In this document: positions 1-64,000 of the stretch, piece after piece
How the letters are laid out: the number at the start of each line of letters is the position of its first letter
Position numbering within the stretch: the first letter of the stretch is position 1
NCBI GenBank assembly: GCA_005954745.1
Contig: CP040679.1
Coordinates: forward strand, 124,001-188,000
From: Halostella pelagica
Lineage (GTDB): Archaea; Halobacteriota; Halobacteria; Halobacteriales; Natronoarchaeaceae
Length of the DNA stretch: 64,000 bases
Direction of reading: 5' to 3'
Notes under the pieces: model-generated
The model's database searches: none
What the model was told of the DNA's origin: nothing
What the model saw: the letters and a program-made list of their open reading frames with translations, nothing else
Translations under genes and position numbers: made by a program

Positions 1-628
1 ACCGTACGAGTTCCGGAACACGTACGGGTTCGACCAGCACATCGAGAACTTCGCCGAACTCGTGACCGCCCACGGGATCTTCGACCGTGCGGGGATGGTC
101 CTGCTCGGCGATATCTACGAGAACACGTCGTACGCGCCGTGGAAGCGCGCGCTCACGAAAGTCGAGAAGGAAGAGCAGTTCCACCTGCGCCACGGCGAGA
201 CGTGGATGCGCCGGCTGGCGAACAAGAACGACAAAACCAAAGACAAGCTACAGGAAGCCGTCGACTGGATGTTCCCCATCGGCGTCGAATGGTTCGGCAT
301 GCCCGACGACAAGAAGCGCAACACCGACCAGTTGGACTACCGCATCAAGGGCAAATCCAACGACGAACTCAGACAGGACTGGCTCTCGCGGACGCTTCCG
401 CTGATGGACGAACTCGACCTGGACGTGCCGGCCCACCACGACGAGGAGGCCGACGAGTACGTCCTCGAATACGACCTGCCGATCGCTTTCGACGCTGAGA
501 ACAAGGACTGGCGGATGAACGAGCACATTTCATGGTCGGACGTGCTCGACCGCTGGCGGGACCGCGGCCCCGCCAACGAGAAGTACGTGAACCTCATCCA
601 GTCCGGAAAAGTCGATGTCGGTATCTGA
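1..628 (+). CDS. paaA: phenylacetyl-CoA epoxidase subunit PaaA, 5' partial
   Basis: Catalytic di-iron subunit of ring-1,2-phenylacetyl-CoA epoxidase, which turns phenylacetyl-CoA into its ring epoxide in aerobic CoA-linked phenylacetate degradation. The frame is open from base 2 with no start, so the gene enters from the left and only the last 208 residues are seen. They include an EKEEQFH segment, which fits one half of the ferritin-like di-iron site (E-x2-H type), and the conserved helical C-terminus of PaaA. The genes that follow (paaD-like, paaB, paaC, zinc-ribbon gene) are closely spaced or overlapping on the same strand, so this is one operon. The identification rests on family resemblance plus the syntenic PaaB/C/D partners. 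Confidence 0.93.
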   Translation, partial: PYEFRNTYGFDQHIENFAELVTAHGIFDRAGMVLLGDIYENTSYAPWKRALTKVEKEEQFHLRHGETWMRRLANKNDKTKDKLQEAVDWMFPIGVEWFGMPDDKKRNTDQLDYRIKGKSNDELRQDWLSRTLPLMDELDLDVPAHHDEEADEYVLEYDLPIAFDAENKDWRMNEHISWSDVLDRWRDRGPANEKYVNLIQSGKVDVGI

Positions 629-632
629 TACG

Positions 633-1028
633 ATGGCAACGACAAACCGAAACGTCGACAGTTCGGCCGGACCGCCACGAACCAGCGAATTCATCGAGAA
701 CCGTCGGACGGACTCGACCCCGTTCGAGGAGCGCCTGTGGGACGCGGTCGACGAGATCCCCGACCCGCACATCCCCGTCAGCCTCGTCGAGATGGCGATG
801 GTCTACGACGTCGAGGAGACGGACGGACACGTCGACGTCGAGATGACGTACCCCTGCATGGGATGCCCGGCGTACGACATGATCCAGAACGACGTCCGGA
901 GCTGTCTCCGGGTCATCGAAGGCGTCGAGTCCGTCGACGTCGAGGTCGTCTGGGACCCCGTGTGGTCGAAAGACATGCTCACAGACGAAGTTCGCGAGAA
1001 AATGCGAGAATCCGGGATCGGACTATGA
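633..1028 (+). CDS. paaD: PaaD N-terminal part: DUF59/MIP18 (SufT-like) assembly protein
   Basis: Predicted iron-sulfur or metal assembly factor for the Paa epoxidase. It carries the MIP18/DUF59 signature: the IPDPHIPVSLVEM segment, then the YPCMGCPAYDMI motif with two Cys. Bacterial PaaD has this domain followed by a C-terminal zinc ribbon. Here the protein ends after the DUF59 domain (131 residues) and the ribbon lies separately at 2005-2172. An ATG at 615 in the same frame would add six residues and overlap paaA. The start at 633 leaves a 4 bp gap. The stop overlaps the paaB start by 4 bp (ATGA-type junction), which implies coupled translation. Confidence 0.85.
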   Translation: MATTNRNVDSSAGPPRTSEFIENRRTDSTPFEERLWDAVDEIPDPHIPVSLVEMAMVYDVEETDGHVDVEMTYPCMGCPAYDMIQNDVRSCLRVIEGVESVDVEVVWDPVWSKDMLTDEVREKMRESGIGL

Positions 1029-1246
1029 GCGACACTGAGAAATACGAAGTGTTCGCCCGCAAGAACCAGGGCGACGATACGAAACACGTCGGCAACGTCA
1101 GCGCGAAAAACGGAAGGCTGGCCAAGATGTACGCACACAACACGTTCGACGAAGAGGACTGGGACTACATGGCGGTCGTCAGACAGGGAGACCTCCTCGA
1201 GGTCGAACACGGATCCCCCAGAACCACGGTGACCACCGATGAGTGA
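1025..1246 (+). CDS. paaB: phenylacetyl-CoA epoxidase subunit PaaB
   Basis: Small structural subunit of the epoxidase, proposed in the family to bridge the PaaA-PaaC core. The 73-residue product starts MSDTEKYEVFARK and has the PaaB-like stretch HVGNVSAKNGRLAKMYA, followed by the YMAVVRQGD strand. It is somewhat shorter than enterobacterial PaaB (about 95 residues). The start overlaps the paaD stop by 4 bp and the stop overlaps the paaC start by 8 bp, so the order A-D-B-C is tightly coupled. Its position and the pattern of conserved residues make the call firm even though the protein is small. Confidence 0.88.
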   Translation: MSDTEKYEVFARKNQGDDTKHVGNVSAKNGRLAKMYAHNTFDEEDWDYMAVVRQGDLLEVEHGSPRTTVTTDE

Positions 1247-2000
1247 CTGGCCAGATGAGGCGGTCGAGTACGTTCAGGCGATCGCGGACACGAAGCTCGT
1301 CCTCGGCCACCGGAACGCCCAGTGGAGCCTGGCCGGGCCGTCGCTGGAGGACGACATCGGCGGGTCCAGCGCCGCCCAGGAGGAAGTCGGCCACGTCCGA
1401 CAGTTGTTCCGCATGCTCCAGCAACAGGGACGGGACGACGACTGGCTCCAGGGCGACCGCGATCCGACGGAGTTCAACAACGTCTCCGCGCTCGACGTGA
1501 TAGACGGCGAGTGGCCCGAGTACGTGGCGACGATAGCGCCCGCTGACCGGGCCGCGTGGTATCTCCTCGATGCGATCGACCGGAACGACATGGACGGGAT
1601 GATCACGAAGATCGGGGAGGAAGAGTACTTCCATCTGGAGTATCACGACGCCAGACTGGAGACGCTGGCGGAGGAGTACCCCAGCAGGATCCAGGAGACG
1701 CTCGAAGAGACGCTTCCGCAGACGATGGCGTTTATCGGCCCGTCTACGTACGACGACGACGCCGACCCGCTGCTTGACGCCGGGTTCACCGACACCTCGA
1801 TAGCGTCTATCAGAGACTCGTTCGCCGACCATTACCGGGAACTGTTCGACGACACGCCGGTGTCGCTCGACGGCGTCGACTGGACGGTCCCCGACCCGGA
1901 CGACTGGGACGAAACCCGCCGTCGAGTCGGGTCGGGCGGCATCAGCGATGAGGACATCCGTCAGCTCACCGGCGAAGAGAACGCGATGTTCGCGAGGTGA
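1239..2000 (+). CDS. paaC: phenylacetyl-CoA epoxidase subunit PaaC
   Basis: Ferritin-like structural partner of PaaA; PaaA and PaaC form the heteromeric core of the phenylacetyl-CoA epoxidase. The 253 residues match the family length. Visible PaaC features are the N-terminal helix with LVLGHRNAQWSLAGPSLEDD, the AQEEVGH segment and a later KIGEEEYFHLEYHDARL helix. The last resembles a ferritin-like metal-site helix, although PaaC is regarded as non-catalytic in bacteria. It overlaps paaB by 8 bp and is followed 4 bp later by the zinc-ribbon gene. No paaE reductase gene follows within the cluster, so the electron donor must be encoded elsewhere or be a general ferredoxin. Confidence 0.92.
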   Translation: MSDWPDEAVEYVQAIADTKLVLGHRNAQWSLAGPSLEDDIGGSSAAQEEVGHVRQLFRMLQQQGRDDDWLQGDRDPTEFNNVSALDVIDGEWPEYVATIAPADRAAWYLLDAIDRNDMDGMITKIGEEEYFHLEYHDARLETLAEEYPSRIQETLEETLPQTMAFIGPSTYDDDADPLLDAGFTDTSIASIRDSFADHYRELFDDTPVSLDGVDWTVPDPDDWDETRRRVGSGGISDEDIRQLTGEENAMFAR

Positions 2001-2004
2001 CACC

Positions 2005-2172
2005 GTGACTGACTCGGGAGAGCCGACGGTCGAGTGTCCGCACTGCGGTTCACAGGACGCTGAGCAGGAGTCCGCATTCGGGAGCGAGGTGTCCAAATCG
2101 CAGTACTACTGCAACGGCTGTCACACGGTCTTCGAGCGGATCAAGTGGGAAGGGAAGCAGCCGGACGAGTAG
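2005..2172 (+). CDS. detached PaaD C-terminal zinc ribbon, 55 aa
   Basis: A 55-residue protein starting at a GTG 4 bp after paaC. It has two CxxC pairs, CPHCGS near residue 11 and CNGC near residue 37, followed by a VFERIKW tail. This is the pattern of the C-terminal zinc ribbon of bacterial PaaD (CPxCGS ... YxCxxC ... F..fK). With the DUF59 part encoded as a separate gene before paaB, PaaD appears to be split in this organism, and the ribbon is last in the operon. A function as the second half of the PaaD assembly factor is inferred from motif order and neighbourhood. Confidence 0.78.
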   Translation: MTDSGEPTVECPHCGSQDAEQESAFGSEVSKSQYYCNGCHTVFERIKWEGKQPDE

Positions 2173-2264
2173 CGAAACGGTGGCGCTCCGGGGGTCCCGG
2201 AATCAGCGGATAGCGCCGCTTAAACTGTCTTTCTATGGACCTCAGCACATATTCTGAGGGAAAA

Positions 2265-2274
2265 TTACTTATAG
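2265..2274 (+). promoter_or_regulatory. TATA box for the enoyl-CoA hydratase gene
   Basis: The AT-rich TTACTTATAG element is centred about 28 bp before the ATG at 2298, the spacing expected for an archaeal promoter driving a leaderless transcript. This decides against the upstream in-frame ATG at 2235, which would lie before the promoter. Confidence 0.6.
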
Positions 2275-2297
2275 ACGGATGGTATTGCACTGTGTGT

Positions 2298-3140
2298 ATG
2301 CAATCGTTTAGTGAGCTTGATCTGGAATATTTCCAGACAGAGCTGGAGGACAACGTGGGAACCATCCGACTCAACCGACCGCCGGCGAACGCGCACAACA
2401 TCGACGTGCTCCTGGAGCTCCAGCGGGCCGTCGAGACCGTTCGCTTCGACGAGGAGGTTCGCGCCTGCCTGTTCGGCAGCGCGAACGAGAAGTTCTTCTC
2501 GACCGGCTTCGACATCCAGGCGCTACAGGACGAGTCCGGCAAGCAGGTCGGCTACGCCAGCCAGACGAGCAAGGAGGTCATCATGAAGATGCGCACGACA
2601 GACACCATCTTCATCGCGATGATCGACGGCCACTGCATGGGCGGCGGCCTCGAACTGGCGCTAGCCTGTGACTTCCGATACGCGGGCAACGACGACGACT
2701 ACAACGTCGGTATGCCGGAGATACACCTCGGACTCATCGCCGGCGAGGCCGGGACGCAGTTGCTCCCGCGGTACATCGACCGCTCGACCGCCCTCGAAAT
2801 GATGATCACGGGCGAGACTGTCACGCCCGAGGAAGCCGTCGAGCGCGGGATCTTCGACGAGGTTCACCCGCCGGACGAGGTCGAGGACGAGGCGTTCGAG
2901 TTCGCACGGCAGATCACCGAAAAATCGCACCTGGCCGTCGGGAACAACAAACTGGCCGTCAACGAGGGGCTCGAAATGCCGCTGTCGGACGCGCTCGCTC
3001 ACGAGCGCGAGCTCCAGAACCGACTGCTCGGGTCGGACGTTGCAAAGGAAGGCGTCGACGCGTACCTCGGCGACCACCAGCCGGACTTCAAGGCCGTCGA
3101 ACTCGGCGACAAAGAACCCGGCGCTCCGGACGACGACTAG
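2298..3140 (+). CDS. enoyl-CoA hydratase/isomerase family protein (crotonase)
   Basis: Crotonase-fold enzyme, probably hydrating or isomerising an enoyl-CoA intermediate of phenylacetate or fatty-acid breakdown. The 280-residue product (start chosen from the TATA box) shows the family landmarks: FFSTGFDIQAL and DGHCMGGGLELALACDF, which form the oxyanion hole, then GMPEIHLGLIAGEAGTQLLPR with the conserved Glu of the second catalytic position. The residue corresponding to the first catalytic Glu of classical hydratases seems to be Asn/Asp (RYAGNDDD), so it could be an isomerase-type member. It lies directly after the paa cluster but has its own promoter. Its end overlaps the convergent acyl-CoA dehydrogenase gene by 4 bp. 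Confidence 0.85.
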   Translation: MQSFSELDLEYFQTELEDNVGTIRLNRPPANAHNIDVLLELQRAVETVRFDEEVRACLFGSANEKFFSTGFDIQALQDESGKQVGYASQTSKEVIMKMRTTDTIFIAMIDGHCMGGGLELALACDFRYAGNDDDYNVGMPEIHLGLIAGEAGTQLLPRYIDRSTALEMMITGETVTPEEAVERGIFDEVHPPDEVEDEAFEFARQITEKSHLAVGNNKLAVNEGLEMPLSDALAHERELQNRLLGSDVAKEGVDAYLGDHQPDFKAVELGDKEPGAPDDD

Positions 3141-4291
3141 AGGTTCAGCGCTTCCGACGCGGCTGTTGTTTTCTGTATCTCGGTCGTTCCGCCGATGATA
3201 CTCAGTATCTTCGCGTCCCTGTAGTACCGTTCGAGCGGCAGGTCCTTGCTGTACCCCTTGCCGCCGTGGACCTGCATCGCGTTCCGGGTGACGAACTCCG
3301 CAGCGTCGCTCGCGACGTACTTCGCCTTGCTCGACTTCCGGGTGTCCCCGTTTCCGTCGGCGATAGCCTTCGCGGAGTCGTAGACGAGATGGCGCGCGCC
3401 GTCTAGCTGGGCGTCCATTTCGGCGACGAGTACCTGGACGGCCTGATACTCGCCGACCGGTTGCCCGCCCTGCTCGCGGTCGCCCGCGTAGTCGATCGCG
3501 TCGTCGAACGCGGCGGTCGCTAACCCCGTCCCGATGGCCCCCAGTCCAGTCCGGGCCATGTCGATGGTTCCCATCGCGATGCGGAACCCGTGTCCGACAT
3601 CGCCGAGCAGCGCCGACTCGTCGACTCGGACGTCGTCGAGCGTCGAGTCCCCGGTCACGTGGCCGCGCATGCCCATGAACTCCGTCCGGTCGAAAGTGAA
3701 CCCCTCCCGTTCATCGACGCCGGGCATCAGGAACACGCTCACGCCGTGACTGTCCTCCGGGGCGGGCCGCCTGCGTGCCACGACGAGATGAACGTCCGCG
3801 ACGCCGGCGTTCGTGCCGAAGGACTTCTCGCCGTTTAGCAGGTAGCCGTCGTCGTCCGCATCGGCGACGGTCACGAGTTCGCTCGGGGAACTACCGGCAC
3901 CAGGTTCGGTCAGCAGCATCGCGCCGGTCATCTCACCCCGCGCCATGGGCTCAAGATACCGCTCTTTCTGTTCCTCGCTGCCGAAGTTCGCGATAGGGAG
4001 CGCGGCGAACGTGTGGCCCTGAATCGTCTCCGCGACGGCACCGGAGGCCTGTGCGATCTGCTCGACCGCCAAACAGTACGAGAGGAAGTCGGAGCCCTCG
4101 CCGCTGTACTCCTCGGGCAGTAGGATCCCGAGCAGCCCCCTGTCACCCGCTTTCTCGACAACGTCTCGGGGGAACTCGTCAGTTCGTTCGATGTCTTCGG
4201 CGTTCGGTTCGACGACTTCGGACGCGAAGGTCGCAGCCCGGTCACGGAACTCGCGGTGCTCGTCGGAGAGCACGCTCTCGATGAGACTCAT
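3137..4291 (-). CDS. acyl-CoA dehydrogenase family protein
   Basis: FAD-dependent acyl-CoA dehydrogenase fold, 384 residues, full family length. The N-terminal helical domain includes GLLGILLPEEYSGEGSDFL. The middle beta domain contains LLTEPGAGSSPSE and NGEKSFGTNAGVADVHLV. The C-terminal helical domain has MQVHGGKGYSKDLPLERYYRDAKI. The usual catalytic Glu in the C-terminal YEG motif reads IGG here, and the alternative helix-G Glu of isovaleryl/long-chain enzymes also looks absent (TIDMARTG), so activity or substrate class is uncertain. It is followed on the same strand by an aldehyde dehydrogenase gene. Confidence 0.85.
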   Translation of the reverse strand: MSLIESVLSDEHREFRDRAATFASEVVEPNAEDIERTDEFPRDVVEKAGDRGLLGILLPEEYSGEGSDFLSYCLAVEQIAQASGAVAETIQGHTFAALPIANFGSEEQKERYLEPMARGEMTGAMLLTEPGAGSSPSELVTVADADDDGYLLNGEKSFGTNAGVADVHLVVARRRPAPEDSHGVSVFLMPGVDEREGFTFDRTEFMGMRGHVTGDSTLDDVRVDESALLGDVGHGFRIAMGTIDMARTGLGAIGTGLATAAFDDAIDYAGDREQGGQPVGEYQAVQVLVAEMDAQLDGARHLVYDSAKAIADGNGDTRKSSKAKYVASDAAEFVTRNAMQVHGGKGYSKDLPLERYYRDAKILSIIGGTTEIQKTTAASEALNL

Positions 4292-4402
4292 ACACTGCTA
4301 CACGCGGGGCACGACACCATAAAAGTTCTCAGGGGGCGGAAACGCTGACGAACTTATCCCCAGTAACGTTACCGACGCGAGGCGAGAGGCGGCTCCGAGA
4401 CG

Positions 4403-5854
4403 TTACTCCAGGTTGACGTTCACGTTTTTCGTCTGGGTGTACTCGTGGAGCGCCTCGGTCCCCTGCTCGCGGCCGTAGCCGCTCTCCTTGAAGCCGCCGA
4501 AAGGAGTCTGAGGCTGCGTGACGGGATATTCGTTGACGCTGACCATGCCGTAGTCCAGATACTCGGCGACCGTGTGGGCCGTTTTGAGGTCGGAGGTCCA
4601 CACGCCGGCCATCAGTCCGTACGGGGAGTCGTTGGCGATCTCGATCGCCTCCTCCCGGTCGGAGAAACTGATCACCGAGAGTACGGGTCCGAATATCTCC
4701 TCCTGCGCGATAGTCATGTCGTTCGTCACGTCCGTAAACACCGTCGGCTCGACGAAGTATCCGGCGTCCTTGTCCTCGGGGACGCCGCCACCGGTGGCGA
4801 CGGTTGCTCCCTCCTCCTTCCCGGTCTCGATGTAGTCGAGGACCTCCTGTTGCTGGCTCTCGCTCACGGTCGGCCCCATCTGGCCGTCGTCGTCGATGCC
4901 GCTTCCCAGCGGCGTCGACTCCGCTCGCTGGACGACGCGGTCGACGACCTCGTCGTGGACCGACTCGTGAACGACCAGACGCGACCCGGCCCAGCACATC
5001 TGGCCGGCATTCATGAAGATTCCGTAGTGACAGCCGGCGGCCGCCGCGTCGAGGTCGGCGTCGGGGAAGATGACGTTCGGCCCCTTCCCGCCGAGTTCGA
5101 GCGTGACGCCAGTGACGTTCTCCGATGCTCGCTCCATGACGCCCTTGCCAACGCCCGTGCTGCCGGTGAAGGCTACGTGGTCGACGTCCGGGTGTTCGGC
5201 GAGTCGGTTTCCGGCAGTGCTGCCGCGGCCGGGGACGACGTTCAAGACGCCCTCGGGGAGACCCGCCTCCTCCGCGGCCACGGCGTAGTACAGCGCCGAA
5301 AGCGGCGTCGTACTGGAGGGTTTCAGCACCGCCGTGTTACCACAGGCGAGCGCCGGCGCGAGGCTCCGGCCCGCGAGCTGGAACGGGTAGTTCCACGGGA
5401 TCACGTGTCCGGTAACGCCGACCGGCTCGCGAACGGTGTAGTTTAGTCGGTCGCCGGGAACGGGGACCTCGTCGCCCTGGATCTTGTCGGTCCAGCCGGC
5501 GTAGTACCGGAACGTTTCGATGACCATGTCGATGTCGAGCGACGCCTCGAACGGCGTCTTTCCGTTGTCGTGGGACTCGACGTTTACGATCTCGTCCTTT
5601 CGCTCCTCGATGGCGTCGGCCATCGCGTGCAGATGCTGGCCGCGCTCGCGAGGTCCGAGCGACCGCCACTCCCCGTCGCGGTCGGCGGCCTCGTACGCCG
5701 CTGCGACGGCGCGGTCCACGTCCGCTTCGGCCGCCTCCGCGACATCGGCGTACGGCTCTTCCGTGGCCGGATCCTCGGTGACGAACGTCTCGCCGCTCTC
5801 CGCGGCGGTCCACTCTCCGTCGATATACAGGGTCGTCGGACCGGAGTAACTCAT
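4403..5854 (-). CDS. aldehyde dehydrogenase family protein
   Basis: NAD(P)-dependent aldehyde dehydrogenase of 483 residues from an ATG at 5854. An upstream in-frame ATG at 5896 is less likely because the MSYSGPTTLYIDGEW start matches the usual N-terminus. It contains the PWNYPFQLAGRSLAPALACGN cofactor region, FTGSTGVG, the general-base Glu in VTLELGGKGPNVIFP and the nucleophile Cys in NAGQMCWAGSR. The sequence resembles betaine/aromatic aldehyde dehydrogenases, but the substrate cannot be fixed. It may feed phenylacetate or another aromatic acid into the neighbouring CoA pathway. It is transcribed divergently from the thiolase gene at 5990. Confidence 0.88.
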   Translation of the reverse strand: MSYSGPTTLYIDGEWTAAESGETFVTEDPATEEPYADVAEAAEADVDRAVAAAYEAADRDGEWRSLGPRERGQHLHAMADAIEERKDEIVNVESHDNGKTPFEASLDIDMVIETFRYYAGWTDKIQGDEVPVPGDRLNYTVREPVGVTGHVIPWNYPFQLAGRSLAPALACGNTAVLKPSSTTPLSALYYAVAAEEAGLPEGVLNVVPGRGSTAGNRLAEHPDVDHVAFTGSTGVGKGVMERASENVTGVTLELGGKGPNVIFPDADLDAAAAGCHYGIFMNAGQMCWAGSRLVVHESVHDEVVDRVVQRAESTPLGSGIDDDGQMGPTVSESQQQEVLDYIETGKEEGATVATGGGVPEDKDAGYFVEPTVFTDVTNDMTIAQEEIFGPVLSVISFSDREEAIEIANDSPYGLMAGVWTSDLKTAHTVAEYLDYGMVSVNEYPVTQPQTPFGGFKESGYGREQGTEALHEYTQTKNVNVNLE

Positions 5855-5989
5855 ACACGCGAGGGTACTGTTTGAGACAACAAAAGTGTACGGCATCCGG
5901 TTCCGAAAAGAGCGCGAAACCCCAGCACTCCATCCCGTCCAGGCGGCGGTACCTACAACCTTTAGTTTCGCCGGTGATTACACCGACGC

Positions 5990-7159
5990 ATGCGAGACGC
6001 ATATGTGATGGGAGCCGGCCAATCTCCGTTCGGCTCCTTCCCAGAGGAGACGTACCTGACGCTGTTCGACGAGGCGTTCGATTCCGCACTCGACAGCGTC
6101 GAGGGGGACTTCTCCCCGGACATGATAGAGGAGGCGTACCTGGGAACGCTCGGCGTCGGCGGCCGTCAGTTGGGCCTCTCCGGGCCGGCGGTGACCGAAC
6201 ACGTCGGCCTCCACGGCATTCCCACGACGCGGGTCGAGAACGCCTGTGCCGCGAGCGGCTACGCCTTCCGGCAGGCGGTCACCGCCGTTCGGTCAGGCAT
6301 GGTCGACGTCGCCCTCGCGGGCGGGTACGAGGTGATGACCGACGCGAGTTCCGACCACACGCGCTGGTGGTTGGGCGTCAGCGGCCAGACCGAATGGGAA
6401 CGGACCAGCGGCACGACGTTCGCCGGAGTGTACGCCCAGATGGCAAGCGCACACATGGAGCAGTACGACACGACCGTCGAGGACCTGAGCCGCGTCGCGG
6501 TGAAAAACCACGGCAACGGCGCGCAGAACCCGAAGGCCCACCTCGGCTTCGAGTGCTCGCTCGACGACGCCGTCTCCGCGCCGCCGGTCGCGGACCCGCT
6601 CAACCTCTATCACTGCTGTCCGACGACTGACGGCGCGAGCGCCGTGGTCGTCGCCAGTGAAGACGTCGCAAAGGAGTACGACGACGCGCCGGTCCGTGTC
6701 GCCGGGACGGGCGCGTCCAGCGGCAAGGTCGGCCTCTTCCAGCGGGAGTCGCTGACGAGTATCCCCGCGAGCGTCCGCGCCGGCGAGGACGCGTACGAGG
6801 CAGCCGGTATCGGCCCGGAGGACCTGGATTTCGCGGAGGTCCACGACTGTTTCGCTATCGCTGAACTGCTCGCATACGAGGACCTCGGTTTTTGCGACCG
6901 CGGCGAAGCGGGGCGACTCCTCCGTGAAGGGGTCACGGACCCCGACGGCGAACTGCCGACGAACACGAGCGGCGGCCTGAAATCGAAAGGACACCCGATC
7001 GGCGCGACGGGGACCGGCCAGATCGTCGAGGCGTTCGAGCAGCTACGGGGCGAGGCCCACGTTCAGGTCGACGACCCGCGGTACGGGCTCGCTCACAACG
7101 TCGGCGGGAGCGGGGGCGGCGTCACGGTTCACATCCTCGAACGGGAGGAGGCAGCATGA
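5990..7159 (+). CDS. thiolase family protein (SCP-x/lipid-transfer type)
   Basis: Thiolase-fold protein of 389 residues, related to SCP-x-like acetyl-CoA acyltransferases. The nucleophile Cys sits in VENACAASGYAFRQA. The His of EVHDCFAIAELLAYEDLG and the NTSGGLKSKGHPIGATG motif are intact. The C-terminal loop reads HNVGGSGGG rather than the CxG of classical thiolases, as is usual for SCP-x forms. It overlaps the next gene by 4 bp. In archaea such thiolases work with an HMG-CoA-synthase-like protein and a DUF35 acyl-CoA-binding protein, and here the latter two are fused as the next gene. Confidence 0.88.
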   Translation: MRDAYVMGAGQSPFGSFPEETYLTLFDEAFDSALDSVEGDFSPDMIEEAYLGTLGVGGRQLGLSGPAVTEHVGLHGIPTTRVENACAASGYAFRQAVTAVRSGMVDVALAGGYEVMTDASSDHTRWWLGVSGQTEWERTSGTTFAGVYAQMASAHMEQYDTTVEDLSRVAVKNHGNGAQNPKAHLGFECSLDDAVSAPPVADPLNLYHCCPTTDGASAVVVASEDVAKEYDDAPVRVAGTGASSGKVGLFQRESLTSIPASVRAGEDAYEAAGIGPEDLDFAEVHDCFAIAELLAYEDLGFCDRGEAGRLLREGVTDPDGELPTNTSGGLKSKGHPIGATGTGQIVEAFEQLRGEAHVQVDDPRYGLAHNVGGSGGGVTVHILEREEAA

Positions 7160-8565
7160 GGGGGGTCACCGCCGCCGGGGTCTACCTCCCCCGGTTCCGG
7201 CTCTCGACTGAGGAGACGCAGGAAGCGTGGGGAACAGCCCACGCGTCCGGGATCGAACGGAAGGCGGTCCCCGCCGCCGACGAGGACGCACTGACGATGG
7301 CTATCGCTGCGGCGGAACGAGCCCTCGACGGGGGGCCGGTCGACCGCGGCTCTCTGAACCTCGTGGCCGCCGCCACGACGACGCCGCCACTCGAAGAGGG
7401 CGAGTTCGTCCCGCGGCTTGTCCGGGCGCTCGACCTGCCGGCCGACGTTGCGAGTTCGACCGCCACCCAGCACGCCGCGGCCGGCGCGGAGGCGCTCGGG
7501 CGAGCGCTCGACGCCGACGGCCCGGCGCTCGTCGTCGTCAGCGACTGTCCGGAGGGGGATCCAGCCGATTCGGATCACCCCCTCGGAGCGGGCGCGGCCG
7601 CGTTCGTGATCGACGACGATCCCGTGGTCGCGGTCCGAGATATTGCGTGGCACAGCGACGACACGCCCGGCGTCCGCTTCCGCGAGCGCGGCGAGGAGAA
7701 CGTCGAATCGCTCGGGATCACGACGTACGAACGGAACGTCGTGCGCGAGGGCGTCACGGAGGCCGTCTCCGCGCTCGACGTGGACGCTGAATCGGCGACC
7801 GGCGCTGCGGTCCACCAGCGCGACGGGAAGTTCCCCTACCGCGCCGCAGGGGACGCGGCGCTTTCCAACGAAGCCGTTGCGGCCGGAACAGTCGTGGACC
7901 GGGTCGGTGACGCCGGTGCCGCGACCGTTCCGATCGGCCTGCTTTCGGCGCTCTCCGAGGCGGACGGGTCGGAACTGACCGTCGCAGCCTTCTTCGGCAG
8001 CGGCACCGCGGCCGCAGTCGCGTTCGAGGGAGGACTTCCCGTTACCGGGATCGACACCGTCGACGGCGGCGACCCTATCGACTACACGGCGTATCTCCGG
8101 GAGCGGGGGTACGTGGTGGAGGGCGAGGTCACCGGCGGCGGCGCGCACGTGAGCATCCCGACGTGGCGTCGGTCGCTCGACCAGCGGTACCGGCTCGTCG
8201 CGGGGGAATGCCCGGAGTGCGGCGGCGTCACGTTCCCGCCCGAGGGAGCCTGCCAGGCGTGTCACTCGCGTGTGGAGTTCGAGCAGTTCGAAGCGCCGCG
8301 GACCGGGACGGTCCGGGCGCTGACCGTGATCGGCCAGGGCGGCGCGCCGCCGGAGTTCGCGACGCTCCAGCAGCGTGACGGAGCCTTCGCCGTCGCTATC
8401 ATCGCGCTGGACGCCGAAGACGGAGCCGTGACGCTCCCGGCGCAGATCACCGACACGGACCCCGAGTCGGTGGACGTTGGCGACACCGTCCGGGCTACGA
8501 TCCGGCGGATATACACGCAGGAAGGGGTGCCCCGTTACGGCGTCAAGTTCACGCCGGACGGGTAA
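7156..8565 (+). CDS. HMG-CoA-synthase-like domain fused to a DUF35 zinc-ribbon/OB-fold domain
   Basis: A 469-residue two-domain protein. Residues 1 to about 330 resemble a ketoacyl synthase III/HMG-CoA synthase fold. The rest is a DUF35 domain with a rubredoxin-like ribbon (CPECGGVTFPPEGACQAC) and an OB fold that ends in GVPRYGVKFTPDG. In thiolase/HMGCS/DUF35 complexes the DUF35 protein bridges the CoA site; here it is covalently joined. The segment that should carry the synthase Cys reads STATQHAAAGAEAL, with no Cys, so the N-domain is probably not a working synthase. It may be structural or a thiolase partner. It is translationally coupled to the thiolase and its 3' end overlaps the convergent MBL gene by 31 bp. 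Confidence 0.8.
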   Translation: MRGVTAAGVYLPRFRLSTEETQEAWGTAHASGIERKAVPAADEDALTMAIAAAERALDGGPVDRGSLNLVAAATTTPPLEEGEFVPRLVRALDLPADVASSTATQHAAAGAEALGRALDADGPALVVVSDCPEGDPADSDHPLGAGAAAFVIDDDPVVAVRDIAWHSDDTPGVRFRERGEENVESLGITTYERNVVREGVTEAVSALDVDAESATGAAVHQRDGKFPYRAAGDAALSNEAVAAGTVVDRVGDAGAATVPIGLLSALSEADGSELTVAAFFGSGTAAAVAFEGGLPVTGIDTVDGGDPIDYTAYLRERGYVVEGEVTGGGAHVSIPTWRRSLDQRYRLVAGECPECGGVTFPPEGACQACHSRVEFEQFEAPRTGTVRALTVIGQGGAPPEFATLQQRDGAFAVAIIALDAEDGAVTLPAQITDTDPESVDVGDTVRATIRRIYTQEGVPRYGVKFTPDG

Positions 8566-9485
8566 TCGTCGAGGCGGGGAGCGTACCGGATCGGGTCACC
8601 GTCGCGGCGCTCTACGACGCCGAGCGCGGCGAGTCGCCGGAGGTGGGCGGCCGCCTCACCGGCACCGAACTTCGCGTGGATCCCGTCCATCTCGCCGAAG
8701 AGGTCGCGAGCCACGGCCCACGGCGTTGCCTCGCCCGCGTCGGCGACCGCGCGAAAGGCCTTCGCCGCGCGGTCGCGGTGATGCTCCCGCACCGACGCCA
8801 CCGCGGCCTCGATGTCCACCGTGGTCCCGTGGCCCGGTTCGCCGCGGTCGAACTCCGCGTTCACGCGGTCTATCGACTGCAGGTAGTCGGCGAGCGGGTC
8901 GTCCATCCGCGTATCGCTGCCGCCGACGTTCGGCGTGTACGTCGGGAGCAACAGGTCGCCGAGAAACAGCGTCCCCTCGTACACGAACGACGCGTGGCCG
9001 CCCGTGTGGCCGGGCGTGTGGACGAAGGCAACGCCGGCGACGAGGTCGCCATCAGCGTGAGCGCGAACTGCGTACTCGGCCGGAACAGGCGAAGGTCGGT
9101 CGGATTCGACGAGCGCCGCACACACCGGGTCGGGGACGCCCCACCGCCGGAGCGTCTCGGCGTCACGGTTCAGGCGTCGGTCGCGGGCGGCGGCGTACTC
9201 TCCGACGAGTGGCGCGTCCTCGGCGTGCATGTGAACTGTCGCGCCCGCCGCCTCCGCGAGTCGACACGCCAGGCCAGCGTGGTCCATGTGCCAGTGAGAC
9301 ACGAGGACGTGTTCGACCTCGCGAACCGGAAGTCCGGCATCGTCGAGGCCCGTTCGAAGGGCATTCCACGTCGTCTCCGTCGGAGAACCGGGATCGATTA
9401 CGACCCCCTCGTCGGGTAGGGCGTACGCGCTGTTAACCCCCTCGGGCGACCCCGCGCCGAGCGGGATCCGTTCGACGGCGGTCAT
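8535..9485 (-). CDS. MBL-fold metallo-hydrolase
   Basis: Metallo-beta-lactamase-fold hydrolase, 316 residues. The HWHMDHAG motif (HxHxDH) and a downstream VHTPGHTGGHASFV give the dinuclear zinc ligands; an asparate-containing FLGDLLLPTY segment follows. The C-terminal part (about 220-316) is helical and resembles the winged-helix or LACTB2-like extension, including AHLRRLAALGVVERRDGD. LACTB2-like members act on thioesters or nucleic acids, and the setting between acyl-CoA genes favours a thioesterase-like role, but this is inference. It overlaps the upstream UbiD paralog start by 4 bp, so it is the last gene of the operon running 12866 to 8535. Confidence 0.85.
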   Translation of the reverse strand: MTAVERIPLGAGSPEGVNSAYALPDEGVVIDPGSPTETTWNALRTGLDDAGLPVREVEHVLVSHWHMDHAGLACRLAEAAGATVHMHAEDAPLVGEYAAARDRRLNRDAETLRRWGVPDPVCAALVESDRPSPVPAEYAVRAHADGDLVAGVAFVHTPGHTGGHASFVYEGTLFLGDLLLPTYTPNVGGSDTRMDDPLADYLQSIDRVNAEFDRGEPGHGTTVDIEAAVASVREHHRDRAAKAFRAVADAGEATPWAVARDLFGEMDGIHAKFGAGEAAAHLRRLAALGVVERRDGDPIRYAPRLDDYPSGVNLTP

Positions 9486-10873
9486 CGTATCTCCTCGTCG
9501 AATCCGAGGTCGTTCCAGCGGTCAAGCGCCGACTCGCGGATGTTCTCCGGGAACGACGACTCGAAAGTCACCCGCGGCGCGATGTAATCCTCGTCCCATC
9601 GGGGGTCCCAGGTCGCGCTGATGTACAGCCGCGATCCTGTCTCCCCGTCTCGGCGGTACATCGGAGCGCTCGCGGCGGGCGCGTTCGGGTCGCTGAATAT
9701 CCAGTCGTTGCCGGGATGGGCCTTCACCCACATGTCGTCCAGCGCTCTGGCGAGGTCGGTCGGCTCCGCGTACTCGTCCAGTACCAGCACCTTGTCGAAG
9801 AACTCGGAGAACGAGAAGAGCGCGTTCGCCAACTGCCAGTCGAACCCGGAGTAGAGTATCTCGCTCGACACGAGACACAGCCCGAGACGGCCCTCGACCG
9901 GAAGCTGGATCCACGACACCGGCGAAACCCCCCAGTAGCGGTTCACCCGGCGGAACAGCGCCGCCGCCTCGACCAGACTCGTCAGGTGAATGTCGTCCGT
10001 CAGCGGCGCACCGAGCGGAGTGAAGGGGACGACGGGGTCCTCACGCAGGGCGAGCGAATCGGCGTCGAAGACGGCCGTTGCCGTCTCGCAACCGCGCTCC
10101 CAGATCGCCGACGACCCCTCGAACGACTCGTCGACCGGTCGTATCGTCCCGTCGACCCTGACCTCGGCGCTTGCGGGAACGACCCGGTCGCCGACTCTCG
10201 ACAGCGGGATATCGTCGAGGCCGCACGCCCGCTGAGGGACTTTGATAAGTCCCCCGTCCTGTGTCCACCCCTGGAGCGCCGCGAGCAGGGACGCACCGGG
10301 GACACCGAGGACGACGCTCGCCGGACGCTCCCCGTCGCACCAGTCGACGAACCGACGGGGGACCGAGATGCGAAGCCGAGAACTCCGGTGGACGTAGCCG
10401 CGAACCGGTGCCCACGAGGTGGTTCCATCGCGTTCGACGGCGACGAGTCCGAGGGTGAGTAGCTGTCTGCCCTCGTCGGCGACCGTCGGAAGCCCGAGCG
10501 AGTAGAGGTCCACGTCGTCCTCGACGGTCGCGGCGGGATCCACGAACACCGCGTCCTCTATCGGCCGCATCTCCCTGTCCGAGAGCACGTCGAGAAGGTC
10601 GGCGTATTCGCACTCCCGACCTAGCCCGATCGACGCGGCGATCCGACGCCAGGGTCGATGGTGACGGCTCGAAATCTGGTCCGGGCCGGCGTAGACGCCG
10701 CTTGCGAAGTCCACCTCACCCGAGGTCGATCCGAAGTGGATCGCTTCGCAGTTGTGCCGGAGCGCTTCAGTTGCGACTATCGCGCCTTCCTCGTCCCAGT
10801 GGACACGTTCGTCTACCGTCAGGAGGTCGTCTGCGGCACGGAGGGCGTCGAGGTGTACTTTGAGAGATGTCAT
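9482..10873 (-). CDS. UbiD-family protein, degenerate active-site motif
   Basis: UbiD-like protein, 463 residues. It aligns by eye along its length with the 499-residue UbiD encoded just upstream: an N-terminal ASGVYAGPDQISSRHHRPWRRIA segment, a middle SWAPVRGYVHRSS segment and a C-terminal WVKAHPGNDWIFSD segment. The EGPFGE-type motif carrying the catalytic Glu residues of prenylated-FMN decarboxylases is not recognisable; the equivalent region reads FEGSSAIWE. It may be a non-catalytic partner of its neighbour or a divergent enzyme. It overlaps both neighbours by 4 bp, which suggests co-translation. Confidence 0.78.
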   Translation of the reverse strand: MTSLKVHLDALRAADDLLTVDERVHWDEEGAIVATEALRHNCEAIHFGSTSGEVDFASGVYAGPDQISSRHHRPWRRIAASIGLGRECEYADLLDVLSDREMRPIEDAVFVDPAATVEDDVDLYSLGLPTVADEGRQLLTLGLVAVERDGTTSWAPVRGYVHRSSRLRISVPRRFVDWCDGERPASVVLGVPGASLLAALQGWTQDGGLIKVPQRACGLDDIPLSRVGDRVVPASAEVRVDGTIRPVDESFEGSSAIWERGCETATAVFDADSLALREDPVVPFTPLGAPLTDDIHLTSLVEAAALFRRVNRYWGVSPVSWIQLPVEGRLGLCLVSSEILYSGFDWQLANALFSFSEFFDKVLVLDEYAEPTDLARALDDMWVKAHPGNDWIFSDPNAPAASAPMYRRDGETGSRLYISATWDPRWDEDYIAPRVTFESSFPENIRESALDRWNDLGFDEEIR

Positions 10874-12369
10874 CTTCCCGTCTCCCCCGGGTCGATGAAC
10901 TGCAGGTGGTCGGCGTTCGCGCCGGCGTCAGTGAGTAACGTCTGCGCCCAGTACCGCGTATCGACGTCCTCGACCGTCGGGTCGGGGGCTTCGTCCTCGC
11001 CTCTGGTTGCGTCGATGTACGCCTTCGCCGTCTTCGCTTTCGATGTGCCCGTCTGAACGTTGCCTTTCTCGCTCGGCGTCTGATAGATGTTCAGCGGGAC
11101 CTTCGGCATCGTCTCGACGCCGAACTGGTGGAAATCCTCGTCCGGGTCTGCGTGCAGCGCGAGCGATTCAAGGACCGCGCGCTGGTCGAGGGGGTCGACA
11201 TCCGCGTCGACGAAGACGAAGAAGTCGACGTGGAGCATCCCCCACGTCGTGAAGATGAAGTTCGCCAGTTCGTGGAGATAGCCCGGGGACGTCGAGTTCG
11301 TCGAGATGACGTACACCGTCCGCGGCGTCGACTGCCACGGCACGCAGAGGTCGATATCGAACCCGCCCGCCCGGAGACCGAGCGTCGCGTCGGGGCCCAC
11401 GCACCCGATCTCCATGGAACTCGTCGAGTTCTCGGTGTAACCGACGCCCGTCCCCTCGACACAAAACGGAACGATCGGGCGTTTCTGATGGGTGATCGCC
11501 GTAACCTCGAGCGCGGGCATGGACCGTCGCGGTCCGTGCATGTATCCGAAGTAGTCGCCGAACGGCCCCTCGTCGCGTCGCGCGTTCGGAACGATCTCCC
11601 CCTCGATGACCATCTCCGCGGTCGCGGGCACCATCAGGTCGTTCGTTTCGCAGGGGACGAGTTCGATGGGGGACCCCTTGAGACCGCCAGCGAACTCAAC
11701 CTCGCTTCGACCCGTTGGGATCCACATGACGGAACTGAACTGGACGGCGGGTTCGGCCCCGACGACGATAGCGACCGGCATCGGTTCGTCGCGGCGCTCG
11801 TACTTGTAGTAGTAGAGGTTCGGCGTCTGCTCGCCGGCCAGCAACAGCACGCTCGCAGTTTCGCTGTCGTGGATCATCGTCCGGTGGTACGACCAGTCCA
11901 CCCAGTCGGAGTCAGGGTCCGGCGCGACGAGCGTGTGGAGATTCGAGTACCGACCGCCGTCGCCCGAATGGATGTACGGCCACGGGTAGTCGAGCAGGTC
12001 CACGTCGTCCGTGTTGACCACCTCCTTACACGGTGCGTCCGAGGCGGAGACTGATTCGGGGTCCCGAGGGTCCTGTAGCCTATCGATGGTCATCTCGTAG
12101 AACTCCCGCCGGGACACGTCCGGAGGCATCCCCATCCCGAGCGCGATGCGGTCCCAGGGGCGGCGCTGGGACCCTCGGTACGGGTCGCCGGCCAACTGCG
12201 CGCTCTCCGTTTCGTTCGACTCGAACAGGGGGATCTTGTCGTCGTGTTCGTTCGCCAGCATCGTGATCGCGCTCGCTTCCAGGTTCCACGACACCGGCTC
12301 TTCGATACGAGTTAACTGGTCCTCCGCTTCGAGTTTCTGCAGGTACTCACGGAAGCTATCGACCGTCAT
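10870..12369 (-). CDS. UbiD family decarboxylase
   Basis: Prenylated-FMN dependent (de)carboxylase of the UbiD family, 499 residues. It retains the Arg of SYHRTMIHD, the EPMPVAIVVGAEPA block and NARRDEGPFGDYFGYMHGP. In the last, the first catalytic Glu is present and the second acid is Asp instead of Glu. Members act on aromatic or unsaturated carboxylic acids such as phenolic acids or ferulate, which would fit the aromatic degradation theme of the first 12 kb. The substrate cannot be told. No ubiX flavin prenyltransferase gene is in the window. It overlaps genes on both sides by 4 bp. Confidence 0.88.
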   Translation of the reverse strand: MTVDSFREYLQKLEAEDQLTRIEEPVSWNLEASAITMLANEHDDKIPLFESNETESAQLAGDPYRGSQRRPWDRIALGMGMPPDVSRREFYEMTIDRLQDPRDPESVSASDAPCKEVVNTDDVDLLDYPWPYIHSGDGGRYSNLHTLVAPDPDSDWVDWSYHRTMIHDSETASVLLLAGEQTPNLYYYKYERRDEPMPVAIVVGAEPAVQFSSVMWIPTGRSEVEFAGGLKGSPIELVPCETNDLMVPATAEMVIEGEIVPNARRDEGPFGDYFGYMHGPRRSMPALEVTAITHQKRPIVPFCVEGTGVGYTENSTSSMEIGCVGPDATLGLRAGGFDIDLCVPWQSTPRTVYVISTNSTSPGYLHELANFIFTTWGMLHVDFFVFVDADVDPLDQRAVLESLALHADPDEDFHQFGVETMPKVPLNIYQTPSEKGNVQTGTSKAKTAKAYIDATRGEDEAPDPTVEDVDTRYWAQTLLTDAGANADHLQFIDPGETGR

Positions 12370-12866
12370 GATCCGTCGCCGTCGCTTCCAGTGAGTTCGC
12401 GCTGTTCGCGTTTGACCTTCAGGTCGACGTACTCGTCCACCAGATCGGGGTGTGCGTCCGAAAGATACTCGAACATGATAGTCCGACTCGCCTGAGAAAC
12501 CGAACTGTACTGCCCGGTCTCGACGAGATACCGAAGTAACGTCTTCACCTCCTCAGACCGCGTGTTGATGACGGTCGGGTCGCTCTCCGTTTCCTCCATG
12601 ACCGACTCGAGTACGTTCCTGTCGACGCTCTCGGACTCGATGTCGGTTTCGAGGATATCGATAAACCACTGTTCCTCCGTGTTCTCGTGGGGACCTTTCA
12701 CCACTATCAGCGGGTCGGGATCCGCGAGGTCCTCTCGGTCCCGGCTAACCCTGGCTCGCGTGCTAAAGATCTCTTTCGTCTCCCTGTCGGTAATCTGAAT
12801 GCTGATCTCCTCCTGCTCGGGGTCCGGGGGCAGATTGGTTTCGGAGGTGACGTATTCGTCGGACAT
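12366..12866 (-). CDS. hypothetical protein, possible ribbon-helix-helix-like C-terminus
   Basis: Unrecognised acidic protein of 166 residues. The start MSDEYVTSET at 12866 is preferred because the reverse-strand TATA-like element (CTTTATTTGG, about 12893-12902) sits roughly 30 bp before it; the in-frame ATG at 12896 falls inside that element. The middle region is predicted alpha/beta. Residues about 110-150 (LRYLVETGQYSSVSQASRTI and the helix after it) resemble the RHH or short-helical regulators of haloarchaea. It is the first gene of the ATGA-coupled operon with both UbiD proteins and the MBL hydrolase, so it may regulate or assist them. No function is claimed. Confidence 0.7.
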   Translation of the reverse strand: MSDEYVTSETNLPPDPEQEEISIQITDRETKEIFSTRARVSRDREDLADPDPLIVVKGPHENTEEQWFIDILETDIESESVDRNVLESVMEETESDPTVINTRSEEVKTLLRYLVETGQYSSVSQASRTIMFEYLSDAHPDLVDEYVDLKVKREQRELTGSDGDGS

Positions 12867-12993
12867 ACACGGTGGTATGTGTTTCCAAGTCGCCAAATAA
12901 AGTCTTATCGTGTGCTAACAGGGATGTGTCAGTCGAGAGCGGGTCTCCGAAGAGCGTCAGCCGGATACAGCGGCGATTCGCGCCGAATCAGGG

Positions 12994-14775
12994 TCAGGGA
13001 GCGACTTCCGTGTCTTTGGTGATGACGTTCCACTCGTCAGGGTCTATCACGTTCCCGTCGAACGAACTGTGTTCCGGGTACGCGGTGAACACGAGGATGT
13101 CCACCCTATCGTCGAGGTAGTCCACGAGGGTCGCCAGATTCTCCTCCGTGAGACCGCCGAGTTGGTCTAACAGCATGACCGGGACGTCATCGGCGACTTC
13201 GAACGCCTCGTGGCCGGCGAGCGCAGCGACGATCCCGAGCAGTTCCAGTTCCCCTTCGCTCAACGCGTCGATGCTCGCTTCGCGACCGTTTCTGGCGACA
13301 ACGAGGTCGAAGGTGCTGGTCAGTCGTGCCGTCTCGAAACTCGTATCGAACCGGTCGAGCAGGTCGGCGATAGCGTCGTCGAACGCGTCGCGTGTCCGCC
13401 GCTTGATCTCCTCTTTCCGGTTCCGGAGCGATTCGATCTCCGCTTCGAGTTCTTCGTACTCCGTTTCGAGGACGGATCGCCGTTCTGCCTGCCGTTCGGC
13501 CCGCTCTAACTCCTCGCGTTTCTCGTCCAGTTGCGTCTCCGTGTGCTTTATCTCGCTTTTGATCTCCGTGAGTTCGTCGCTGTGCTCGGAAACGGAGTCG
13601 TTCAGGTCCGCTATTCGCTCGTCGAGGCTTTCGAGACGCTCGGTCGCCGATTCGAGGCTCTCGCGGCGGTCGGCGAGTTTCGTTTCGAGGTCGTCGATCT
13701 GCCGTTCGAGGTCGTCGCGACGGCGACCCGCTTCTCGGATCTCGTCCTGTTTGCGTTCGAGTTCCTCCGCGCGTTCGTCGTATTCGGCGGCCTCCGCCTT
13801 CAACTCGGAGATTCGCTCGCTCAGATCGTTTAGGTTGTCACGGAGTTCGTCCTCGGAGGTCTCCCCGCCACAGACCCAGCAGTTGAACTGGTCTTCGAGG
13901 AGGCCGTGGTCGACGTTCGTCAGGAGGTCGCCCCGGTCCTCCTCGAGTACCCGTTTGTTCACCGAATAGACCGACTGGAGAAGATCGACATCGCCCTGAA
14001 TCGATTGCTGCTTCTCGCGGGCCTCGGCGAGTTCGGCGGTTACGTCCTCGTCGGGAACTGAGAGCGATTCGTACTCCTCACGGACCTCCTCTAGCTTTTT
14101 CTCTATTCGCGTTACGGAATCGGACAGTTGCTCTTTCCGCTGTTCCGTCTGAGACAGTTCCGCCTGGAGTTTGCTCAGTTCCTCTCGGTCAGAATCCTCG
14201 TCCCGTTCGTCCGTCTGGTCCAGTTCATCGCGAGTCGCTTCGAGGTCGTCAAGTTCGTTCGCGAGTTGTGTCACGTCTTCCTGGAGACTGGGGAGTCGGC
14301 GGGCGGCCTCTTGTGCCTGTTCGAGTTCCCGTTCGATGCTGGACCGTTCGGCTTTCCTGTCGGCGATTTCGGCTTCGATGTTCTCGAAATCCAGCGGCTT
14401 CGCGAGTAACTCCTCCAGATTATCGCCCCGACGGACGACCTGGCGGATCGCATTGTCCTCGTCGAGAAACGCGTACAGGTCAGCGCGGATCCGGTCGTAC
14501 TCGTCGTCAAGGAACGGCTCCCCGTTACGGACAACGGTGTCGTTGCGACGTTCGAGTTCGACGGAGTACTCCCCCTCCGGCGTTTCTAGATCGACACGTC
14601 CGGAGGTCTCACCTTCGGTTAGCGGCGTCTCGGTCCCCATCGAAGTCTCGATAGCCTTCAAAAAACTAGATTTCCCCTGCCAGTTCGCACCCTGAACGAC
14701 GTTTCTCCCGGGGCGGATATCCGCGGACCCGCTCCGTATGCCGGCTATATTTTCGGACTCGACGGTCCATTCCAT
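12994..14775 (-). CDS. sph: archaea-specific SMC-related (Sph-type) ATPase
   Basis: SMC/Rad50-like protein of 593 residues. Walker A GANWQGKSS is at residues 29-37, a long heptad-rich coiled coil spans about 120-470, and a zinc-hook-like CWVCGG lies near residue 299. The ABC signature region ALSEGELELLGI and a Walker B-like VPVMLLDQLGG are near the C-terminus. The residue after the Walker B Asp is Gln, where SMC/Rad50 proteins have Glu. The family comprises the haloarchaeal Sph proteins. In Haloferax volcanii sph3 is the neighbour of rdfA, and here the gene is divergent from rdfA at 15082, supporting a shared role in cell-shape control. Confidence 0.85.
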   Translation of the reverse strand: MEWTVESENIAGIRSGSADIRPGRNVVQGANWQGKSSFLKAIETSMGTETPLTEGETSGRVDLETPEGEYSVELERRNDTVVRNGEPFLDDEYDRIRADLYAFLDEDNAIRQVVRRGDNLEELLAKPLDFENIEAEIADRKAERSSIERELEQAQEAARRLPSLQEDVTQLANELDDLEATRDELDQTDERDEDSDREELSKLQAELSQTEQRKEQLSDSVTRIEKKLEEVREEYESLSVPDEDVTAELAEAREKQQSIQGDVDLLQSVYSVNKRVLEEDRGDLLTNVDHGLLEDQFNCWVCGGETSEDELRDNLNDLSERISELKAEAAEYDERAEELERKQDEIREAGRRRDDLERQIDDLETKLADRRESLESATERLESLDERIADLNDSVSEHSDELTEIKSEIKHTETQLDEKREELERAERQAERRSVLETEYEELEAEIESLRNRKEEIKRRTRDAFDDAIADLLDRFDTSFETARLTSTFDLVVARNGREASIDALSEGELELLGIVAALAGHEAFEVADDVPVMLLDQLGGLTEENLATLVDYLDDRVDILVFTAYPEHSSFDGNVIDPDEWNVITKDTEVAP

Positions 14776-15081
14776 ACAGGGTATTCGGTCGCTACTCGTT
14801 AAGGTTTACTGTTATTATTATCTTACATATCAAAATCTCAATCGTGGTCATAGTGATGCGGAATATACAGCATCTATAGCCGTATAACCAGGTATTTAGA
14901 GAAATATAAAATATTATATTTCCCCGAGACCGGAGAGCGAACTGGGAATATTACCGGAGCCGAAGCGCTCAAAAATGAACTAGTAGTGAATACTTTAACG
15001 CCTCCCGTCCGACAACCTTTTTGTCGGTAGAGGCGTTCATCCGGGCACAGAATCCGACGCAGTAGTACTCTATCAAGGACA
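14776..15081. other. AT-rich divergent promoter region between sph and rdfA
   Basis: About 306 bp with no gene. It is markedly AT-rich (notably 14810-14925, with TTATTATTATCTTACATATC and ATATAAAATATTATATTTCC stretches), unlike the flanking coding DNA. It must hold the promoters of the divergent sph-like gene and rdfA. No tRNA or repeat was seen. Confidence 0.55.
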
Positions 15082-15735
15082 ATGAGCTGTAAAATCGACA
15101 CGGTCGTACAGAAACACGATCTCGACATCTCGCAGGCCGGGTACGGAGATATCGACGAGTATCTCCTCCAGCGCTGGACGGGCGAGGACGGGCGGCCAGC
15201 CGAGGGGTATCGCTCACTCACTGAGTGGTTCAACAAACGCCTACTCAAGCGGGTGTACGACGAACACAACCGACAGACGACGGGCGTCAAGTTAGAGAGC
15301 GAATACGACGTGTTACAGTCGAAAGACGAACTCACGAGACGGGAGTTGGAGGACGACCTCCGCACAACGGGGATCGACGCCGACGAGGTGACGGCGGACA
15401 TGATCTCGTGGAGTACGATGCGACACCACCTCAACGACTGTCTGGACGGTACCAAAGAGACGGAAACGGCGGACTCAGACTGGGAACGCAAGAGCGTCGA
15501 AATAGCCAGCGAGCAGGTAGAGGAGAAAGCCGTCGAGGCGGTTCGGTCGCTCTCGTCGAAAGGTGAGATCGCCGACTCCGGAGAACCCGGCATCGCCGTA
15601 AACGTGAATCTGTCCTGTCCCGAATGCCACGTCCAGACGCCGTTTTCCAAAGCAGTCGAACGGGGATACGTCTGCGGGGACCACGCTCGCGACGACCCGG
15701 AAAACGGGGACGGCGAGCCAACGCGTTCGCTTTAG
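15082..15735 (+). CDS. rdfA: rod-determining factor RdfA family protein
   Basis: A 217-residue protein with the RdfA layout: a short N-terminal region with EYLLQRWTGEDGRPAEGYRSL, then SLTEWFNKRLLKRVYDEHNR, a central variable helical part and a C-terminal zinc-binding segment (CPECHVQTPFSKAVERGYVCGDH). RdfA is required for rod formation in Haloferax. Paralogs paired with SMC-like genes are common in haloarchaea, and some lie on mobile or plasmid regions. The gene is divergent from the SMC-like ATPase at 12994-14775. Whether this copy controls shape or acts with a local SMC system cannot be decided from sequence. Confidence 0.82.
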   Translation: MSCKIDTVVQKHDLDISQAGYGDIDEYLLQRWTGEDGRPAEGYRSLTEWFNKRLLKRVYDEHNRQTTGVKLESEYDVLQSKDELTRRELEDDLRTTGIDADEVTADMISWSTMRHHLNDCLDGTKETETADSDWERKSVEIASEQVEEKAVEAVRSLSSKGEIADSGEPGIAVNVNLSCPECHVQTPFSKAVERGYVCGDHARDDPENGDGEPTRSL

Positions 15736-15812
15736 ATTAGCATCGATAGTCAGGTTTCGTTAGCTGTTCCAACCAACCTCCTGTGGTCTCCGTAATCAGA
15801 CGGACTGACACG

Positions 15813-16721
15813 CTACCCGTTGACGGTGATTATCAGGACGCCGGCGATGACAGCGACCGACGCAGCGACGAGCTTCCACGTTACCCGTTCGAGTCGGTCG
15901 GGCATGAAAACGGCAGACAGCAACACGACCCATAGCGTGTTCGTGATGACAATCGGCGTGACGATACTTACTGGTGCGATCTCTAGTGCGCCGTAGTAGC
16001 CTAGGAGGAACAGTGTATTTGCGATTCCTGCAAGCAGGAACCACCGCATACCGCCGTTGCGGAGCATCGACCGGTCCGGCAAACTGTTTCGCGACCGGAG
16101 ATAGAGCGTGAATCCCAGGATCGCCGCGCTCGTTTTGACGACGAGCCCGACGGGTGCGGGCGTCCCTTCCTCGAACGCGAACTTGGCGAAGACCGGTTCT
16201 AATCCGTACGCGAACGCCGCTCCCAGCGGGATCACCAGCCCTATCAGGAGTTCCGACTTCGCCAGGTCGTCCGGGTTCTCGTTGTTTGTTTCCCACGCGA
16301 TGGCGATAATGCCGCCCATCACCAGCAGAATACCCGCGAGATGCAACACGGTCAACTGTTCGTCGAGCAATAGGATCCCGAATACCGTCGACGTGAGAGC
16401 CCACGCCGCCACGATAGGCGTCGTCCGACTCGCTCCGATGCGGTTGATACTCGTGTACGTTAGCAGTCGCCCGAGCAACGTTCCGACGAGTCCGGCGGCC
16501 ATGAACCAGATCCCGGAAACGTACGTGAGGCCGTACTCCGGATAGTACGCGACGCCGACGAGCGGAAGGAGAACGACCACGTTCACGCCGATGACGACGA
16601 CGACCGCCTCGTTCGCGTTTCCCTCGTCGGTTCCCATCCTGATGAACAGGTTCTGGGAGGCGATAGCCAACGCGGCACCGAGCGTCATCACAACGGCGAG
16701 GAGTGTCGTCGGATCTACCAT
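15813..16721 (-). CDS. EamA/DMT family transporter
   Basis: Membrane protein of 302 residues with about ten hydrophobic segments in two homologous halves, as in the drug/metabolite transporter superfamily. The halves start with LAVVMTLGAALAIASQNLF and with the GLVIPLGAAFAYGLEPVFAK segment near residue 150. EamA proteins export or import small metabolites; the substrate is unknown. It is downstream of the formate dehydrogenase operon on the same strand with a 143 bp gap, so it could be cotranscribed or independent. Confidence 0.85.
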   Translation of the reverse strand: MVDPTTLLAVVMTLGAALAIASQNLFIRMGTDEGNANEAVVVVIGVNVVVLLPLVGVAYYPEYGLTYVSGIWFMAAGLVGTLLGRLLTYTSINRIGASRTTPIVAAWALTSTVFGILLLDEQLTVLHLAGILLVMGGIIAIAWETNNENPDDLAKSELLIGLVIPLGAAFAYGLEPVFAKFAFEEGTPAPVGLVVKTSAAILGFTLYLRSRNSLPDRSMLRNGGMRWFLLAGIANTLFLLGYYGALEIAPVSIVTPIVITNTLWVVLLSAVFMPDRLERVTWKLVAASVAVIAGVLIITVNG

Positions 16722-16864
16722 CGTATTTGGTTTCTTCTTCGGCTTGGGATTTTATGGCTGTCAGATCACGTACGAAACGGTGGGGTCGAGATACCCGTTA
16801 GCTGTTCACTTGTCTCCCGGATCCGACGGCGGTTTCGCTTTCCCGCGGGACCGTCACGGTATCG

Positions 16865-19800
16865 TTAGTCGTCCCCGGTAACTTCGTTGCTCCCCTTCCC
16901 TGCGTCAGGGCTTTGGAGCACAGTTTCGTCGGTTTCCGGCCCGATCGGCTCGGCGCGAACGCTCGATACCTTGAATTCGGGGATACCCGCCTGCGGGTCG
17001 AACGTCTCTTGTGTGAGCGTGTTCACCGCCCCGGCCGCGAAGTGCATCGGAATGAACAGCGTTCCTGGACCGACGCGGTCTGTCACCTGCGCTTTGACGA
17101 TTATCTCACCGCGGCGGGAGCCGACGCGAACGTATTCGCCGTCCGAAACGCCGAGATCGGCGGCCGTGTCCGGATGGACTTCGACGAAACTCTCGCCGAC
17201 GTGGCTCATCAGTCCCTCGACGCGACGGGTTATCTGACCGGTGTGCCAGTGATACAGCACCCGGCCAGTCGTGAGCGTGAGCGGGTACTCCTCGTCGGGA
17301 ACCTCGCCGGGATGACCGCTGTCAGCGGGGACGAAGCGTGCCAGCCCGTCGTCGAAGTTGAACTCCCCGTCATCGTAATCGTAGAGATACGGCGTCCCGG
17401 CGTGGTCTTCGTCCCAACAGGGCCACTGAAGACCGTGTTGGTCCCCCGATTCGAGCCGGTCGTAGCTGACGCCGCCGTATATCGGGGCGAGGTCGCTTAT
17501 CTCGTCCATGATCTCCCGCGGGTGGTCGTAGTCCCAGCCGTATCCCATTCGGTTTGCCAGCGCCTGCGTGATCTCCCAGTCCTGTCGAGCGTCTCCCGGC
17601 GGGTCGGCCACGCCGCTGACCCGCTGGATTCGCCGCTCAGTGTTCGTGAACGTCCCCTCTTTCTCCGGCGACGTCGCCGCAGGGAGGACCACGTCGGCGT
17701 GGTCCGCCGTCTCTGTCATGAAGATGTCCTGGACGACGAGGAAATCGAGTTCCTGCAGCGCCTCCTCGGCGTGCTGGAGGTCAGGTTCCGAGAGCGCCGG
17801 GTTCTCGCCGACGACGTACAGTCCGCGCAGGTTCCCATCGTCGGCTTCGGAGAGCATCTCCGGGACCTTCAGCCCCGGTTCTTTCGGCGGCCGTTCGCCC
17901 CACTCGGCCGCGAATTTCTCGCCGACCTCGTCGTCGGCGGGGTCCTGGTACCCTGGGAGACTGCCCGGCAACGTTCCCATGTCTCCGCCGCCGCCCTGTA
18001 CGTTGTTCTGCCCGCGGAACGGAGAGAGTCCCGCACCGGGTTTCCCGACCTGCCCGAGCGTGAGCGCCAGGTCCGTGAGCGCGAGGAGGTTCTGGGTCCC
18101 GTTGCTCTGTTGAGTCATCCCCATCGCCCATCCGAAGACGACGCTGTCGGCTTCGGCCAGCGTCTCGGCCGCCGATTTCAGTTCCTCTGGCGGGATACCG
18201 GCCATCTCCTCCACCATCTCGGGGGTGTACGACTGGACTTTCTCCCTGACGCGTTCGAATCCAGTCGTGTTCCGCTCGATGAACGCCTCGTCGTGGAGGT
18301 CCTGTTCAATGATGTACCGGATGAGGCCGTTGATCCAGGTCACGTCGTACCCTGGTGTCGTCCGCGTGAACTGGTCCGCGTGCTCGGCGATTCCGACCTT
18401 CCGCGGGTCGAACACCACTAGATCGGCCCCGTCGCGGACGTTCTGTTTGATCCGGGTCGCGAGTACCGGATGGGATTCCGTAGTGTTAGAGCCGGTGATT
18501 AGATAGGCGTCGGCCTCGCCGATGTCCTCGTTGATCCGATTCGTCATCGCGCCGTAGCCGAGAGTCTGTTGCAGTGCCGCGACCGTCGACGAGTGACAGA
18601 GCCGTGCGCAGTTGTCGATGTTTTTCGTCCCCAACACCTGACGGGCGAACTTCTGGACGAGGTAGGCCTCCTCGTTGCTTCCTTTCGAGGACGCGAGACA
18701 GCCGAGCGCGTCGATTCCGTGCTCGTCCTGGATATCACGTAGTTCGGCTGCAACGTAGTCGAGCGCCTCAGCCCACCCGACGCTCTCGAATTCGCCGTCC
18801 TCGTTGCGGACGAGCGGTTCGGTGAGCCGACCCTCGCTGTTGGCGAACTCGTGACCGAACTTTCCTTTCACACAGGTCGAGAAGTTGTTCGCCGGAGCCG
18901 AATTGGGGTCGTCGACGGGCCGAACGCCAAGGCTCTCACCGTCCTTGCCGACCATCTCGAAGCGACAGCCGACCGCACAGAACCCGCAGGTCGTCTCCTC
19001 GGTGTCGAGGCCGCGCTTTCTGTAATCGCCGACCGCCGTCGCGATGTCGAACAGGCGGCCTTCCGGGATAGCGCTCGCGGCGACGTTCTCGGCGGTGTGT
19101 TCGCCGAACAGCAACGCCTTCCGGCCGTAGTCCTCGGCGAGGTCGGTCAGACCGCGCTTGCTTCGCGCCACGAATCGAGCCAGCCCGGTTTTCGTTTCGG
19201 TGCTGGAGCGGATAACGCCCGTGTCCGGCCCGCCGCTGCGGTTGGGCGCGGTCGTGTCGTCGAGCGTCTCGACGTCGTCCGCCTCGATCACCGTCCCGAC
19301 GGAGTTTCGCTGGGTAAACCCGGGCAGCGGAAGCGTCGTCGTCTCTCCCATCCCTTTCTCCGTCAGCGCCCCGGTCGGACAGACGGTAGCGCAGTGTCCA
19401 CAGGAGACACACGTCGAGTCCCCCATCGTTTCGGCGTCGGACTGGAATCCGATCCGGGTGTCCTCGCCCTGCCCTTCGATACGGAGTACGCCCTCGACCT
19501 GCACGTCGTTACAGCCCTCGACGCACCGGTTACAGAGGATGCACTTGTTGCGGTCTATCTGGATGAACGACGACGTGTCGTCTATCGGTTCGTACTCGTC
19601 GCGGTCGTCGAACACCCCGTAACGGGGGTGGTCGACACCCTCGCTAATGGCCGCGTCCTGTAGCTCACATCGGCCGTTACCGTTGCAGGTCGTGCATCGA
19701 AGGTTGTGATTCGAGAGGACGAGGTCGAGGTTGACGCTTCGGCTCTCCTCGGCGTCGGGCGTATCCGTCTCGATCGTCAGACCGTCCTCGGCCGGGAACG

Positions 19801-20197
19801 AACAGGACGGAACGAGCCCGTACTCCTCCGTCTCGACCATGCAAGTGCGACACTCGCTTCGGGGGCCGATCTCGTCGCTTCCGTCCCCCTCCCGGTCGTA
19901 GTAACAGAGCGCGGGGACATCAGCGTCGTCCTCGACGCCGTCAGCGCCCGGATCGACGCGTACGGTCTCGTCGTCGACGGCCTGCATGGCGTCGATAACT
20001 GTCGATCCGACCGGTACCGTGACCAGGTCACCGTTCACCGTGACTGTCGTCGGGCCGGAGCCGTCGGTTCCGACGTCGGGGTCGTTCGCCGTGCCGGTTT
20101 CGAACTGCGCCGTGACCGGCGTGTTGTGCTGTGGGTCTTCGAGGTCCGGGACGCCCGGAAGTGGTTCGTCGGAACTCGTGGAATCGTCAGTACTCAT
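16865..20197 (-). CDS. fdhA: formate dehydrogenase alpha subunit (molybdopterin, Cys form)
   Basis: Molybdenum/tungsten bis-MGD oxidoreductase of 1110 residues from the ATG at 20197. A 2Fe-2S domain has Cys 98, 116, 119 and 132. An HNLRCTTCNGNGRC segment follows at about 165-177, then two 4Fe-4S ferredoxin motifs at 219-230 and 263-273. A linker of roughly 120 residues precedes the molybdopterin 4Fe-4S motif TTCGFCAVGC (404-411). Cys534 in ARLCHSS is the likely metal ligand. The C-terminal MGD-binding domain ends near residue 1090. This is the NAD-dependent FdhA layout. Its start overlaps the NuoF-like gene stop by 4 bp. No fdhD is in the window. Confidence 0.9.
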   Translation of the reverse strand: MSTDDSTSSDEPLPGVPDLEDPQHNTPVTAQFETGTANDPDVGTDGSGPTTVTVNGDLVTVPVGSTVIDAMQAVDDETVRVDPGADGVEDDADVPALCYYDREGDGSDEIGPRSECRTCMVETEEYGLVPSCSFPAEDGLTIETDTPDAEESRSVNLDLVLSNHNLRCTTCNGNGRCELQDAAISEGVDHPRYGVFDDRDEYEPIDDTSSFIQIDRNKCILCNRCVEGCNDVQVEGVLRIEGQGEDTRIGFQSDAETMGDSTCVSCGHCATVCPTGALTEKGMGETTTLPLPGFTQRNSVGTVIEADDVETLDDTTAPNRSGGPDTGVIRSSTETKTGLARFVARSKRGLTDLAEDYGRKALLFGEHTAENVAASAIPEGRLFDIATAVGDYRKRGLDTEETTCGFCAVGCRFEMVGKDGESLGVRPVDDPNSAPANNFSTCVKGKFGHEFANSEGRLTEPLVRNEDGEFESVGWAEALDYVAAELRDIQDEHGIDALGCLASSKGSNEEAYLVQKFARQVLGTKNIDNCARLCHSSTVAALQQTLGYGAMTNRINEDIGEADAYLITGSNTTESHPVLATRIKQNVRDGADLVVFDPRKVGIAEHADQFTRTTPGYDVTWINGLIRYIIEQDLHDEAFIERNTTGFERVREKVQSYTPEMVEEMAGIPPEELKSAAETLAEADSVVFGWAMGMTQQSNGTQNLLALTDLALTLGQVGKPGAGLSPFRGQNNVQGGGGDMGTLPGSLPGYQDPADDEVGEKFAAEWGERPPKEPGLKVPEMLSEADDGNLRGLYVVGENPALSEPDLQHAEEALQELDFLVVQDIFMTETADHADVVLPAATSPEKEGTFTNTERRIQRVSGVADPPGDARQDWEITQALANRMGYGWDYDHPREIMDEISDLAPIYGGVSYDRLESGDQHGLQWPCWDEDHAGTPYLYDYDDGEFNFDDGLARFVPADSGHPGEVPDEEYPLTLTTGRVLYHWHTGQITRRVEGLMSHVGESFVEVHPDTAADLGVSDGEYVRVGSRRGEIIVKAQVTDRVGPGTLFIPMHFAAGAVNTLTQETFDPQAGIPEFKVSSVRAEPIGPETDETVLQSPDAGKGSNEVTGDD

Positions 20198-21798
20198 AGT
20201 TTCTCCGTACAGGTACCGCTCGGACAGCGGCCGTTCGCGTGGGCCTTGAACTCGGGTTCGAACTGGTCGATCGCCGTGACGACGGGTCGCGGTGCGTGGG
20301 CACCGGTCTTGCAGTTGCTCGTCCGCTGCATGACACGGCCGAGTTCGCGTATCTTGGCCGTCTCGAACGACCCCCGGTACACCTCGCGCAGGAGTTCGGT
20401 GAGCTGTTGAGTGCCTTCCCGACCCGGAACGCACCGACCGCTGTTTTCCGCGGCCGCGAAGCGGGCGCGTTCACCCGCAGTCGCGACGGCACAGCGCTCG
20501 TCGGACAACAGTTCGACGACCCCGTCCGTTCCGAGGCCGGCGGCGGCAAGCGACTGCGCGGTCGGTGCCACGTCGAGGTCTCGGGTAATGCCCCCGAGAA
20601 CGCCACCGACGCACGCCATCTTGAACGGTCCAGTCATCCGAACGGCCTCGCGAACCGCGCCCATGCTTCCGGTGGAATCCAACTCCACAGTCGCCCGATC
20701 TGTCACGTCACCAGTCACGGTCACGAGTCGCGTGCCGGGGTCGGCCGCCGCCGGATCGAACGCGTCCGGGTCCCGGATCGCGTACTGCACCTGCGCGAAC
20801 GTTCTCGGCGTGTGAACCACCGTCGGACGACCGTACAGCCCGTACTCCGCAGGTGACGGTGGCTGAATTCGGGGTTCGATCCGGTCGGCCCCTTCCATCG
20901 CTTCCAACGCGGCGGTCGGTCCGCCGGCGCGATACTCGTCAGGGCCGGCGACGAGTTGTGGGACCACGGACAGTTCGGTGTCAGCTGCCTCGATCGCGCG
21001 CTCAAGATGCCGCTGGAGACCGGTGTCCGACTCGGGAACGTAGATTACCGCGTCGTCGGCACCGACGTACTCGGCGACGGCCGAGACGCCGTCGAGAACC
21101 GACAGCGGCGCTCCGGCAAGTAGCGTGCGGTCCGCTCGCGTCCGTCTATCCGCGTCATTCGCGTTAACGACGAGGACGGGATCGCCGTCAGTTTCCCGCA
21201 CTCGCTCCCACGCGTCGGTGACAGCTTCGTCCTCGGTAGCGTCGCCCCGACCGCGGCCGAGTAAGCCGATATCGGCGGCGACGCCCGCGCCTCGACTCGT
21301 CGAAACGAAATCGTGGTCGCTCGGATCGAGAGGGTCTGCCCAGCCACACGGTCCGAGGATTCGTCTCCGGCCGACGCTCAGCAGGCCATCAGTCGGGACG
21401 GGTAGCGTCGATACGTCCCGGTCGTGCTCGACGACGCCGTCCGCACCGTCGGGGAGGATACCGGGCCCATCGCCAAGGTGGTCTGGTCCGTCGGCAGGGA
21501 TGTCCTGACCGTGGGCATCTCCGTCAACGCTTCCTGTCGCCAGTTCACCGGACTCCGCATCGGCGACGATAGACCGTACCGTCGACGGGTCCGGGTCGGC
21601 GTAAAACCAGGTCCGACCACCCGCGGTTACGAGGACGAGCGGTTCGAGTTCGGTGATTCCGGTCGGCCCGGTCCGGACGACTGCAACAGTGTCAGCAGCG
21701 TCGCGAGCAGCGGTTAGCACTCCGGGTTCACGGCCCCACGGCACGTCTGACGAAATACGCACGACTGGTGAGCGGCCGTCCGTTCCCGATTTACCCAT
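20194..21798 (-). CDS. NuoF-like (FDH beta-type) subunit with degenerate cofactor motifs
   Basis: A 534-residue protein from ATG 21798 (ATG 21822 is possible). It aligns with NuoF/FdhB flavoproteins: DPVLVVNANDADRRTRADRTLL, AVIYVPESDTGLQRHLERAIEAA, GLYGRPTVVHTPRTFAQV and a C-terminal REGTQQLTELLREVYRG. In working subunits the last block begins CGKCTPCREG. Here it reads SGRCVPGREG, so two of the three clustered Cys ligands for the 4Fe-4S centre are lost, and the Gly-rich FMN/NAD loop is not recognisable. It is overlapped with fdhA, so it is probably a structural subunit or an electron-transfer subunit with altered cofactors. Confidence 0.72.
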   Translation of the reverse strand: MGKSGTDGRSPVVRISSDVPWGREPGVLTAARDAADTVAVVRTGPTGITELEPLVLVTAGGRTWFYADPDPSTVRSIVADAESGELATGSVDGDAHGQDIPADGPDHLGDGPGILPDGADGVVEHDRDVSTLPVPTDGLLSVGRRRILGPCGWADPLDPSDHDFVSTSRGAGVAADIGLLGRGRGDATEDEAVTDAWERVRETDGDPVLVVNANDADRRTRADRTLLAGAPLSVLDGVSAVAEYVGADDAVIYVPESDTGLQRHLERAIEAADTELSVVPQLVAGPDEYRAGGPTAALEAMEGADRIEPRIQPPSPAEYGLYGRPTVVHTPRTFAQVQYAIRDPDAFDPAAADPGTRLVTVTGDVTDRATVELDSTGSMGAVREAVRMTGPFKMACVGGVLGGITRDLDVAPTAQSLAAAGLGTDGVVELLSDERCAVATAGERARFAAAENSGRCVPGREGTQQLTELLREVYRGSFETAKIRELGRVMQRTSNCKTGAHAPRPVVTAIDQFEPEFKAHANGRCPSGTCTEKL

Positions 21799-22012
21799 TA
21801 TCACTCTTCCAAAGCAGTTCAAGAGTTAAAGCTTACCGTACCGGGTATACTGAGTGTCCCGAAATATGAGGTCACGTTTCTGTGATCGTTTCGCTACTCT
21901 CACCACATTCGGAACCACGAGGGTAGTATGGAATTGACTAACCGGGGGAAACTGCGTCGGTCAGGTCCCGGATCCGAAGAGTACAGGCACGGCGGACTCT
22001 ATACATCGCCCG

Positions 22013-22285
22013 ATGGCAAATCCACGATTCGACGAACTCAGAGAAGAGGCAGCAGCGGCAGTCGGTGACGACGACCTTCGCTCCGTCTACACCGGTCTCA
22101 TCCACGAGGACGGGCAACACGAGTACTACTTTGGGAACGACACGGAAGAGGCAGCGGAGTTGCGGGAAACGGCCGCGGTTCAACTCGGGATGATGCTCCG
22201 CGTCCTCGCGGACCGGTCCGATAGTAGCATCGACGAAATAACTGACCTCGCGGTTGAGCGCGCTGAGGAGATGCAGTTACGGTGA
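22013..22285 (+). CDS. hypothetical acidic protein next to the origin
   Basis: An unrecognised 90-residue soluble protein, rich in Asp and Glu, with predicted helices (FDELREEAAAAVGDDDLR at the start and EAAELRETAAVQLGMMLRV in the middle) and a central HEDGQHEYYFG strand. It has no membrane segment or metal motif. It sits between the formate dehydrogenase promoter region and the ORB repeats of the predicted replication origin. Composition and codon use match neighbouring genes, so it is likely real. No function is proposed. Confidence 0.7.
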   Translation: MANPRFDELREEAAAAVGDDDLRSVYTGLIHEDGQHEYYFGNDTEEAAELRETAAVQLGMMLRVLADRSDSSIDEITDLAVERAEEMQLR

Positions 22286-22308
22286 ACGAACGGTTCTCTC
22301 GCTTCCAG

Positions 22309-22497
22309 ACACCCCAGGCAACGAGTGAACGGGCGTTACCCCACACCCCAGATAACGAGTGAAAAACTGGATGGCAACACCCCAGACAACGAGTGAAAAC
22401 CGTGCGTGTATTCGCTTCAAACGGTAAATTACGCCGGTTACACACCCCAGACAACGAGTGAAGAGAACGAGCACACACACCCCAGGTAACGAGTGAA
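22309..22497 (+). repeat. five direct origin-recognition-box-like repeats
   Basis: Five near-identical 21 bp copies of ACACCCCAGrynAACGAGTGAA start at 22309, 22343, 22377, 22442 and 22477. The spacing is 34, 34, 65 and 35 bp, so the copies sit on a regular helical register with one double gap. Together with the inverted copies at 22843 and 22928 and the adjacent orc1/cdc6 gene, they look like Orc1/Cdc6 binding boxes (ORBs) of a haloarchaeal replication origin. Assignment is by repeat organisation and gene context. Confidence 0.8.
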
Positions 22498-22842
22498 AAC
22501 GCAAATAGGTACATCGGTGGATCAGACGATCAGAGCGATTGCGGAAAAATAAACAAATAGGGCAAAGCCAACAAGAGCGATCACGATACAGATAGCTAGA
22601 GCAAATATAATAGAGACAGCTATGTGGGTACATTTAAACGATCAAAACCGGCAAGACGAACCACGCCGCTAACGCTTGCTTCGCGTTATTATATATCTAG
22701 GTGTACAAGCAATACATACATACATACAGTGTCAGTAGAAGCCTCAGTACGGCATGTTTCGATTATATCGGCTCTAGAGTCCTACCCTTTATATAATAAT
22801 CGTGCTTGCACCGTGAGTTGCCCGGTGGCGACTCTCCCCGTT
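22498..22842. other. AT-rich duplex-unwinding candidate between inverted ORBs
   Basis: About 345 bp without a gene. The left and middle parts are strikingly AT-rich (AAAAATAAACAAATAG near 22550, GCAAATATAATAGAGAC near 22605, TTATTATATATCTAGGTG near 22687, TTTATATAATAATCG near 22790). It lies between the direct ORB array and the inverted boxes, the position expected of the unwinding element of an archaeal origin. No promoter or ORF of note was seen inside. Confidence 0.6.
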
Positions 22843-22863
22843 TTCACTCGTTGTCGGGGGTGT
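22843..22863 (-). repeat. inverted ORB-like repeat
   Basis: TTCACTCGTTGTCGGGGGTGT is the reverse complement of the direct boxes at 22309-22497, with two differences. It faces them across the AT-rich stretch, giving the inverted arrangement typical of archaeal origins. Confidence 0.75.
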
Positions 22864-22927
22864 GCGTATGGAGTGGTTCTTATACTACTCTCCGGGTATA
22901 GCGACGCAAAACGGTAGGATAGCCGTT

Positions 22928-22951
22928 TTCACTCGGTACGAGGCCCCGGGG
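22928..22951 (-). repeat. degenerate inverted ORB adjoining the orc1 promoter
   Basis: TTCACTCG is followed by a divergent middle and a C/G-rich end (CCCCGGGG). It is a partial match to the inverted box at 22843. It abuts the GTTTTATACT element of the orc1/cdc6 promoter, so initiator binding here could repress the gene's own transcription. Confidence 0.5.
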
Positions 22952-22960
22952 TTTTATACT
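22951..22960 (+). promoter_or_regulatory. TATA box of orc1/cdc6
   Basis: GTTTTATACT lies about 27 bp before the ATG at 22983, consistent with an archaeal TATA box and a leaderless mRNA. It directly follows the degenerate ORB. Confidence 0.6.
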
Positions 22961-22982
22961 TCACCGCCGTGACGGGTCAGCT

Positions 22983-24185
22983 ATGACGGATCGTGAACTC
23001 ACCGAATACAACGGCGATGACCTGTTCGCGACGGGTGATATCTTCGCCCGCCGTGAACTTCTCCGGGTCGGTCACGTTCCCGACCGGGACCGGATCGTCG
23101 GCCGCGACCAGGAGCTACAGAGCGTCGGGCAGGCGCTCGGCCCGGCGACGGACGGCGGCCCACCGTCGAACGTCGTGATATACGGGAAAACCGGGACCGG
23201 AAAGAGCCTCGTCGCCCGGCACGTCACACAGCGGGCCAGCCGGACCGCCGTTCAAAACGACGTCGCGTTCTCCCACGTCTACGTCGACTGTTCGGATGCG
23301 GACACCGAAACGCGAGTCGCACGCGAGATCACGACTCAACTCGCGGCTGAAAACGACGATACTCCCGATATTCCCCAACAGGGTATCGGCGCGAACGAGT
23401 ACTACCGGTACCTCTGGGACCTCCTCGAATCACGCGATACCTGCATCATTCTTCTCGACGAGATCGATATCCTTCGGGACCAAGACGTCCTCATGCAACT
23501 ATCGCGAGCCGAGGAGACCGGAAAGACGGACTGCTATCTGGGTGTCATTTCGATCAGTAACAAGATCGAATTCCGTGACCGCCTGAGCGAGCGTATCGAT
23601 TCGAGTTTGCAGGACGAGGACATCATCTTTCAGCCCTACGACGCCGGCCAACTCCGAACTATCCTCGAAAACCGCCGCGACGCGTTTCAGGAGGGGGTCC
23701 TCGCCGACGCCGTGATTCCGAAGGTCGCAGCGCTGGCCGCACGCGAACACGGGGACGCTCGAAAGGCGATCAACATCCTGCAGAAAGCAGGCGAACTCGC
23801 CGAGCGGGAGAACGACGACTACGTTACCGAAGACCACGTCGAGCGTGGCCAGCAGAAAGCGGAGGTACAGCGGTTCCAGGAACTCGTGTCGGGGTCTACG
23901 CCTCACGTCAAGTATCTACTCCGCTCGTTGGCTCAACTCACCGAAAACCATCAGAGCGACGCGTTCGCGACCGGCGAGATATACAGCGTGTACCGCGACA
24001 TCGCCGCAAACGAGGGAAGCGATCCGCTCAGTCAGGACCGCGTGTATCGTCTTCTCAAAGAGCAGTCGTTTCTCGGGGTTACGGAGTCCAGACACACCGG
24101 TGGCGGGAAAAGCGAAGGAAGCTATCTAGAACACCGCCTCATGCGAGGGACCGATATCGTTCTTCAGGCGCTTGACGAGCAGTAG
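22983..24185 (+). CDS. orc1: Orc1/Cdc6 replication initiator
   Basis: AAA+ origin-recognition ATPase, 400 residues. Walker A is GKTGTGKS near residues 68-75, Walker B is CIILLDEIDIL near residue 160, sensor 1 is ISISNKIEF near 190, and an EHGDARKAINILQKAGELA arginine-sensor helix follows near 258. The C-terminal third (about 295-400) is the winged-helix DNA-binding domain, ending in GSYLEHRLMRGTDIVLQALDEQ. It is adjacent to an array of ORB-like repeats, so this is probably the cognate initiator of that origin. Haloarchaea carry many Orc1 paralogs, on the chromosome and on megaplasmids, so replicon identity is open. Confidence 0.95.
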   Translation: MTDRELTEYNGDDLFATGDIFARRELLRVGHVPDRDRIVGRDQELQSVGQALGPATDGGPPSNVVIYGKTGTGKSLVARHVTQRASRTAVQNDVAFSHVYVDCSDADTETRVAREITTQLAAENDDTPDIPQQGIGANEYYRYLWDLLESRDTCIILLDEIDILRDQDVLMQLSRAEETGKTDCYLGVISISNKIEFRDRLSERIDSSLQDEDIIFQPYDAGQLRTILENRRDAFQEGVLADAVIPKVAALAAREHGDARKAINILQKAGELAERENDDYVTEDHVERGQQKAEVQRFQELVSGSTPHVKYLLRSLAQLTENHQSDAFATGEIYSVYRDIAANEGSDPLSQDRVYRLLKEQSFLGVTESRHTGGGKSEGSYLEHRLMRGTDIVLQALDEQ

Positions 24186-24372
24186 AACTCGGACTGACCA
24201 TTTGGTCGGTTCTCTCGCACAAGGGCGTAGTTCCTGGGACAATGATCGGTTCCCTCGTACAGGGTCGTGATCCATACCTCTTCGACGGAGCCGTGGCTCA
24301 CTGTAGAACGTTCGGATACCGTGATTCGGCGCACATCTGAACCACACCAATTAGTAGTTGATACGTTCGACG

Positions 24373-24756
24373 TCAATGAATTCGTTCGAGTAACCCGTTG
24401 TCCGTTCGATAGGCGAATTCCACGGCGACCGCTCCGAGCAGGATACAGAGTAACAGAACACCGTACAGATACAGATGTACTGGGCTGTTCGGCGACATCG
24501 TCCTATTGATGAGGAACATCCCAAGCACATACGCCACTCCCCCACCGATTCCCAAATTTGAAAGCGATATTTCACTCGCTATAGCTATCCCGACACCGAC
24601 CCCGCCCGCAACTAGCAGGACGAGAGCTATCGTCAGGCTATCCCCGATCTGCTCTCCGATAGACGCCCAGTAGACGTTGTTCGGCGGCCAGAGAAGATAG
24701 CCAGAAACAAAAAGCACCGTCGTACTCACGACGATTTCCGTGATTCGACGGTTCAT
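24373..24756 (-). CDS. hypothetical four-helix membrane protein
   Basis: A 127-residue protein with four hydrophobic segments: about 6-25 (EIVVSTTVLFVSGYLLW), 40-60 (LTIALVLLVAGGVGVGIAIA), 68-85 (NLGIGGGVAYVLGMFLI) and 95-115 (YLYGVLLLCILLGAVAVEFA). It has no recognised family. The gene lies 94 bp downstream of the prenyl-synthase-like gene on the same strand and could belong to the same transcript. The 187 bp before it, after orc1, hold two imperfect direct repeats of about 24 bp with a TCGGTTCyCTCG core, starting near 24205 and 24247. Confidence 0.65.
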   Translation of the reverse strand: MNRRITEIVVSTTVLFVSGYLLWPPNNVYWASIGEQIGDSLTIALVLLVAGGVGVGIAIASEISLSNLGIGGGVAYVLGMFLINRTMSPNSPVHLYLYGVLLLCILLGAVAVEFAYRTDNGLLERIH

Positions 24757-24850
24757 ACGTTCGTATTGCCGTAATCTATTATAAACTCTCGGACCAGTGA
24801 GTTAAAATTGGAGACTGTGCGAAATCCATCGCTGCCGTGGACGCTTCCCG

Positions 24851-25672
24851 TCAATCGGTGACGCCATGAACCGACCCCGATACAGTTCCTTCGACGAAGG
24901 TTCGCAGGAAACTCGTGTCGTATACGGATGAAAGATGTCGAAGCGATTTCTTGGCCTCGTCCAGCCGCTTTTCGGCGTGCTGGCGAAGTTCCTTTTCCTC
25001 GGAACCCTGGAACACGGCAAGAACGTCTCTCCCTCCCGAACCGAACGTTAATTGTATCTGATGTCCCGTAGCGAATCCACGCCCGACTGTCGCGAAGTGC
25101 TGCCGGTGGGTACTATCGACCCCGGCGAGTGTCGCTCCGATAACGGCCGCACCTTCACCGAGAACGCCCGCCGTGTCGTCGAGAAACGAACGGCAGTCAG
25201 GGGCTGTCGGGGTTGATGAGTAGTTAGTACTGAATGCGCCGATGACCGACTCCTGAACGGCGGTAAGCGTCTCGAAACACGCTCCGAGGTGGGCGTTGTT
25301 GATCTCACTAAGCGCCGAGTACGCCGACGTGTACAGGTAGTCACCGGAAAGTAACGCGGACATCGGCTCCCGCGTCAACGAGTGAGCTATCCCGTCGTCG
25401 AATTGGATCAACAGTTCGCTCCGCAACCGACAGTACCCCCGGAGTAGTTCGACCGCCGTTGCCGCCGGGAGGACTGTCTCGGGATCTCGGGAAGCGGGAG
25501 TCGCTATCGATTCGAACGAAAGCATCAGTAGCTGACCGTACTTCCGGTCGTCGTATTCGTCGACCGTCTCCCGAGCCGCTGTTAATCGGCCTTTGTCCGC
25601 GGGTTTCAGCACACTTTCGAGATGGCTGTCGATTTCGGCTCGCAGCTCAGTGAGAGAGCGTTCGTAAGTCAT
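24851..25672 (-). CDS. polyprenyl-synthase-like protein lacking the Asp-rich motifs
   Basis: A 273-residue protein that follows the isoprenyl diphosphate synthase fold. AATAVELLRGYCRLRSELL matches the helix before the first Asp-rich motif, ALLSGDYLYTSAYSALSEI matches the LLAGDALLTLAF block, and a late LGEGAAVIGATLAGVDSTHRQ followed by VGRGFATGHQIQLTF matches the helix before the second motif. Both DDxxD sites are missing: the first reads RSELLIQFDD and the second QIQLTFGSGGRD, so metal-diphosphate catalysis looks lost. It is the third gene of an operon with a TetR repressor and a MATE exporter, only 5 bp after the MATE stop. It may be a regulatory, binding or chaperone-like homolog. Confidence 0.7.
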   Translation of the reverse strand: MTYERSLTELRAEIDSHLESVLKPADKGRLTAARETVDEYDDRKYGQLLMLSFESIATPASRDPETVLPAATAVELLRGYCRLRSELLIQFDDGIAHSLTREPMSALLSGDYLYTSAYSALSEINNAHLGACFETLTAVQESVIGAFSTNYSSTPTAPDCRSFLDDTAGVLGEGAAVIGATLAGVDSTHRQHFATVGRGFATGHQIQLTFGSGGRDVLAVFQGSEEKELRQHAEKRLDEAKKSLRHLSSVYDTSFLRTFVEGTVSGSVHGVTD

Positions 25673-25677
25673 TGTTG

Positions 25678-27153
25678 TCAGTCGTCTGTTGCTGTTGGCT
25701 CACCACCAGTGTCGTCGACGGCTACGTCCGAACCCGCTTTCGTGAGGTCGTTCTCCCGCCACGTCCCACGCTGATACCACGCGTAAGCGATCACCGCGCC
25801 GGCCACGTTCGATATCGCGAACGAGAGCCAGATACCCGTCTCGCCGATGGCGCCGGCTGAAACCCACGCGATCGGGAACCGTATCACTCCGAGCATCAGC
25901 ACGGAAATCGCCGCCGCTGTGAGGGTCTTCCCGGCACCGCGGAAGCTTCCCGTGTAGGCGCGCATGATCCCGATGAATCCGAACGACAGCGCGACGTACC
26001 GCAGGAACTCCGCAGAGATATCGACCACCTCGGAGTTAGTCGTAAACACGTCGGCGATAGGGGCCGCGGCGAACCAGACGACGATCCCGGCGACCGTGAG
26101 GACGCCGAAGAGTGTTTTCGCCGCAAGCGCCGCTGCCTGTTCGGCGCGGTCTGGCTTGCCCGCACCCATGTTCTGGCCTGTCATCGTCTCGACTCCGCGG
26201 GCGACTGCGATCGCGGGGAGGAAGATAACCGAGAAGACGCGCGTGCCGATCCCGTACGCGGCGACGACCGGATCCGGAAAGAGCGCGACGATGAACAACA
26301 GGAGATTCATCGACAACGCCCGTCCTGTCCCTTCGACAGACGCGGGAAGGCCGATCCGAACGAGACGGTGGAGGTACGAGAGATCGGGCACCATATCCCG
26401 AAGGTGGATCTGGACGCCACGCGTCCCGCGGAACATGATCGCCAGTCCGACGACCAGCGCGAGGCCGCGCGAAAACACCGTCGCGATCGCCGCTCCTTCG
26501 ATACCGAGTTCGGGGAACGAAACCGTCCCGACGATCGGCGCGTTCTCGACGACGGTCCACCCGAAGATCAGGAACGGGTCGATGATGATGTTGAGGACCA
26601 CCGAGCCGAACATGACGAGCATGGGGGTTATCGTGTCGCCGTAGCCCCGCATGAGCGCGACGAACACGAAAAACCCGAACATGAACAGCAGGCCCAGCGA
26701 GATGACTTCCATGTAGCTCGACGCCATCGGCAGCACGTCCTCAGAGGCGCCCATAACTTCGAGGAACTCCTCGACGAGGAAGTACCCGACTCCACCGAGG
26801 AGTATCGACGCGATGATGGCGAACGTCACGGTCTGTGACGCGGCGTACTCGGCCTCTCGCTCCTCGCCAGCACCCGTATACTGTGCGACGAGGACGCTTC
26901 CAGCGACCGAAATCCCCATTCCGAGCGAGATGAGCAGAAACACCATCGGGAACGCGAAACTGATCGCCGCCAGCGCATCGGTGTTGTACTGACCGAGCCA
27001 GAACGTGTCCGCGAGGTTGTACGCGGTCTGAAAGAGGTTCGTGACGACGATCGGCATCGACAGGAAAAAGAGCGGCTTTCCGATGCCGCCGGACGTGAGG
27101 TCGAACTCCTCACGACCTTTGAATAGCGACCCGATCCGACTGCGGACACCCAT
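25678..27153 (-). CDS. MATE family efflux transporter
   Basis: Multidrug and toxin extrusion transporter, 491 residues, with about twelve membrane helices in two MatE repeats. The first repeat starts at PLFFLSMPIVVTNLFQTAYN and the second near LVRIGLPASVEGTGRALSM. It probably exports drugs or organic cations in exchange for Na+ or H+. The start codon overlaps the stop of the TetR gene by 1 bp (TGATG), and the prenyl-synthase-like gene follows after 5 bp, giving one operon. TetR probably represses its own operon from the site at 27774-27785. Confidence 0.92.
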   Translation of the reverse strand: MGVRSRIGSLFKGREEFDLTSGGIGKPLFFLSMPIVVTNLFQTAYNLADTFWLGQYNTDALAAISFAFPMVFLLISLGMGISVAGSVLVAQYTGAGEEREAEYAASQTVTFAIIASILLGGVGYFLVEEFLEVMGASEDVLPMASSYMEVISLGLLFMFGFFVFVALMRGYGDTITPMLVMFGSVVLNIIIDPFLIFGWTVVENAPIVGTVSFPELGIEGAAIATVFSRGLALVVGLAIMFRGTRGVQIHLRDMVPDLSYLHRLVRIGLPASVEGTGRALSMNLLLFIVALFPDPVVAAYGIGTRVFSVIFLPAIAVARGVETMTGQNMGAGKPDRAEQAAALAAKTLFGVLTVAGIVVWFAAAPIADVFTTNSEVVDISAEFLRYVALSFGFIGIMRAYTGSFRGAGKTLTAAAISVLMLGVIRFPIAWVSAGAIGETGIWLSFAISNVAGAVIAYAWYQRGTWRENDLTKAGSDVAVDDTGGEPTATDD

Positions 27154-27752
27154 CAGTACGGTACCTCCGCTGTCGTTTCGCCGATCAGATGCGTCTCGAC
27201 GTACTCGATCATCATCTCGTCGAGTCTCTCGACCGAACAGTCGACTGCGACTCCTCTCGTCCGGGCTCCAGTGATCGCCGTCGTGAGGAACTCCGCGACG
27301 AGTTCGTGTTCGATGCTGTCGTCGAATTCACCCGTTTCTATCCCGTCCGCCAAGATATCCTGAATCCGACCGAGCAGGGCTTCGTCGAACTGGATAAGCT
27401 TGGCCTGAACACCCTCGTTGTAGGGTGCCTGAGCCTTCACCTCTAGCATCGCGGTGCGAAATTCCGTTCCCGGAACAGCGTCACCGTCCGCGAGCAGCGT
27501 ATCGAACAGTGAACGGAGTTGCTCGCGAGCGGTTTCACCGGACACGGTCTCGATCTGGGCCATGTATCTGTCGTAGAGGTGATCGAGAAACGCGGTGAAC
27601 AGTTCCTCTTTCGTGTCGTAGTGGTAGTGTATCGAGGCTTTACTCCTCTCCGCTTCGGTGGCGATGTCCTGTAGTGTGAGATCGGCGTAGCCACGCTCGC
27701 AAAGTGCGCGGTATGTCGCGTTCAGTATCTCGGTTCGTGGTTCCTCGTCCAT
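27153..27752 (-). CDS. TetR/AcrR family regulator of the MATE operon
   Basis: A 199-residue repressor. The N-terminal helix-turn-helix is residues about 8-52 (ILNATYRALCERGYADLTLQ, then IATEAERSKASIHYHYDTKEEL), followed by a ligand-binding helical domain with an EFRTAMLEVKAQAPYNEGVQ segment. It is co-encoded with the MATE transporter by a 1 bp overlap, so it is its likely regulator. It is divergent from another TetR gene at 27928 whose HTH is closely similar (HYHYDTKE in both), so the two may bind related operators. Confidence 0.9.
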   Translation of the reverse strand: MDEEPRTEILNATYRALCERGYADLTLQDIATEAERSKASIHYHYDTKEELFTAFLDHLYDRYMAQIETVSGETAREQLRSLFDTLLADGDAVPGTEFRTAMLEVKAQAPYNEGVQAKLIQFDEALLGRIQDILADGIETGEFDDSIEHELVAEFLTTAITGARTRGVAVDCSVERLDEMMIEYVETHLIGETTAEVPY

Positions 27753-27773
27753 CTCAGTTAGTACGACTACTTA

Positions 27774-27785
27774 CTAACCAGTCAG
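27774..27785. promoter_or_regulatory. candidate TetR operator in the divergent TetR-TetR region
   Basis: CTAACCAGTCAG is an imperfect inverted repeat (CTAAC, 2 nt, GTCAG against perfect GTTAG). It lies 22 bp upstream of the TetR start at 27752. A perfect form of the same site occurs before the zinc-ribbon membrane protein gene at 29088-29099, so a shared regulator is likely. Confidence 0.5.
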
Positions 27786-27927
27786 TCAAAAGGCTTTGGA
27801 ACGACGGTAGTCTCAACTGGGGCTCGTGGCGGTTCCCCCGAGGCGACAAACTGAGCAATCGGTCCGGTGGCCGGCTATCGGATGCAGTTCAAAACCGTTA
27901 TCTACCGTACGATAGTCTCAATACGTA

Positions 27928-28530
27928 ATGGCCGATCCGCCGGAACGACCAGTCTCAAACCCGGACGAGGAGATAATGCGCGCTACATACCGGGCACTTC
28001 GCGAGTACGGGTACGCCGATCTCACGATCAAGCGGATCGCCGAGGAGTACGGGAAAACGACCGCCGCAGTTCACTACCACTACGACACGAAAGAGGACTT
28101 GCTGGCGGCGTTTCTGGACTTTCTACTCGGTCAGTTCAGGGACGCGGTTCACGAGGTCGAAACGACTGATCCGGAGCAGCGATTGGCTCTCCTACTGGAC
28201 AAACTCCTCGTCGACCCCGAGGACCATCAGAACCTTCTGATCGCGATGCTCGAAATGCGGAGTCAGGCCCCGTACAAGGATACGTTCAGCGAGCGATTCG
28301 AGCAGAACGACGAGTACATTCGGTACATGCTCAAAACGGTGATCGACCAGGGGATCGAGGAGGGCGTGTTCAACGATGTCGACGCAGAACACACCGCCCG
28401 GACGCTTATGACTATCGTCGACGGCGCTCGAACCCGCACGGTCGTACTCGACGACACTGATGTACTCGCAACGGCGAGAGAGAGCGCCGACGAGTACCTT
28501 ACCGCCGTACTGTTGCGCGAAGATGGATAG
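27928..28530 (+). CDS. TetR/AcrR family regulator
   Basis: A 200-residue repressor. The HTH is at residues about 14-60 (IMRATYRALREYGYADLTIK, then IAEEYGKTTAAVHYHYDTKEDL) and the C-terminal ligand-binding domain contains LIAMLEMRSQAPYKDTFSERF. It is about half identical by eye to the TetR at 27153-27752, so the two are paralogs arranged divergently around a common intergenic region. Its target may be itself, the MATE operon or the zinc-ribbon membrane gene beyond it, which has the best operator-like site. Confidence 0.9.
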   Translation: MADPPERPVSNPDEEIMRATYRALREYGYADLTIKRIAEEYGKTTAAVHYHYDTKEDLLAAFLDFLLGQFRDAVHEVETTDPEQRLALLLDKLLVDPEDHQNLLIAMLEMRSQAPYKDTFSERFEQNDEYIRYMLKTVIDQGIEEGVFNDVDAEHTARTLMTIVDGARTRTVVLDDTDVLATARESADEYLTAVLLREDG

Positions 28531-28551
28531 TCCGTGCTGACGGGACGAAGC

Positions 28552-28590
28552 GACGTATCCGGAGTTCCTCCGAACTTCCGGGGATACGTC
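28552..28590. other. stem-loop between convergent genes
   Basis: Arms GACGTATCC and GGATACGTC form a perfect 9 bp stem that encloses a partly palindromic GGAGTTC...GAACTTCC core. It lies 22 bp after the TetR stop and before the convergent gene end at 28655, so it may act as a transcript end or mRNA-stabilising structure for both. There is no clear poly-T tract. Confidence 0.45.
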
Positions 28591-28654
28591 CGTCCGCACC
28601 GGTTTAGTAGGTTCCTCCGAAGATAGCTGCTATCAGTTCCAGCGCGTTGTGCTA

Positions 28655-29080
28655 CTACTGATCATCTGCTCTCGTCGGGGATGCTCCGTCTCGCTCGCCT
28701 AGTTCTGTCGTACACCAGTGACAGAACTCGATGTCGCTATCGAGTTCCTTCCCGCAGTGAGGACAGTGCGTCAGTTCTCCATCTTCGGTGGGTGTCAACC
28801 TATCGAGCGCGTTCTGGGCGTGAGCGAGGAAATACGCGTCGAGGACGCTCATTCCGCCCACGACGAGGGTCGGTGCGACCGCCAGGGGATCGACCGCGTT
28901 ACCGTTTGCAAGCGCGTCTAATGCCGCCGGGTCGACGAAGAGGGTAGTGACGCCGAACAGGACAGCGAGCCATCCCAGCGCACGCCGCCATCGTTGGAGA
29001 TATATATGTCCGAGCCCTGTGGCGAGCGCTGCGAGCAGTGCCGCGAGCCACGGACGTTTTTCTGAAGCTGACTGGCTCAT
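28655..29080 (-). CDS. membrane protein with C-terminal zinc ribbon
   Basis: A 141-residue protein. It has two or three hydrophobic segments (about 12-48 and 65-90; LAALLAALATGLGHIYLQRW, LGWLAVLFGVTTLFV, VAPTLVVGGMSVLDAYFLAH) and a cytoplasmic zinc ribbon with CPHCGKEL and CHWCTTEL. The GLGHIYLQRWRRALGW segment resembles TM2-domain-like haloarchaeal proteins. The promoter region carries the perfect CTAAC-CA-GTTAG palindrome at 29088-29099, just 8 bp before the start, suggesting TetR control and inducibility by a membrane-active or toxic compound. The precise role is unknown. Confidence 0.75.
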   Translation of the reverse strand: MSQSASEKRPWLAALLAALATGLGHIYLQRWRRALGWLAVLFGVTTLFVDPAALDALANGNAVDPLAVAPTLVVGGMSVLDAYFLAHAQNALDRLTPTEDGELTHCPHCGKELDSDIEFCHWCTTELGERDGASPTRADDQ

Positions 29081-29087
29081 ACGTTGA

Positions 29088-29099
29088 CTAACCAGTTAG
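29088..29099. promoter_or_regulatory. candidate TetR operator (perfect inverted repeat)
   Basis: CTAAC-CA-GTTAG has perfect 5 bp arms, 8 bp upstream of the membrane/zinc-ribbon gene start at 29080. It is related to the site at 27774-27785 in front of the TetR-MATE operon, so the two loci could form one regulon. Confidence 0.55.
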
Positions 29100-29260
29100 T
29101 TAGCCATAAGTCTTGTTCACGTCGGCCCCGATATCTGACGATACCGTCGTTATCTGTACGCTCGGTTTGTGCCATCCTGTCGACAGCAAATGCTTAGCGC
29201 TCCTACCCGTCGACGATAAATGCGTAGCGCTCAATACACTCGCTGCCTTGAGGGAAACCA

Positions 29261-29935
29261 GTGGTTCTGGACCTCGTCAAAGGGTTGCTGCTTGACCCGT
29301 TCGCCGTGATGAACACGGTCGGACTGGTTGCGTTCGCGTTGGTAGGTGCGTCCAAGGCAATACGCGAGGAGTTCGACCTGTTCGGCGTGACCGTCGTCGG
29401 ACTCGTAACGGCGTTCGCTGGCGGGGCGACGCGGGACGTCCTCGTGAACCGGATTCCGTTGGCCCTCAGGTCGTTAGGCGAGATCAGTCTCGGAATGCTG
29501 GGCGTGGGCCTGGCAGTCGGTCTGAGTGTCGTGTTCGACTCGCCGGACGACCACGCGGGAACGTTGATATCCGATGCGATCGGGCTCGCTGCGTTCACCA
29601 CGGCTGGTGCCATCGTAGCGACCGACGCCGGTGTCTCGGGTTTCGGTGTCGTCGCCATCGCGACGATAAACGCAGTCGGTGGGGGCGCGTTCGCCGACAT
29701 CCTGCTGGACCGGTCTCCCTTTATCCTGTTTGACGACTTCTACGCGAGCTGTGCAGTGCTCGGTGGAAGTACCTATTGGACACTGGTCGCTATCGATGCG
29801 TCCGCGAGCGCCGCAGCGATGGTATGCGCTGCCGTTACGGTCGGAGTACGGTTGGCTGCGGTAAACTTTGGCTGGACTCTCCCGACGGCGCAGATGTTGG
29901 ACGTGGCTTCCGAAAACCTCGGTCGGAGAAGATGA
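29261..29935 (+). CDS. TRIC/YicG (UPF0126) family membrane channel
   Basis: A 224-residue membrane protein with about seven hydrophobic segments in two homologous halves. The first half has the conserved AFALVGASKAIREEFDLFGV and AFAGGATRDVL motifs; the second has TTAGAIVATDAGVSGFGVV and AVGGGAFADILL. The GG-containing glycine kinks are the marks of prokaryotic TRIC channels, which conduct K+ or other monovalent ions. It starts at a GTG at 29261. It is monocistronic between the zinc-ribbon gene and the DUF6176-like gene. Confidence 0.88.
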   Translation: MVLDLVKGLLLDPFAVMNTVGLVAFALVGASKAIREEFDLFGVTVVGLVTAFAGGATRDVLVNRIPLALRSLGEISLGMLGVGLAVGLSVVFDSPDDHAGTLISDAIGLAAFTTAGAIVATDAGVSGFGVVAIATINAVGGGAFADILLDRSPFILFDDFYASCAVLGGSTYWTLVAIDASASAAAMVCAAVTVGVRLAAVNFGWTLPTAQMLDVASENLGRRR

Positions 29936-30067
29936 GTCGCATCACGAGCAGTGGTAATCCTCGAAACAGCGTCCTCCGGTCATCGAAACACCTCCGACCG
30001 GCGGCACACCTTCGATCGCGTTCTCGATATATCATTGTGGTGGGACCGCTCAGAGCGCGAGCTTAGA

Positions 30068-30442
30068 TCACGCCCGGCGGTCAAGCGTCGAGGCGAAAAA
30101 CAGCGTCTCGAGTCGGTTTCGCTCCTCGTCTCCGTCGCGGGCCGGTTCCAGACAGACCTCGTTCAGTACCGCCTCGTGTTCCGCGCTCAACTCTAACAGG
30201 TTCTGATCGTCGATGTCCTCTCGGTCCAACTCGGGCGGGAAATCGTCGCTCTGTTCCATGTAGTAGTAGAGGACGGGCCCCTCGCCGTCATCTTGGAGGA
30301 ACGCGGCTTCCGTGTAGACCTCCTCTAAGTCCAGGCCACGCTCGAACAGTTCCTGTCTGTCGTCAAGCGAGTCGAAGTAATCGCGAAGCTGGTCCACTTT
30401 TTCCGAATCGACGCGCCGTTTGGAGAGAATGGCATCGACCAT
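30068..30442 (-). CDS. small acidic protein, DUF6176-like
   Basis: A 124-residue soluble acidic protein. The pattern LSKRRVDSEKVDQLRDYFD, then EVYTEAAFLQDDGEGPVLYYYME, looks like haloarchaeal DUF6176 proteins, which have a ferredoxin-like alpha/beta fold of unknown function. No catalytic motif is evident. It is divergent from the sensor-regulator at 30572, with a promoter region of about 130 bp that includes AT-rich ATTAATATAAATG near 30466. Confidence 0.6.
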   Translation of the reverse strand: MVDAILSKRRVDSEKVDQLRDYFDSLDDRQELFERGLDLEEVYTEAAFLQDDGEGPVLYYYMEQSDDFPPELDREDIDDQNLLELSAEHEAVLNEVCLEPARDGDEERNRLETLFFASTLDRRA

Positions 30443-30571
30443 GCATAGATCCGGTATCTTATGTATTAATATAAATGTTCTACAACCGCGTTCGAAAACC
30501 CGAGCACTAGATCGGCAACGTATCTCTCGTATGAGTCAGACTTTTCGCCGCCAAGGTACTCAGATGACCGT

Positions 30572-33448
30572 ATGGTACCGAACGGGGATACGTGCGGATC
30601 TCACCCTGACTATCGTATTCTGCTCGTCGGTCCGGACGAATGGCAGGATAAGGCCGGACCGGCTACCGCCCGACTGAACGGAATCCGAGTGACAGCCGTC
30701 ACGACTGCGGAACAGGCCAGGAAGACGCTGGTTTCGGACGACCCGGTCGACTGTGTCGTCAGCGCCTACCACCTGGAAGGGACGACAGGGATTCGGTTCT
30801 CTGCGGAATCTATCGTGCAAAACGCCGCATCTGCGTTCGTTCTGGCACCTCTAACGGATGATATGCCTCCGGACTCGGGAACCGAGTCCGAACACGTGAC
30901 CTGGGTGGTGCCGTTATACGCTGACGACGCGGGCCCAACCGGTGTTGACGGACTCCGCACCGTTCTTTCACGGGAGCGCAAGTACAGCCGCGACAGACAG
31001 CAAGCGGCTCAGTTCCGCGGTGTCTTCGACAACCCGGACCAGTTCGTCGCAGTCCTGGCGGCGGACGGAACCATACGGTCGCTCAACGAAGCAGCGGCCA
31101 CCCTTTTGAACGCGTCCGCAGAAACGGTCACTGGCAAGCGGATATGGGCCCTTCCGTGGAAAGAGGGGAAGCCCCAACGGCGGACGGTCCAGAAGGCTCT
31201 CCGCGGTGCTGCTGACGGATCCTACACTGAATTTGAGGGCGTTCTTTCACCGTCGAACGGTACGGCCAGCGTCGACAACGAAGTCAGACTCAGGTTTCGC
31301 ATCCAACCGGCCGCGGGTGACGGAGGCGACAGGCTACTCGTTCAGGGTGAGATGCTGACCGAACGGGAACGCCTCGAAGCCGAACTTCGCGCGTCGGAGG
31401 AACTCCATCGCGTCACCCTGAACAACATGACCGACACGGTTCTCGTTACGGACGACGAAGGGGAGTTCACGTACGTGTGCCCGAACGTTCACTTCATTTT
31501 CGGTTACGCCGCCGAGGAGATACACGAATTCGGGACTATCGACGCACTCCTCGGTGAGGAACTGATTGACCCCGACCGCCTCGAATCCGAAGGCGTTCTC
31601 ACCAACATCGAGTGTACGGCGACTGATAAGAGCGGCACAGAGCACACGCTGCTCGTTAACGTCCGAGAAGTGTCTATCCAGGGCGGAACCAGACTTTACA
31701 GCTGTCGAGACATAACCAAGCGGAAACAACGGGAGCGGGCGCTGACACAACTTCAACAGACGAGCCGAAACCTGTTGTATGCGGAGACCAAGGCTGAGGT
31801 CGCAAACAGGGTCACCGCGGATGCGACTACCGCGCTCCCAAACGGCGGGATCGCACTGTATCACTTCGATGGAGCGGAGAACACGCTCTATCCGATGGCA
31901 GTTTCGGACCCGCTTCGGAAGATGCTCGGTTCGTTGCCCGAGGTGAGTCTCGACCAGCGGACATCTATCAACAGGGCCTTCGTCGAAGAGCGGGTGATAC
32001 AGCCCGACGAGACCGACGTATCGGACGATCTGCAACCCCTGTTTACGAACCTAGACGACTTCGCTGCGATGTCGTTGGGGGAACATGGCGTGTTGCTGGC
32101 AGCGACGGTCGACGGGCCGTTCGACGGTGTAAACAAGGAAATCGCCGAGTTACTCGCGGCGACGACAGAGGCCGCGTTCGACCGTCTCGACCGGGAGTCT
32201 GAACTCCGAGAACGCGACGAGAGACTGCAACAGCAGAACCGTCAACTGTCCGAGATAAACCAGATAAACGAGATTATCCGAGAGATCGACCAGGCGATGG
32301 TTCACGCTGAAACCAGAGAGGAGATCGAAACCACTGTCTGTGAGCGCCTCTCCGCCAGTGACCGCTTCGCATTTGCCTGGATCGGTGAGAGTGCCGCGCG
32401 CAACCGCCGACTCCATCCGCGCGAGTGGGCCGGTGACAATCAGGGGTATCTGGATAGTGTCTCCCTCTCGACGATGGACGACCAGACCCTCTCCGAGCCA
32501 TCCCTCCAGACCATGCAGGACCGGTCTCTGACGGTTATGGATAACGTGGCCAATCAACTCCACGAGGCGACGTGGTGTAAGGAGGCTGTCTCGCGGAACT
32601 TCAACTCCATTCTCTCGATCCCGCTGGTCTACGACGACGTACTCTTCGGGACGCTTACGGTTTACCACAACGACCCGAACTCCTTCAGCGAGACGATTCG
32701 AACGGTGTTCAGTGAACTCGGTAGCACTATCGGCGCCGCAATAAACGGGATCCAGCGCAAAGAGGCGCTCCGCAGCGACTCCGTTTTCAGACTGGCGTAT
32801 GGGATCCGCGATCCATCCTTCGTTCTCTTCCGTCTCGCCAAATCGCTCGATTGTACTCTCGAGGTGAAAAGTGAGGTCACACAGGCGGACGAGACGACGC
32901 TCATCTTCGTCGCTGTAGAGAACGCGTCGGCCGCGACGGTCGTCTCCGAAGCCACGTCGCTCGTCGATGTCACTGCCGGTGAGGTGATACGGGAGACGGA
33001 AAACGGCGGTCTCGTGAGCCTCAAAGTACGCGATCCGTTTGTCACGTCGTCGCTTGCGACTCACGGCGCGACGCGCAGGACGCTCGAAGCATCGCCGACG
33101 GGAGTTCGTCTCGTCGTCGAAGTCCCCGATTCTGCGACGATCCGGGCCGTCGACGAGATGCTCTCCGGTCAGTTCACGGATGTAGAACTGACGTCACAGC
33201 AAAAACAGACGCGTCCGTCTGAACCTCAACAGGAACTCGGGTCGCTGATGACAGAGCGCCAAGAAGAAATAGCTCAGGTCGCGTATCATAGCGGCTACTT
33301 CGACATGCAGCGAAACGTGTCCGGCCGGGACATCGCGACGACACTCGACATCTCACACACCGCCTTCTACGACCACATTCGCCGTATCGAGCAGAAGTTC
33401 TTCGCTGCGCTGTTCGATCGCCAGCAACAGTACATCACGGTTGAATAG
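30572..33448 (+). CDS. PAS/GAF sensor with bacterio-opsin-activator-type HTH
   Basis: A large one-component regulator (958 residues) of the haloarchaeal Bat type. Residues 1-130 resemble a receiver-like domain without an obvious phospho-acceptor. Two PAS domains follow at about 145-260 and 275-385 (GEFTYVCPNVHFIFGYAAEEI), then two GAF-like domains at about 395-535 and 565-720, separated by a short coiled coil (LREIDQ-like helices near 545). A Bat-associated domain spans about 740-890. The last 65 residues are an HTH_10 domain (AQVAYHSGYFDM, RDIATTLDISHTAFYDHIRR). It senses an unknown cue; no target is apparent. Confidence 0.9.
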   Translation: MVPNGDTCGSHPDYRILLVGPDEWQDKAGPATARLNGIRVTAVTTAEQARKTLVSDDPVDCVVSAYHLEGTTGIRFSAESIVQNAASAFVLAPLTDDMPPDSGTESEHVTWVVPLYADDAGPTGVDGLRTVLSRERKYSRDRQQAAQFRGVFDNPDQFVAVLAADGTIRSLNEAAATLLNASAETVTGKRIWALPWKEGKPQRRTVQKALRGAADGSYTEFEGVLSPSNGTASVDNEVRLRFRIQPAAGDGGDRLLVQGEMLTERERLEAELRASEELHRVTLNNMTDTVLVTDDEGEFTYVCPNVHFIFGYAAEEIHEFGTIDALLGEELIDPDRLESEGVLTNIECTATDKSGTEHTLLVNVREVSIQGGTRLYSCRDITKRKQRERALTQLQQTSRNLLYAETKAEVANRVTADATTALPNGGIALYHFDGAENTLYPMAVSDPLRKMLGSLPEVSLDQRTSINRAFVEERVIQPDETDVSDDLQPLFTNLDDFAAMSLGEHGVLLAATVDGPFDGVNKEIAELLAATTEAAFDRLDRESELRERDERLQQQNRQLSEINQINEIIREIDQAMVHAETREEIETTVCERLSASDRFAFAWIGESAARNRRLHPREWAGDNQGYLDSVSLSTMDDQTLSEPSLQTMQDRSLTVMDNVANQLHEATWCKEAVSRNFNSILSIPLVYDDVLFGTLTVYHNDPNSFSETIRTVFSELGSTIGAAINGIQRKEALRSDSVFRLAYGIRDPSFVLFRLAKSLDCTLEVKSEVTQADETTLIFVAVENASAATVVSEATSLVDVTAGEVIRETENGGLVSLKVRDPFVTSSLATHGATRRTLEASPTGVRLVVEVPDSATIRAVDEMLSGQFTDVELTSQQKQTRPSEPQQELGSLMTERQEEIAQVAYHSGYFDMQRNVSGRDIATTLDISHTAFYDHIRRIEQKFFAALFDRQQQYITVE

Positions 33449-33529
33449 TAAACCTTCGCACGCCGCACCGGGGTTTACTATTCAACTCCCTCATCTTTAA
33501 TCCGATACCAATAAGGTAGAGCTGTTACT

Positions 33530-33676
33530 ATGGACCGAGACGTGGAGTCCGACCCTGAGGCAGAATCGACGTACGAATGCTTGGGCTGTGGGCACATGGC
33601 CACGGAGACGAACCACCCCACTGACTGTCCTGAGTGCGGAGATACGATGCGAAACCGCGGTACACCGTTCGAATAA
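33530..33676 (+). CDS. 48-residue rubrerythrin-like zinc ribbon
   Basis: A short protein (MDRDVESDPEAEST start) with CLGCG and CPECG metal-binding pairs and an RNRGTPFE tail. It matches the small haloarchaeal rubrerythrin-like zinc-ribbon proteins (DUF7129 type). It ends 15 bp before the glutamate dehydrogenase start on the same strand, so the two may be cotranscribed. A regulatory or redox role is possible. It is short but has coding-type codon use and two clean CxxC pairs. Confidence 0.75.
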   Translation: MDRDVESDPEAESTYECLGCGHMATETNHPTDCPECGDTMRNRGTPFE

Positions 33677-33691
33677 CAACGAACACGATAC

Positions 33692-34981
33692 ATGCCCGCT
33701 AACACAGTTACAGACTCTGAATCAGACGACGAACCGGAACACGAATCCGCTCTAGAGACGGCTCGCCGACAGCTCCGCGAGGCAGCCACGCACGTAGACG
33801 TCGATCCTGGCGTTATCGAACGTCTCAAACACCCGACCCGGGTCGTCGAAGTCGCCGTGCCGCTCAAGCGCGACGACGGTAGCGTCGAGGTATTTACCGG
33901 CTATCGAGCACAGCACGACGACGTCAGAGGCCCCTACAAGGGAGGGCTCAGATACCACCCTGACGTATCGTCACAGGAGTGCGTCGGACTTGCGATGTGG
34001 ATGACGTGGAAGTGCGCCGTCATGGACATCCCGTACGGCGGAGCGAAGGGTGGGATTATCGTCAACCCGAAAGAGCTCAGTACGGACGAAAAGGAGCGAC
34101 TCACCCGCCGGTTCGCCGAGGAGATCCGCGACGAGGTCGGTCCGAATCAGGACATCCCCGCGCCGGACATGGGGACAGACGCGAAGACGATGGCCTGGTT
34201 CATGGACGCCTACAGTATGCAGGAGGGCGAAACCATCCCCGGGGTCGTCACTGGCAAGCCGCCGGTCATCGGCGGGAGCTACGGCCGTGAGGAGGCACCC
34301 GGCCGAAGCGTCGCCATCATCGCTCGCGAGGCTATCGACTACTACGACAAAGACATCCGGGACACCACTGTCGCAATTCAGGGGTACGGCAGCGTCGGAG
34401 CGAACGCCGCCCGCCTCCTCGACGAGTGGGGCGCAGATGTCGTCGCTGTTAGCGACGTTAACGGTGGAATTTACGATACCAGCGGTCTCGATACTCAGTC
34501 GGTTCCGTCGCACAAGGAGGAACCGGAAGGTGTCATGAGTCAAGAGGCCCCGAACACGGTAACGAACGAGGAACTCCTGGAACTCGACGTCGACGTCCTC
34601 ATTCCCGCCGCGATCGGGAACGTGATCACGATCGACAACGCCGACGATATCAAGGCCGACATCGTCGTCGAGGGGGCAAACGGTCCGACGACCTCCGGTG
34701 CGGATTCCATCCTCGACGAACGCGATATCCCGGTCGTCCCCGACATCCTGGCTAACGCAGGCGGTGTGACCGTGTCGTACTTCGAGTGGCTACAGGACAT
34801 CAACCGCCGCAAGTGGTCGAAAGAACGGGTCCAAAACGAACTCGAATCGGAGATTATGTCGGCGTGGGACAACGTCAAAGCGGAGGTCGAGGCGAGCGAC
34901 ACGAGTTGGCGGGACGCGGCTTACATCGTCGCGCTGAACCGGATCGGCGCAGCGAAGGAAGCCCGCGGTCTCTGGCCATAA
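33692..34981 (+). CDS. gdhA: glutamate dehydrogenase
   Basis: NAD(P)-dependent Glu/Leu/Phe/Val dehydrogenase of 429 residues. It has the substrate-binding region [12 protein letters not shown], catalytic Lys in [13 protein letters not shown] and [19 protein letters not shown]. The Rossmann domain begins with [17 protein letters not shown], and [15 protein letters not shown] lies near the C-terminus. It interconverts 2-oxoglutarate plus ammonia with glutamate, linking carbon and nitrogen metabolism. The N-terminal 25 residues are acidic and disordered ([13 protein letters not shown]), typical of halophiles. Family assignment is secure; cofactor preference is not visible. Confidence 0.95.
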
Positions 34982-35359
34982 CCGCGATCTGCTACGACGG
35001 TCCCGGGATTTGACTGTTTGTCCATAACGGGCCGCGTACGAACTATTTCCGGTACGTGCAACCCGTTTGGACCGAACTCTTGTCGGAACACGCTCTCGCC
35101 CCAACGAGTTGCGACTCCATGAAACACTGAGAACGCGGTGCTGACGCGGTGACTGTACCGACTATCGGTATTGGACCCCCTTGGTTCAGGCGGCAGGTCT
35201 GATCGCGTACTCTTGCTCCGTTTGCTGGTTAGTCGTAACGCTGACCGGTTCCTCCCATATTATTTTAATAACTTATAGAAAAACCGTGCCAATGATTACC
35301 TAAATAGATATATATACTCGCTCTGCGTACATAGAAATAGGAAGTTTCCTTCCGTCACC
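34982..35359. other. intergenic region upstream of the DoxX gene
   Basis: 378 bp without a convincing gene. The last 110 bp are AT-rich, with ATTATTTTAATAACTTATAG near 35265 and a TATA-like GATATATATACT at 35306-35317, roughly 45 bp before the DoxX ATG, so the transcript probably has a short leader. Nothing else was recognised in the left part. Confidence 0.5.
35306..35317 (+). promoter_or_regulatory. TATA-like element of the DoxX-family gene
   Basis: AGATATATATAC precedes the ATG at 35360 by about 45 bp, leaving a leader of roughly 20 nt if the start lies 25 bp further on. It is the best TATA match in the gap. Confidence 0.45.
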
Positions 35360-35935
35360 ATGACTACATCCACTCTCTCGCCAGAAACCCGCAACACGTT
35401 CGAAAGCACCATCGGCGGTTACACCGTCAGCGGTCGCGCCCACAGCCTCTCCGCGTGGTTCGTGCTCTCGCTCCGTCTAATGATGGGCTGGGCGTTCGCG
35501 TCCTCCGGATTCACGAAGATCACGGCTGCCGAACCGTTCAGTGCGGGCGGCTACCTCACACACGTCGCGGCGACCAACGGGAACCCGCTGGCTGACGTGT
35601 TCGCCTGGATGGGATCGACCCCGTGGTTCGTGGAGTTCGCGAACGTCGCGGTCCCGTGGGGCGAACTGTTCATCGGCCTCGGCCTGCTCGTCGGAGCGAT
35701 GGTCCGCCTCGCCGCGTTTTTCGGCGCGCTCATGATGCTCATGTTCTACTTCGGGAACTGGGATATCGCTCACGGCGTCATCAACGGCGACTTCGCGTAC
35801 ATGCTCGTGTTCCTCGCCGTCGCGGCCTTCGGAGCCGGTCGCATCCTCGGCGTAGACGCCTGGATTGAGAACTACGACATCGGTGGTCAGACGCTCACCG
35901 AACGATTCCCCGCTCTCAGGTACGTTCTCGGATAG
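35360..35935 (+). CDS. DoxX/DoxD family membrane protein
   Basis: A 191-residue protein with four hydrophobic segments: FVLSLRLMMGWAFASSGF, a segment near 80-105, ELFIGLGLLVGAMVRLAAFF and YMLVFLAVAAFGAGRILG. The SGFTKI segment with a charged/aromatic pair and the AFFGALMMLMFYFGNWD region fit the DoxX family. Members of this family are quinone-linked membrane proteins, such as the thiosulfate:quinone oxidoreductase subunit DoxD. Which substrate this copy uses is unclear. The gene has no obvious partner nearby and is monocistronic. Confidence 0.85.
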   Translation: MTTSTLSPETRNTFESTIGGYTVSGRAHSLSAWFVLSLRLMMGWAFASSGFTKITAAEPFSAGGYLTHVAATNGNPLADVFAWMGSTPWFVEFANVAVPWGELFIGLGLLVGAMVRLAAFFGALMMLMFYFGNWDIAHGVINGDFAYMLVFLAVAAFGAGRILGVDAWIENYDIGGQTLTERFPALRYVLG

Positions 35936-36010
35936 CGGCCGAAACTGTTCGGCGCGGACCCGAACGCCGTACTCCGAGGTACGAACCGGCCCAGACCGCT
36001 GAACTCTATT

Positions 36011-36190
36011 TCATCCACTATTCTCTGTCCGGCACCGACGACTTGGCGTCACCGTTCCTGACTTCAGGGCACGTTGACTATTGCCCGTCCGCGGAGACGA
36101 CTGTTGGCCTCGGTGGACGTACCGAATCCTGATGTTCTTCGCTGCATTGTCGTCCGCGTTCGCTGGACTGCTCCAACGACTCACGCACAA
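36011..36190 (-). pseudogene. TnpB (IS200/IS605-type) C-terminal remnant
   Basis: Reverse-strand translation gives a fragment ending like haloarchaeal IS1341/TnpB proteins: SSPANADDNAAKNIRIRYVHRG, with the ANAD-x-NAAKNI RuvC III motif (catalytic Asp intact), then GNSQRALKSGTVTP, the usual TnpB tail. Only about 55 codons remain. The upstream zinc-ribbon and other RuvC motifs are missing, and the frame runs into the K+ channel promoter. This marks a past insertion, now decayed. No TnpA or terminal repeats were seen. Confidence 0.7.
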
Positions 36191-36237
36191 ACGGTTACAG
36201 CCGACAGTATAAATACAGACAAAAAACACCCTCTCGT

Positions 36238-37875
36238 ATGTCATTGCGCTCCCGCCGGACCGGCTTCTACCTAGCGTTGGTCCTCGTAACGACTCTGGTT
36301 TTCACCGGGGCGTACAACACAGGTATGGCGGTCTGGGAGAACCGTCCGCAACCGCTGTACCGCTCTCTCGAAGTGGTCATCCAGAGCTTTACCACAACCG
36401 GGTATGGCGAAGACGCGCCGTGGCAAACGCCGCAGATGAACGTCCTCGCGATCACGATGCAACTCGCCGGTATTGGGCTGATCCTCACCGCCGTGGACGT
36501 GTTCGCCGTCCCGTGGCTCCGGGACGCGCTTACTCCGACGGCTCCCACGGCAGTCTCGGATGCTCGGGGACACGTCATCATCTGCGACCACACCCCCAGA
36601 ACCGACGCCTTCATCGCGGAGTTAGACGCTCGGGGACGCGAGTACGTTCTCATCGAATCCGATCAGAACGCGGCACGCGACCTCCACGAAGCGGGGTATA
36701 ACGTCATTCACGGAGAGCCGGAGTCGACAGAAACGCTAGCGAACGCACGAACGGCTTCGGCGATAGCCGTCGTCGCCGACGCCGCCGACGATACGAACGC
36801 GAGTATCGCTCTCGCGGTCCGCGACGCCTACCCCGACGTGCGCGTGATAACGCTCGTACAAGACGCAGAACTCGCCCAGTACCATCGAGCGGCCGGCGCG
36901 AGCGAGGCTCTCTCTCCACGGCAGTTACTCGGCGAGAGTCTGGCAGAGCAAGCCCCCACTGCTGTCACGACGGATATCGAGGACGGCGTCGAGATCAGCG
37001 ATGATCTCGAACTTGTCGAACTCACAGTCGCGGAGGACAGCGACCTCTGTCATCGGACGTTCGCGGAGGCGAAACTCCGGAACCGGTTCGGCGTGAACGT
37101 GATCGGCGCGTGGTTCAACGGCGACTTCGAGACGCCCGTCGACCCGGCCGACGAACTGGTGGCAAGGACGAGACTCCTCGTAGCAGGTAAGTCCGACCAG
37201 ATAGCCGACCTGCAGGAGGCGACGTCCTCGACCGTCCGGGAGTTTTCCCCGCAACACGTCGTCATCGCCGGATTCGGTGACTCCGGACGGGCCGCCTACG
37301 AGGCCTTAGTGGGGTCTACCACCAGGATTTCCGTCCTCGATATAGAAGACGAGGAACGCGTCGATACTGTCGGTGATGCCCGCGATCCGGACGTGTTAGA
37401 AGCGGCGGGTATCGAGGACGTATCGGCACTGATCCTCACAGTCGCAGACGACACGACCGCGGTTTTCGCGACGCTCATCGCGCGAGAGCTGAACCCGGAC
37501 CTCCACATCGTCGTCCGGGCAAACGAGGAAGCGGACGTGAAGAAACTGTATCGAGCGGGCGCGGACTACGTGCAATCGTTAGCCACAGTCAGCGGACGGA
37601 TGCTTGCCTCGACGGTGTTCGAGGACGAGGAGGTGCTGGCGTTCGACAAGCAGGTCAGCGTCGTGCGCCTCCCTGCCGGTAAACTAGCGGGAAGCACGCT
37701 CGTCGATGAAGCGGTCCGAACGGTAACCGGTTGTACTGTCGTCGCGGTAATCAGAGACGGAGACACGGTCACCGAGTTCGATCCGTCGACGTTCGCGTTC
37801 GAGGCCGATGACGAAGTCATCATCGCCGGTACTGACGAGGCTGTCACTCGGTTCGAGCGACAGTTCAGCGGCTAA
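36238..37875 (+). CDS. potassium channel with two RCK (TrkA-N/C) units
   Basis: A 545-residue ion-channel protein. A membrane part (residues about 10-90) has two hydrophobic helices around a pore loop with selectivity filter TTTGYGE, a variant of the TVGYG motif. A first NAD-binding RCK domain follows (HVIICDHTPRTDAFIAEL, about 112-230) with its TrkA-C part. A second begins HVVIAGFGDSGRAAYEAL near 340 and ends in the C-terminal TrkA-C domain. This is the two-RCK-per-chain plan. It probably conducts K+ in response to nucleotides or ions. It has no partner gene nearby. Confidence 0.9.
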   Translation: MSLRSRRTGFYLALVLVTTLVFTGAYNTGMAVWENRPQPLYRSLEVVIQSFTTTGYGEDAPWQTPQMNVLAITMQLAGIGLILTAVDVFAVPWLRDALTPTAPTAVSDARGHVIICDHTPRTDAFIAELDARGREYVLIESDQNAARDLHEAGYNVIHGEPESTETLANARTASAIAVVADAADDTNASIALAVRDAYPDVRVITLVQDAELAQYHRAAGASEALSPRQLLGESLAEQAPTAVTTDIEDGVEISDDLELVELTVAEDSDLCHRTFAEAKLRNRFGVNVIGAWFNGDFETPVDPADELVARTRLLVAGKSDQIADLQEATSSTVREFSPQHVVIAGFGDSGRAAYEALVGSTTRISVLDIEDEERVDTVGDARDPDVLEAAGIEDVSALILTVADDTTAVFATLIARELNPDLHIVVRANEEADVKKLYRAGADYVQSLATVSGRMLASTVFEDEEVLAFDKQVSVVRLPAGKLAGSTLVDEAVRTVTGCTVVAVIRDGDTVTEFDPSTFAFEADDEVIIAGTDEAVTRFERQFSG

Positions 37876-37910
37876 TCCGCCGTGTCCGATCCGCGTGTCT
37901 AACGAGGGGG

Positions 37911-37922
37911 TAGTTTTTCTTC
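37911..37922 (+). terminator. T-rich transcription stop after the channel gene
   Basis: A TAGTTTTTCTTC run lies about 40 bp after the stop of the channel gene. Archaeal termination often uses such U-rich tracts; no stem-loop is obvious. Confidence 0.3.
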
Positions 37923-38011
37923 TGTCCCTGCTGTCTGTCTCTTTCGAATCCTCACCCGCGCCGACCGATCTGTACGTGCGGTTCTGTTTGTCGGGAAGTT
38001 CAGAAGCTGTG

Positions 38012-38905
38012 TCAGTCTTTGGACTGTTGTGGGGAAACTGAGAGTACAGGAATCTCCGACTCCCTGACGATCCGTTCGGTCGTACTACCGAGAACATATC
38101 GTTCGAGACCTGTTCGACCGTGCGTTCCCATTGCTATCAGATCGATCTCGTTCTCGCGTGCATACTGGAGCAGATCGCTTGACGGGATCCCTTCTCGAAC
38201 GCTGGTAACCGCGTCGAGGCCGGCCTCTCTGGCGCGTGTCGCGATCGCTTCCGTCGCTGATTCACCCTGTGACCGGAACTGGTCTAGCAGTTCGGTTGGT
38301 GGGGTAACGTTCGGGTTGGCTGCGAGCGAACTCACGTCTACGACGTTAACTGCGTGGATGCGTGCGCCCGCTTCCTGTGCGATCGCGATCCCGTGGTCGA
38401 TCGCCGCAGTCGCGGGTTCGCTCCCGTCTGTCGGAACGAGTATTTCGTCGTAACTGCCTGCGGGTGTGTTCTGTTCGGTCGCACGAACGGTCAGTACGGG
38501 AACGTCTGAGAGACGAACGACGCGTTCAGTTACACTACCCGTGATGTAACGGTTAATACCCGACCGACCGTGTGTCCCCATCGAAAGAAGATCGATCCCG
38601 TTCTCGTCGACGTATTCGAGTATCGCCTCGGACGGTTTTCCCTCGATGATGTCCGTTCGGATGTCGTCCGTCTCTTCTGCGACAGCCTCGACTGTCTCGA
38701 TCGCGTTCGTCCCTTTCTCTTCGAGTCGTTCGACGAACTCACGACTGACTCCTCCCGCATCGAATATTCCGCCTGCCGCCGTAACGTCGATCACGTTGAG
38801 CAGATGGACTGTCGCGTCAAACCGGCGTGAGAGTGCCAGTCCGTGTTCGCACGCCCGAACCGCGTGTTCGCTCCCGTCGGTCGGAACGAGAATGGTGTCG
38901 TACAT
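38012..38905 (-). CDS. universal stress protein with two UspA domains
   Basis: A 297-residue tandem UspA protein. Domain 1 (about 1-146) and domain 2 (about 153-297) each begin with a DxILVPTDGSE-like strand (DTILVPTDGSEHAVRAC and DEILVPTDGSEPATAAI). They end with ATP-binding motifs GTHGRSGINRYITGSVTERVV and GTHGRTGLERYVLGSTTERIV. Both retain the G-x2-G-x9-G(S/T) motif, so both halves could bind ATP. It is a stress-protective or signalling protein of haloarchaea, monocistronic, and its TATA-like region is AT-rich around 38925. Confidence 0.93.
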   Translation of the reverse strand: MYDTILVPTDGSEHAVRACEHGLALSRRFDATVHLLNVIDVTAAGGIFDAGGVSREFVERLEEKGTNAIETVEAVAEETDDIRTDIIEGKPSEAILEYVDENGIDLLSMGTHGRSGINRYITGSVTERVVRLSDVPVLTVRATEQNTPAGSYDEILVPTDGSEPATAAIDHGIAIAQEAGARIHAVNVVDVSSLAANPNVTPPTELLDQFRSQGESATEAIATRAREAGLDAVTSVREGIPSSDLLQYARENEIDLIAMGTHGRTGLERYVLGSTTERIVRESEIPVLSVSPQQSKD

Positions 38906-39094
38906 GTGTTACGTAACCATTCGATCCATCTTCTCTTAAAACAAGGCCGTTATTCCCGGACAATGAGACTAACCGGGGGACATCTTGTCGGTCGGGACTC
39001 GCCCTGAATCTCGCTTGTCGCCCGACGATCGGTGCCGACTGCCATGAGTTCCGCCGTCGTCGAGTCAGTTCGAACTACGTTGACGCTGACCGGT

Positions 39095-39184
39095 GGTCAG
39101 TCCCGCGCTCGCCCATTCAGTAGTTCGCGTTCGAACGGTCAGTCCCGCGCCCGAACGTTCAGTACTCTGCGTTCGAACGGTCAG
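39095..39184. repeat. 42 bp tandem repeat, two copies plus a partial third
   Basis: Units at 39095-39136 and 39137-39178 share GGTCAGTCCCGCGC...TTCAGTA...GCGTTCGAAC, and a third partial unit starts at 39179 (GGTCAGTG) and overlaps the stop codon of the reverse-strand membrane gene. It lies in the 3' region of that gene. It could come from local duplication; no function is proposed. Confidence 0.7.
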
Positions 39185-39879
39185 TGTCTGCGTCCATACG
39201 AAACGGTCAGCGCCATCAGTACGGAACCCACGACGATTACGACGCCGCTTCCCAGTACCAGCGATCTAGTTACTCGCGGGAACTGCTCGGCGACCGGAAC
39301 GAAGACTCGAACGTCCAGAGAGACGACCAGGAGTGCCCCTAAAACGTCGAATACGAGGTCAATCGCGGTATCACGCCACCCGTAGTGTACGAGAACTGGT
39401 TCGACGTTATACCGGTCACCGATGTCACGCGCAACAAGTTCGATCAACTCCCAGAACACCCCGCCGGCGAACGTGAAGAGAACCGTCAGCACCGCTATCA
39501 GCCCGAACGGGAGACCGAAACCGCCCGCACTTCCGGCCACGACGATCAGACTGTCGTAGAGAAGCGCTGCAATAAGCGCCGCGGAAACCGTATGGGTGAG
39601 AGAGTCCCACCACGGGATCGAATCGTACGGACCCAGCATTCCGAACGAGTGCAAACAGCCGGCCGCCGCGATCCACAGAGGTAACTCCGGTCCGAAACTG
39701 ACTCTCTGGGTGACGAGGAACTGAACGACGAACTCGACGACCGCTGGAAGTAGCGTGGCTCCGAACGAAACGAGCGCGTTCACGACGGCGGCGGCGTTCC
39801 GCCGACGAATCGCTTCGAGTAGAATCACAATGATACCGGCTTGGAACAGCACTACGCCGGCAGCGGCTAGTTCTTCCAT
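39181..39879 (-). CDS. hypothetical multi-spanning membrane protein
   Basis: A 232-residue membrane protein from ATG 39879 (an in-frame ATG lies at 39900). It has about seven hydrophobic segments, for example LAAAGVVLFQAGIIVILLEA and LIAVLTVLFTFAGGVFWEL. Acidic/aromatic motifs are DSIPWWDSLTHTVSAAL and RDTAIDLVFDVLGALLVV, which resemble the DUF2238/YjdF-type haloarchaeal membrane proteins with conserved D...H and D..FD pairs. The function is unknown. The stop codon overlaps the 42 bp tandem repeat. Confidence 0.7.
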   Translation of the reverse strand: MEELAAAGVVLFQAGIIVILLEAIRRRNAAAVVNALVSFGATLLPAVVEFVVQFLVTQRVSFGPELPLWIAAAGCLHSFGMLGPYDSIPWWDSLTHTVSAALIAALLYDSLIVVAGSAGGFGLPFGLIAVLTVLFTFAGGVFWELIELVARDIGDRYNVEPVLVHYGWRDTAIDLVFDVLGALLVVSLDVRVFVPVAEQFPRVTRSLVLGSGVVIVVGSVLMALTVSYGRRH

Positions 39880-39990
39880 TCGTCCACACTGCCCGTACAC
39901 GAGGCTAGTACGTGGCGATTACGGTTCTCCGACGGGCGGGAACGTGGCAACGAAAGACCAATCCGGGAGCGAGACAGGCGCTCGAAACCG

Positions 39991-40647
39991 TTATTCGTCC
40001 ACCGTATTCGAGGATAGCTGTTCTCCTGAACCATCAAGATAACGCGCAGGAACGAGCGCGACGATACGCTTCGCGGAGTCGAAGTCGAGAAGGAGGCCAA
40101 CCAGTCGGTCGGCAATCGCGGGGAGAGCACGTCGTACGACGGAGTAGACGGCGGCGACCGCCAGGGATCCGATCGCCAACAACCGTGGAACGCCGCCGAG
40201 AGCGATCAGCAATGGGCCGGCGAGCGCCACAGACAAGAGGAGGTCCTCGGGTGCTCCGTCGTACCGAACCCAGTGACGGGGCGCGATCCATCGACTGCGG
40301 CGGTGGTCGAATACGGCCCGATTCGAAGTCGCTTCCCACGGACGTAGCTCTAGCCCGCCACCGAAGATATCCGCGACGCTGTGGACGGCAGCGCCGATCA
40401 GGAAAAACAGGGCGGCTATCGGTTCGGCCGAGGGGTGCAAAACAGTGACCGGAACTGCCGCGACTGCGAGTACGCTGTAGTACACCGGATAGTGGAGCGT
40501 CTTCCGATGTCCGATGTACATATCGAGGTCCGGAACGACGCCGCCGAGAAATCCCGCCACGAGTGCGACCCCGGCGAACTCAGGCACTGCGAGTGCGTAC
40601 GGCAGGGCGAGTAGCATGCCCGCCAGGGCGTGTGTTGGAAGCATCAT
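39991..40647 (-). CDS. membrane-bound metal-dependent hydrolase (YdjM/DUF457 type)
   Basis: A 218-residue membrane protein from the ATG at 40647. The first helix carries MMLPTHALAGMLL, with the conserved His of the YdjM family. An AGFLGGVVPDLDMY segment has the DxD pair and HRKTLHYPVYYS has the HR-x2-xH pair, so the family metal-site residues are present. It has three or four membrane helices. It is annotated in the family as a metal-dependent hydrolase, but a natural substrate has not been established. Alternative in-frame ATGs at 40671 and 40644 exist. Confidence 0.82.
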   Translation of the reverse strand: MMLPTHALAGMLLALPYALAVPEFAGVALVAGFLGGVVPDLDMYIGHRKTLHYPVYYSVLAVAAVPVTVLHPSAEPIAALFFLIGAAVHSVADIFGGGLELRPWEATSNRAVFDHRRSRWIAPRHWVRYDGAPEDLLLSVALAGPLLIALGGVPRLLAIGSLAVAAVYSVVRRALPAIADRLVGLLLDFDSAKRIVALVPARYLDGSGEQLSSNTVDE

Positions 40648-40885
40648 CGTGTTGGATTCAAAGGGTCCCAAGTCACCTTAACCCGTCGGTCGTCCACGGT
40701 CGAACACTGCCTCCTCGGAACGTAACCGTCCGTAAAACAGTACTGACAGTATCGAGAACTTTCGTCGCCGGCCTCATTTCCTCACCTGTGACACAACGAA
40801 CGAACTCGTTTGCCACCGGCGTGACTACTGTTCTTTTAAGTACCTACCGTATATACGCAGTACTACCCGCCTATTCAGAATAGAC

Positions 40886-41302
40886 ATGTCACGACCGGAC
40901 TCGCCCGGCACAGTTGCTCTCGTCATTCTCGTAGCGATCGGCGGGGCGCTGGGCGCGAACGCGCGGTATTTCGTCGGGACGGCCGTATCGGGACTCGGCG
41001 GGACGTTCGTGGCGAACGTTCTCGGCTGTTTCTCGCTCGGTCTGCTTGTGTACGGGACCCAGCGCACGGACCTGATCGCCGAACGGGCGAAACTGCTCCT
41101 TGGGACCGGGTTTCTCTCCTCGTTTACCACGTACAGCACGTTCGCTCTCGAAACAGCGCAGTCGGAACCGGTGATCGGCGTCGGCTACGTCGTCGCCAGC
41201 TACGCAGTCGGATTCACCGCCGTCTTGGTAGGCCGCTCGACGGCACTGCACATCACGCCCGACCCGTCAGCGGCGGGCCGCACGGGTGAGTGTGACGCGT
41301 GA
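40886..41302 (+). CDS. crcB: fluoride channel subunit CrcB/FluC, first
   Basis: A 138-residue four-helix membrane protein. It has GGALGANARYFVG, then NVLGCFSLGL, and the pore motif GFLSSFTTYSTF with the conserved Phe and Ser/Thr residues. The Fluc family exports toxic fluoride as a dual-topology homodimer or as a pair of antiparallel proteins. The stop overlaps the GTG start of the second crcB by 4 bp, so this is a heterodimeric pair in one operon. The promoter region before it (40672-40885) has TTCTTTTAAGTACC about 50 bp before the start. Confidence 0.93.
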   Translation: MSRPDSPGTVALVILVAIGGALGANARYFVGTAVSGLGGTFVANVLGCFSLGLLVYGTQRTDLIAERAKLLLGTGFLSSFTTYSTFALETAQSEPVIGVGYVVASYAVGFTAVLVGRSTALHITPDPSAAGRTGECDA

Positions 41303-41649
41303 TAGATCCGACGTATCTGGTCGCCGCCGGCGGTGCCCTCGGAGCGCTACTGCGTCACTTCGTCAGTCGGGCCGTCCCGAGCGAAGCGTTTCCGCTGGGG
41401 ACGTTCACCGTGAACGTCCTCGGGAGTTTCGTCCTCGGTCTGACAGTCTTTCAGGAGTTCGGAAACGAGGCGTTTCTGCTCGTCGGAACCGGAGCCTGCG
41501 GTTCCTTCACGACCTTCTCCTCGTTTTCGGTCGATGTTGTCCGACTCTGGGACGACGACCGCCTCTTATCTGTCGGGTACGCTGCGGCGAACCTCTTTGG
41601 TTCACTGTCGGCTATCGCCGTCGCATGGTTCCTGTCCCGCGGATTGTGA
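41299..41649 (+). CDS. crcB: fluoride channel subunit CrcB/FluC, second
   Basis: A 116-residue partner starting with GTG and overlapping the first crcB by 4 bp. It carries the same motifs, GGALGALLRHFVS, NVLGSFVLGL and the pore segment GACGSFTTFSSFS. In heterodimeric Fluc pairs the two subunits insert in opposite orientations, and here the size difference (138 versus 116) and close coupling support that. No fluoride riboswitch was recognised upstream. Confidence 0.93.
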   Translation: MIDPTYLVAAGGALGALLRHFVSRAVPSEAFPLGTFTVNVLGSFVLGLTVFQEFGNEAFLLVGTGACGSFTTFSSFSVDVVRLWDDDRLLSVGYAAANLFGSLSAIAVAWFLSRGL

Positions 41650-42339
41650 CAACGATGGGTCGGCCACGGGCGTTCCGGATTGCAGAAAAGGGTATAACCT
41701 ATCACATATGTGGTTATTTATACCTGTAGAATATGTGGTTGGTTATATCTCCGGCTGATAGCGCTTAGCATTCGTCGCAGAATGTCTGTATTATAAATTT
41801 CAGATACAATCTTAGAAACCGGAATATCTACTTCTGAACGGTCCAAAGAAGGGTCCACGACCTGGTGCAGAAGGTCGATATACAGCCCGCCAGCGACGCG
41901 AGTCCGAACACGTTGCGCTCAATGAGGCCGTGATCTGAACCAACAGCCAGCAGTTCTACCTGTACGACACCGTCGATCCCGTAACGAACGAGTTCCCATA
42001 TCTAAGGCTCTTTACGACCGCTACGAAAGCGTCAACGCGAAGTTTCTCCGAGAGAGATCCAGGATAATCACGATGTCGAAGACGCAGTGTTTTTCGTCGC
42101 TCACGCATAGAATCTACGGGCTGCACTTCACCGATCTGGCTTCCGATTTCAGTCGGTTCGGCAGGGAAACCAGAATGCTGGCTAACGTATTTTCAAAGAG
42201 ACAAAACGATGAATATACTCGTTCAGCAATAGTTTCAATCACGTAAGCCAGTGACTGTCGAAACGTCGTTGCACGCCTTCGCCGTTTGGTGGAACTTGCT
42301 AAACAGGATGGGACTGCTCGTGTGACCCGCCGCAGGTGG
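41650..42339. other. decayed insertion region between crcB and the reverse-strand hypothetical gene
   Basis: 690 bp with no intact gene. The first 180 bp (41650-41830) are AT-rich and hold a direct pair of about 10 bp around 41704 and 41732 (ATATGTGGTT). From about 41831 onward the DNA carries the decayed transposase described separately. No terminal inverted repeats were found. Confidence 0.6.
41831..42304 (+). pseudogene. IS6-family transposase remnant, all catalytic residues lost
   Basis: Reading across several frame changes gives a clear haloarchaeal IS6-type transposase trace. The first frame reads VHDLVQKVDIQPASDASPN, a second reads HVALNEAVI, stop, TNSQQFYLYDTVDPVTNE, and later frames give EIQDNHDVEDAVFFVAHA, LRAALHRSGFRFQSVRQGNQ, RIFKETKR, YSFSNSFNHV and a final ETSLHAFAVWWNLLN. 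The DDE triad is gone: LDE is LNE, FLVD is FFVA, and the ERVF Glu is a stop. Multiple stops and frameshifts make this non-functional. It is about 475 bp of a nearly full-length gene. Confidence 0.8.
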
Positions 42340-42624
42340 TCAGATAACGTCGTCGGGGTCGTGGATGTCGGCCATCCGTTGAGCTTCGGCGGCGTACTGT
42401 TCCTGCAGGTCCGGGTCGTTGACCGAGCCGAGATTGTCGAGGTCGGCGTCGACGGCGGCGGTCGTTTCGCGCACGTCGCCGAAACTGGTGAGCGCTCGTT
42501 CCTTGCGGAAGTACCGTTCGCCGTCGGTGGTTGCGTAGGTGAGGATGATCATGTTCTGTTCGTCGTCGGAGTACGTTCGTTCGACCAACCACACCTGAAC
42601 GCTGTCGTCGGACTCGTCGCGCAT
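42340..42624 (-). CDS. hypothetical acidic protein, 94 aa
   Basis: An acidic soluble protein of 94 residues. A central strand region (VQVWLVERTYSDDEQNMIIL, ATTDGERYFRKERAL) is followed by a helical C-terminus ending in RMADIHDPDDVI. This pattern is familiar from small haloarchaeal proteins of unknown function, with no enzyme motif. It lies immediately next to the decayed IS6 remnant, whose end is at 42304, and is transcribed towards it. Confidence 0.6.
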   Translation of the reverse strand: MRDESDDSVQVWLVERTYSDDEQNMIILTYATTDGERYFRKERALTSFGDVRETTAAVDADLDNLGSVNDPDLQEQYAAEAQRMADIHDPDDVI

Positions 42625-43041
42625 ACCTTCACGTTCACGAGCGACCCGGAAATGCGTAGTGATAGGGACGCTCCGTCGCAGCGTCCGGACGACGGTGGGC
42701 TAGAACCGGCACCCCAGCCGTACTCAGGGCCGCCCGCCGGTGACTGTCTGGTCACGAAAGGTGTGTGCCGATCCGTCCACTCTACGACGGACGTGGGGAT
42801 TCAGCGTCTGGCGCGACCCGTTGATGACCACTGCCTCGTCCGTATCGCGGGCCACGTTCCCGTGTTGGCTCCTCATCCTGAGTATTGACCAATAGTGGGC
42901 TGCACCTGGCCCGGGTTCCAGGAGGAGTTCATGGGTTTCGCAAGTACTCCACCAAGTTATGTATCACACTTCCAGTTTATGGGTTCGCGGACACGGCTTG
43001 AGTTAGAACAGCAAAGAATCGGGCAGGAATCGAACTTTCCT
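42625..43041. other. gene-free interval upstream of the hypothetical gene
   Basis: 417 bp with no supported gene. The left part has a stem of perfect 7 bp arms (GGACGCT/AGCGTCC at 42666-42686). The rest is GC-rich and does not resemble a known family in any frame. It may include remnants of the adjacent insertion, but this is not demonstrated. Confidence 0.4.
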
Positions 43042-44337
43042 TCAGGTCGCTGCGTCGATAGCCGCTTCCAGATCGGCGATGATACGTCCGGGGTCCTCGA
43101 TTCCGACGGAGAGGCGAACGAGGTCGTCAGTCACGCCGGAGGCATCCTTTTCAGCGTCGCTGAGTTGCTGGTGGGTCGTACTGGCCGGATGGATGATCAG
43201 CGTCTTTGCGTCACCGACGTTCGCGAGCATACTCGCGAGTTCCGTCGATTCGACGGTTTTCCGGGCGGCGTCGTACCCACCGGCCAGTCCGAACGTTATC
43301 ATCCCGCCGTAGCCGCCGTCGAGGTACTCGCTGGCGTTCTCGTGAGTCGCGTGGGATTCGAGGCCAGGGTAGTTCACCCACGACACGTCCTCGTGGGCCT
43401 CGAGGAACTCGGCGACCGCCATCGCGTTTTCGGAGTGGCGCTCCATCCGAAGCGGGAGCGTTTCAAGTCCCTGAAGGGTCTGCCACGCGTCGAAGGGGGC
43501 CTGCTGATTACCGAGGTCGCGCAGTCCGCGGGCGATGGCGGCGTAGGTAAACGCCGCTTCACCGAACGTCTCCGAGAAGTTGACGCCGTGGTACGCCGGG
43601 TTGTCTTGAGCGATTTCGGAGTACTTCTCGGCGTGTTCGTCCCAAGGGAAGGACCCGCCGTCGACGACTACCCCGCCGATGGTCGTCCCGGAGCCGTGGA
43701 GCCATTTCGTCGTCGAGTTCCACACGAGGTCGGCCCCGTGTTCGAGCGGACGGCAGAGATAGGGCGTCGCGAACGTGTTGTCGACGAGCAGGGGAACACC
43801 GTTGTCGTGGGCGATATCGGCGATCTGCTGGATGTCCGGCGTGTCGAGCGCCGGGTTCCCGATGGTTTCGACGTGGACGTACGCAGTGTCTTCGTCGATA
43901 GCTTCCTCGTACTCGTCGTAGCTTAGCGTGTCGACGAACCGAGTGGAAATCCCGCGCCGTTCGACGGAGTGCGTGAAGTAGGTGTAGGTCCCGCCGTACA
44001 GCGAGGATGAGGTGACGATATTGTCCCCGGCCTCCGCGAGCAGGAAGGTGGTGAGGTCGAGTGACGCCATCCCCGAGGCGGTGACGGCTGCCCCGACACC
44101 TCCTTCGAGTGCGGCAAGTCGCTCCTGCAGCGTTTCGAGAGTCGGGTTCATCAGCCGCGAGTAGATGTATCCCGGTTCTTCGAGTGCGAACTGGGCCGCC
44201 GCATCGTCGGCGTCGTCGAACACGTACGACGTGGTTTGATAGAGCGGCGGAGCCCGTGCCCCGGTGGCCGGGTCCGGCTCCTGGCCGGCGTGTAACGAGT
44301 CGGTCGCGAACGAACGGTTGTCGGGATCGTCGCTCAT
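43042..44337 (-). CDS. O-acetylhomoserine sulfhydrylase/cystathionine synthase-type PLP enzyme
   Basis: PLP-dependent Cys/Met metabolism enzyme, 431 residues from ATG 44337 (ATG 44430 is an N-terminal extension without family support). YSRLMNPTLETLQERLAALEG is the typical start, and the PLP-Lys is in the VWNSTTKWLHGSGTTIGG stretch. The C-terminal domain has LASMLANVGDAKTLIIHPASTTHQQ. It probably makes homocysteine from O-acetylhomoserine and sulfide. The neighbours do not clarify the exact substrate. It is monocistronic. Confidence 0.92.
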   Translation of the reverse strand: MSDDPDNRSFATDSLHAGQEPDPATGARAPPLYQTTSYVFDDADDAAAQFALEEPGYIYSRLMNPTLETLQERLAALEGGVGAAVTASGMASLDLTTFLLAEAGDNIVTSSSLYGGTYTYFTHSVERRGISTRFVDTLSYDEYEEAIDEDTAYVHVETIGNPALDTPDIQQIADIAHDNGVPLLVDNTFATPYLCRPLEHGADLVWNSTTKWLHGSGTTIGGVVVDGGSFPWDEHAEKYSEIAQDNPAYHGVNFSETFGEAAFTYAAIARGLRDLGNQQAPFDAWQTLQGLETLPLRMERHSENAMAVAEFLEAHEDVSWVNYPGLESHATHENASEYLDGGYGGMITFGLAGGYDAARKTVESTELASMLANVGDAKTLIIHPASTTHQQLSDAEKDASGVTDDLVRLSVGIEDPGRIIADLEAAIDAAT

Positions 44338-44532
44338 AGACAGACGAACTGGCCCCTGCGTTATTATGGTGGGTGTGACAGACCAATCTTGCCGATTCCG
44401 ATGACGGAGGAGTTCATTACTCCGAACCATTGATGAGGCGACGTTCTTCGAGTGCTTTTTCTAAGCTCTCCGAGAATACGGCTTTGAAACGGCGGTTTTC
44501 GATGCCTTCCGCCCGGGAGTGTTCGTGGCGCG

Positions 44533-44973
44533 TTATTCGTAGTAGTCCTTTCGCTCGGAAACCCGTCCGAAGGCGACGTTCGGCGTCACGTCCGTGATCT
44601 CCGCGACGACGCGTTCTCCGACCTCTGTATCGGGGACGATGACAACGTAGCCCCGTTTCACGCGAGCGATCCCGTCTCCCTGTTCACCGATATCTTCGAT
44701 GGTAACTGTGCGTTGGTCGCCTTCCTCGACAGGGAGGTCTGGGTCGGTTCGCCTCTCTTTGGGGTCACTTTCCCGAAGAGATCGCCCGCTACTCGTCTCC
44801 TTCTCGGACCCTCCGTCTGCCGAGTCACTTGGCAACAGTGCTACACGGTATACCTCTCCGTCTTGTGCAGCACCGACTGTGATCTCTTGTCGCGGGATCT
44901 CGATCACCGCAGAGCCCTGTCGGTTGTCGACCCGCGCGCTGAATAGGCAGAGGAGGTCGTCTGAGTCTTCCAT
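44533..44973 (-). CDS. TRAM-domain protein
   Basis: A 146-residue protein from the ATG at 44973 (44985 is an alternative). The C-terminal TRAM domain (about 80-140) has RTVTIEDIGEQGDGIARVKRGYVVIVPDTEVGERVVAEI, here shortened to keep the key GDGIA and VPGxxGE-like residues. The N-terminal half is acidic, with a DGEVYRVALLP strand. TRAM proteins bind RNA in translation or RNA modification; small haloarchaeal ones are cold-related RNA chaperones by analogy. It is monocistronic. The 195 bp before the sulfhydrylase gene hold no clear feature. Confidence 0.82.
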   Translation of the reverse strand: MEDSDDLLCLFSARVDNRQGSAVIEIPRQEITVGAAQDGEVYRVALLPSDSADGGSEKETSSGRSLRESDPKERRTDPDLPVEEGDQRTVTIEDIGEQGDGIARVKRGYVVIVPDTEVGERVVAEITDVTPNVAFGRVSERKDYYE

Positions 44974-45888
44974 CGGTCTCTTCATGGGGCAACCGAGAAT
45001 ATCGTAATGAGTCTACCGGTACTCGACAATGTCCAGTGTTCACTCGCACCTGCGTGATGATCTTGTTCCGCTTGTTCTACCTCCGGTTGGACAGTGTCAT
45101 CAGAGATCTGTGCAGTATAATTAACAAAACAATTATATTTGTGTCGGAGTTCCCACGGCGATGTACGAAGAGATCGCTGCAGAGAGTGCAGGATCACTAC
45201 GAAGAAATATTGCACAAACTATGAGATATTCGCGGGGCAACGCTAGTCCGTTGCAGGGGGTGTCTTCGGTCACAATTGGATTGCTCCGATGGTTCTGGGA
45301 CCGACCCGACTTACGGCGAAACGGAATGGACGACGATCCTAGGACATCGTTTGTATGCATGATTAATGGGCTATATTGGCCGAAAACGTGTGAAGTGGTG
45401 AAATCATACTCTGACCGAAGATTTGCCGAAAACCCATTTTATACGCGAAGCAGGTCGCTACCTCTCCCCTGATATGGTGGTGAATACTCGACAGGAAGGT
45501 TATTATAATATTGTCTATATTGCAAATTACCAAAGCCGCTGACGACCGGAAGAACGCCTCAATAATCGCCTATTAGACGTGGTATACAGAAGATCGGATC
45601 GTCGTAGATTATTATTGCAATTATTACATAGGTGTGAGAGGCAGGAAGATTTTACACTGATATGACTGTAATAGGTATCGCCGCAGTCTGTTCACCACCG
45701 ACGAACGCTGGTCGGTTCACTACCGATTGCATCGGCCGGCGATGACTATAGATCGACTATCGTTGCCCCGTAATCTGCCAGCAACCGAAAAAACTGATAC
45801 TGAGTCGTGCAATATCGACCTTAGCCGATCAGCACGTTCGCCACAGGTGAACGGATAAATACTTATGGAAAACAACATTGTACTATGT
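44974..45888. other. AT-rich gene-poor interval before the IclR gene
   Basis: About 915 bp of low-GC DNA, unlike the surrounding genome. A possible reading frame from 45161 (MYEEIAAESAGSLR start, 103 codons) has a TATA-like ATTATATTTG near 45130 but no family resemblance. There are many A/T runs (for example 45500-45530 and 45600-45640). It may be an old mobile or regulatory segment. No RNA gene or repeat was recognised. Confidence 0.4.
45855..45864 (+). promoter_or_regulatory. TATA box of the IclR-family gene
   Basis: ATAAATACTT ends about 24 bp before the ATG at 45889. It makes 45889 the more probable start than the upstream ATG at 45865, which would directly follow the TATA element. Confidence 0.55.
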
Positions 45889-46653
45889 ATGGGAAAGCAA
45901 GCGTCCAACCCGGTCCGGTCCGTCGAGACGGCGTTCGAGGTTCTGGAGACGCTCCGTCGCCTCGACGGGGCGGGCGTCACCGCCGTCGCGAACGAACTCG
46001 ACCTGCCGAAAAGCAGCGTTTACAACCACCTCGAAACGCTCGAACAGGAGGAATACGTCGTCAAACAGGGGTCCGAGTACTACGTCGGTCTGCGCTTTCT
46101 CGATCTCGGCCGGTACGCCCGTCAACGCGATGACCTCTACGAGACTGCGCGTCCCGAACTGGAGTCTCTCGCCGACGAAACCGGCGAACTCGTCAACCTC
46201 CTCGTCGAGGAACACGGACAGGGCGTCTACCTCTGTCGAGTCCGCGGCGACAAGGCAGTCAACGTCGCGGCGAGTACGGGGAACCGCGTCTATCTGCACA
46301 GCACCGCGCTCGGAAAGGCAGTCCTCGCACACAGCTCGGAATCACGGGTCGACGAGGTTCTGAACAGGCACGGAATGCCGACCGAGACTGAACGGACGAC
46401 GACCGATCCGGCCGAACTAAAGGATCAACTCGACGAAATTCGTGAGCGAGGCGTGGCGTTCGACCGGGAGGAGCGGATCGCCGGTCTCTGCTGTGTCGCG
46501 GTGCCCATTCTGGGTGACGACGGGCGACCGATCGCCGCGATCAGCGTCTCCGGTCCCAAGAGCCGGATGAAAGGCGAACGTCTGGAATCGAAACTCCCTG
46601 AACTGTTAGAGAGCGCGGCGAACGTCGTCAAACTGAACCTCACCTACTCGTAA
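45889..46653 (+). CDS. IclR family transcriptional regulator
   Basis: A 254-residue regulator. The N-terminal winged HTH spans about 13-70 (RSVETAFEVLETLRRLDG, VANELDLPKSSVYNHLETLE). The C-terminal ligand-binding IclR domain (about 90-245) has HSTALGKAVLAH and ERIAGLCCVAVPI, with the conserved Gly and Cys region. In haloarchaeal pentose operons an IclR-type regulator (XacR in Haloferax) controls xylose and arabinose degradation genes, so this one is a good candidate for the cluster from 46761 onward. The divergent arrangement of several operons here would allow joint control. Confidence 0.88.
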   Translation: MGKQASNPVRSVETAFEVLETLRRLDGAGVTAVANELDLPKSSVYNHLETLEQEEYVVKQGSEYYVGLRFLDLGRYARQRDDLYETARPELESLADETGELVNLLVEEHGQGVYLCRVRGDKAVNVAASTGNRVYLHSTALGKAVLAHSSESRVDEVLNRHGMPTETERTTTDPAELKDQLDEIRERGVAFDREERIAGLCCVAVPILGDDGRPIAAISVSGPKSRMKGERLESKLPELLESAANVVKLNLTYS

Positions 46654-46760
46654 TTTCCCGATTCGTGTAACGGCGTTCGGCTACGCGAAACTGCGTTCAT
46701 TATGGACGAACGGACGTTCTCTGACTCGTCGTACGGAGTTATTGCCGGCAAAACGGCGTT

Positions 46761-47624
46761 TCAGACTTCGATAACGGGATTGAACAGTTCCCCGACGCCC
46801 TCGATAGTGATTGTGACCTCGTCGTCAGGCATGAGAGTGAACCCCTCTTCCGGGACGAGCGACGTCCCGGTAAGCAGGACGCCGGTCTCTGGAACCGCGT
46901 TGTGTGCGCGCCAGTAGTCGACGAGTTCCTCGCAGGTCCGTGCCATCTTCCCGGTCGAGGTCTCGTCGTCGTACAGCGTCTCGCCATCGCGGACGATGGA
47001 CATTGAGATGGTCAGGTCGTGCGGGTCGCCGATCGCTTCGGCGGAGGCGATGCAGGGTCCGAGCGCACAACAGCGGTCGTACACCTTGGCTTGCGGGAGA
47101 TGCAGCGGGTTTTCGCCCTCGATCTCGCGACTGCTCACGTCGTTGCCGACCGTGTAGCCGACGACCTCCCCGTCGTACAGGACGATCCCGAGTTCCGGTT
47201 CGGGGACGTTCCACGAGGAGTCACCGCGGACGCCGATCGCCTCGCCGGGGCCGACAGTCCGACTCGGTGTCGCCTTGAAGAATATCTCGGGGCGTTCGGC
47301 CTCGTAGGCGTCTAGATACATCTCCGGCATGCCGCTCTCGGTCTCGCGGGCCTCCTCGCTTATCTCGTAGGTGACGCCTGCGGCCCACACCTCGTCGGGA
47401 ACCAGCGGAAGCGCTGTCTCGTCCGGGTGAACGTCGACGACAGGAGCATCGGAGGTGAGGTCGGCCGCGAGCGCGTCGACGCCTGTGCCGGCGACGTTCG
47501 CGGCCGCCGCGAGGTCGGTGAACCCATCGAGACGGGGTTTGACCGCCGTGAGGTCATACGTGGCGTCACCGTCGGCGGCGAGCAGACTGATGTCGTTACC
47601 GCTGGCAAGACGATAGTATCGCAT
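46761..47624 (-). CDS. FAH-family 2-keto-3-deoxypentonate dehydratase-like protein
   Basis: A 287-residue member of the fumarylacetoacetate hydrolase fold. Metal-binding acidic residues are in PEPELGIVLYDGEVVGYTVGND (Glu pair) and KVYDRCCALGPCI (Asp region), with a GTSLVPEEGFTLMPDDEVTI end. Its closest analogue by role is Haloferax XacE, which dehydrates 2-keto-3-deoxypentonate to 2-oxoglutarate semialdehyde. It is divergent from the aldehyde dehydrogenase at 47722 with a 97 bp spacer. The assignment is by family, length and the partner dehydrogenase. Confidence 0.82.
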   Translation of the reverse strand: MRYYRLASGNDISLLAADGDATYDLTAVKPRLDGFTDLAAAANVAGTGVDALAADLTSDAPVVDVHPDETALPLVPDEVWAAGVTYEISEEARETESGMPEMYLDAYEAERPEIFFKATPSRTVGPGEAIGVRGDSSWNVPEPELGIVLYDGEVVGYTVGNDVSSREIEGENPLHLPQAKVYDRCCALGPCIASAEAIGDPHDLTISMSIVRDGETLYDDETSTGKMARTCEELVDYWRAHNAVPETGVLLTGTSLVPEEGFTLMPDDEVTITIEGVGELFNPVIEV

Positions 47625-47721
47625 GGCTGGACTGAGTGCCTCGTTTGTGATAAATCTCCCGTCGCCGTCAGGACGGATACGAGGGTAAAGCGTTATGGGC
47701 GAACGGACACAAACGCTGGGT

Positions 47722-49161
47722 ATGGCGACAGAGTACTCGAACTACGTCGACGGCGAGTGGACGGCCTCGAACAGCGGCGAAACATTCGAAACGCGGGACC
47801 CAGCGAACCCCGACGAGACCGTCGCAACTTATCCGCAGTCGGACGCGGAGGACGCTGCGGCGGCCGTTGAGGCGGCCGTCGCTGCCAGCGACGAGTGGGG
47901 GGCGACCCCCGGCCCCGAACGCGGCCGGATCCTCTCGCGGACCGGCGCGTTGCTCGCCGAGCGGAAGGAGGAACTGACAGAACTCCTCGTACGCGAGGAG
48001 GGTAAGACCCGCAGCGAAGCCGGCGGCGAGGTTCAGCGCGCCATCGACATCTTCGACTACTACGGCGCGAAGGCGAGCGACCTCGGCGGCACGGTCAAGG
48101 GGTCCAGTTCCAGAAACACGAACCTCTACACGAAAAACGAGCCGGTGGGCGTCGCCGGCCTGATCACGCCGTGGAACTACCCCATTGCCATCCCCGCCTG
48201 GAAGATCGCGCCCGCGCTGGCGGCCGGCAACGCCGCAGTTATCAAGCCCGCGTCGCTCGCGCCCGGTGTCGTCCACGAGATGGCCAAAGCGCTTGACGAA
48301 GCTGGACTCCCGGACGGCGCTCTCAACGTCGTTACCGGCCCCGGCAGTGAAGTCGGTGGTACTATCGCCAGCCATCCCGACGTGGACGCCATCTCCTTCA
48401 CCGGCAGCACGCAAGTCGGGAACGGCGTCTACGACACCGCGACGGACGACGGCAAGCGCGTCCAGCTAGAGATGGGCGGCAAGAACCCGACGGTCGTCTC
48501 CGACTCCGCTGACGTCGAGGAAGCCGCCGATATCGTGGCGGCGGGGGCGTTCGGCGTGACCGGTCAGGCCTGTACCGCCTGCTCCCGGGCCATCGTCTAC
48601 GAGGAGGTGTACGACGAGTTCGTCGACGCGGTCGTCGACCGCGCGGCGGCGATCGAACCGGGACACGGCCTCGACGACCCGGACATGGGTCCTCACGTGA
48701 GTGAGTCCGAACTGGAGAGCACGGCCGAATACGTCGAGGTGGGCCAGGACGAAGGTGCCACTCTGGAGACTGGTGGCAACGCGATAGAGGACGACGGGTA
48801 CTTCGTCGAACCGGCCGTCTTCTCCGACGTCGAACCGGACTTCCGGATCGCCCAGGAGGAGATCTTCGGTCCGGTGCTTTCGGTCATTCCCGTGAGCGGC
48901 TACGAGGAGGCACTCGACGTGGCCAACGGCGTCGACTTCGGCCTCTCGGCCAGCATCGTCACTGACGACCACACCGAGGCAAACCGCTTCGTCGAGGAGG
49001 CCGAATCGGGTGTCGTGAAGGTCAACGAGAAGACGACCGGACTGGAACTGCACGTCCCGTTCGGCGGGATGAAAGCGTCTTCCAGCGAAACCTACCGCGA
49101 GCAGGGCGACGCAGGTCTGGATTTCTACACCATCAGCAAGACGGTGTACGACAACTACTGA
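47722..49161 (+). CDS. 2-oxoglutarate semialdehyde dehydrogenase-like ALDH
   Basis: Aldehyde dehydrogenase of 479 residues from ATG 47722. PWNYPIAIPAWKIAPALAAGN is the cofactor region, then FTGSTQVG, LEMGGKNPTVV with the general-base Glu, and GQACTACSRAIVYEEVYDEF with the catalytic Cys. The C-terminal half ends in SKTVYDNY. Similar to Haloferax XacF, it would oxidise 2-oxoglutarate semialdehyde, the product of the FAH-family dehydratase, to 2-oxoglutarate, feeding the citric acid cycle. The gene pair is a strong pathway indicator. Other aldehydes cannot be excluded. Confidence 0.86.
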   Translation: MATEYSNYVDGEWTASNSGETFETRDPANPDETVATYPQSDAEDAAAAVEAAVAASDEWGATPGPERGRILSRTGALLAERKEELTELLVREEGKTRSEAGGEVQRAIDIFDYYGAKASDLGGTVKGSSSRNTNLYTKNEPVGVAGLITPWNYPIAIPAWKIAPALAAGNAAVIKPASLAPGVVHEMAKALDEAGLPDGALNVVTGPGSEVGGTIASHPDVDAISFTGSTQVGNGVYDTATDDGKRVQLEMGGKNPTVVSDSADVEEAADIVAAGAFGVTGQACTACSRAIVYEEVYDEFVDAVVDRAAAIEPGHGLDDPDMGPHVSESELESTAEYVEVGQDEGATLETGGNAIEDDGYFVEPAVFSDVEPDFRIAQEEIFGPVLSVIPVSGYEEALDVANGVDFGLSASIVTDDHTEANRFVEEAESGVVKVNEKTTGLELHVPFGGMKASSSETYREQGDAGLDFYTISKTVYDNY

Positions 49162-49224
49162 GCGCGTCGGTCCGCCGGAGTTTTTCGAACGGAACGTACG
49201 CGACCGAGAGAACGCGACCCGCGG

Positions 49225-50199
49225 TCAGAAGTAGTCGTCGAGATACTCGCCCGCGTTTTCGGACGTGACTTCCAGCCCCTCGATCTGGTAGTAGTCGTCG
49301 AGGTCATCGCCGTCGACGGCCTGCAGGCCGTAGTCGACGCCCTGACGAACCATTTCTTCCGGCAGCTGCGCGAGCGTGCCGTAATGATCGACGTTTTGCA
49401 CTTCATCAACCCACGCCTCGCTACCGTCGATCCCGGTGATCGCGATGTCACCGACGTCAGCGTTGTCGACGGCCTGATGCGCACCGAGCGCCATCAGGTC
49501 GTTGTGTGCGTAGACGCCGTCTATGTCGTCGCCGTAGCTTGTGATGAAGTCCTCCATCACGCTCACAGCTTCCTCGGTGGAGAAGTCGGCACCCTGACTG
49601 TCCAGAAGGTTGAGGTCGTTCGCCGACTCGATCGCCTCGGAACCGCCCTTGGCTCGGTCGTTCGTGGTGCTCGCTCCCTGCGTTCCCTGCAGTTCGACGA
49701 CGTTGTACTCGTCCTTGTCCGAGAGGTCGCTCATGAACCCGTGACACAGTTCCATCGAACGGCGTCCCAGGGCGACGTTGTCCGAGGCGACGTAAGTTGC
49801 GATGTCACCCTCGGAGATGTTCCGGTCGATGGTAACGACCGGGATGTCCGCGTCGTTTGCCTGCTGGACGACCGGACTGATCCCCTCGGAGGTGATCGGA
49901 GCGACCAGTATGAAGTCGACCCCCTGTGAGATCGGCGTTTCGAGGTCCGAAACCTGTTGTTCCTGTGAGTTCCCGGCGGCGTAGAACGAACCGCCGAGTT
50001 CGTCGCGCTCGTCCGTGATATTGTTGAACGCGTTTTCCATTCGGGCGAAGAACGTTAACTCGAGCGACGGCACCGAAAGCGCCGTCTCGTTTTCAGCGTC
50101 GCTGTTGCCGCTGCCGAGGTTGAGACAGCCCGCAACGCCGACGACACCGGCCGCTGCGGCTCCTCTCAAGACAGTCCGTCTGCTGGTCTCTGATTGCAT
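49225..50199 (-). CDS. ribose-type ABC substrate-binding lipoprotein
   Basis: A 324-residue periplasmic-binding protein of the sugar (RbsB) family. It has a Tat-type lipoprotein leader: the twin Arg at residues 7-8 (ETSRRTVLRG) and a lipobox GVAGC at about 25. The mature protein has two alpha/beta domains (SLELTFFARMENAFNNI start, TIDRNISEGDIATYVASDNV, and ITGIDGSEAWVDEVQ). The family binds ribose or related monosaccharides. It is upstream of the permease gene's end on the same strand, so the two are one transcript in reverse order from 51270 to 49225. Confidence 0.9.
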   Translation of the reverse strand: MQSETSRRTVLRGAAAAGVVGVAGCLNLGSGNSDAENETALSVPSLELTFFARMENAFNNITDERDELGGSFYAAGNSQEQQVSDLETPISQGVDFILVAPITSEGISPVVQQANDADIPVVTIDRNISEGDIATYVASDNVALGRRSMELCHGFMSDLSDKDEYNVVELQGTQGASTTNDRAKGGSEAIESANDLNLLDSQGADFSTEEAVSVMEDFITSYGDDIDGVYAHNDLMALGAHQAVDNADVGDIAITGIDGSEAWVDEVQNVDHYGTLAQLPEEMVRQGVDYGLQAVDGDDLDDYYQIEGLEVTSENAGEYLDDYF

Positions 50200-50286
50200 A
50201 CATAATGGGATTACCGACGATATTTTATAATCCTACCGGTAGATCCAACAGCTGCGCCCGGATTTAGGAATCTCGCCGGGGCGTGT

Positions 50287-51270
50287 TTACCGGTCGCCCG
50301 CGACGTTGGCGAGAACTGCGATCATGAGGACGATACCCTGTGCGACGAGCTGGCCGGCGGGATCGATACCCATGAGGTTGAGTCCGTTCGACAGCGACCC
50401 GAGGATGAGGACCCCGATGAGCGTGCCGATCATGTTACCCTTGCCACCGAATAGGTCAGTGCCACCGAGAATGACTGCGGCGATCGGTGGCAACAGCAGG
50501 TTCGACCCCATGTTCGGTGTCGCACTGCCGATGCGGCCCATCATCACGATCCCCGCGATGACGGTGAACACGGCCGACAGGACGAGAACGCCCATCCGAA
50601 CGAATTTCACGTCGATCCCCATCAGTTCGGCGGCGTCCGCGTCGCCTCCGACCGCATAGAGGTAGAGCCCGAACCGGGTGTACGAGAGGATAACCTGGGA
50701 CAGCGCGAGCAGGACGAAGAAGGTGATGACGATGTTTGGGAAGCCGAAGGTGTCACCGCTCCCCAGCCAGAGCAGTGCGTCCGGCAAGCCGATGATCGGC
50801 CGGTTCGAGGAGACTATCTGGCCGAACCCGTCCGCCAGGAACAGCATCGCTAGCGTCGTCATGAACGAGGGGACGCCGAACCGACTCGTAACGTACCCGG
50901 AAAGGCCGCCGAGAACGACGGCCGCGCCCAGTCCGGCGAGGATAGCAACCGGGACCGGGACCGCGCTGGAGAGCAGTCCGCCAGTCGCTAGCGAGGCGAT
51001 GAGCAGACCGGTGAACTCCATCATTTCGGCGATACTCAGGTCGATCTCTGCACAGAGGATCACGAACGTGCTGCCGATGGCGAGGATCCCGATGATCGAT
51101 ACCTGCCGGAGGAGGTTCAGTTGATTCGGGTACGAGAGGAAGTTCTGTGTGTTGAACGCGAAAAACAGATACAGGCCGATCAAGCCGAGGATCGGCCCGT
51201 ACTGTCCGAGCATTCGGATCGAGAGATAGTCGGATATCGAGTTAGGCGTCGCCGTAGACTCGGTTGCCAT
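50287..51270 (-). CDS. ribose-type ABC transporter permease
   Basis: A 327-residue BPD-type sugar permease (RbsC-like), with about nine membrane helices and the usual AIGSTFVILCAEIDLSIAEMM motif, then a conserved GGLSGYVTSRFGVPSFMTTLA block, which carries the cytoplasmic ATPase-interacting loop. It ends in an ILVLMIAVLANVAGDR helix. It is cotranscribed with the substrate-binding protein. The ATPase gene lies divergently at 51370, so the transporter is split into two divergent units around a 99 bp spacer. Confidence 0.9.
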   Translation of the reverse strand: MATESTATPNSISDYLSIRMLGQYGPILGLIGLYLFFAFNTQNFLSYPNQLNLLRQVSIIGILAIGSTFVILCAEIDLSIAEMMEFTGLLIASLATGGLLSSAVPVPVAILAGLGAAVVLGGLSGYVTSRFGVPSFMTTLAMLFLADGFGQIVSSNRPIIGLPDALLWLGSGDTFGFPNIVITFFVLLALSQVILSYTRFGLYLYAVGGDADAAELMGIDVKFVRMGVLVLSAVFTVIAGIVMMGRIGSATPNMGSNLLLPPIAAVILGGTDLFGGKGNMIGTLIGVLILGSLSNGLNLMGIDPAGQLVAQGIVLMIAVLANVAGDR

Positions 51271-51345
51271 AGTCGGATATGCTTACCAATCGTTCATATA
51301 TATTCGGATCACGACATCAGCGACCGTACGACCGTAACTGTTTAC

Positions 51346-51363
51346 TCGGTTCAAGCGAACCGA
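51346..51363. promoter_or_regulatory. palindromic operator candidate before the ABC ATPase gene
   Basis: TCGGTTC-AAGC-GAACCGA is a perfect 7 bp inverted repeat, 6 bp upstream of the ATPase ATG at 51370 and within the divergent spacer of the transporter. Its place suggests a regulator (possibly the IclR protein) that acts on both directions. No second copy was found in the neighbouring promoters, so the assignment is tentative. Confidence 0.5.
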
Positions 51364-51369
51364 ACACTC

Positions 51370-52149
51370 ATGTCTGCCCAGGGTACTGTCGTGGAGATGC
51401 AGGACATCCGCAAGCAGTTCGGCGAGATCATCGCACTCGACGGCGTCGACCTGACGCTACGGGAAGGGGAAGTTCTCGGTCTCGTCGGCGATAACGGCGC
51501 GGGCAAGTCGACGCTAATCAAATGTCTCGCCGGGGCTCACGAGCCGACGAGTGGCTCGATCCGGATCCGCGAGGAGGACGTTACCATCGATAGCCCCCGG
51601 GCCGCGAAGGCATACGGGATCGAAACGACGTTTCAGGACCTCGCACTCGCGCCGAACCTCACCGTCGCTCAGAACGTCTTTCTCGGCCGCGAGGAGATGG
51701 TCGGCCCGGACCGCGTGTTCGGCCTGCTGAACAAATCGGCGATGCGTGAGCGCGCCGGCCAACTGCTCGGCGACCTGAACATCGAAGTCTCCCCGGACCA
51801 GACGGTCGGCGGCCTCTCCGGGGGCCAGCGTCAACTCGTCGCGGTTTCCCGAATGTTGCTTTCGGATCCTGACATCGTCATCATGGACGAGCCGACGAGT
51901 GCGCTCTCTGTCGAGGGCGCAGACCGGGTGCTGGAACTCATCGAGCAGATGCGCGACCGGGGAATCTCCGTGTTGCTCATCTCGCACAATCTGGAGTACC
52001 TCCAGCGTGTCGCTGACCGGATCAAGGTGCTCCATCAGGGCCACGACGCCGGCGTGTTGGACGCCGAGTCGGTTACTCGCGACGAGGTCGTCTCGCGGAT
52101 GGTGAGCGGCCGGTCGGGCGTGGAAGAGAGCGAACAGCAGACGGCCTGA
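51370..52149 (+). CDS. ribose-type ABC transporter ATPase (single domain)
   Basis: A 259-residue ABC ATPase. Walker A is GDNGAGKST (about 44-52), the Q-loop is near FQDLALAP, the signature GGLSGGQRQLVAVSRMLL is at about 140, and Walker B DIVIMDEPTSALS follows near 165. It has one nucleotide-binding domain (FrcA-like), not the double-domain RbsA form. It begins at ATG 51370; an open upstream frame from 51121 overlaps the permease gene on the other strand and is not used. The Gfo/Idh gene follows 70 bp later on the same strand. Confidence 0.92.
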   Translation: MSAQGTVVEMQDIRKQFGEIIALDGVDLTLREGEVLGLVGDNGAGKSTLIKCLAGAHEPTSGSIRIREEDVTIDSPRAAKAYGIETTFQDLALAPNLTVAQNVFLGREEMVGPDRVFGLLNKSAMRERAGQLLGDLNIEVSPDQTVGGLSGGQRQLVAVSRMLLSDPDIVIMDEPTSALSVEGADRVLELIEQMRDRGISVLLISHNLEYLQRVADRIKVLHQGHDAGVLDAESVTRDEVVSRMVSGRSGVEESEQQTA

Positions 52150-52219
52150 CCCGAACGCTTCGGTCGTCGTCGCCCCTGCCAACGCAACGCATATTACGTC
52201 CGGGTGAGAGGATCACTGC

Positions 52220-53302
52220 ATGGAGATAGAAGCGCTTGCCGACGACTTCGAGCGGCGGGACTGGCAGGAGATCACCGAGACGGACGACCCTATCCGCTTT
52301 GCCATGATCGGGGTCGGCTGGTGGACACGGGAGCAGGCGATGCCCGCCGTTGCGAACGCGGACCTCTGTGAGACGACCGTGCTGGTCAGCGGCGACCGCG
52401 AGAAGGTCTCGGAGGCCGCCGAGGAGTCACCGACCGTCGAACGTTCGATCACCTACGACGAGTTCCACGAGGGCGCGGCGAGCGACGCTTACGACGCCAT
52501 CTACGTCGTTACGCCGAACGCGCTCCACCTCCCCTTCGTCGAGACGGCCGCGGAACTCGACAAAGCGATCCTTTGTGAGAAGCCGATGGAGGCGACGATA
52601 GAGCGTGCCGAGCGGATGGTCGAGGTCTGCGACGAGCACGACGCGACGCTGATGATCGCCTACCGGATGCACACCGAACCCGCGGTCCGGCGCGCGAAAG
52701 AATTCATCGACGAGGGGCTGATCGGCGACCCCGTCTTCGTCAACGGTAACATGACCGAGCCGATACTCGATCTGGTTCCCGACCCCGACCAGTGGCGACT
52801 CGACGGCGAGCTATCGGGCGGGTGTGCGGTCATGGACATCGGCCTGTACCCGCTGAACACCAGCCGGTTCCTGCTCGACGAGGACCCCGTGAGAGTACGC
52901 GGCACGGTCGCGTCGGTGCAGGAGGAGTTCGATGACGTACCGGACGAGCACGGCGCGTTCCAGCTCGATTTCCCGAACCACGTGTACGCGGTCTGTACGG
53001 CCAGCCAGAACGCCTACATGGCGAGTCACATCTCGGTTATCGGGACGGAGGGACGAGTCCGCGTCGAACCCGCCTTCTACCCGTGGGACGACCGGGCGCT
53101 CACCGTCTCGCGCAGCGGGACGACGTTCGACGTGGATTTCGAGGGGATAGACCAGATGGAAGAGGAGTTCGAGTACTTCTCACACTGCCTGCTGGCCGGC
53201 GAGGAGCCGTATCCGGACGGCGACCACGGACTGGTCGACATCGAGGCGATCAAGGCGGTGTACGAGGCGTCGGAGACTGGAACCACGGTCGAACTGGACT
53301 GA
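52220..53302 (+). CDS. Gfo/Idh/MocA sugar dehydrogenase (ribose dehydrogenase candidate)
   Basis: A 360-residue NAD(P)-dependent oxidoreductase. The Rossmann start FAMIGVGWWTREQAMPAV is unusual but has the GxGxx core, and the catalytic Lys motif is ILCEKPMEAT near residue 120. The C-terminal Gfo domain has a GGCAVMDIGLYPLN block with Asp and His-type catalytic positions. In the known haloarchaeal oxidative ribose pathway a Gfo/Idh-type enzyme oxidises D-ribose to ribono-lactone, and this gene sits in a cluster with a lactonase, a dehydratase and downstream enzymes, so ribose or another aldopentose is the likely substrate. Confidence 0.84.
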   Translation: MEIEALADDFERRDWQEITETDDPIRFAMIGVGWWTREQAMPAVANADLCETTVLVSGDREKVSEAAEESPTVERSITYDEFHEGAASDAYDAIYVVTPNALHLPFVETAAELDKAILCEKPMEATIERAERMVEVCDEHDATLMIAYRMHTEPAVRRAKEFIDEGLIGDPVFVNGNMTEPILDLVPDPDQWRLDGELSGGCAVMDIGLYPLNTSRFLLDEDPVRVRGTVASVQEEFDDVPDEHGAFQLDFPNHVYAVCTASQNAYMASHISVIGTEGRVRVEPAFYPWDDRALTVSRSGTTFDVDFEGIDQMEEEFEYFSHCLLAGEEPYPDGDHGLVDIEAIKAVYEASETGTTVELD

Positions 53303-53400
53303 GTATTCCGGGGTACGTCCGGTAATTGGCCACGACGACGGCCGGTTCGGCCCGCCCCTTGTACCAACGTTTTTGGTCCGTGCCGACGAACGTCCGAGAT

Positions 53401-54267
53401 ATGATACGTTCGACCTGGGGCGACTGGTTCGTCCGGGAAGAGATCGAGGGGGCCGACCCCGGCGACGGAGTGATTGTCTGGTATCTCGGCTGCAACGGGT
53501 TCGTCCTCCGGTCGCAGTCGACGACGCTGTACATCGACCCGTACTTCGGGGCGGGCGACCCGCCGAACATCATCCGGATGATCCCGGTGCCGCTCTCCCC
53601 GGCGGACGCGACGGACTGCGAGGCCGTCCTCGTCACGCACGAACACATCGACCACATGCATCCGCCGTCGTACAGTCCGTTGGTGAACGACCTCAGCGCG
53701 GATCTCCACGCGCCGGCCGCGTCCTACGAGTCGCCGGATTACGACGGCGACCTGGAAGTGCCCGACGAGCGGCGCAACGAGATAGCGGCGGGCGACGACT
53801 TCGAGGTCGGCGACTTCACCGTCCACGTTCGGGGCGCGAACGACCCCGACGCGATAGAACCGGTGAGCTACGTCGTCGAACACGACGCCGGCACGTTCTT
53901 CCACGGCGGCGACAGCCGGCCTGCCGAGGCGTTCGAGGCAGTCGGAGCGGAGTTCGACCTCGACGTCGGCGCGCTCGCGTTCGGCTCCGTCGGGGAGATA
54001 TACAAACCCGAACTCGGCCGCGGCGAGCGGACCCGCTGGTACATGGACGAGAACCAGGTGATCGAGGCCGCCAACCAGCTCGGGCTCGATAGGCTCGTCC
54101 CTTCCCATCACGACATGTGGCAGGGCGTCGGCGCGGACCCGAAGGTACTGCACGAACACGCGGCGTCTCACGAGTACCCACGAGTCATCGAACCGCCCCA
54201 CGTCGGCTGTTCGTTCCGGCTTTCGACGCCCGGTATCCGACGGATAGGCGCGTTGGGCGGGGAGTAA
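53401..54267 (+). CDS. MBL-fold hydrolase (ribonolactonase candidate)
   Basis: A 288-residue MBL-fold protein of the UlaG/ascorbate-6-P lactonase-like type. The HEHIDHM motif (HxHxDH) gives the metal site; ALHVRGANDPDAIEP and FFHGGDSRPAEAF give later acidic ligands; a C-terminal LVPSHHDMWQGVGAD completes the pattern. Start at ATG 53401; the 98 bp gap after the dehydrogenase contains no competing start with better support. In the pathway it would open the sugar lactone from the Gfo/Idh step. The enolase-family gene follows. Confidence 0.8.
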   Translation: MIRSTWGDWFVREEIEGADPGDGVIVWYLGCNGFVLRSQSTTLYIDPYFGAGDPPNIIRMIPVPLSPADATDCEAVLVTHEHIDHMHPPSYSPLVNDLSADLHAPAASYESPDYDGDLEVPDERRNEIAAGDDFEVGDFTVHVRGANDPDAIEPVSYVVEHDAGTFFHGGDSRPAEAFEAVGAEFDLDVGALAFGSVGEIYKPELGRGERTRWYMDENQVIEAANQLGLDRLVPSHHDMWQGVGADPKVLHEHAASHEYPRVIEPPHVGCSFRLSTPGIRRIGALGGE

Positions 54268-54334
54268 AACACGCCGAAGTCGGGTCCCGTCTGGGGTGGA
54301 CAGTTTTATTAGCCGGACCTCGGAAAGCTACAGC

Positions 54335-55510
54335 ATGGCACCGACGATTACGAAGATAGTGAGCCGCGAGTTCGAATATCCGCTGGAGGACGTCGGCACC
54401 GACGAACACGGGTTCAACCTCGTGTACGAGCCGGGTGAGACGACCTATCGGAAACTGTTCGGCGTGAAGATCCACACCGATGAGGGGATCACTGGCGAGT
54501 ACGTCGGCGGGAACTCGCCAGCCGCGGCCCAGTACAACATCATCGCGAAGTACCTGATCGGGAAAGACCCCCTCAAGCGCGAGAAACACTGGTCCGAGAT
54601 CAAGCGCGCACTCCGCAAGTACGACCGGATGGGGATCGGTCCCATCGACATCGCGCTCTGGGACTTCGCCGGGAAGTACTACGACGCGCCGATCCACGAA
54701 CTGCTGGGCACGTACCGCGAGCGTATCCCCGCCTACGCCTCGACGTATCACGGCGACGACGCCGGCGGACTGGACTCCCCCGAGGCGTTCGCCGACTTCG
54801 CCGAGGAGTGTCGCGACGAGGGGTTCAGCGGGTTCAAGATCCACGGCTGGGGCGGCGGTGACGAGTCCCGGGACCTCTCCCGGGAAGTCGAGGCCGTCCG
54901 CGCAGTCGGCGAGCGAGTCGGCGACGAGATGGACCTGATGCACGACCCGGCCTGCGAACTGGAGACGTTCGCCGACGCGCTCGAACTCGGCCGCGCAGTG
55001 GACGAGCAGGACTTCTTCTGGTACGAGGACCCGTTCCGCGACGGCGGTATCTCTCAGCACGCCCACCGGAAACTCGCCCGGAAACTCGACACGCCGATCC
55101 TCCAGACCGAGCACATCCGGGGCCTCGAGATCAAATCCGACTTCGCGGCCAACGACGCCACGGACTTCCTGCGAGCGGATCCAGAGTACGACGCGGGCAT
55201 CACCGGGGCGATGAAGGTCGCCCACATGGCCGAGGCGTACGGCCTGGACGTGGAGTTCCACGCGCCCGGCCCCGCCCAGCGCCACTGCATCGCGGCGTGT
55301 CGCAACTCTAACTACTACGAGATGGCGCTGGTCCACCCGCACTGCCAGAACACCCAACCGCCCGTCTACGAGGGAGGCTACTCGGATATGATGGGCGCCG
55401 TCGCCGACGACGGCACTGTCGCCGTGCCGGACGGACCGGGCCTCGGCGTGGAGTACGACTGGGAGTACATCGAGGAGAACACGACCGGCGACGTTCACAC
55501 GTACGAGTGA
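54335..55510 (+). CDS. enolase-superfamily sugar-acid dehydratase (ribonate dehydratase candidate)
   Basis: A 391-residue mandelate racemase/muconate lactonizing enzyme family protein, from ATG 54335; a TATA-like TTTTATTA lies about 27 bp before it. The capping domain (about 1-130) is followed by a barrel with a FKIHGWGGGDE motif (KxH). Metal ligands are D in LMHDPACE, E in WYEDPF and E in LQTEHIRG. Later H residues (EFHAPGPAQRH) serve as acid/base. Members dehydrate aldonates to 2-keto-3-deoxy acids, and the neighbours fit ribonate or xylonate. It would feed the FAH-family dehydratase at 46761. Confidence 0.84.
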   Translation: MAPTITKIVSREFEYPLEDVGTDEHGFNLVYEPGETTYRKLFGVKIHTDEGITGEYVGGNSPAAAQYNIIAKYLIGKDPLKREKHWSEIKRALRKYDRMGIGPIDIALWDFAGKYYDAPIHELLGTYRERIPAYASTYHGDDAGGLDSPEAFADFAEECRDEGFSGFKIHGWGGGDESRDLSREVEAVRAVGERVGDEMDLMHDPACELETFADALELGRAVDEQDFFWYEDPFRDGGISQHAHRKLARKLDTPILQTEHIRGLEIKSDFAANDATDFLRADPEYDAGITGAMKVAHMAEAYGLDVEFHAPGPAQRHCIAACRNSNYYEMALVHPHCQNTQPPVYEGGYSDMMGAVADDGTVAVPDGPGLGVEYDWEYIEENTTGDVHTYE

Positions 55511-55596
55511 GCGGACGGCGGGTTCGCCCGCAGTCCCGTGAGGGCCGGTAGCGGACCCCGTGAAGCTTATTGTAGTGGCCTTCGAATCCTGTTTTC

Positions 55597-56265
55597 GTGA
55601 TAGTTCAGATCTATTCACTGACGTCCGTCGACGACGTGCGAGCCTGTGCCGACGCCGGCGTCGACCACATCGGTGTCGCCGCTGGCGACCAGGACCTCCC
55701 TGCGTCCATCTCAAACGACCACGCACGGACGCTCTTCGAGGAGGCCCCCGACGAAATGTCCACGGTCGCGCTTACCGTCGAGACGGACATCGACGAGATA
55801 CGCTCCTACGCCGAGGACGTCCGACCGGACATACTGCATCTCTGCCCGGACGTCGACGCCCTGACGGTCGACGAGGTACGCGAGGTTCGGGAGGCGATCC
55901 CGGCGTCGATGGACGTGATGCGCGCGCTCGACGTCGTCGACGACGAGTCGGTCGACGTGGCGACGCGTCTCGACCCCGTCTGCGACTGGTTCCTCCTCGA
56001 CACGGCCACGGACGCAGTCGAGGGGATCGGTGCGTCCGGCGAGACCCACGACTGGTCGATAAGCCGAGAGATAGTCGAGGAGACCGAGACCCCGACGATC
56101 CTCGCCGGGGGGCTCTCGCCGGAGAACGTCGCCGACGCGGTCCGGGCGGTCGACCCGGCGGGCGTCGACTCGTACACTCACACCTCGCGGAGCGAACGAC
56201 AGAAGGATCCGGAGAAGGTTCGCGAGTTCGCGCAGGCCGCCCGAACGGCCGGCGAGTCGCCGTGA
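55597..56265 (+). CDS. TrpF-like beta-barrel protein lacking the catalytic Cys
   Basis: A 222-residue phosphoribosylanthranilate isomerase-like TIM barrel. Start GTG 55597. DDVRACADAGVDHIGV matches the second strand. ILHLCPDVDALTVDEV matches the QLHG region, WFLLDTATD holds the Asp acid, and ILAGGLSPENVADAVRAVDPAGVDSYTH is the phosphate-gripping end. The SLTS block where TrpF has the base Cys (KICGLT) reads QIYSLT, with no Cys. It is therefore probably not tryptophan synthesis. The stop overlaps the PfkB GTG start by 4 bp, so the partner is a sugar kinase. Function unknown; a sugar-phosphate reaction is likely. Confidence 0.75.
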   Translation: MIVQIYSLTSVDDVRACADAGVDHIGVAAGDQDLPASISNDHARTLFEEAPDEMSTVALTVETDIDEIRSYAEDVRPDILHLCPDVDALTVDEVREVREAIPASMDVMRALDVVDDESVDVATRLDPVCDWFLLDTATDAVEGIGASGETHDWSISREIVEETETPTILAGGLSPENVADAVRAVDPAGVDSYTHTSRSERQKDPEKVREFAQAARTAGESP

Positions 56266-57182
56266 CCGACTCCAGCGTCGTCGCCGTGGGGAACACGCTC
56301 ATCGACCACACCTACCACCTGACGAACCTCCCGGGTCCGGACGAGGGGGCGTTCGTCCGGAACTACGAGCGGCGACTCGGCGGCGTGGCGACGAACGTCG
56401 CGACGATCCTCGCCCGGTTCGGGCACGAGACCGGGCTTGTCTCCTGCGTCGCAGACGACGAGGACGGGGACGACGTCCTCGACCGCCTCGACTCGTCGCC
56501 GATCGACCACGTGACGGTTCACCGCCTCTCGGGCGGTCGGACGTCGTACTGTCTCGTCCTCACGGACCCGGACGGCCAGCGGGCGATCATCGGCGGCGGG
56601 GAGTCCGCCCTCGAACTCTCGCTCACCGAGGCCGACGTGGAGACCGTCGCTGACGCGAACGCCACGTTCACGTCCGCCTACGCACCGCTTGACGTGGTCG
56701 AGACGCTCGCTGCCGTCGACACTCCGCTCGTCTACGACCTCGCGGGCGAGTTCACCGACCTGACCGACCGCGGTCTCACCCGGGGGGCGCTCGACGGCCT
56801 CGCGCCCGATATCGACCGGTTCGTCGCCAACCTCACCTCGGTGCGGTCGTATCTCCGAACGGACGCCGGGCCGCGTGACTGCTGTGCTCAACTCCGCGCG
56901 CGGGGCTTCGATGCGGGGGCGGTCACGTGCGGGTCCGACGGCGTCTACCTGTTCGAAGGGGACGCAGTCCGGGAGATACCGGCGTTCGAGGTCTCCGTGA
57001 CTGACACGACGGGTGCCGGCGACGCGTTCACCGGGGGGCTTATCCACGCCTGGGTGCTCGACGGCGTCGGGATCGAGGACGCCGGCCGGTTCGCCAGCGC
57101 CGTTGCGGCGCTCAACTGTACCGAGACCGGTGCCCACTCCGGTTCACCTACGCTGGCCGATGTCGAGTCGTTTCTGGACTGA
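56262..57182 (+). CDS. PfkB family sugar kinase
   Basis: A 306-residue ribokinase-like kinase. GTG start at 56262 overlaps the TrpF-like stop. It has VAVGNTLIDHTYHLTNLPGPDEGAF at the start, a GG motif RLGGVATNVATILARFGHETGLVS, and the catalytic DTTGAGDAFTGGLIHAW near residue 250 with the Asp base. It could phosphorylate ribose, ribose 1-phosphate, a nucleoside or a deoxy sugar acid. A kinase in the nucleoside/ribose cluster gives an alternative, phosphorylated route beside oxidation. Confidence 0.9.
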   Translation: MTDSSVVAVGNTLIDHTYHLTNLPGPDEGAFVRNYERRLGGVATNVATILARFGHETGLVSCVADDEDGDDVLDRLDSSPIDHVTVHRLSGGRTSYCLVLTDPDGQRAIIGGGESALELSLTEADVETVADANATFTSAYAPLDVVETLAAVDTPLVYDLAGEFTDLTDRGLTRGALDGLAPDIDRFVANLTSVRSYLRTDAGPRDCCAQLRARGFDAGAVTCGSDGVYLFEGDAVREIPAFEVSVTDTTGAGDAFTGGLIHAWVLDGVGIEDAGRFASAVAALNCTETGAHSGSPTLADVESFLD

Positions 57183-57208
57183 CCGGTGGCGCGGCCGCCG
57201 CCATACGG

Positions 57209-57219
57209 TATAATTATAA
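57209..57219 (+). promoter_or_regulatory. TATA box of the nucleoside hydrolase gene
   Basis: TATAATTATAA is centred about 30 bp before the ATG at 57245, so this gene has its own promoter in addition to any read-through from the PfkB gene. Confidence 0.6.
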
Positions 57220-57244
57220 CCCTTGCCCAGAGGATCGTAGTCAC

Positions 57245-58174
57245 ATGGTAACACGAGTACATCTCGACGTAGACCCCGGGAGCGACGACGCCGTAATGAT
57301 CGCGATGGCGCTCGGCCACCCGTCGATCGAGGTCGCGAGCATGAGTACCGTCGGCGGTAACTCCACCGTCGACAACACCACGCGGAACGCACTCGCCATA
57401 CTCGAACGGTTCGACCGGACCGACGTTCCGGTCGCGCGCGGGGCGAGCGATCCGATGGAAGGGACGTACGACACGGCGGAGTGGATCCACGGCGAGAACG
57501 GGATCCGCGGCGATCTGTCGGAGCCGTCGACGGAACCGGTCGAGGCCCACGGCGCGGAACTGATCGTTCGGCAGGCCCGCGAGCACGGCGACGACATCAC
57601 AATCGTCGCGGTCGGCCCGATGACGAACCTCGCAATGGCGCTCCAGCTAGAGCCGTCGCTCCCCGACATGGTCGACGGCATCTATCTGATGGGCGGCGCT
57701 GCGACGGTCGCGGGGAACAAGACGCCGATGGCCGAGGCGAACTTCCACAACGACCCGGTCGCCGCAAGTCGAGTGATCCAATCCGGGCGGCCGTTCATGG
57801 CCGGCTTGGACGCGACCCACGACGCGACCGTTTCGGTGGAGATGATAGACGAGTACTCCGGACTCAACGAACCGTACGACATTGTCGGTCCGTGGCTCGA
57901 CTACCCCGACGAGATCAAGAGACTCGGCGGGGGGATGGACCCTGCGATCCACGACGCGGCGGTCGTGGCCCACCTGATCGATCCGGCAGTCCTGACCTTC
58001 GAGTCGTACTACCTCGACGTCGAGACTACCAGCGGGCTCTGCCGGGGAGCGGTCGTCTGCGACGAACGGAGGGTGACCGACAACGACCCGAACGCTGAGG
58101 TCGCGGTCGCGGCCGACACGGGGCGGTTCAGAAGCGTGTTCGAGGAGGCCATCGACGGACTCCTCGAAGGGTGA
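57245..58174 (+). CDS. inosine-uridine-preferring nucleoside hydrolase
   Basis: A 309-residue nucleoside hydrolase. The Ca2+-site motif VHLDVDPGSDDAVMI (DxDxGxDDA), the NSTVDNTTRNALAILE start of the active site region and the C-terminal IHDAAVVAHLIDP, with the Asp ligand, are intact. These enzymes cut the N-glycosidic bond of ribonucleosides to ribose and base. Placed between sugar genes and a BMP-type nucleoside importer, it would supply free ribose for oxidation. The start lies 62 bp after the PfkB stop with its own TATA box. Confidence 0.9.
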   Translation: MVTRVHLDVDPGSDDAVMIAMALGHPSIEVASMSTVGGNSTVDNTTRNALAILERFDRTDVPVARGASDPMEGTYDTAEWIHGENGIRGDLSEPSTEPVEAHGAELIVRQAREHGDDITIVAVGPMTNLAMALQLEPSLPDMVDGIYLMGGAATVAGNKTPMAEANFHNDPVAASRVIQSGRPFMAGLDATHDATVSVEMIDEYSGLNEPYDIVGPWLDYPDEIKRLGGGMDPAIHDAAVVAHLIDPAVLTFESYYLDVETTSGLCRGAVVCDERRVTDNDPNAEVAVAADTGRFRSVFEEAIDGLLEG

Positions 58175-58264
58175 TAGGAGCTGTTGTACGTCAGTTGGGT
58201 AGTTCGTCGACGCGGGGTCGGCGAACACCGGGACACAGGTCCAACAATCCCTGAGAGTGGTTCG

Positions 58265-59671
58265 CTATTCGCCCGTCTCACGAACGAGAGAGAGCGTCTC
58301 GGCGGCGAGGTCCGAGATAGGTTGTCGCTGGTAGGAGACGAGCGACGTCTCCACTGTGTCGTCGAGCGGGTCTGTCCAGTCGTTCGGGAGCGCCTCGGCA
58401 CCGTGGAGTAGCCCGAGGATCGACCCGAGAGTCGCCGCGTGCGAATCGGTGTCGAACCCGGCCTGGACGGCCAGACAGAGCGACTCGCCGAAGTCGCCTT
58501 CTCCCCAGAGGAGTCCGATGGCGAGTACCTCCACGTTACTGATCGTGTGGACCCAGTCGAACTGGTTCGATTCGTCCCACCGCTCGTGGACCCGCTCCAC
58601 GGCCTCCTCGTAGTCGAGGCCGTTCTCCCGCCACTCGACCACGTCCGAAACAGCCTCCGCCAGCCGGCACTCGGCGGGGATCTCGGACAGCCCGATCTCA
58701 AGCAGCCGTCGGGGGTCCGACTCGAAGGGCGCGGCGGCCATCATCGCGGCCGCGAACATCTCCCCGTAGATGCCGTTTTTGACGTGGCTGACAGAGGCGT
58801 CCCGCCACGCGTACTCCGCGGCCTGCTCGGGGTCTCCCAGGGCGACGAACCCCCACATGTCCGCGCGGATCAGCGCGCCGACGTGCTCGCGGTACGGGTT
58901 CCGGAGTGTCGCGGATTCCGGGGGCAGCACGAGGTTCAGCAGGTTTCGGTAAGCGACCCGCTCGGCGGTGTACGTGTTGAACACCGGGAGGTTCTGGAGC
59001 CAGTAGTTCGCCACGTCGACCGGCTCGAAGTCGACCCCGTACTCGTCGAGGATACCCAGCCCGACGGCGACGTAGTCGATATCGTCGTCGACGGGCATGT
59101 GGGGCACGTCGTTGACGAACATGCTTCCCTCCGCGTCCGACGACTCGACCGTGTTGTAGATGTCGTACTCCTCGGCGAGTTCGTCGTCCGAGCGCATGTA
59201 GCCGCTGAGGGGGAACTGGTTGCTCGCTTTCAGGTACGTGTGGATCTTGTCGCGGGACCACCCCTGTACCGGCTTGCCCAGAAAGCAGCCGGCCACCGCA
59301 CCCAGCCAGCCGCCGTAGATCACGTCGTACGGGTCGTCGAGGACCTCGAATCCGCCCTCGATCTGTCGCGGCCCCTCCGGGCGGGCATCGCGGATCCCGT
59401 CGAGCGAAGACGGTTCGTGGTACGGGAAATCCGGCCGGACGGGGAGTTCGCGGCTCGCATCGAGTAGTTCGTGTAGTTCCTCCTGCGTGACCCCGTCCGC
59501 GTCGAGGAGAGCGTCGAACCGCTCTTCGAGTTGCGAAACGTCCCTGCCCTCGTCTCTGCACTGACGGCGCTCGTACTGTACTTCGCGCTTGTTCGGATTG
59601 AGAAACAGGGGTGACGGGAGCGCGTCCTCTATCTCGACCTCTATCATCCCCGGATCGTACTCAGCTGTCAT
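58265..59671 (-). CDS. ADP-ribosylglycohydrolase family protein
   Basis: A 468-residue protein. The first 110 residues are an extra N-terminal helical part without recognised domain. The remaining residues carry the DraG/ARH fold: VIYGGWLGAVAGCFLGKPVQ near 115, MPVDDDIDYVAVGLGIL with the acidic metal site, and QAGFDTDSHAATLGSILG (the GGDTDTIAA motif form) near 405. It would hydrolyse N- or O-ribosyl bonds of ADP-ribosylated compounds or related glycosides. It is convergent with the nucleoside hydrolase and divergent from the BMP transporter genes. Confidence 0.84.
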   Translation of the reverse strand: MTAEYDPGMIEVEIEDALPSPLFLNPNKREVQYERRQCRDEGRDVSQLEERFDALLDADGVTQEELHELLDASRELPVRPDFPYHEPSSLDGIRDARPEGPRQIEGGFEVLDDPYDVIYGGWLGAVAGCFLGKPVQGWSRDKIHTYLKASNQFPLSGYMRSDDELAEEYDIYNTVESSDAEGSMFVNDVPHMPVDDDIDYVAVGLGILDEYGVDFEPVDVANYWLQNLPVFNTYTAERVAYRNLLNLVLPPESATLRNPYREHVGALIRADMWGFVALGDPEQAAEYAWRDASVSHVKNGIYGEMFAAAMMAAAPFESDPRRLLEIGLSEIPAECRLAEAVSDVVEWRENGLDYEEAVERVHERWDESNQFDWVHTISNVEVLAIGLLWGEGDFGESLCLAVQAGFDTDSHAATLGSILGLLHGAEALPNDWTDPLDDTVETSLVSYQRQPISDLAAETLSLVRETGE

Positions 59672-59726
59672 ACGGTTGATGAGTGCCTCCGAGCCAGCAT
59701 AAAGATATGGTCGTTTCCGACCCTTA

Positions 59727-59735
59727 ATTATAAAT
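59727..59735 (+). promoter_or_regulatory. TATA box of the BMP transporter operon
   Basis: ATTATAAAT lies about 27 bp before the ATG at 59758, consistent with a leaderless transcript for the substrate-binding gene and the ABC genes after it. Confidence 0.6.
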
Positions 59736-59757
59736 AACGTAGGCGTTTTGTTGGCCT

Positions 59758-60825
59758 ATGCCACAGACTAGCCTAGGACGAAGGGCGTACGTAAAAGCTC
59801 TCGGAGCGGGTTCAGTCGTTAGCATCGCTGGCTGCCTCGGCGGGAACGACAGCGGCTCCGACGATTCGGTCAACATCGCGATCGTGTACCCGGTCGCGGG
59901 ACTCGGTGACCAGGGATTCAGCGACAACGCTCAGGTGGGGCTAAAGCAGGCCGAGGAGGAACTCGATATCAACTACTCGCAAGGTGAACCGAGTAGTAAC
60001 TCGGAGTATCAGGATTTCCACAACCAGTTCGCCGCCTCGCAAGACCCCGACTACGACCTCATTATCGGACTCACGTTCGACCAGGTCACGCCGATCAAGA
60101 ATGTGTCCAGCGACTTTTCGGACCAGAACTGGACGCTGATCGACGCCGCGGTACAGGACCGGGACAACGTTTCCAACATCTCGTTCACGGAACACGAGGG
60201 GTCCTATCTCGCCGGAACGCTGGCGGGCCACATCGCCACTGAAGGGTTCGAGTCGGAGACCGCATCTGCGCCCGGCGAGGGTGTCGTCGGATTCGTCGGT
60301 GGCAACCGTAACCCCGTCATCGAGCGCTTCGAGGCCGGCTACCGCGCCGGCGTCAAGGATGTTGACGACAGCATCGAGTTCCGGTCCGCGTACGCGGGTG
60401 CATTCAACGCGCCGGACCAGGGCCAGTCGATCGCACAGTCGATGTACAACGAAGGCGCCGACATCGTGTACCACGCCGCGGGCGGGACTGGAATCGGGAT
60501 GTTCGAAGCCGCTCAGGAGGCTGGACGGCCCGCGTTGGGGGTCGACACTGACCAATCCGTGACGGCGAGTGACTACTCCGACGTCATCGTTGCGAGCATG
60601 CTCAAGCGAATGGACTCGGCCGTGTACACGACCATCGAAAACATCGTGAACGACGAGTGGGACGGGTCCTCGAACGTGCAGTTGGGCCTCGATGACGACG
60701 CTCACGAACTCGTGTACGGGGACTCGATCGGCGACGCCGTCCCCGATTCGGCCAGAGAGATGGTCGACACCGCTCGCCAGCAGATCATCGATGGCGAGAT
60801 ATCACCTCCGGAAACGGTGGACTGA
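59758..60825 (+). CDS. BMP-family nucleoside-binding lipoprotein
   Basis: A 355-residue substrate-binding protein of the BmpA/PnrA (basic membrane protein) family, which binds nucleosides. The twin-Arg leader LGRRAYVKALGAG and lipobox SIAGC near residue 23 indicate a Tat-exported lipoprotein. NIAIVYPVAGLGDQGFSDNA is the typical first strand with conserved Asp, and GVVGFVGGNRNPVIERFEAGYRAGV is the second. The three ABC genes follow on the same strand, 86 bp downstream at first, giving a complete importer. Confidence 0.91.
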   Translation: MPQTSLGRRAYVKALGAGSVVSIAGCLGGNDSGSDDSVNIAIVYPVAGLGDQGFSDNAQVGLKQAEEELDINYSQGEPSSNSEYQDFHNQFAASQDPDYDLIIGLTFDQVTPIKNVSSDFSDQNWTLIDAAVQDRDNVSNISFTEHEGSYLAGTLAGHIATEGFESETASAPGEGVVGFVGGNRNPVIERFEAGYRAGVKDVDDSIEFRSAYAGAFNAPDQGQSIAQSMYNEGADIVYHAAGGTGIGMFEAAQEAGRPALGVDTDQSVTASDYSDVIVASMLKRMDSAVYTTIENIVNDEWDGSSNVQLGLDDDAHELVYGDSIGDAVPDSAREMVDTARQQIIDGEISPPETVD

Positions 60826-60911
60826 TACGAACTGTCCAGTCAGGAACGAGAGACTGAGACTCGAAGACTATTTAAATATCATTATCAAATGTTCCAAAAA
60901 ACCGTGGACAT

Positions 60912-62480
60912 ATGAGTCACTCAGTCGAACTAACGGACATACGAAAGACCTTCCCTGGGGTCGTCGCCAACGACGATGTCAGTCTGAGCGTCGGTGACGG
61001 CGATATCCACGTCATTCTCGGGGAAAACGGCGCGGGAAAATCCACGTTGATGAACGTTCTGTACGGGCTGTATCAGCCCGATAGCGGAACGATCCGGATC
61101 AACGGCGAAGAGAAACGTTTCGACTCCCCACAGGACGCGATCGACGAGGGCATCGGGATGATCCACCAGCACTTCAAACTGGTCGGCCCGATGACGGTAA
61201 CCGAGAACATCGTTCTCGGCTCCGAACCGACAGACTCCTTCGGGATCGGCGTCGACATGAAGACCGCCAGACGAGAGGTACGGGAGATCAGCGAGCGGTA
61301 CGGGTTCGACATAGACCCCGACGCCGTCGTCGAGGATGTGAGCGTCGGCGTCAGACAGCGCGTTGAGATCCTGAAGGCGCTGTATCGGGGCGCGGACATT
61401 CTCATCCTCGACGAGCCGACGGCCGTGCTCACGCCCGACGAGATCGAGTCGCTGTTCGAGGTGTTCGAGGAGCTGATCGACCAGGGCAAAACTATCATCT
61501 TCATCACGCACAAACTCGACGAGGCGATGACTGTCGCCGACGACATCACGGTGTTGCGTGAGGGTCGAAACGTCACGACTCTCCCGGTCGAGGAGGCGAC
61601 GAACAATCACCTCGCGGAGCTGATGGTCGGGGACGAGGTTCTGCTCGAACTGAACCGCGAGCCGCATCCGAAAGGTGACGTACTGCTCACCGTGGACGAC
61701 CTTCAGGTGGCAAACGACGACACGACGCTGGTCGAGGGCGTCGACCTGACCGTCCGAGAGGGCGAAACGCTCGGCATCGCCGGCGTCGACGGTAACGGAC
61801 AGTCGGAGTTGTCGGACGCGATCGCAGGTCTGCTCGACGCCGACGGCGGATCGGTTACGTTCGACGGCGAGGACGTCACCGACTGGGACCGCAAGCGACT
61901 GAACGACGCCGGACTCGCGTACATCCCGCCGGACCGGCAGGAACAGGGGCTCGTGATGAACTTCGACCACGGCGAGAACGTCATCCTGGGCGAACAACAC
62001 ACCTTCCCGATCGGACGCCGGATGCGGGACGACGAACTGGCCGAGAAGATAATCGAGGAGTACGACGTTCGGACCTCAGGCACGGGAGCGCCCGCGAAGT
62101 CGCTTTCCGGCGGAAATCAACAGAAGCTGCTCGTCGGCCGGGAGCTCGAGCGGGACCCGAAACTGGTCATCGCGAGTAACCCGACGCGGGGGCTCGACGT
62201 CGGGAGCATCGAGTTCATTCACGAGCAACTGCTCTCCGTCAGACGCGACGACAGGGCCGTGCTGCTCATCTCCTCGAAACTGGACGAACTCCAGCAGCTC
62301 TCGGACCGGATCGCAGTGATGTACGAAGGGGAGATCATCGACACGGTCGACCCCGAAACCGTGACCGAACGCGAACTGGGACTACTGATGGCTGGACAGG
62401 AACTAACGGACGTTTCCCCGAACTCCGATCGCGGAGAGGGAACGTCACAGACAGCGGGTATCGACGGTGAGAGCGAATGA
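60912..62480 (+). CDS. nucleoside ABC transporter ATPase, two ABC domains
   Basis: A 522-residue double-NBD ATPase of the sugar/nucleoside class (RbsA/NupA-like). The first domain has Walker A GENGAGKST near residue 37 and Walker B ILILDEPTAVL near 165; its signature region reads VSVGVRQRVEILKAL. In the second, the Walker A equivalent GVDGNGQSE near 295 is degenerate as in this family, with signature LSGGNQQKLLVGREL near 400 and a Walker B-like LVIASNPTRGLDVG. It overlaps the next gene by 4 bp. Consistent with the BMP importer. Confidence 0.92.
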   Translation: MSHSVELTDIRKTFPGVVANDDVSLSVGDGDIHVILGENGAGKSTLMNVLYGLYQPDSGTIRINGEEKRFDSPQDAIDEGIGMIHQHFKLVGPMTVTENIVLGSEPTDSFGIGVDMKTARREVREISERYGFDIDPDAVVEDVSVGVRQRVEILKALYRGADILILDEPTAVLTPDEIESLFEVFEELIDQGKTIIFITHKLDEAMTVADDITVLREGRNVTTLPVEEATNNHLAELMVGDEVLLELNREPHPKGDVLLTVDDLQVANDDTTLVEGVDLTVREGETLGIAGVDGNGQSELSDAIAGLLDADGGSVTFDGEDVTDWDRKRLNDAGLAYIPPDRQEQGLVMNFDHGENVILGEQHTFPIGRRMRDDELAEKIIEEYDVRTSGTGAPAKSLSGGNQQKLLVGRELERDPKLVIASNPTRGLDVGSIEFIHEQLLSVRRDDRAVLLISSKLDELQQLSDRIAVMYEGEIIDTVDPETVTERELGLLMAGQELTDVSPNSDRGEGTSQTAGIDGESE

Positions 62481-63691
62481 GCGACGCCGGACCGAAACTC
62501 CCCGACAGAGCGAAACGGATCCTCGGCCGTCTCGTCGACGCGTCGGCTAGAGAGCGAATCCTCATCAGCTTCGCCTCGCTCGCTCTGGCGCTCGTCGTCG
62601 GTGCGATCTTACTGCTCGCGTCGGGTGCGTTCGCGACGTGTGGCTCGCCGTTTCTCGTGTTCGGCGGGATCGAGTTCTGTTACAACCCCATCGAGGTGTA
62701 TCGGGTGATGTTGAACGGCGCGATCGGTTCGCCGTACAGCATCGGCTTGACGCTCCGGGAGACCACGCTGTTGATCCTGGCCGGCGTAGCGGTCGCCGTG
62801 ACATTCCAGGCCGGCATCTTCAACATCGGGACGCAGGGCCAGTTCGTCGTCGGCGGCCTGGCGGGTGCGGCACTCGTGCAGTACACGGCCGATATACTTC
62901 CGGCCAACGCCGTCGGCGGGATCCTGCTGTTCGTCCTCGGCCTCGCCGCCGCGGGAGTTGCCGGTGCGCTGTACGGTGCACTCCCCGGCGTCTTGCTTGC
63001 CTACTACGACGCCAACGAGGTCATCACGACGATCATGTTGAACTTCATCGCGACCGCAGTCGCGTTCACGACCGTCAGGTCGTTCCTTCGAGAGGGGGCT
63101 GCCGTCCAGACGGCACTGGTCCCGGACTACGCCGTCCCGCCCAGTATCGTCTTCCCGGAGGCGTCCTCGTTTTCGGTGCTCATCTTCATCCCGACGCTGC
63201 TTATCGCGTTCGGCGCGCACTATATGTTGAAAAACTCCCCGCTGGGATACAACATCCGTCTAAGCGGGGAACAGCCCGCTGCGGCGAAGTACAGCGGTGT
63301 CGACGCCAAACGCGTGATCGTCCGGACGTTCACGCTGTCAGGACTCATCGGCGGTCTTACGGGCGGCGTGTTCGTCTTCATGGTGCTCGGCTACTGGCAG
63401 CCGAGCGTTCCGCAGGTCGGGTTCGACGGCATCACCGTCTCGGTGCTGGCGGCGAACAACCCGCTCGGCGTCATTCCGGCGGCGGCGCTGTTCGGCGTCA
63501 TCAAAAGCGGCGCGATAGCGCTCGACCTGCAACTCGGCGTGCCGCGCCAGCTAGCCGGCGTCCTGCGAGGCATCATCATCCTGTTCGTGGCGATGCCCGA
63601 GTTCATGCGCATGATCGGGCGAAAGTTCGGACTCGGAGAGACCTCGGCGACTCCAGCGCAAGAGAGGGTAACGGAGGAAAACGATGATTGA
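62477..63691 (+). CDS. nucleoside ABC transporter permease 1
   Basis: A 404-residue permease of the BPD-transporter family found with BMP proteins (NupB/YufP-like), with about nine or ten membrane helices. FNIGTQGQFVVGGLAGAALVQY, DANEVITTIMLNFIATAV and the GEQPAAAKYSGVDAKRVI cytoplasmic loop are characteristic. The start overlaps the ATPase stop by 4 bp and the end overlaps permease 2 by 8 bp, so the importer genes are tightly coupled. The C-terminal 20 residues are acidic. Confidence 0.92.
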   Translation: MSDAGPKLPDRAKRILGRLVDASARERILISFASLALALVVGAILLLASGAFATCGSPFLVFGGIEFCYNPIEVYRVMLNGAIGSPYSIGLTLRETTLLILAGVAVAVTFQAGIFNIGTQGQFVVGGLAGAALVQYTADILPANAVGGILLFVLGLAAAGVAGALYGALPGVLLAYYDANEVITTIMLNFIATAVAFTTVRSFLREGAAVQTALVPDYAVPPSIVFPEASSFSVLIFIPTLLIAFGAHYMLKNSPLGYNIRLSGEQPAAAKYSGVDAKRVIVRTFTLSGLIGGLTGGVFVFMVLGYWQPSVPQVGFDGITVSVLAANNPLGVIPAAALFGVIKSGAIALDLQLGVPRQLAGVLRGIIILFVAMPEFMRMIGRKFGLGETSATPAQERVTEENDD

Positions 63692-64000
63692 GAACACCCG
63701 ATTAACCCGTCGGCGCATCGGCCTGCTAGTGATCGCTGCAGTCGCGGTTCTGGGCGTGGTCGCGTCACCGTACAGGACCGATATTCGGAACCTCTTCACC
63801 GTCGGCTTCTTCAACACCGCGCTTACGCTTGCCGTCCCGATCACGCTCGCGGGGGTCGGCGGCCTCTACTCCGAGAAAAGCGGCGTCATCAACATCGGTA
63901 TCGAGGGGCTCTTGATCGCGGCCGCGTTCACGAGCGTTCTCGTCACTGGGACGACCGTGAGTACGGTCGGCGCGGACAACGCGGTGTGGCTCGGGTTGCT
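63684..64000 (+). CDS. nucleoside ABC transporter permease 2, 3' partial
   Basis: The second permease of the BMP-type importer, cut by the right edge after about 105 codons. Start at ATG 63684 (MIENTRLTRRR). The visible part has a first helix LLVIAAVAVLGVVAS and then LAVPITLAGVGGLYSEKSGVINIG with IEGLLIAAAF, the characteristic motif of NupC/YufQ-type subunits. It overlaps permease 1 by 8 bp, the same coupling as in other operons of this type. Confidence 0.9.
   Translation, partial: MIENTRLTRRRIGLLVIAAVAVLGVVASPYRTDIRNLFTVGFFNTALTLAVPITLAGVGGLYSEKSGVINIGIEGLLIAAAFTSVLVTGTTVSTVGADNAVWLGL

Follow-up and report, generated by a model that had tools for sequence, protein, structure and literature searches.

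A haloarchaeal gene island suggesting a link between nucleoside hydrolysis and oxidative pentose degradation

Introduction

PMC8551123 cites Johnsen et al. 2020 for an oxidative degradation of ribose, with a specific ribonate dehydratase, in Haloarcula, and reports the pentose dehydrogenase and the lactonase of this genus as promiscuous. The breakdown of nucleoside ribose is the task of the non-carboxylating pentose bisphosphate pathway of haloarchaea, which uses a phosphorylase, a ribose-1-phosphate (R1P) kinase, an R15P isomerase, a phosphatase, and an aldolase (PMC9700705). The same 2022 study stated that 19 haloarchaea, with Haloarcula among the groups named, gave no genomic clue to nucleoside degradation. 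Two bacterial arrangements resemble parts of the locus described here. In Escherichia coli, yegTUV unites genes for a nucleoside-type transporter, an ADP-ribosylglycohydrolase-like protein, and a PfkB kinase. In rhizobia, clusters of RpiR, TrpF-like, CUT1, PLP lyase, and PfkB genes place a non-canonical TrpF-like protein near a PfkB kinase.

Results

We analysed a window of 64,000 nucleotides of Halostella pelagica (contig CP040679.1, positions 124,001 to 188,000). A profile search of the part at 45865-64000 recovered every gene class that a preliminary description had placed in one block, with scores far above the family cut-offs. The content of that block stands, but not its limits, given as 45889-64000, because the IclR gene starts 24 bases earlier and the block extends past the end of the window. 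We think it probable that this is a catabolic island of two parts, an oxidative pentose core (45865-55510) and a module for nucleoside import and hydrolysis that would feed it.

The core, on the forward strand unless stated otherwise, opens with an IclR-family regulator (45865-46653; IclR_C 145 bits, HTH_IclR 46 bits), whose ortholog in genomes G003 and G002 is 84-85% identical. It continues with a FAH-family protein, a candidate 2-keto-3-deoxypentonate dehydratase (46761-47624, reverse strand; PF01557 83 bits), and a 2,5-dioxovalerate (2-oxoglutarate semialdehyde) dehydrogenase of the ALDH type (47695-49161; NCBIfam NF052305 846.5 bits, cut-off 750). The ribose-type (CUT2) importer consists of a substrate-binding protein (49225-50199, reverse strand; PF13407; best NCBIfam match RbsB, 150 bits against a cut-off of 337), whose nearest solved structures are ribose/sugar-binding proteins, a permease (50287-51270, reverse strand; PF02653; best NCBIfam match ribose permease, 199 bits, below cut-off), and a single-domain sugar ATPase (51370-52149; PF00005 117 bits). 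The position of its domain and an ATG indicate that the ATPase probably starts at 51370 rather than at 51121. The last three genes encode a Gfo6-type pentose (xylose/ribose) 1-dehydrogenase (52220-53302; NF041392 561.7 bits, cut-off 350), a candidate pentonolactonase of the metallo-beta-lactamase (MBL) fold (53326-54267; PF12706 57 bits), and an enolase-superfamily sugar-acid dehydratase (54296-55510; MR_MLE_C 151 bits), which, judged by orthology, probably acts on ribonate.

The series IclR-FAH-ALDH-importer-Gfo6-MBL-dehydratase corresponds by orthology to the oxidative pentose cluster known from Haloarcula. Copies of the dehydratase in Haloarcula, Halolamina, and Natrinema share 88-91% identity with the one here, and the identities to Haloarcula copies are 80-83% for Gfo6 and 72-76% for MBL; in the Haloarcula loci these three genes are contiguous, with MBL in the middle. 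The shared set comprises Gfo6, MBL, the dehydratase, and the ALDH, with a nucleoside hydrolase nearby, whereas here the core also encloses the ribose-type importer, the FAH protein, and the IclR regulator, and has the nucleoside importer and the TrpF-like/PfkB/glycohydrolase set attached to it. No FAH ortholog was found within 10 kb in the Haloarcula loci; the FAH gene adjoins the ALDH gene here and also in sister genomes, Halolamina, and Natrinema. The earlier proposal that each step of the oxidative ribose pathway has its gene here holds for Gfo6 and ALDH, which exceed their equivalog cut-offs. The MBL protein and the dehydratase are candidates for their steps by orthology and position, and so is the FAH protein by its match to PF01557, though it reaches no NCBIfam equivalog cut-off. 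A second complete pentose cluster was considered on chromosome C1 and rejected, since none of the neighbours of the two further Gfo6-type genes there could be recognised as a dehydratase, lactonase, or FAH gene.

The module of eight genes, likewise on the forward strand with one exception, begins with an open reading frame of 540 residues (55560-57182) that conceals two overlapping genes, encoding a TrpF-like protein without the catalytic Cys (55597-56265; PRAI 73.6 bits) and a PfkB-family kinase (56262-57182; PF00294 147 bits), the stop of the first and the start of the second sharing GTGA. We rejected a fusion or an N-terminally extended PfkB, since the N-terminal part is read out of frame and is rich in arginine. 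The nucleoside hydrolase (57245-58174; PF01156 276 bits, cut-off 34.2) keeps the DxDxxxDD motif as DVDPGSDD, and its nearest solved structure is RihA/YeiK. An ADP-ribosylglycohydrolase-fold protein of a separate subfamily follows on the reverse strand (58265-59671; PF03747 161.7 bits, cut-off 26.2). The importer of the BMP/PnrA type is complete: a substrate-binding protein (59758-60825; PF02608 179 bits, cut-off 24.1), closest among solved structures to Lbp, BMP lipoproteins, and TmpC; an ATPase with two PF00005 domains (60912-62480; best NCBIfam match 462 bits, below the cut-off of 670); and two PF02653 permeases (62477-63691, 136 bits; 63684-64000, cut by the window end, 112 bits on L005:3684-4736). 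The second permease stops 736 bp past the window, at the equivalent of position 64736, and is followed in the same coordinates by EamA (64978-65886), a second nucleoside hydrolase (65977-66903), and then an integrase. TATA-like sites are conserved upstream of the TrpF-like and BMP genes, which argues for separate transcription of the module. A hairpin between the dehydratase and TrpF-like genes was rejected as a terminator, being no better than shuffled sequences (z -0.36).

The preliminary description had proposed a synteny search for the hydrolase and BMP importer beside oxidative genes. The eight genes occur in fixed order in 3 of the 394 sampled haloarchaeal genomes, and the other two carriers (G003 and G164) belong to two families. 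The module lies directly beside a close core in only two of these genomes; the dehydratase near the module of G164, the third, is a paralog of 71-72% identity, and that island additionally encodes an adenine deaminase and a further hydrolase. In sister genomes the core occurs by itself. In all 13 Haloarcula species/loci examined, the dehydratase has a nucleoside hydrolase no more than 6.5 kb away, although the two genes are convergent there and do not form one operon; a 5'-nucleotidase accompanies the locus in several Haloarcula, as it does in the G003 island. Of the 15 named loci whose dehydratase is at least 84% identical, 7 have a hydrolase within 10 kb, as against 3 of the 63 remaining named loci, counts that are non-independent and concern one genus. 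Nucleoside genes cluster with the core repeatedly, in separate lineages. The island is more than a chance assembly, because the core keeps its order in sister genomes and in further genera, as the module does in two other genomes.

The remaining three genes of the module are less easily placed. The TrpF-like protein fails the PRAI equivalog (best NCBIfam TrpF match 107.4 bits, cut-off 216); the K[IV]CG motif with the catalytic Cys is replaced by VQIYS in the three archaeal copies and by QIY in rhizobial ones, and one phosphate-loop motif is also missing. The canonical TrpF of the same genome, on chromosome C1, retains KICG. The protein belongs to a non-canonical clade that, in the bacterial plasmids sampled, also occurs in rhizobia, where it again lies near a PfkB kinase. 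Damage to the gene in G003 and G164 was rejected: the reported stops fall where the gene ends, both copies are intact, and the PfkB gene is closely adjacent in both. The kinase is not a canonical ribokinase (NCBIfam 113 bits, cut-off 341), although its nearest solved structure is E. coli ribokinase (106 bits). Aligned with 1gqt, it has L, V, and Y at the positions of N14, K43, and E143, which are ribose contacts of the E. coli enzyme. The glycohydrolase-like protein keeps the metal-site Asp motifs VDDDID and GFDTDS and fails the ADP-ribosylarginine hydrolase and DraG equivalogs (24.6 against 490 and 22.2 against 337 bits). Among the neighbours checked for this gene in four other haloarchaea (G307, G333, G352, and G326) there were no nucleoside or PfkB genes. 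YegU was rejected as a close relative (29% identity over 85 residues, E 0.012). Compared with yegTUV, the glycohydrolase is barely alignable and the kinase 24% identical, and yegTUV, unlike this island, has no nucleoside hydrolase or oxidative genes. The rhizobial clusters differ as well, with a sugar-type importer and a Cys/Met-family PLP enzyme in place of the nucleoside genes. The earlier view that the known pathway leaves the kinase/TrpF-like pair and the glycohydrolase unexplained, and that they may form a new branch, agrees with the failed ribokinase and phosphoribosylanthranilate isomerase tests.

Discussion

A route from nucleosides through ribose and ribonate to 2-oxoglutarate is well supported by genomic context: gene content, order, orthology, and recurrence are observed, and substrates, flux, and regulation are inferred from them. 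The ancestral core would import free pentose and oxidise it without phosphorylation: Gfo6 would convert ribose into ribonolactone, MBL would yield ribonate, the enolase-family dehydratase 2-keto-3-deoxyribonate, the FAH protein 2-oxoglutarate semialdehyde, and the ALDH 2-oxoglutarate. The acquired module, probably with its own promoter, would bring in nucleosides by the BMP ABC importer and split them by the nucleoside hydrolase into base and ribose, the latter entering the core, while the kinase, the TrpF-like protein, and the glycohydrolase-like protein may have another nucleoside or sugar as substrate. That nucleosides are scavenged with their ribose oxidised and not phosphorylated, as first proposed, gains from the orthology, from the recurrent clustering, and from the lack of rival-pathway markers above cut-off, and is weakened by the TATA-like sites and by three PNP/UDP-family genes in the genome, through which nucleosides may be phosphorolysed instead; ribose oxidation by the island is likely.

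The core could instead serve D-xylose/L-arabinose oxidation as in Haloferax, with the nucleoside module an unrelated neighbour. The IclR, lactonase, and dehydratase set resembles the Haloferax xylose set, the model that Gfo6 passes is named D-xylose 1-dehydrogenase, and the core does occur on its own in sister genomes; we nevertheless find this unlikely, given the ribose-type importer beside Gfo6, the closeness of the dehydratase to its Haloarcula copy, and the hydrolase that recurs next to that gene in Haloarcula. Xylose and ribose uses may both hold, because of the enzyme promiscuity reported for Haloarcula in PMC8551123. We give very little credence to an island serving pentose-bisphosphate nucleoside breakdown, with PfkB as the R1P kinase. 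A PfkB kinase does stand among the nucleoside genes, and the R1P kinases of haloarchaea belong to the PfkB family (PMC9700705), but the signature enzymes of that pathway do not exceed their cut-offs: the genome search gave 92 bits (this kinase) and 103 bits against 330 for the R1P kinase equivalog, and at best 139 against 314 for the R15P isomerase model TIGR00511, which a diverged haloarchaeal form could escape. The island also has a hydrolase and no phosphorylase.

The PfkB/TrpF-like pair might add a second, phosphorylating branch compatible with the oxidative route, in which the kinase phosphorylates either ribose or some ribosyl compound, while the barrel turns an aldose phosphate into a ketose phosphate. 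TrpF chemistry is a rearrangement of the aldose-ketose type, and the stop-start overlap here, the adjacency in G003 and G164, and a PfkB gene within about 6 kb of the TrpF-like gene in five rhizobial loci all fit. We hold this branch to be possible though doubtful: the catalytic Cys and one phosphate-loop motif are gone from the barrel, three ribose contacts of E. coli ribokinase are replaced in the kinase, rhizobial and archaeal kinases share just 25-30% identity, and the cluster has no aldolase. A bolder and somewhat less probable idea is that, besides ribose oxidation, these two proteins and the glycohydrolase-like protein form a new branch that handles an unusual ribosyl compound, e.g., a nucleoside that is modified or alpha-linked; either the glycohydrolase or the kinase would act on the glycoside, and the phosphorylated product would undergo a new kind of isomerisation by the Cys-less TrpF-family barrel shared with rhizobia.

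That members of this Cys-less TrpF-like clade lie near PfkB kinases in archaea as well as in rhizobia suggests an enzyme activity so far unnamed. The gene content of the island, for its part, suggests how some haloarchaea consume nucleosides. The hydrolase beside ribose-oxidation genes in all Haloarcula loci examined, together with the nucleoside importer here, offers a concrete and easily testable answer for haloarchaea without a known nucleoside route: hydrolysis, then oxidation to 2-oxoglutarate, which would proceed without phosphorylated pentoses.

Gene content and extent of the island

The window (G000:C2:124001-188000) belongs to a haloarchaeal genome of 3.94 Mb in four contigs, and Pfam and NCBIfam profiles recover in it every gene class named in the preliminary description. 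Two enzymes pass NCBIfam equivalog cut-offs: the aldehyde dehydrogenase (ALDH), as a 2,5-dioxovalerate dehydrogenase (846.5 against a cut-off of 750), and Gfo6, as a xylose-type 1-dehydrogenase (561.7 against 350). A single PfkB open reading frame of 540 amino acids was rejected in favour of two genes, one TrpF-like (55597-56265) and one encoding the PfkB protein (from 56262), which overlap in GTGA. The island goes on beyond the window's end with a second permease, an EamA transporter, a second nucleoside hydrolase on the reverse strand (L005:5977-6903, equivalent to window positions 65977-66903; 401 bits with the RihA model, below its cut-off of 433) and an integrase. G003, a genome of the same genus, also has the EamA gene and the second hydrolase at this end of its island. 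At the island's far end, the phage-integrase-family gene (L005:7377-8573, equivalent to 67377-68573, reverse strand) adjoins the second hydrolase of the window's genome; no tRNA was found near this integrase gene, which may be a trace of the arrival of the nucleoside module.

An oxidative core with orthologs in Haloarcula

In sister genomes of the genus, the core occurs by itself, with no nucleoside genes attached, and one of these genomes (G002) has it complete and in identical order (IclR, FAH, ALDH, the binding protein, permease and ATPase of the ribose-type importer, Gfo6, MBL, dehydratase), at 84-93% identity. The dehydratase family is present in 138 of 394 haloarchaeal genomes (E <= 1e-60), and its copies from Haloarcula, Halolamina and Natrinema are 88-91% identical to the one in the window. 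In Haloarcula, ALDH, Gfo6, MBL and dehydratase form one run. Oxidative ribose degradation involving a specific ribonate dehydratase has been demonstrated in Haloarcula marismortui and H. hispanica, as summarised in PMC8551123. On the basis of orthology and gene context, ribose is the predicted substrate of the core. Among solved structures, the ribose-type binding protein is closest to a sugar-binding protein (2ioy) and to RbsB of Escherichia coli. Another Gfo6-type gene over the cut-off is encoded on the main contig (G000:C1:1623058-1624098; L205), with a PNP/UDP-family nucleoside phosphorylase gene about 1 kb from it (G000:C1:1625121-1625777).

Recurrence of the nucleoside module and its link to the core

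Two independent observations associate nucleoside genes with the oxidative ones. First, the eight-gene module (TrpF-like protein, PfkB, nucleoside hydrolase, glycohydrolase-like protein, BMP protein, ATPase and two permeases) keeps the same order and orientation in the window's genome, in G003 and in Natrialba swarupiae (G164). In the set of 394 genomes, TrpF-like proteins with more than 45% identity and glycohydrolases with more than 50% are confined to these three. In G003, a 5'-nucleotidase and two further genes interrupt the module, and the dehydratase is separated from the TrpF-like gene by a 6.5-kb stretch of other genes; in N. swarupiae, the module is preceded by genes for adenine deaminase and for another nucleoside hydrolase. 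Second, a nucleoside hydrolase lies within 6.5 kb of the dehydratase in all 13 Haloarcula species examined, in several of them beside a 5'-nucleotidase. A hydrolase within 10 kb of the dehydratase is found at 7 of 15 named loci with a dehydratase of at least 84% identity, against 3 of the remaining 63 (Fisher p 2e-4), an association that represents one lineage, since all seven positive loci of the former class are from Haloarcula.

Among solved structures, the nucleoside hydrolase is nearest to RihA and YeiK, and the BMP protein to Lbp, BMP-family lipoproteins and TmpC. TATA-like sites lie some 26-30 bases upstream of the TrpF-like gene (CTTATT) and of the BMP gene (TATAAATAA). Since both are conserved in G003 and N. 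swarupiae, the module probably has its own promoters, as predicted from these sites.

The TrpF-like, PfkB and glycohydrolase-like proteins

The TrpF-like protein has VQIYS in place of the K[IV]CG of canonical TrpF and DSYTHTS in place of DVASG, and the Arg of the PREV motif is missing from it. It retains the DT/DS acid motif as well as the AGGL loop. A canonical TrpF is encoded elsewhere in the genome (L015). In the tree, the TrpF-like protein clusters with five rhizobial proteins and one from Mesorhizobium (94/94), a group separate from haloarchaeal TrpF (98/96); because the branches are long, we regard the grouping with the rhizobial proteins as moderate evidence. The neighbours of the rhizobial genes are an RpiR regulator, a CUT1 importer, a Cys/Met-family PLP enzyme and a PfkB kinase. 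A Cys/Met-metabolism PLP enzyme is also encoded 1.4 kb upstream of IclR (43042-44430, reverse strand), with 33-35% identity to that of the rhizobial clusters; this resemblance is possibly a coincidence, because no counterpart was found in the other haloarchaeal loci inspected. In plasmid clusters of Streptomyces and Corynebacterium (L172, L145), another Cys-less TrpF-like clade is accompanied by uracil phosphoribosyltransferase and pseudouridine-5'-phosphate glycosidase.

The PfkB protein retains the GAGD motif, falls below the NCBIfam models for ribokinase and ribose-1-phosphate kinase, and is substituted at three of the ribose-contact positions of E. coli ribokinase. The glycohydrolase-like protein keeps its metal-site motifs, and its subfamily adjoins a ribokinase and a sugar importer in Mycolicibacterium and Deinococcus. 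On one Deinococcus plasmid (L144:9938-14307), a sugar importer, a ribokinase and two different glycohydrolase-family proteins stand in a row. The PfkB, glycohydrolase and transporter genes are of the same kinds as those of E. coli yegTUV. The PfkB/TrpF-like/glycohydrolase set is a conserved puzzle.

A probable route from nucleosides to ribose oxidation

Published haloarchaeal nucleoside routes run via pentose bisphosphates, and their authors list 19 species without a clue to the route used (PMC9700705). Profile searches of the window's genome found neither a ribose-1-phosphate kinase equivalog nor a ribose-1,5-bisphosphate isomerase over cut-off. Three PNP/UDP-family proteins are encoded in it, so phosphorolysis of nucleosides may take place alongside hydrolysis. 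The best reading, which we consider likely, is that imported nucleosides are hydrolysed and feed a non-phosphorylative oxidation of ribose: nucleosides would be taken up and cleaved by hydrolysis, and the ribose would enter the oxidative pathway. Each kind of enzyme in this scheme is known; what is new is their combination and its recurrence.
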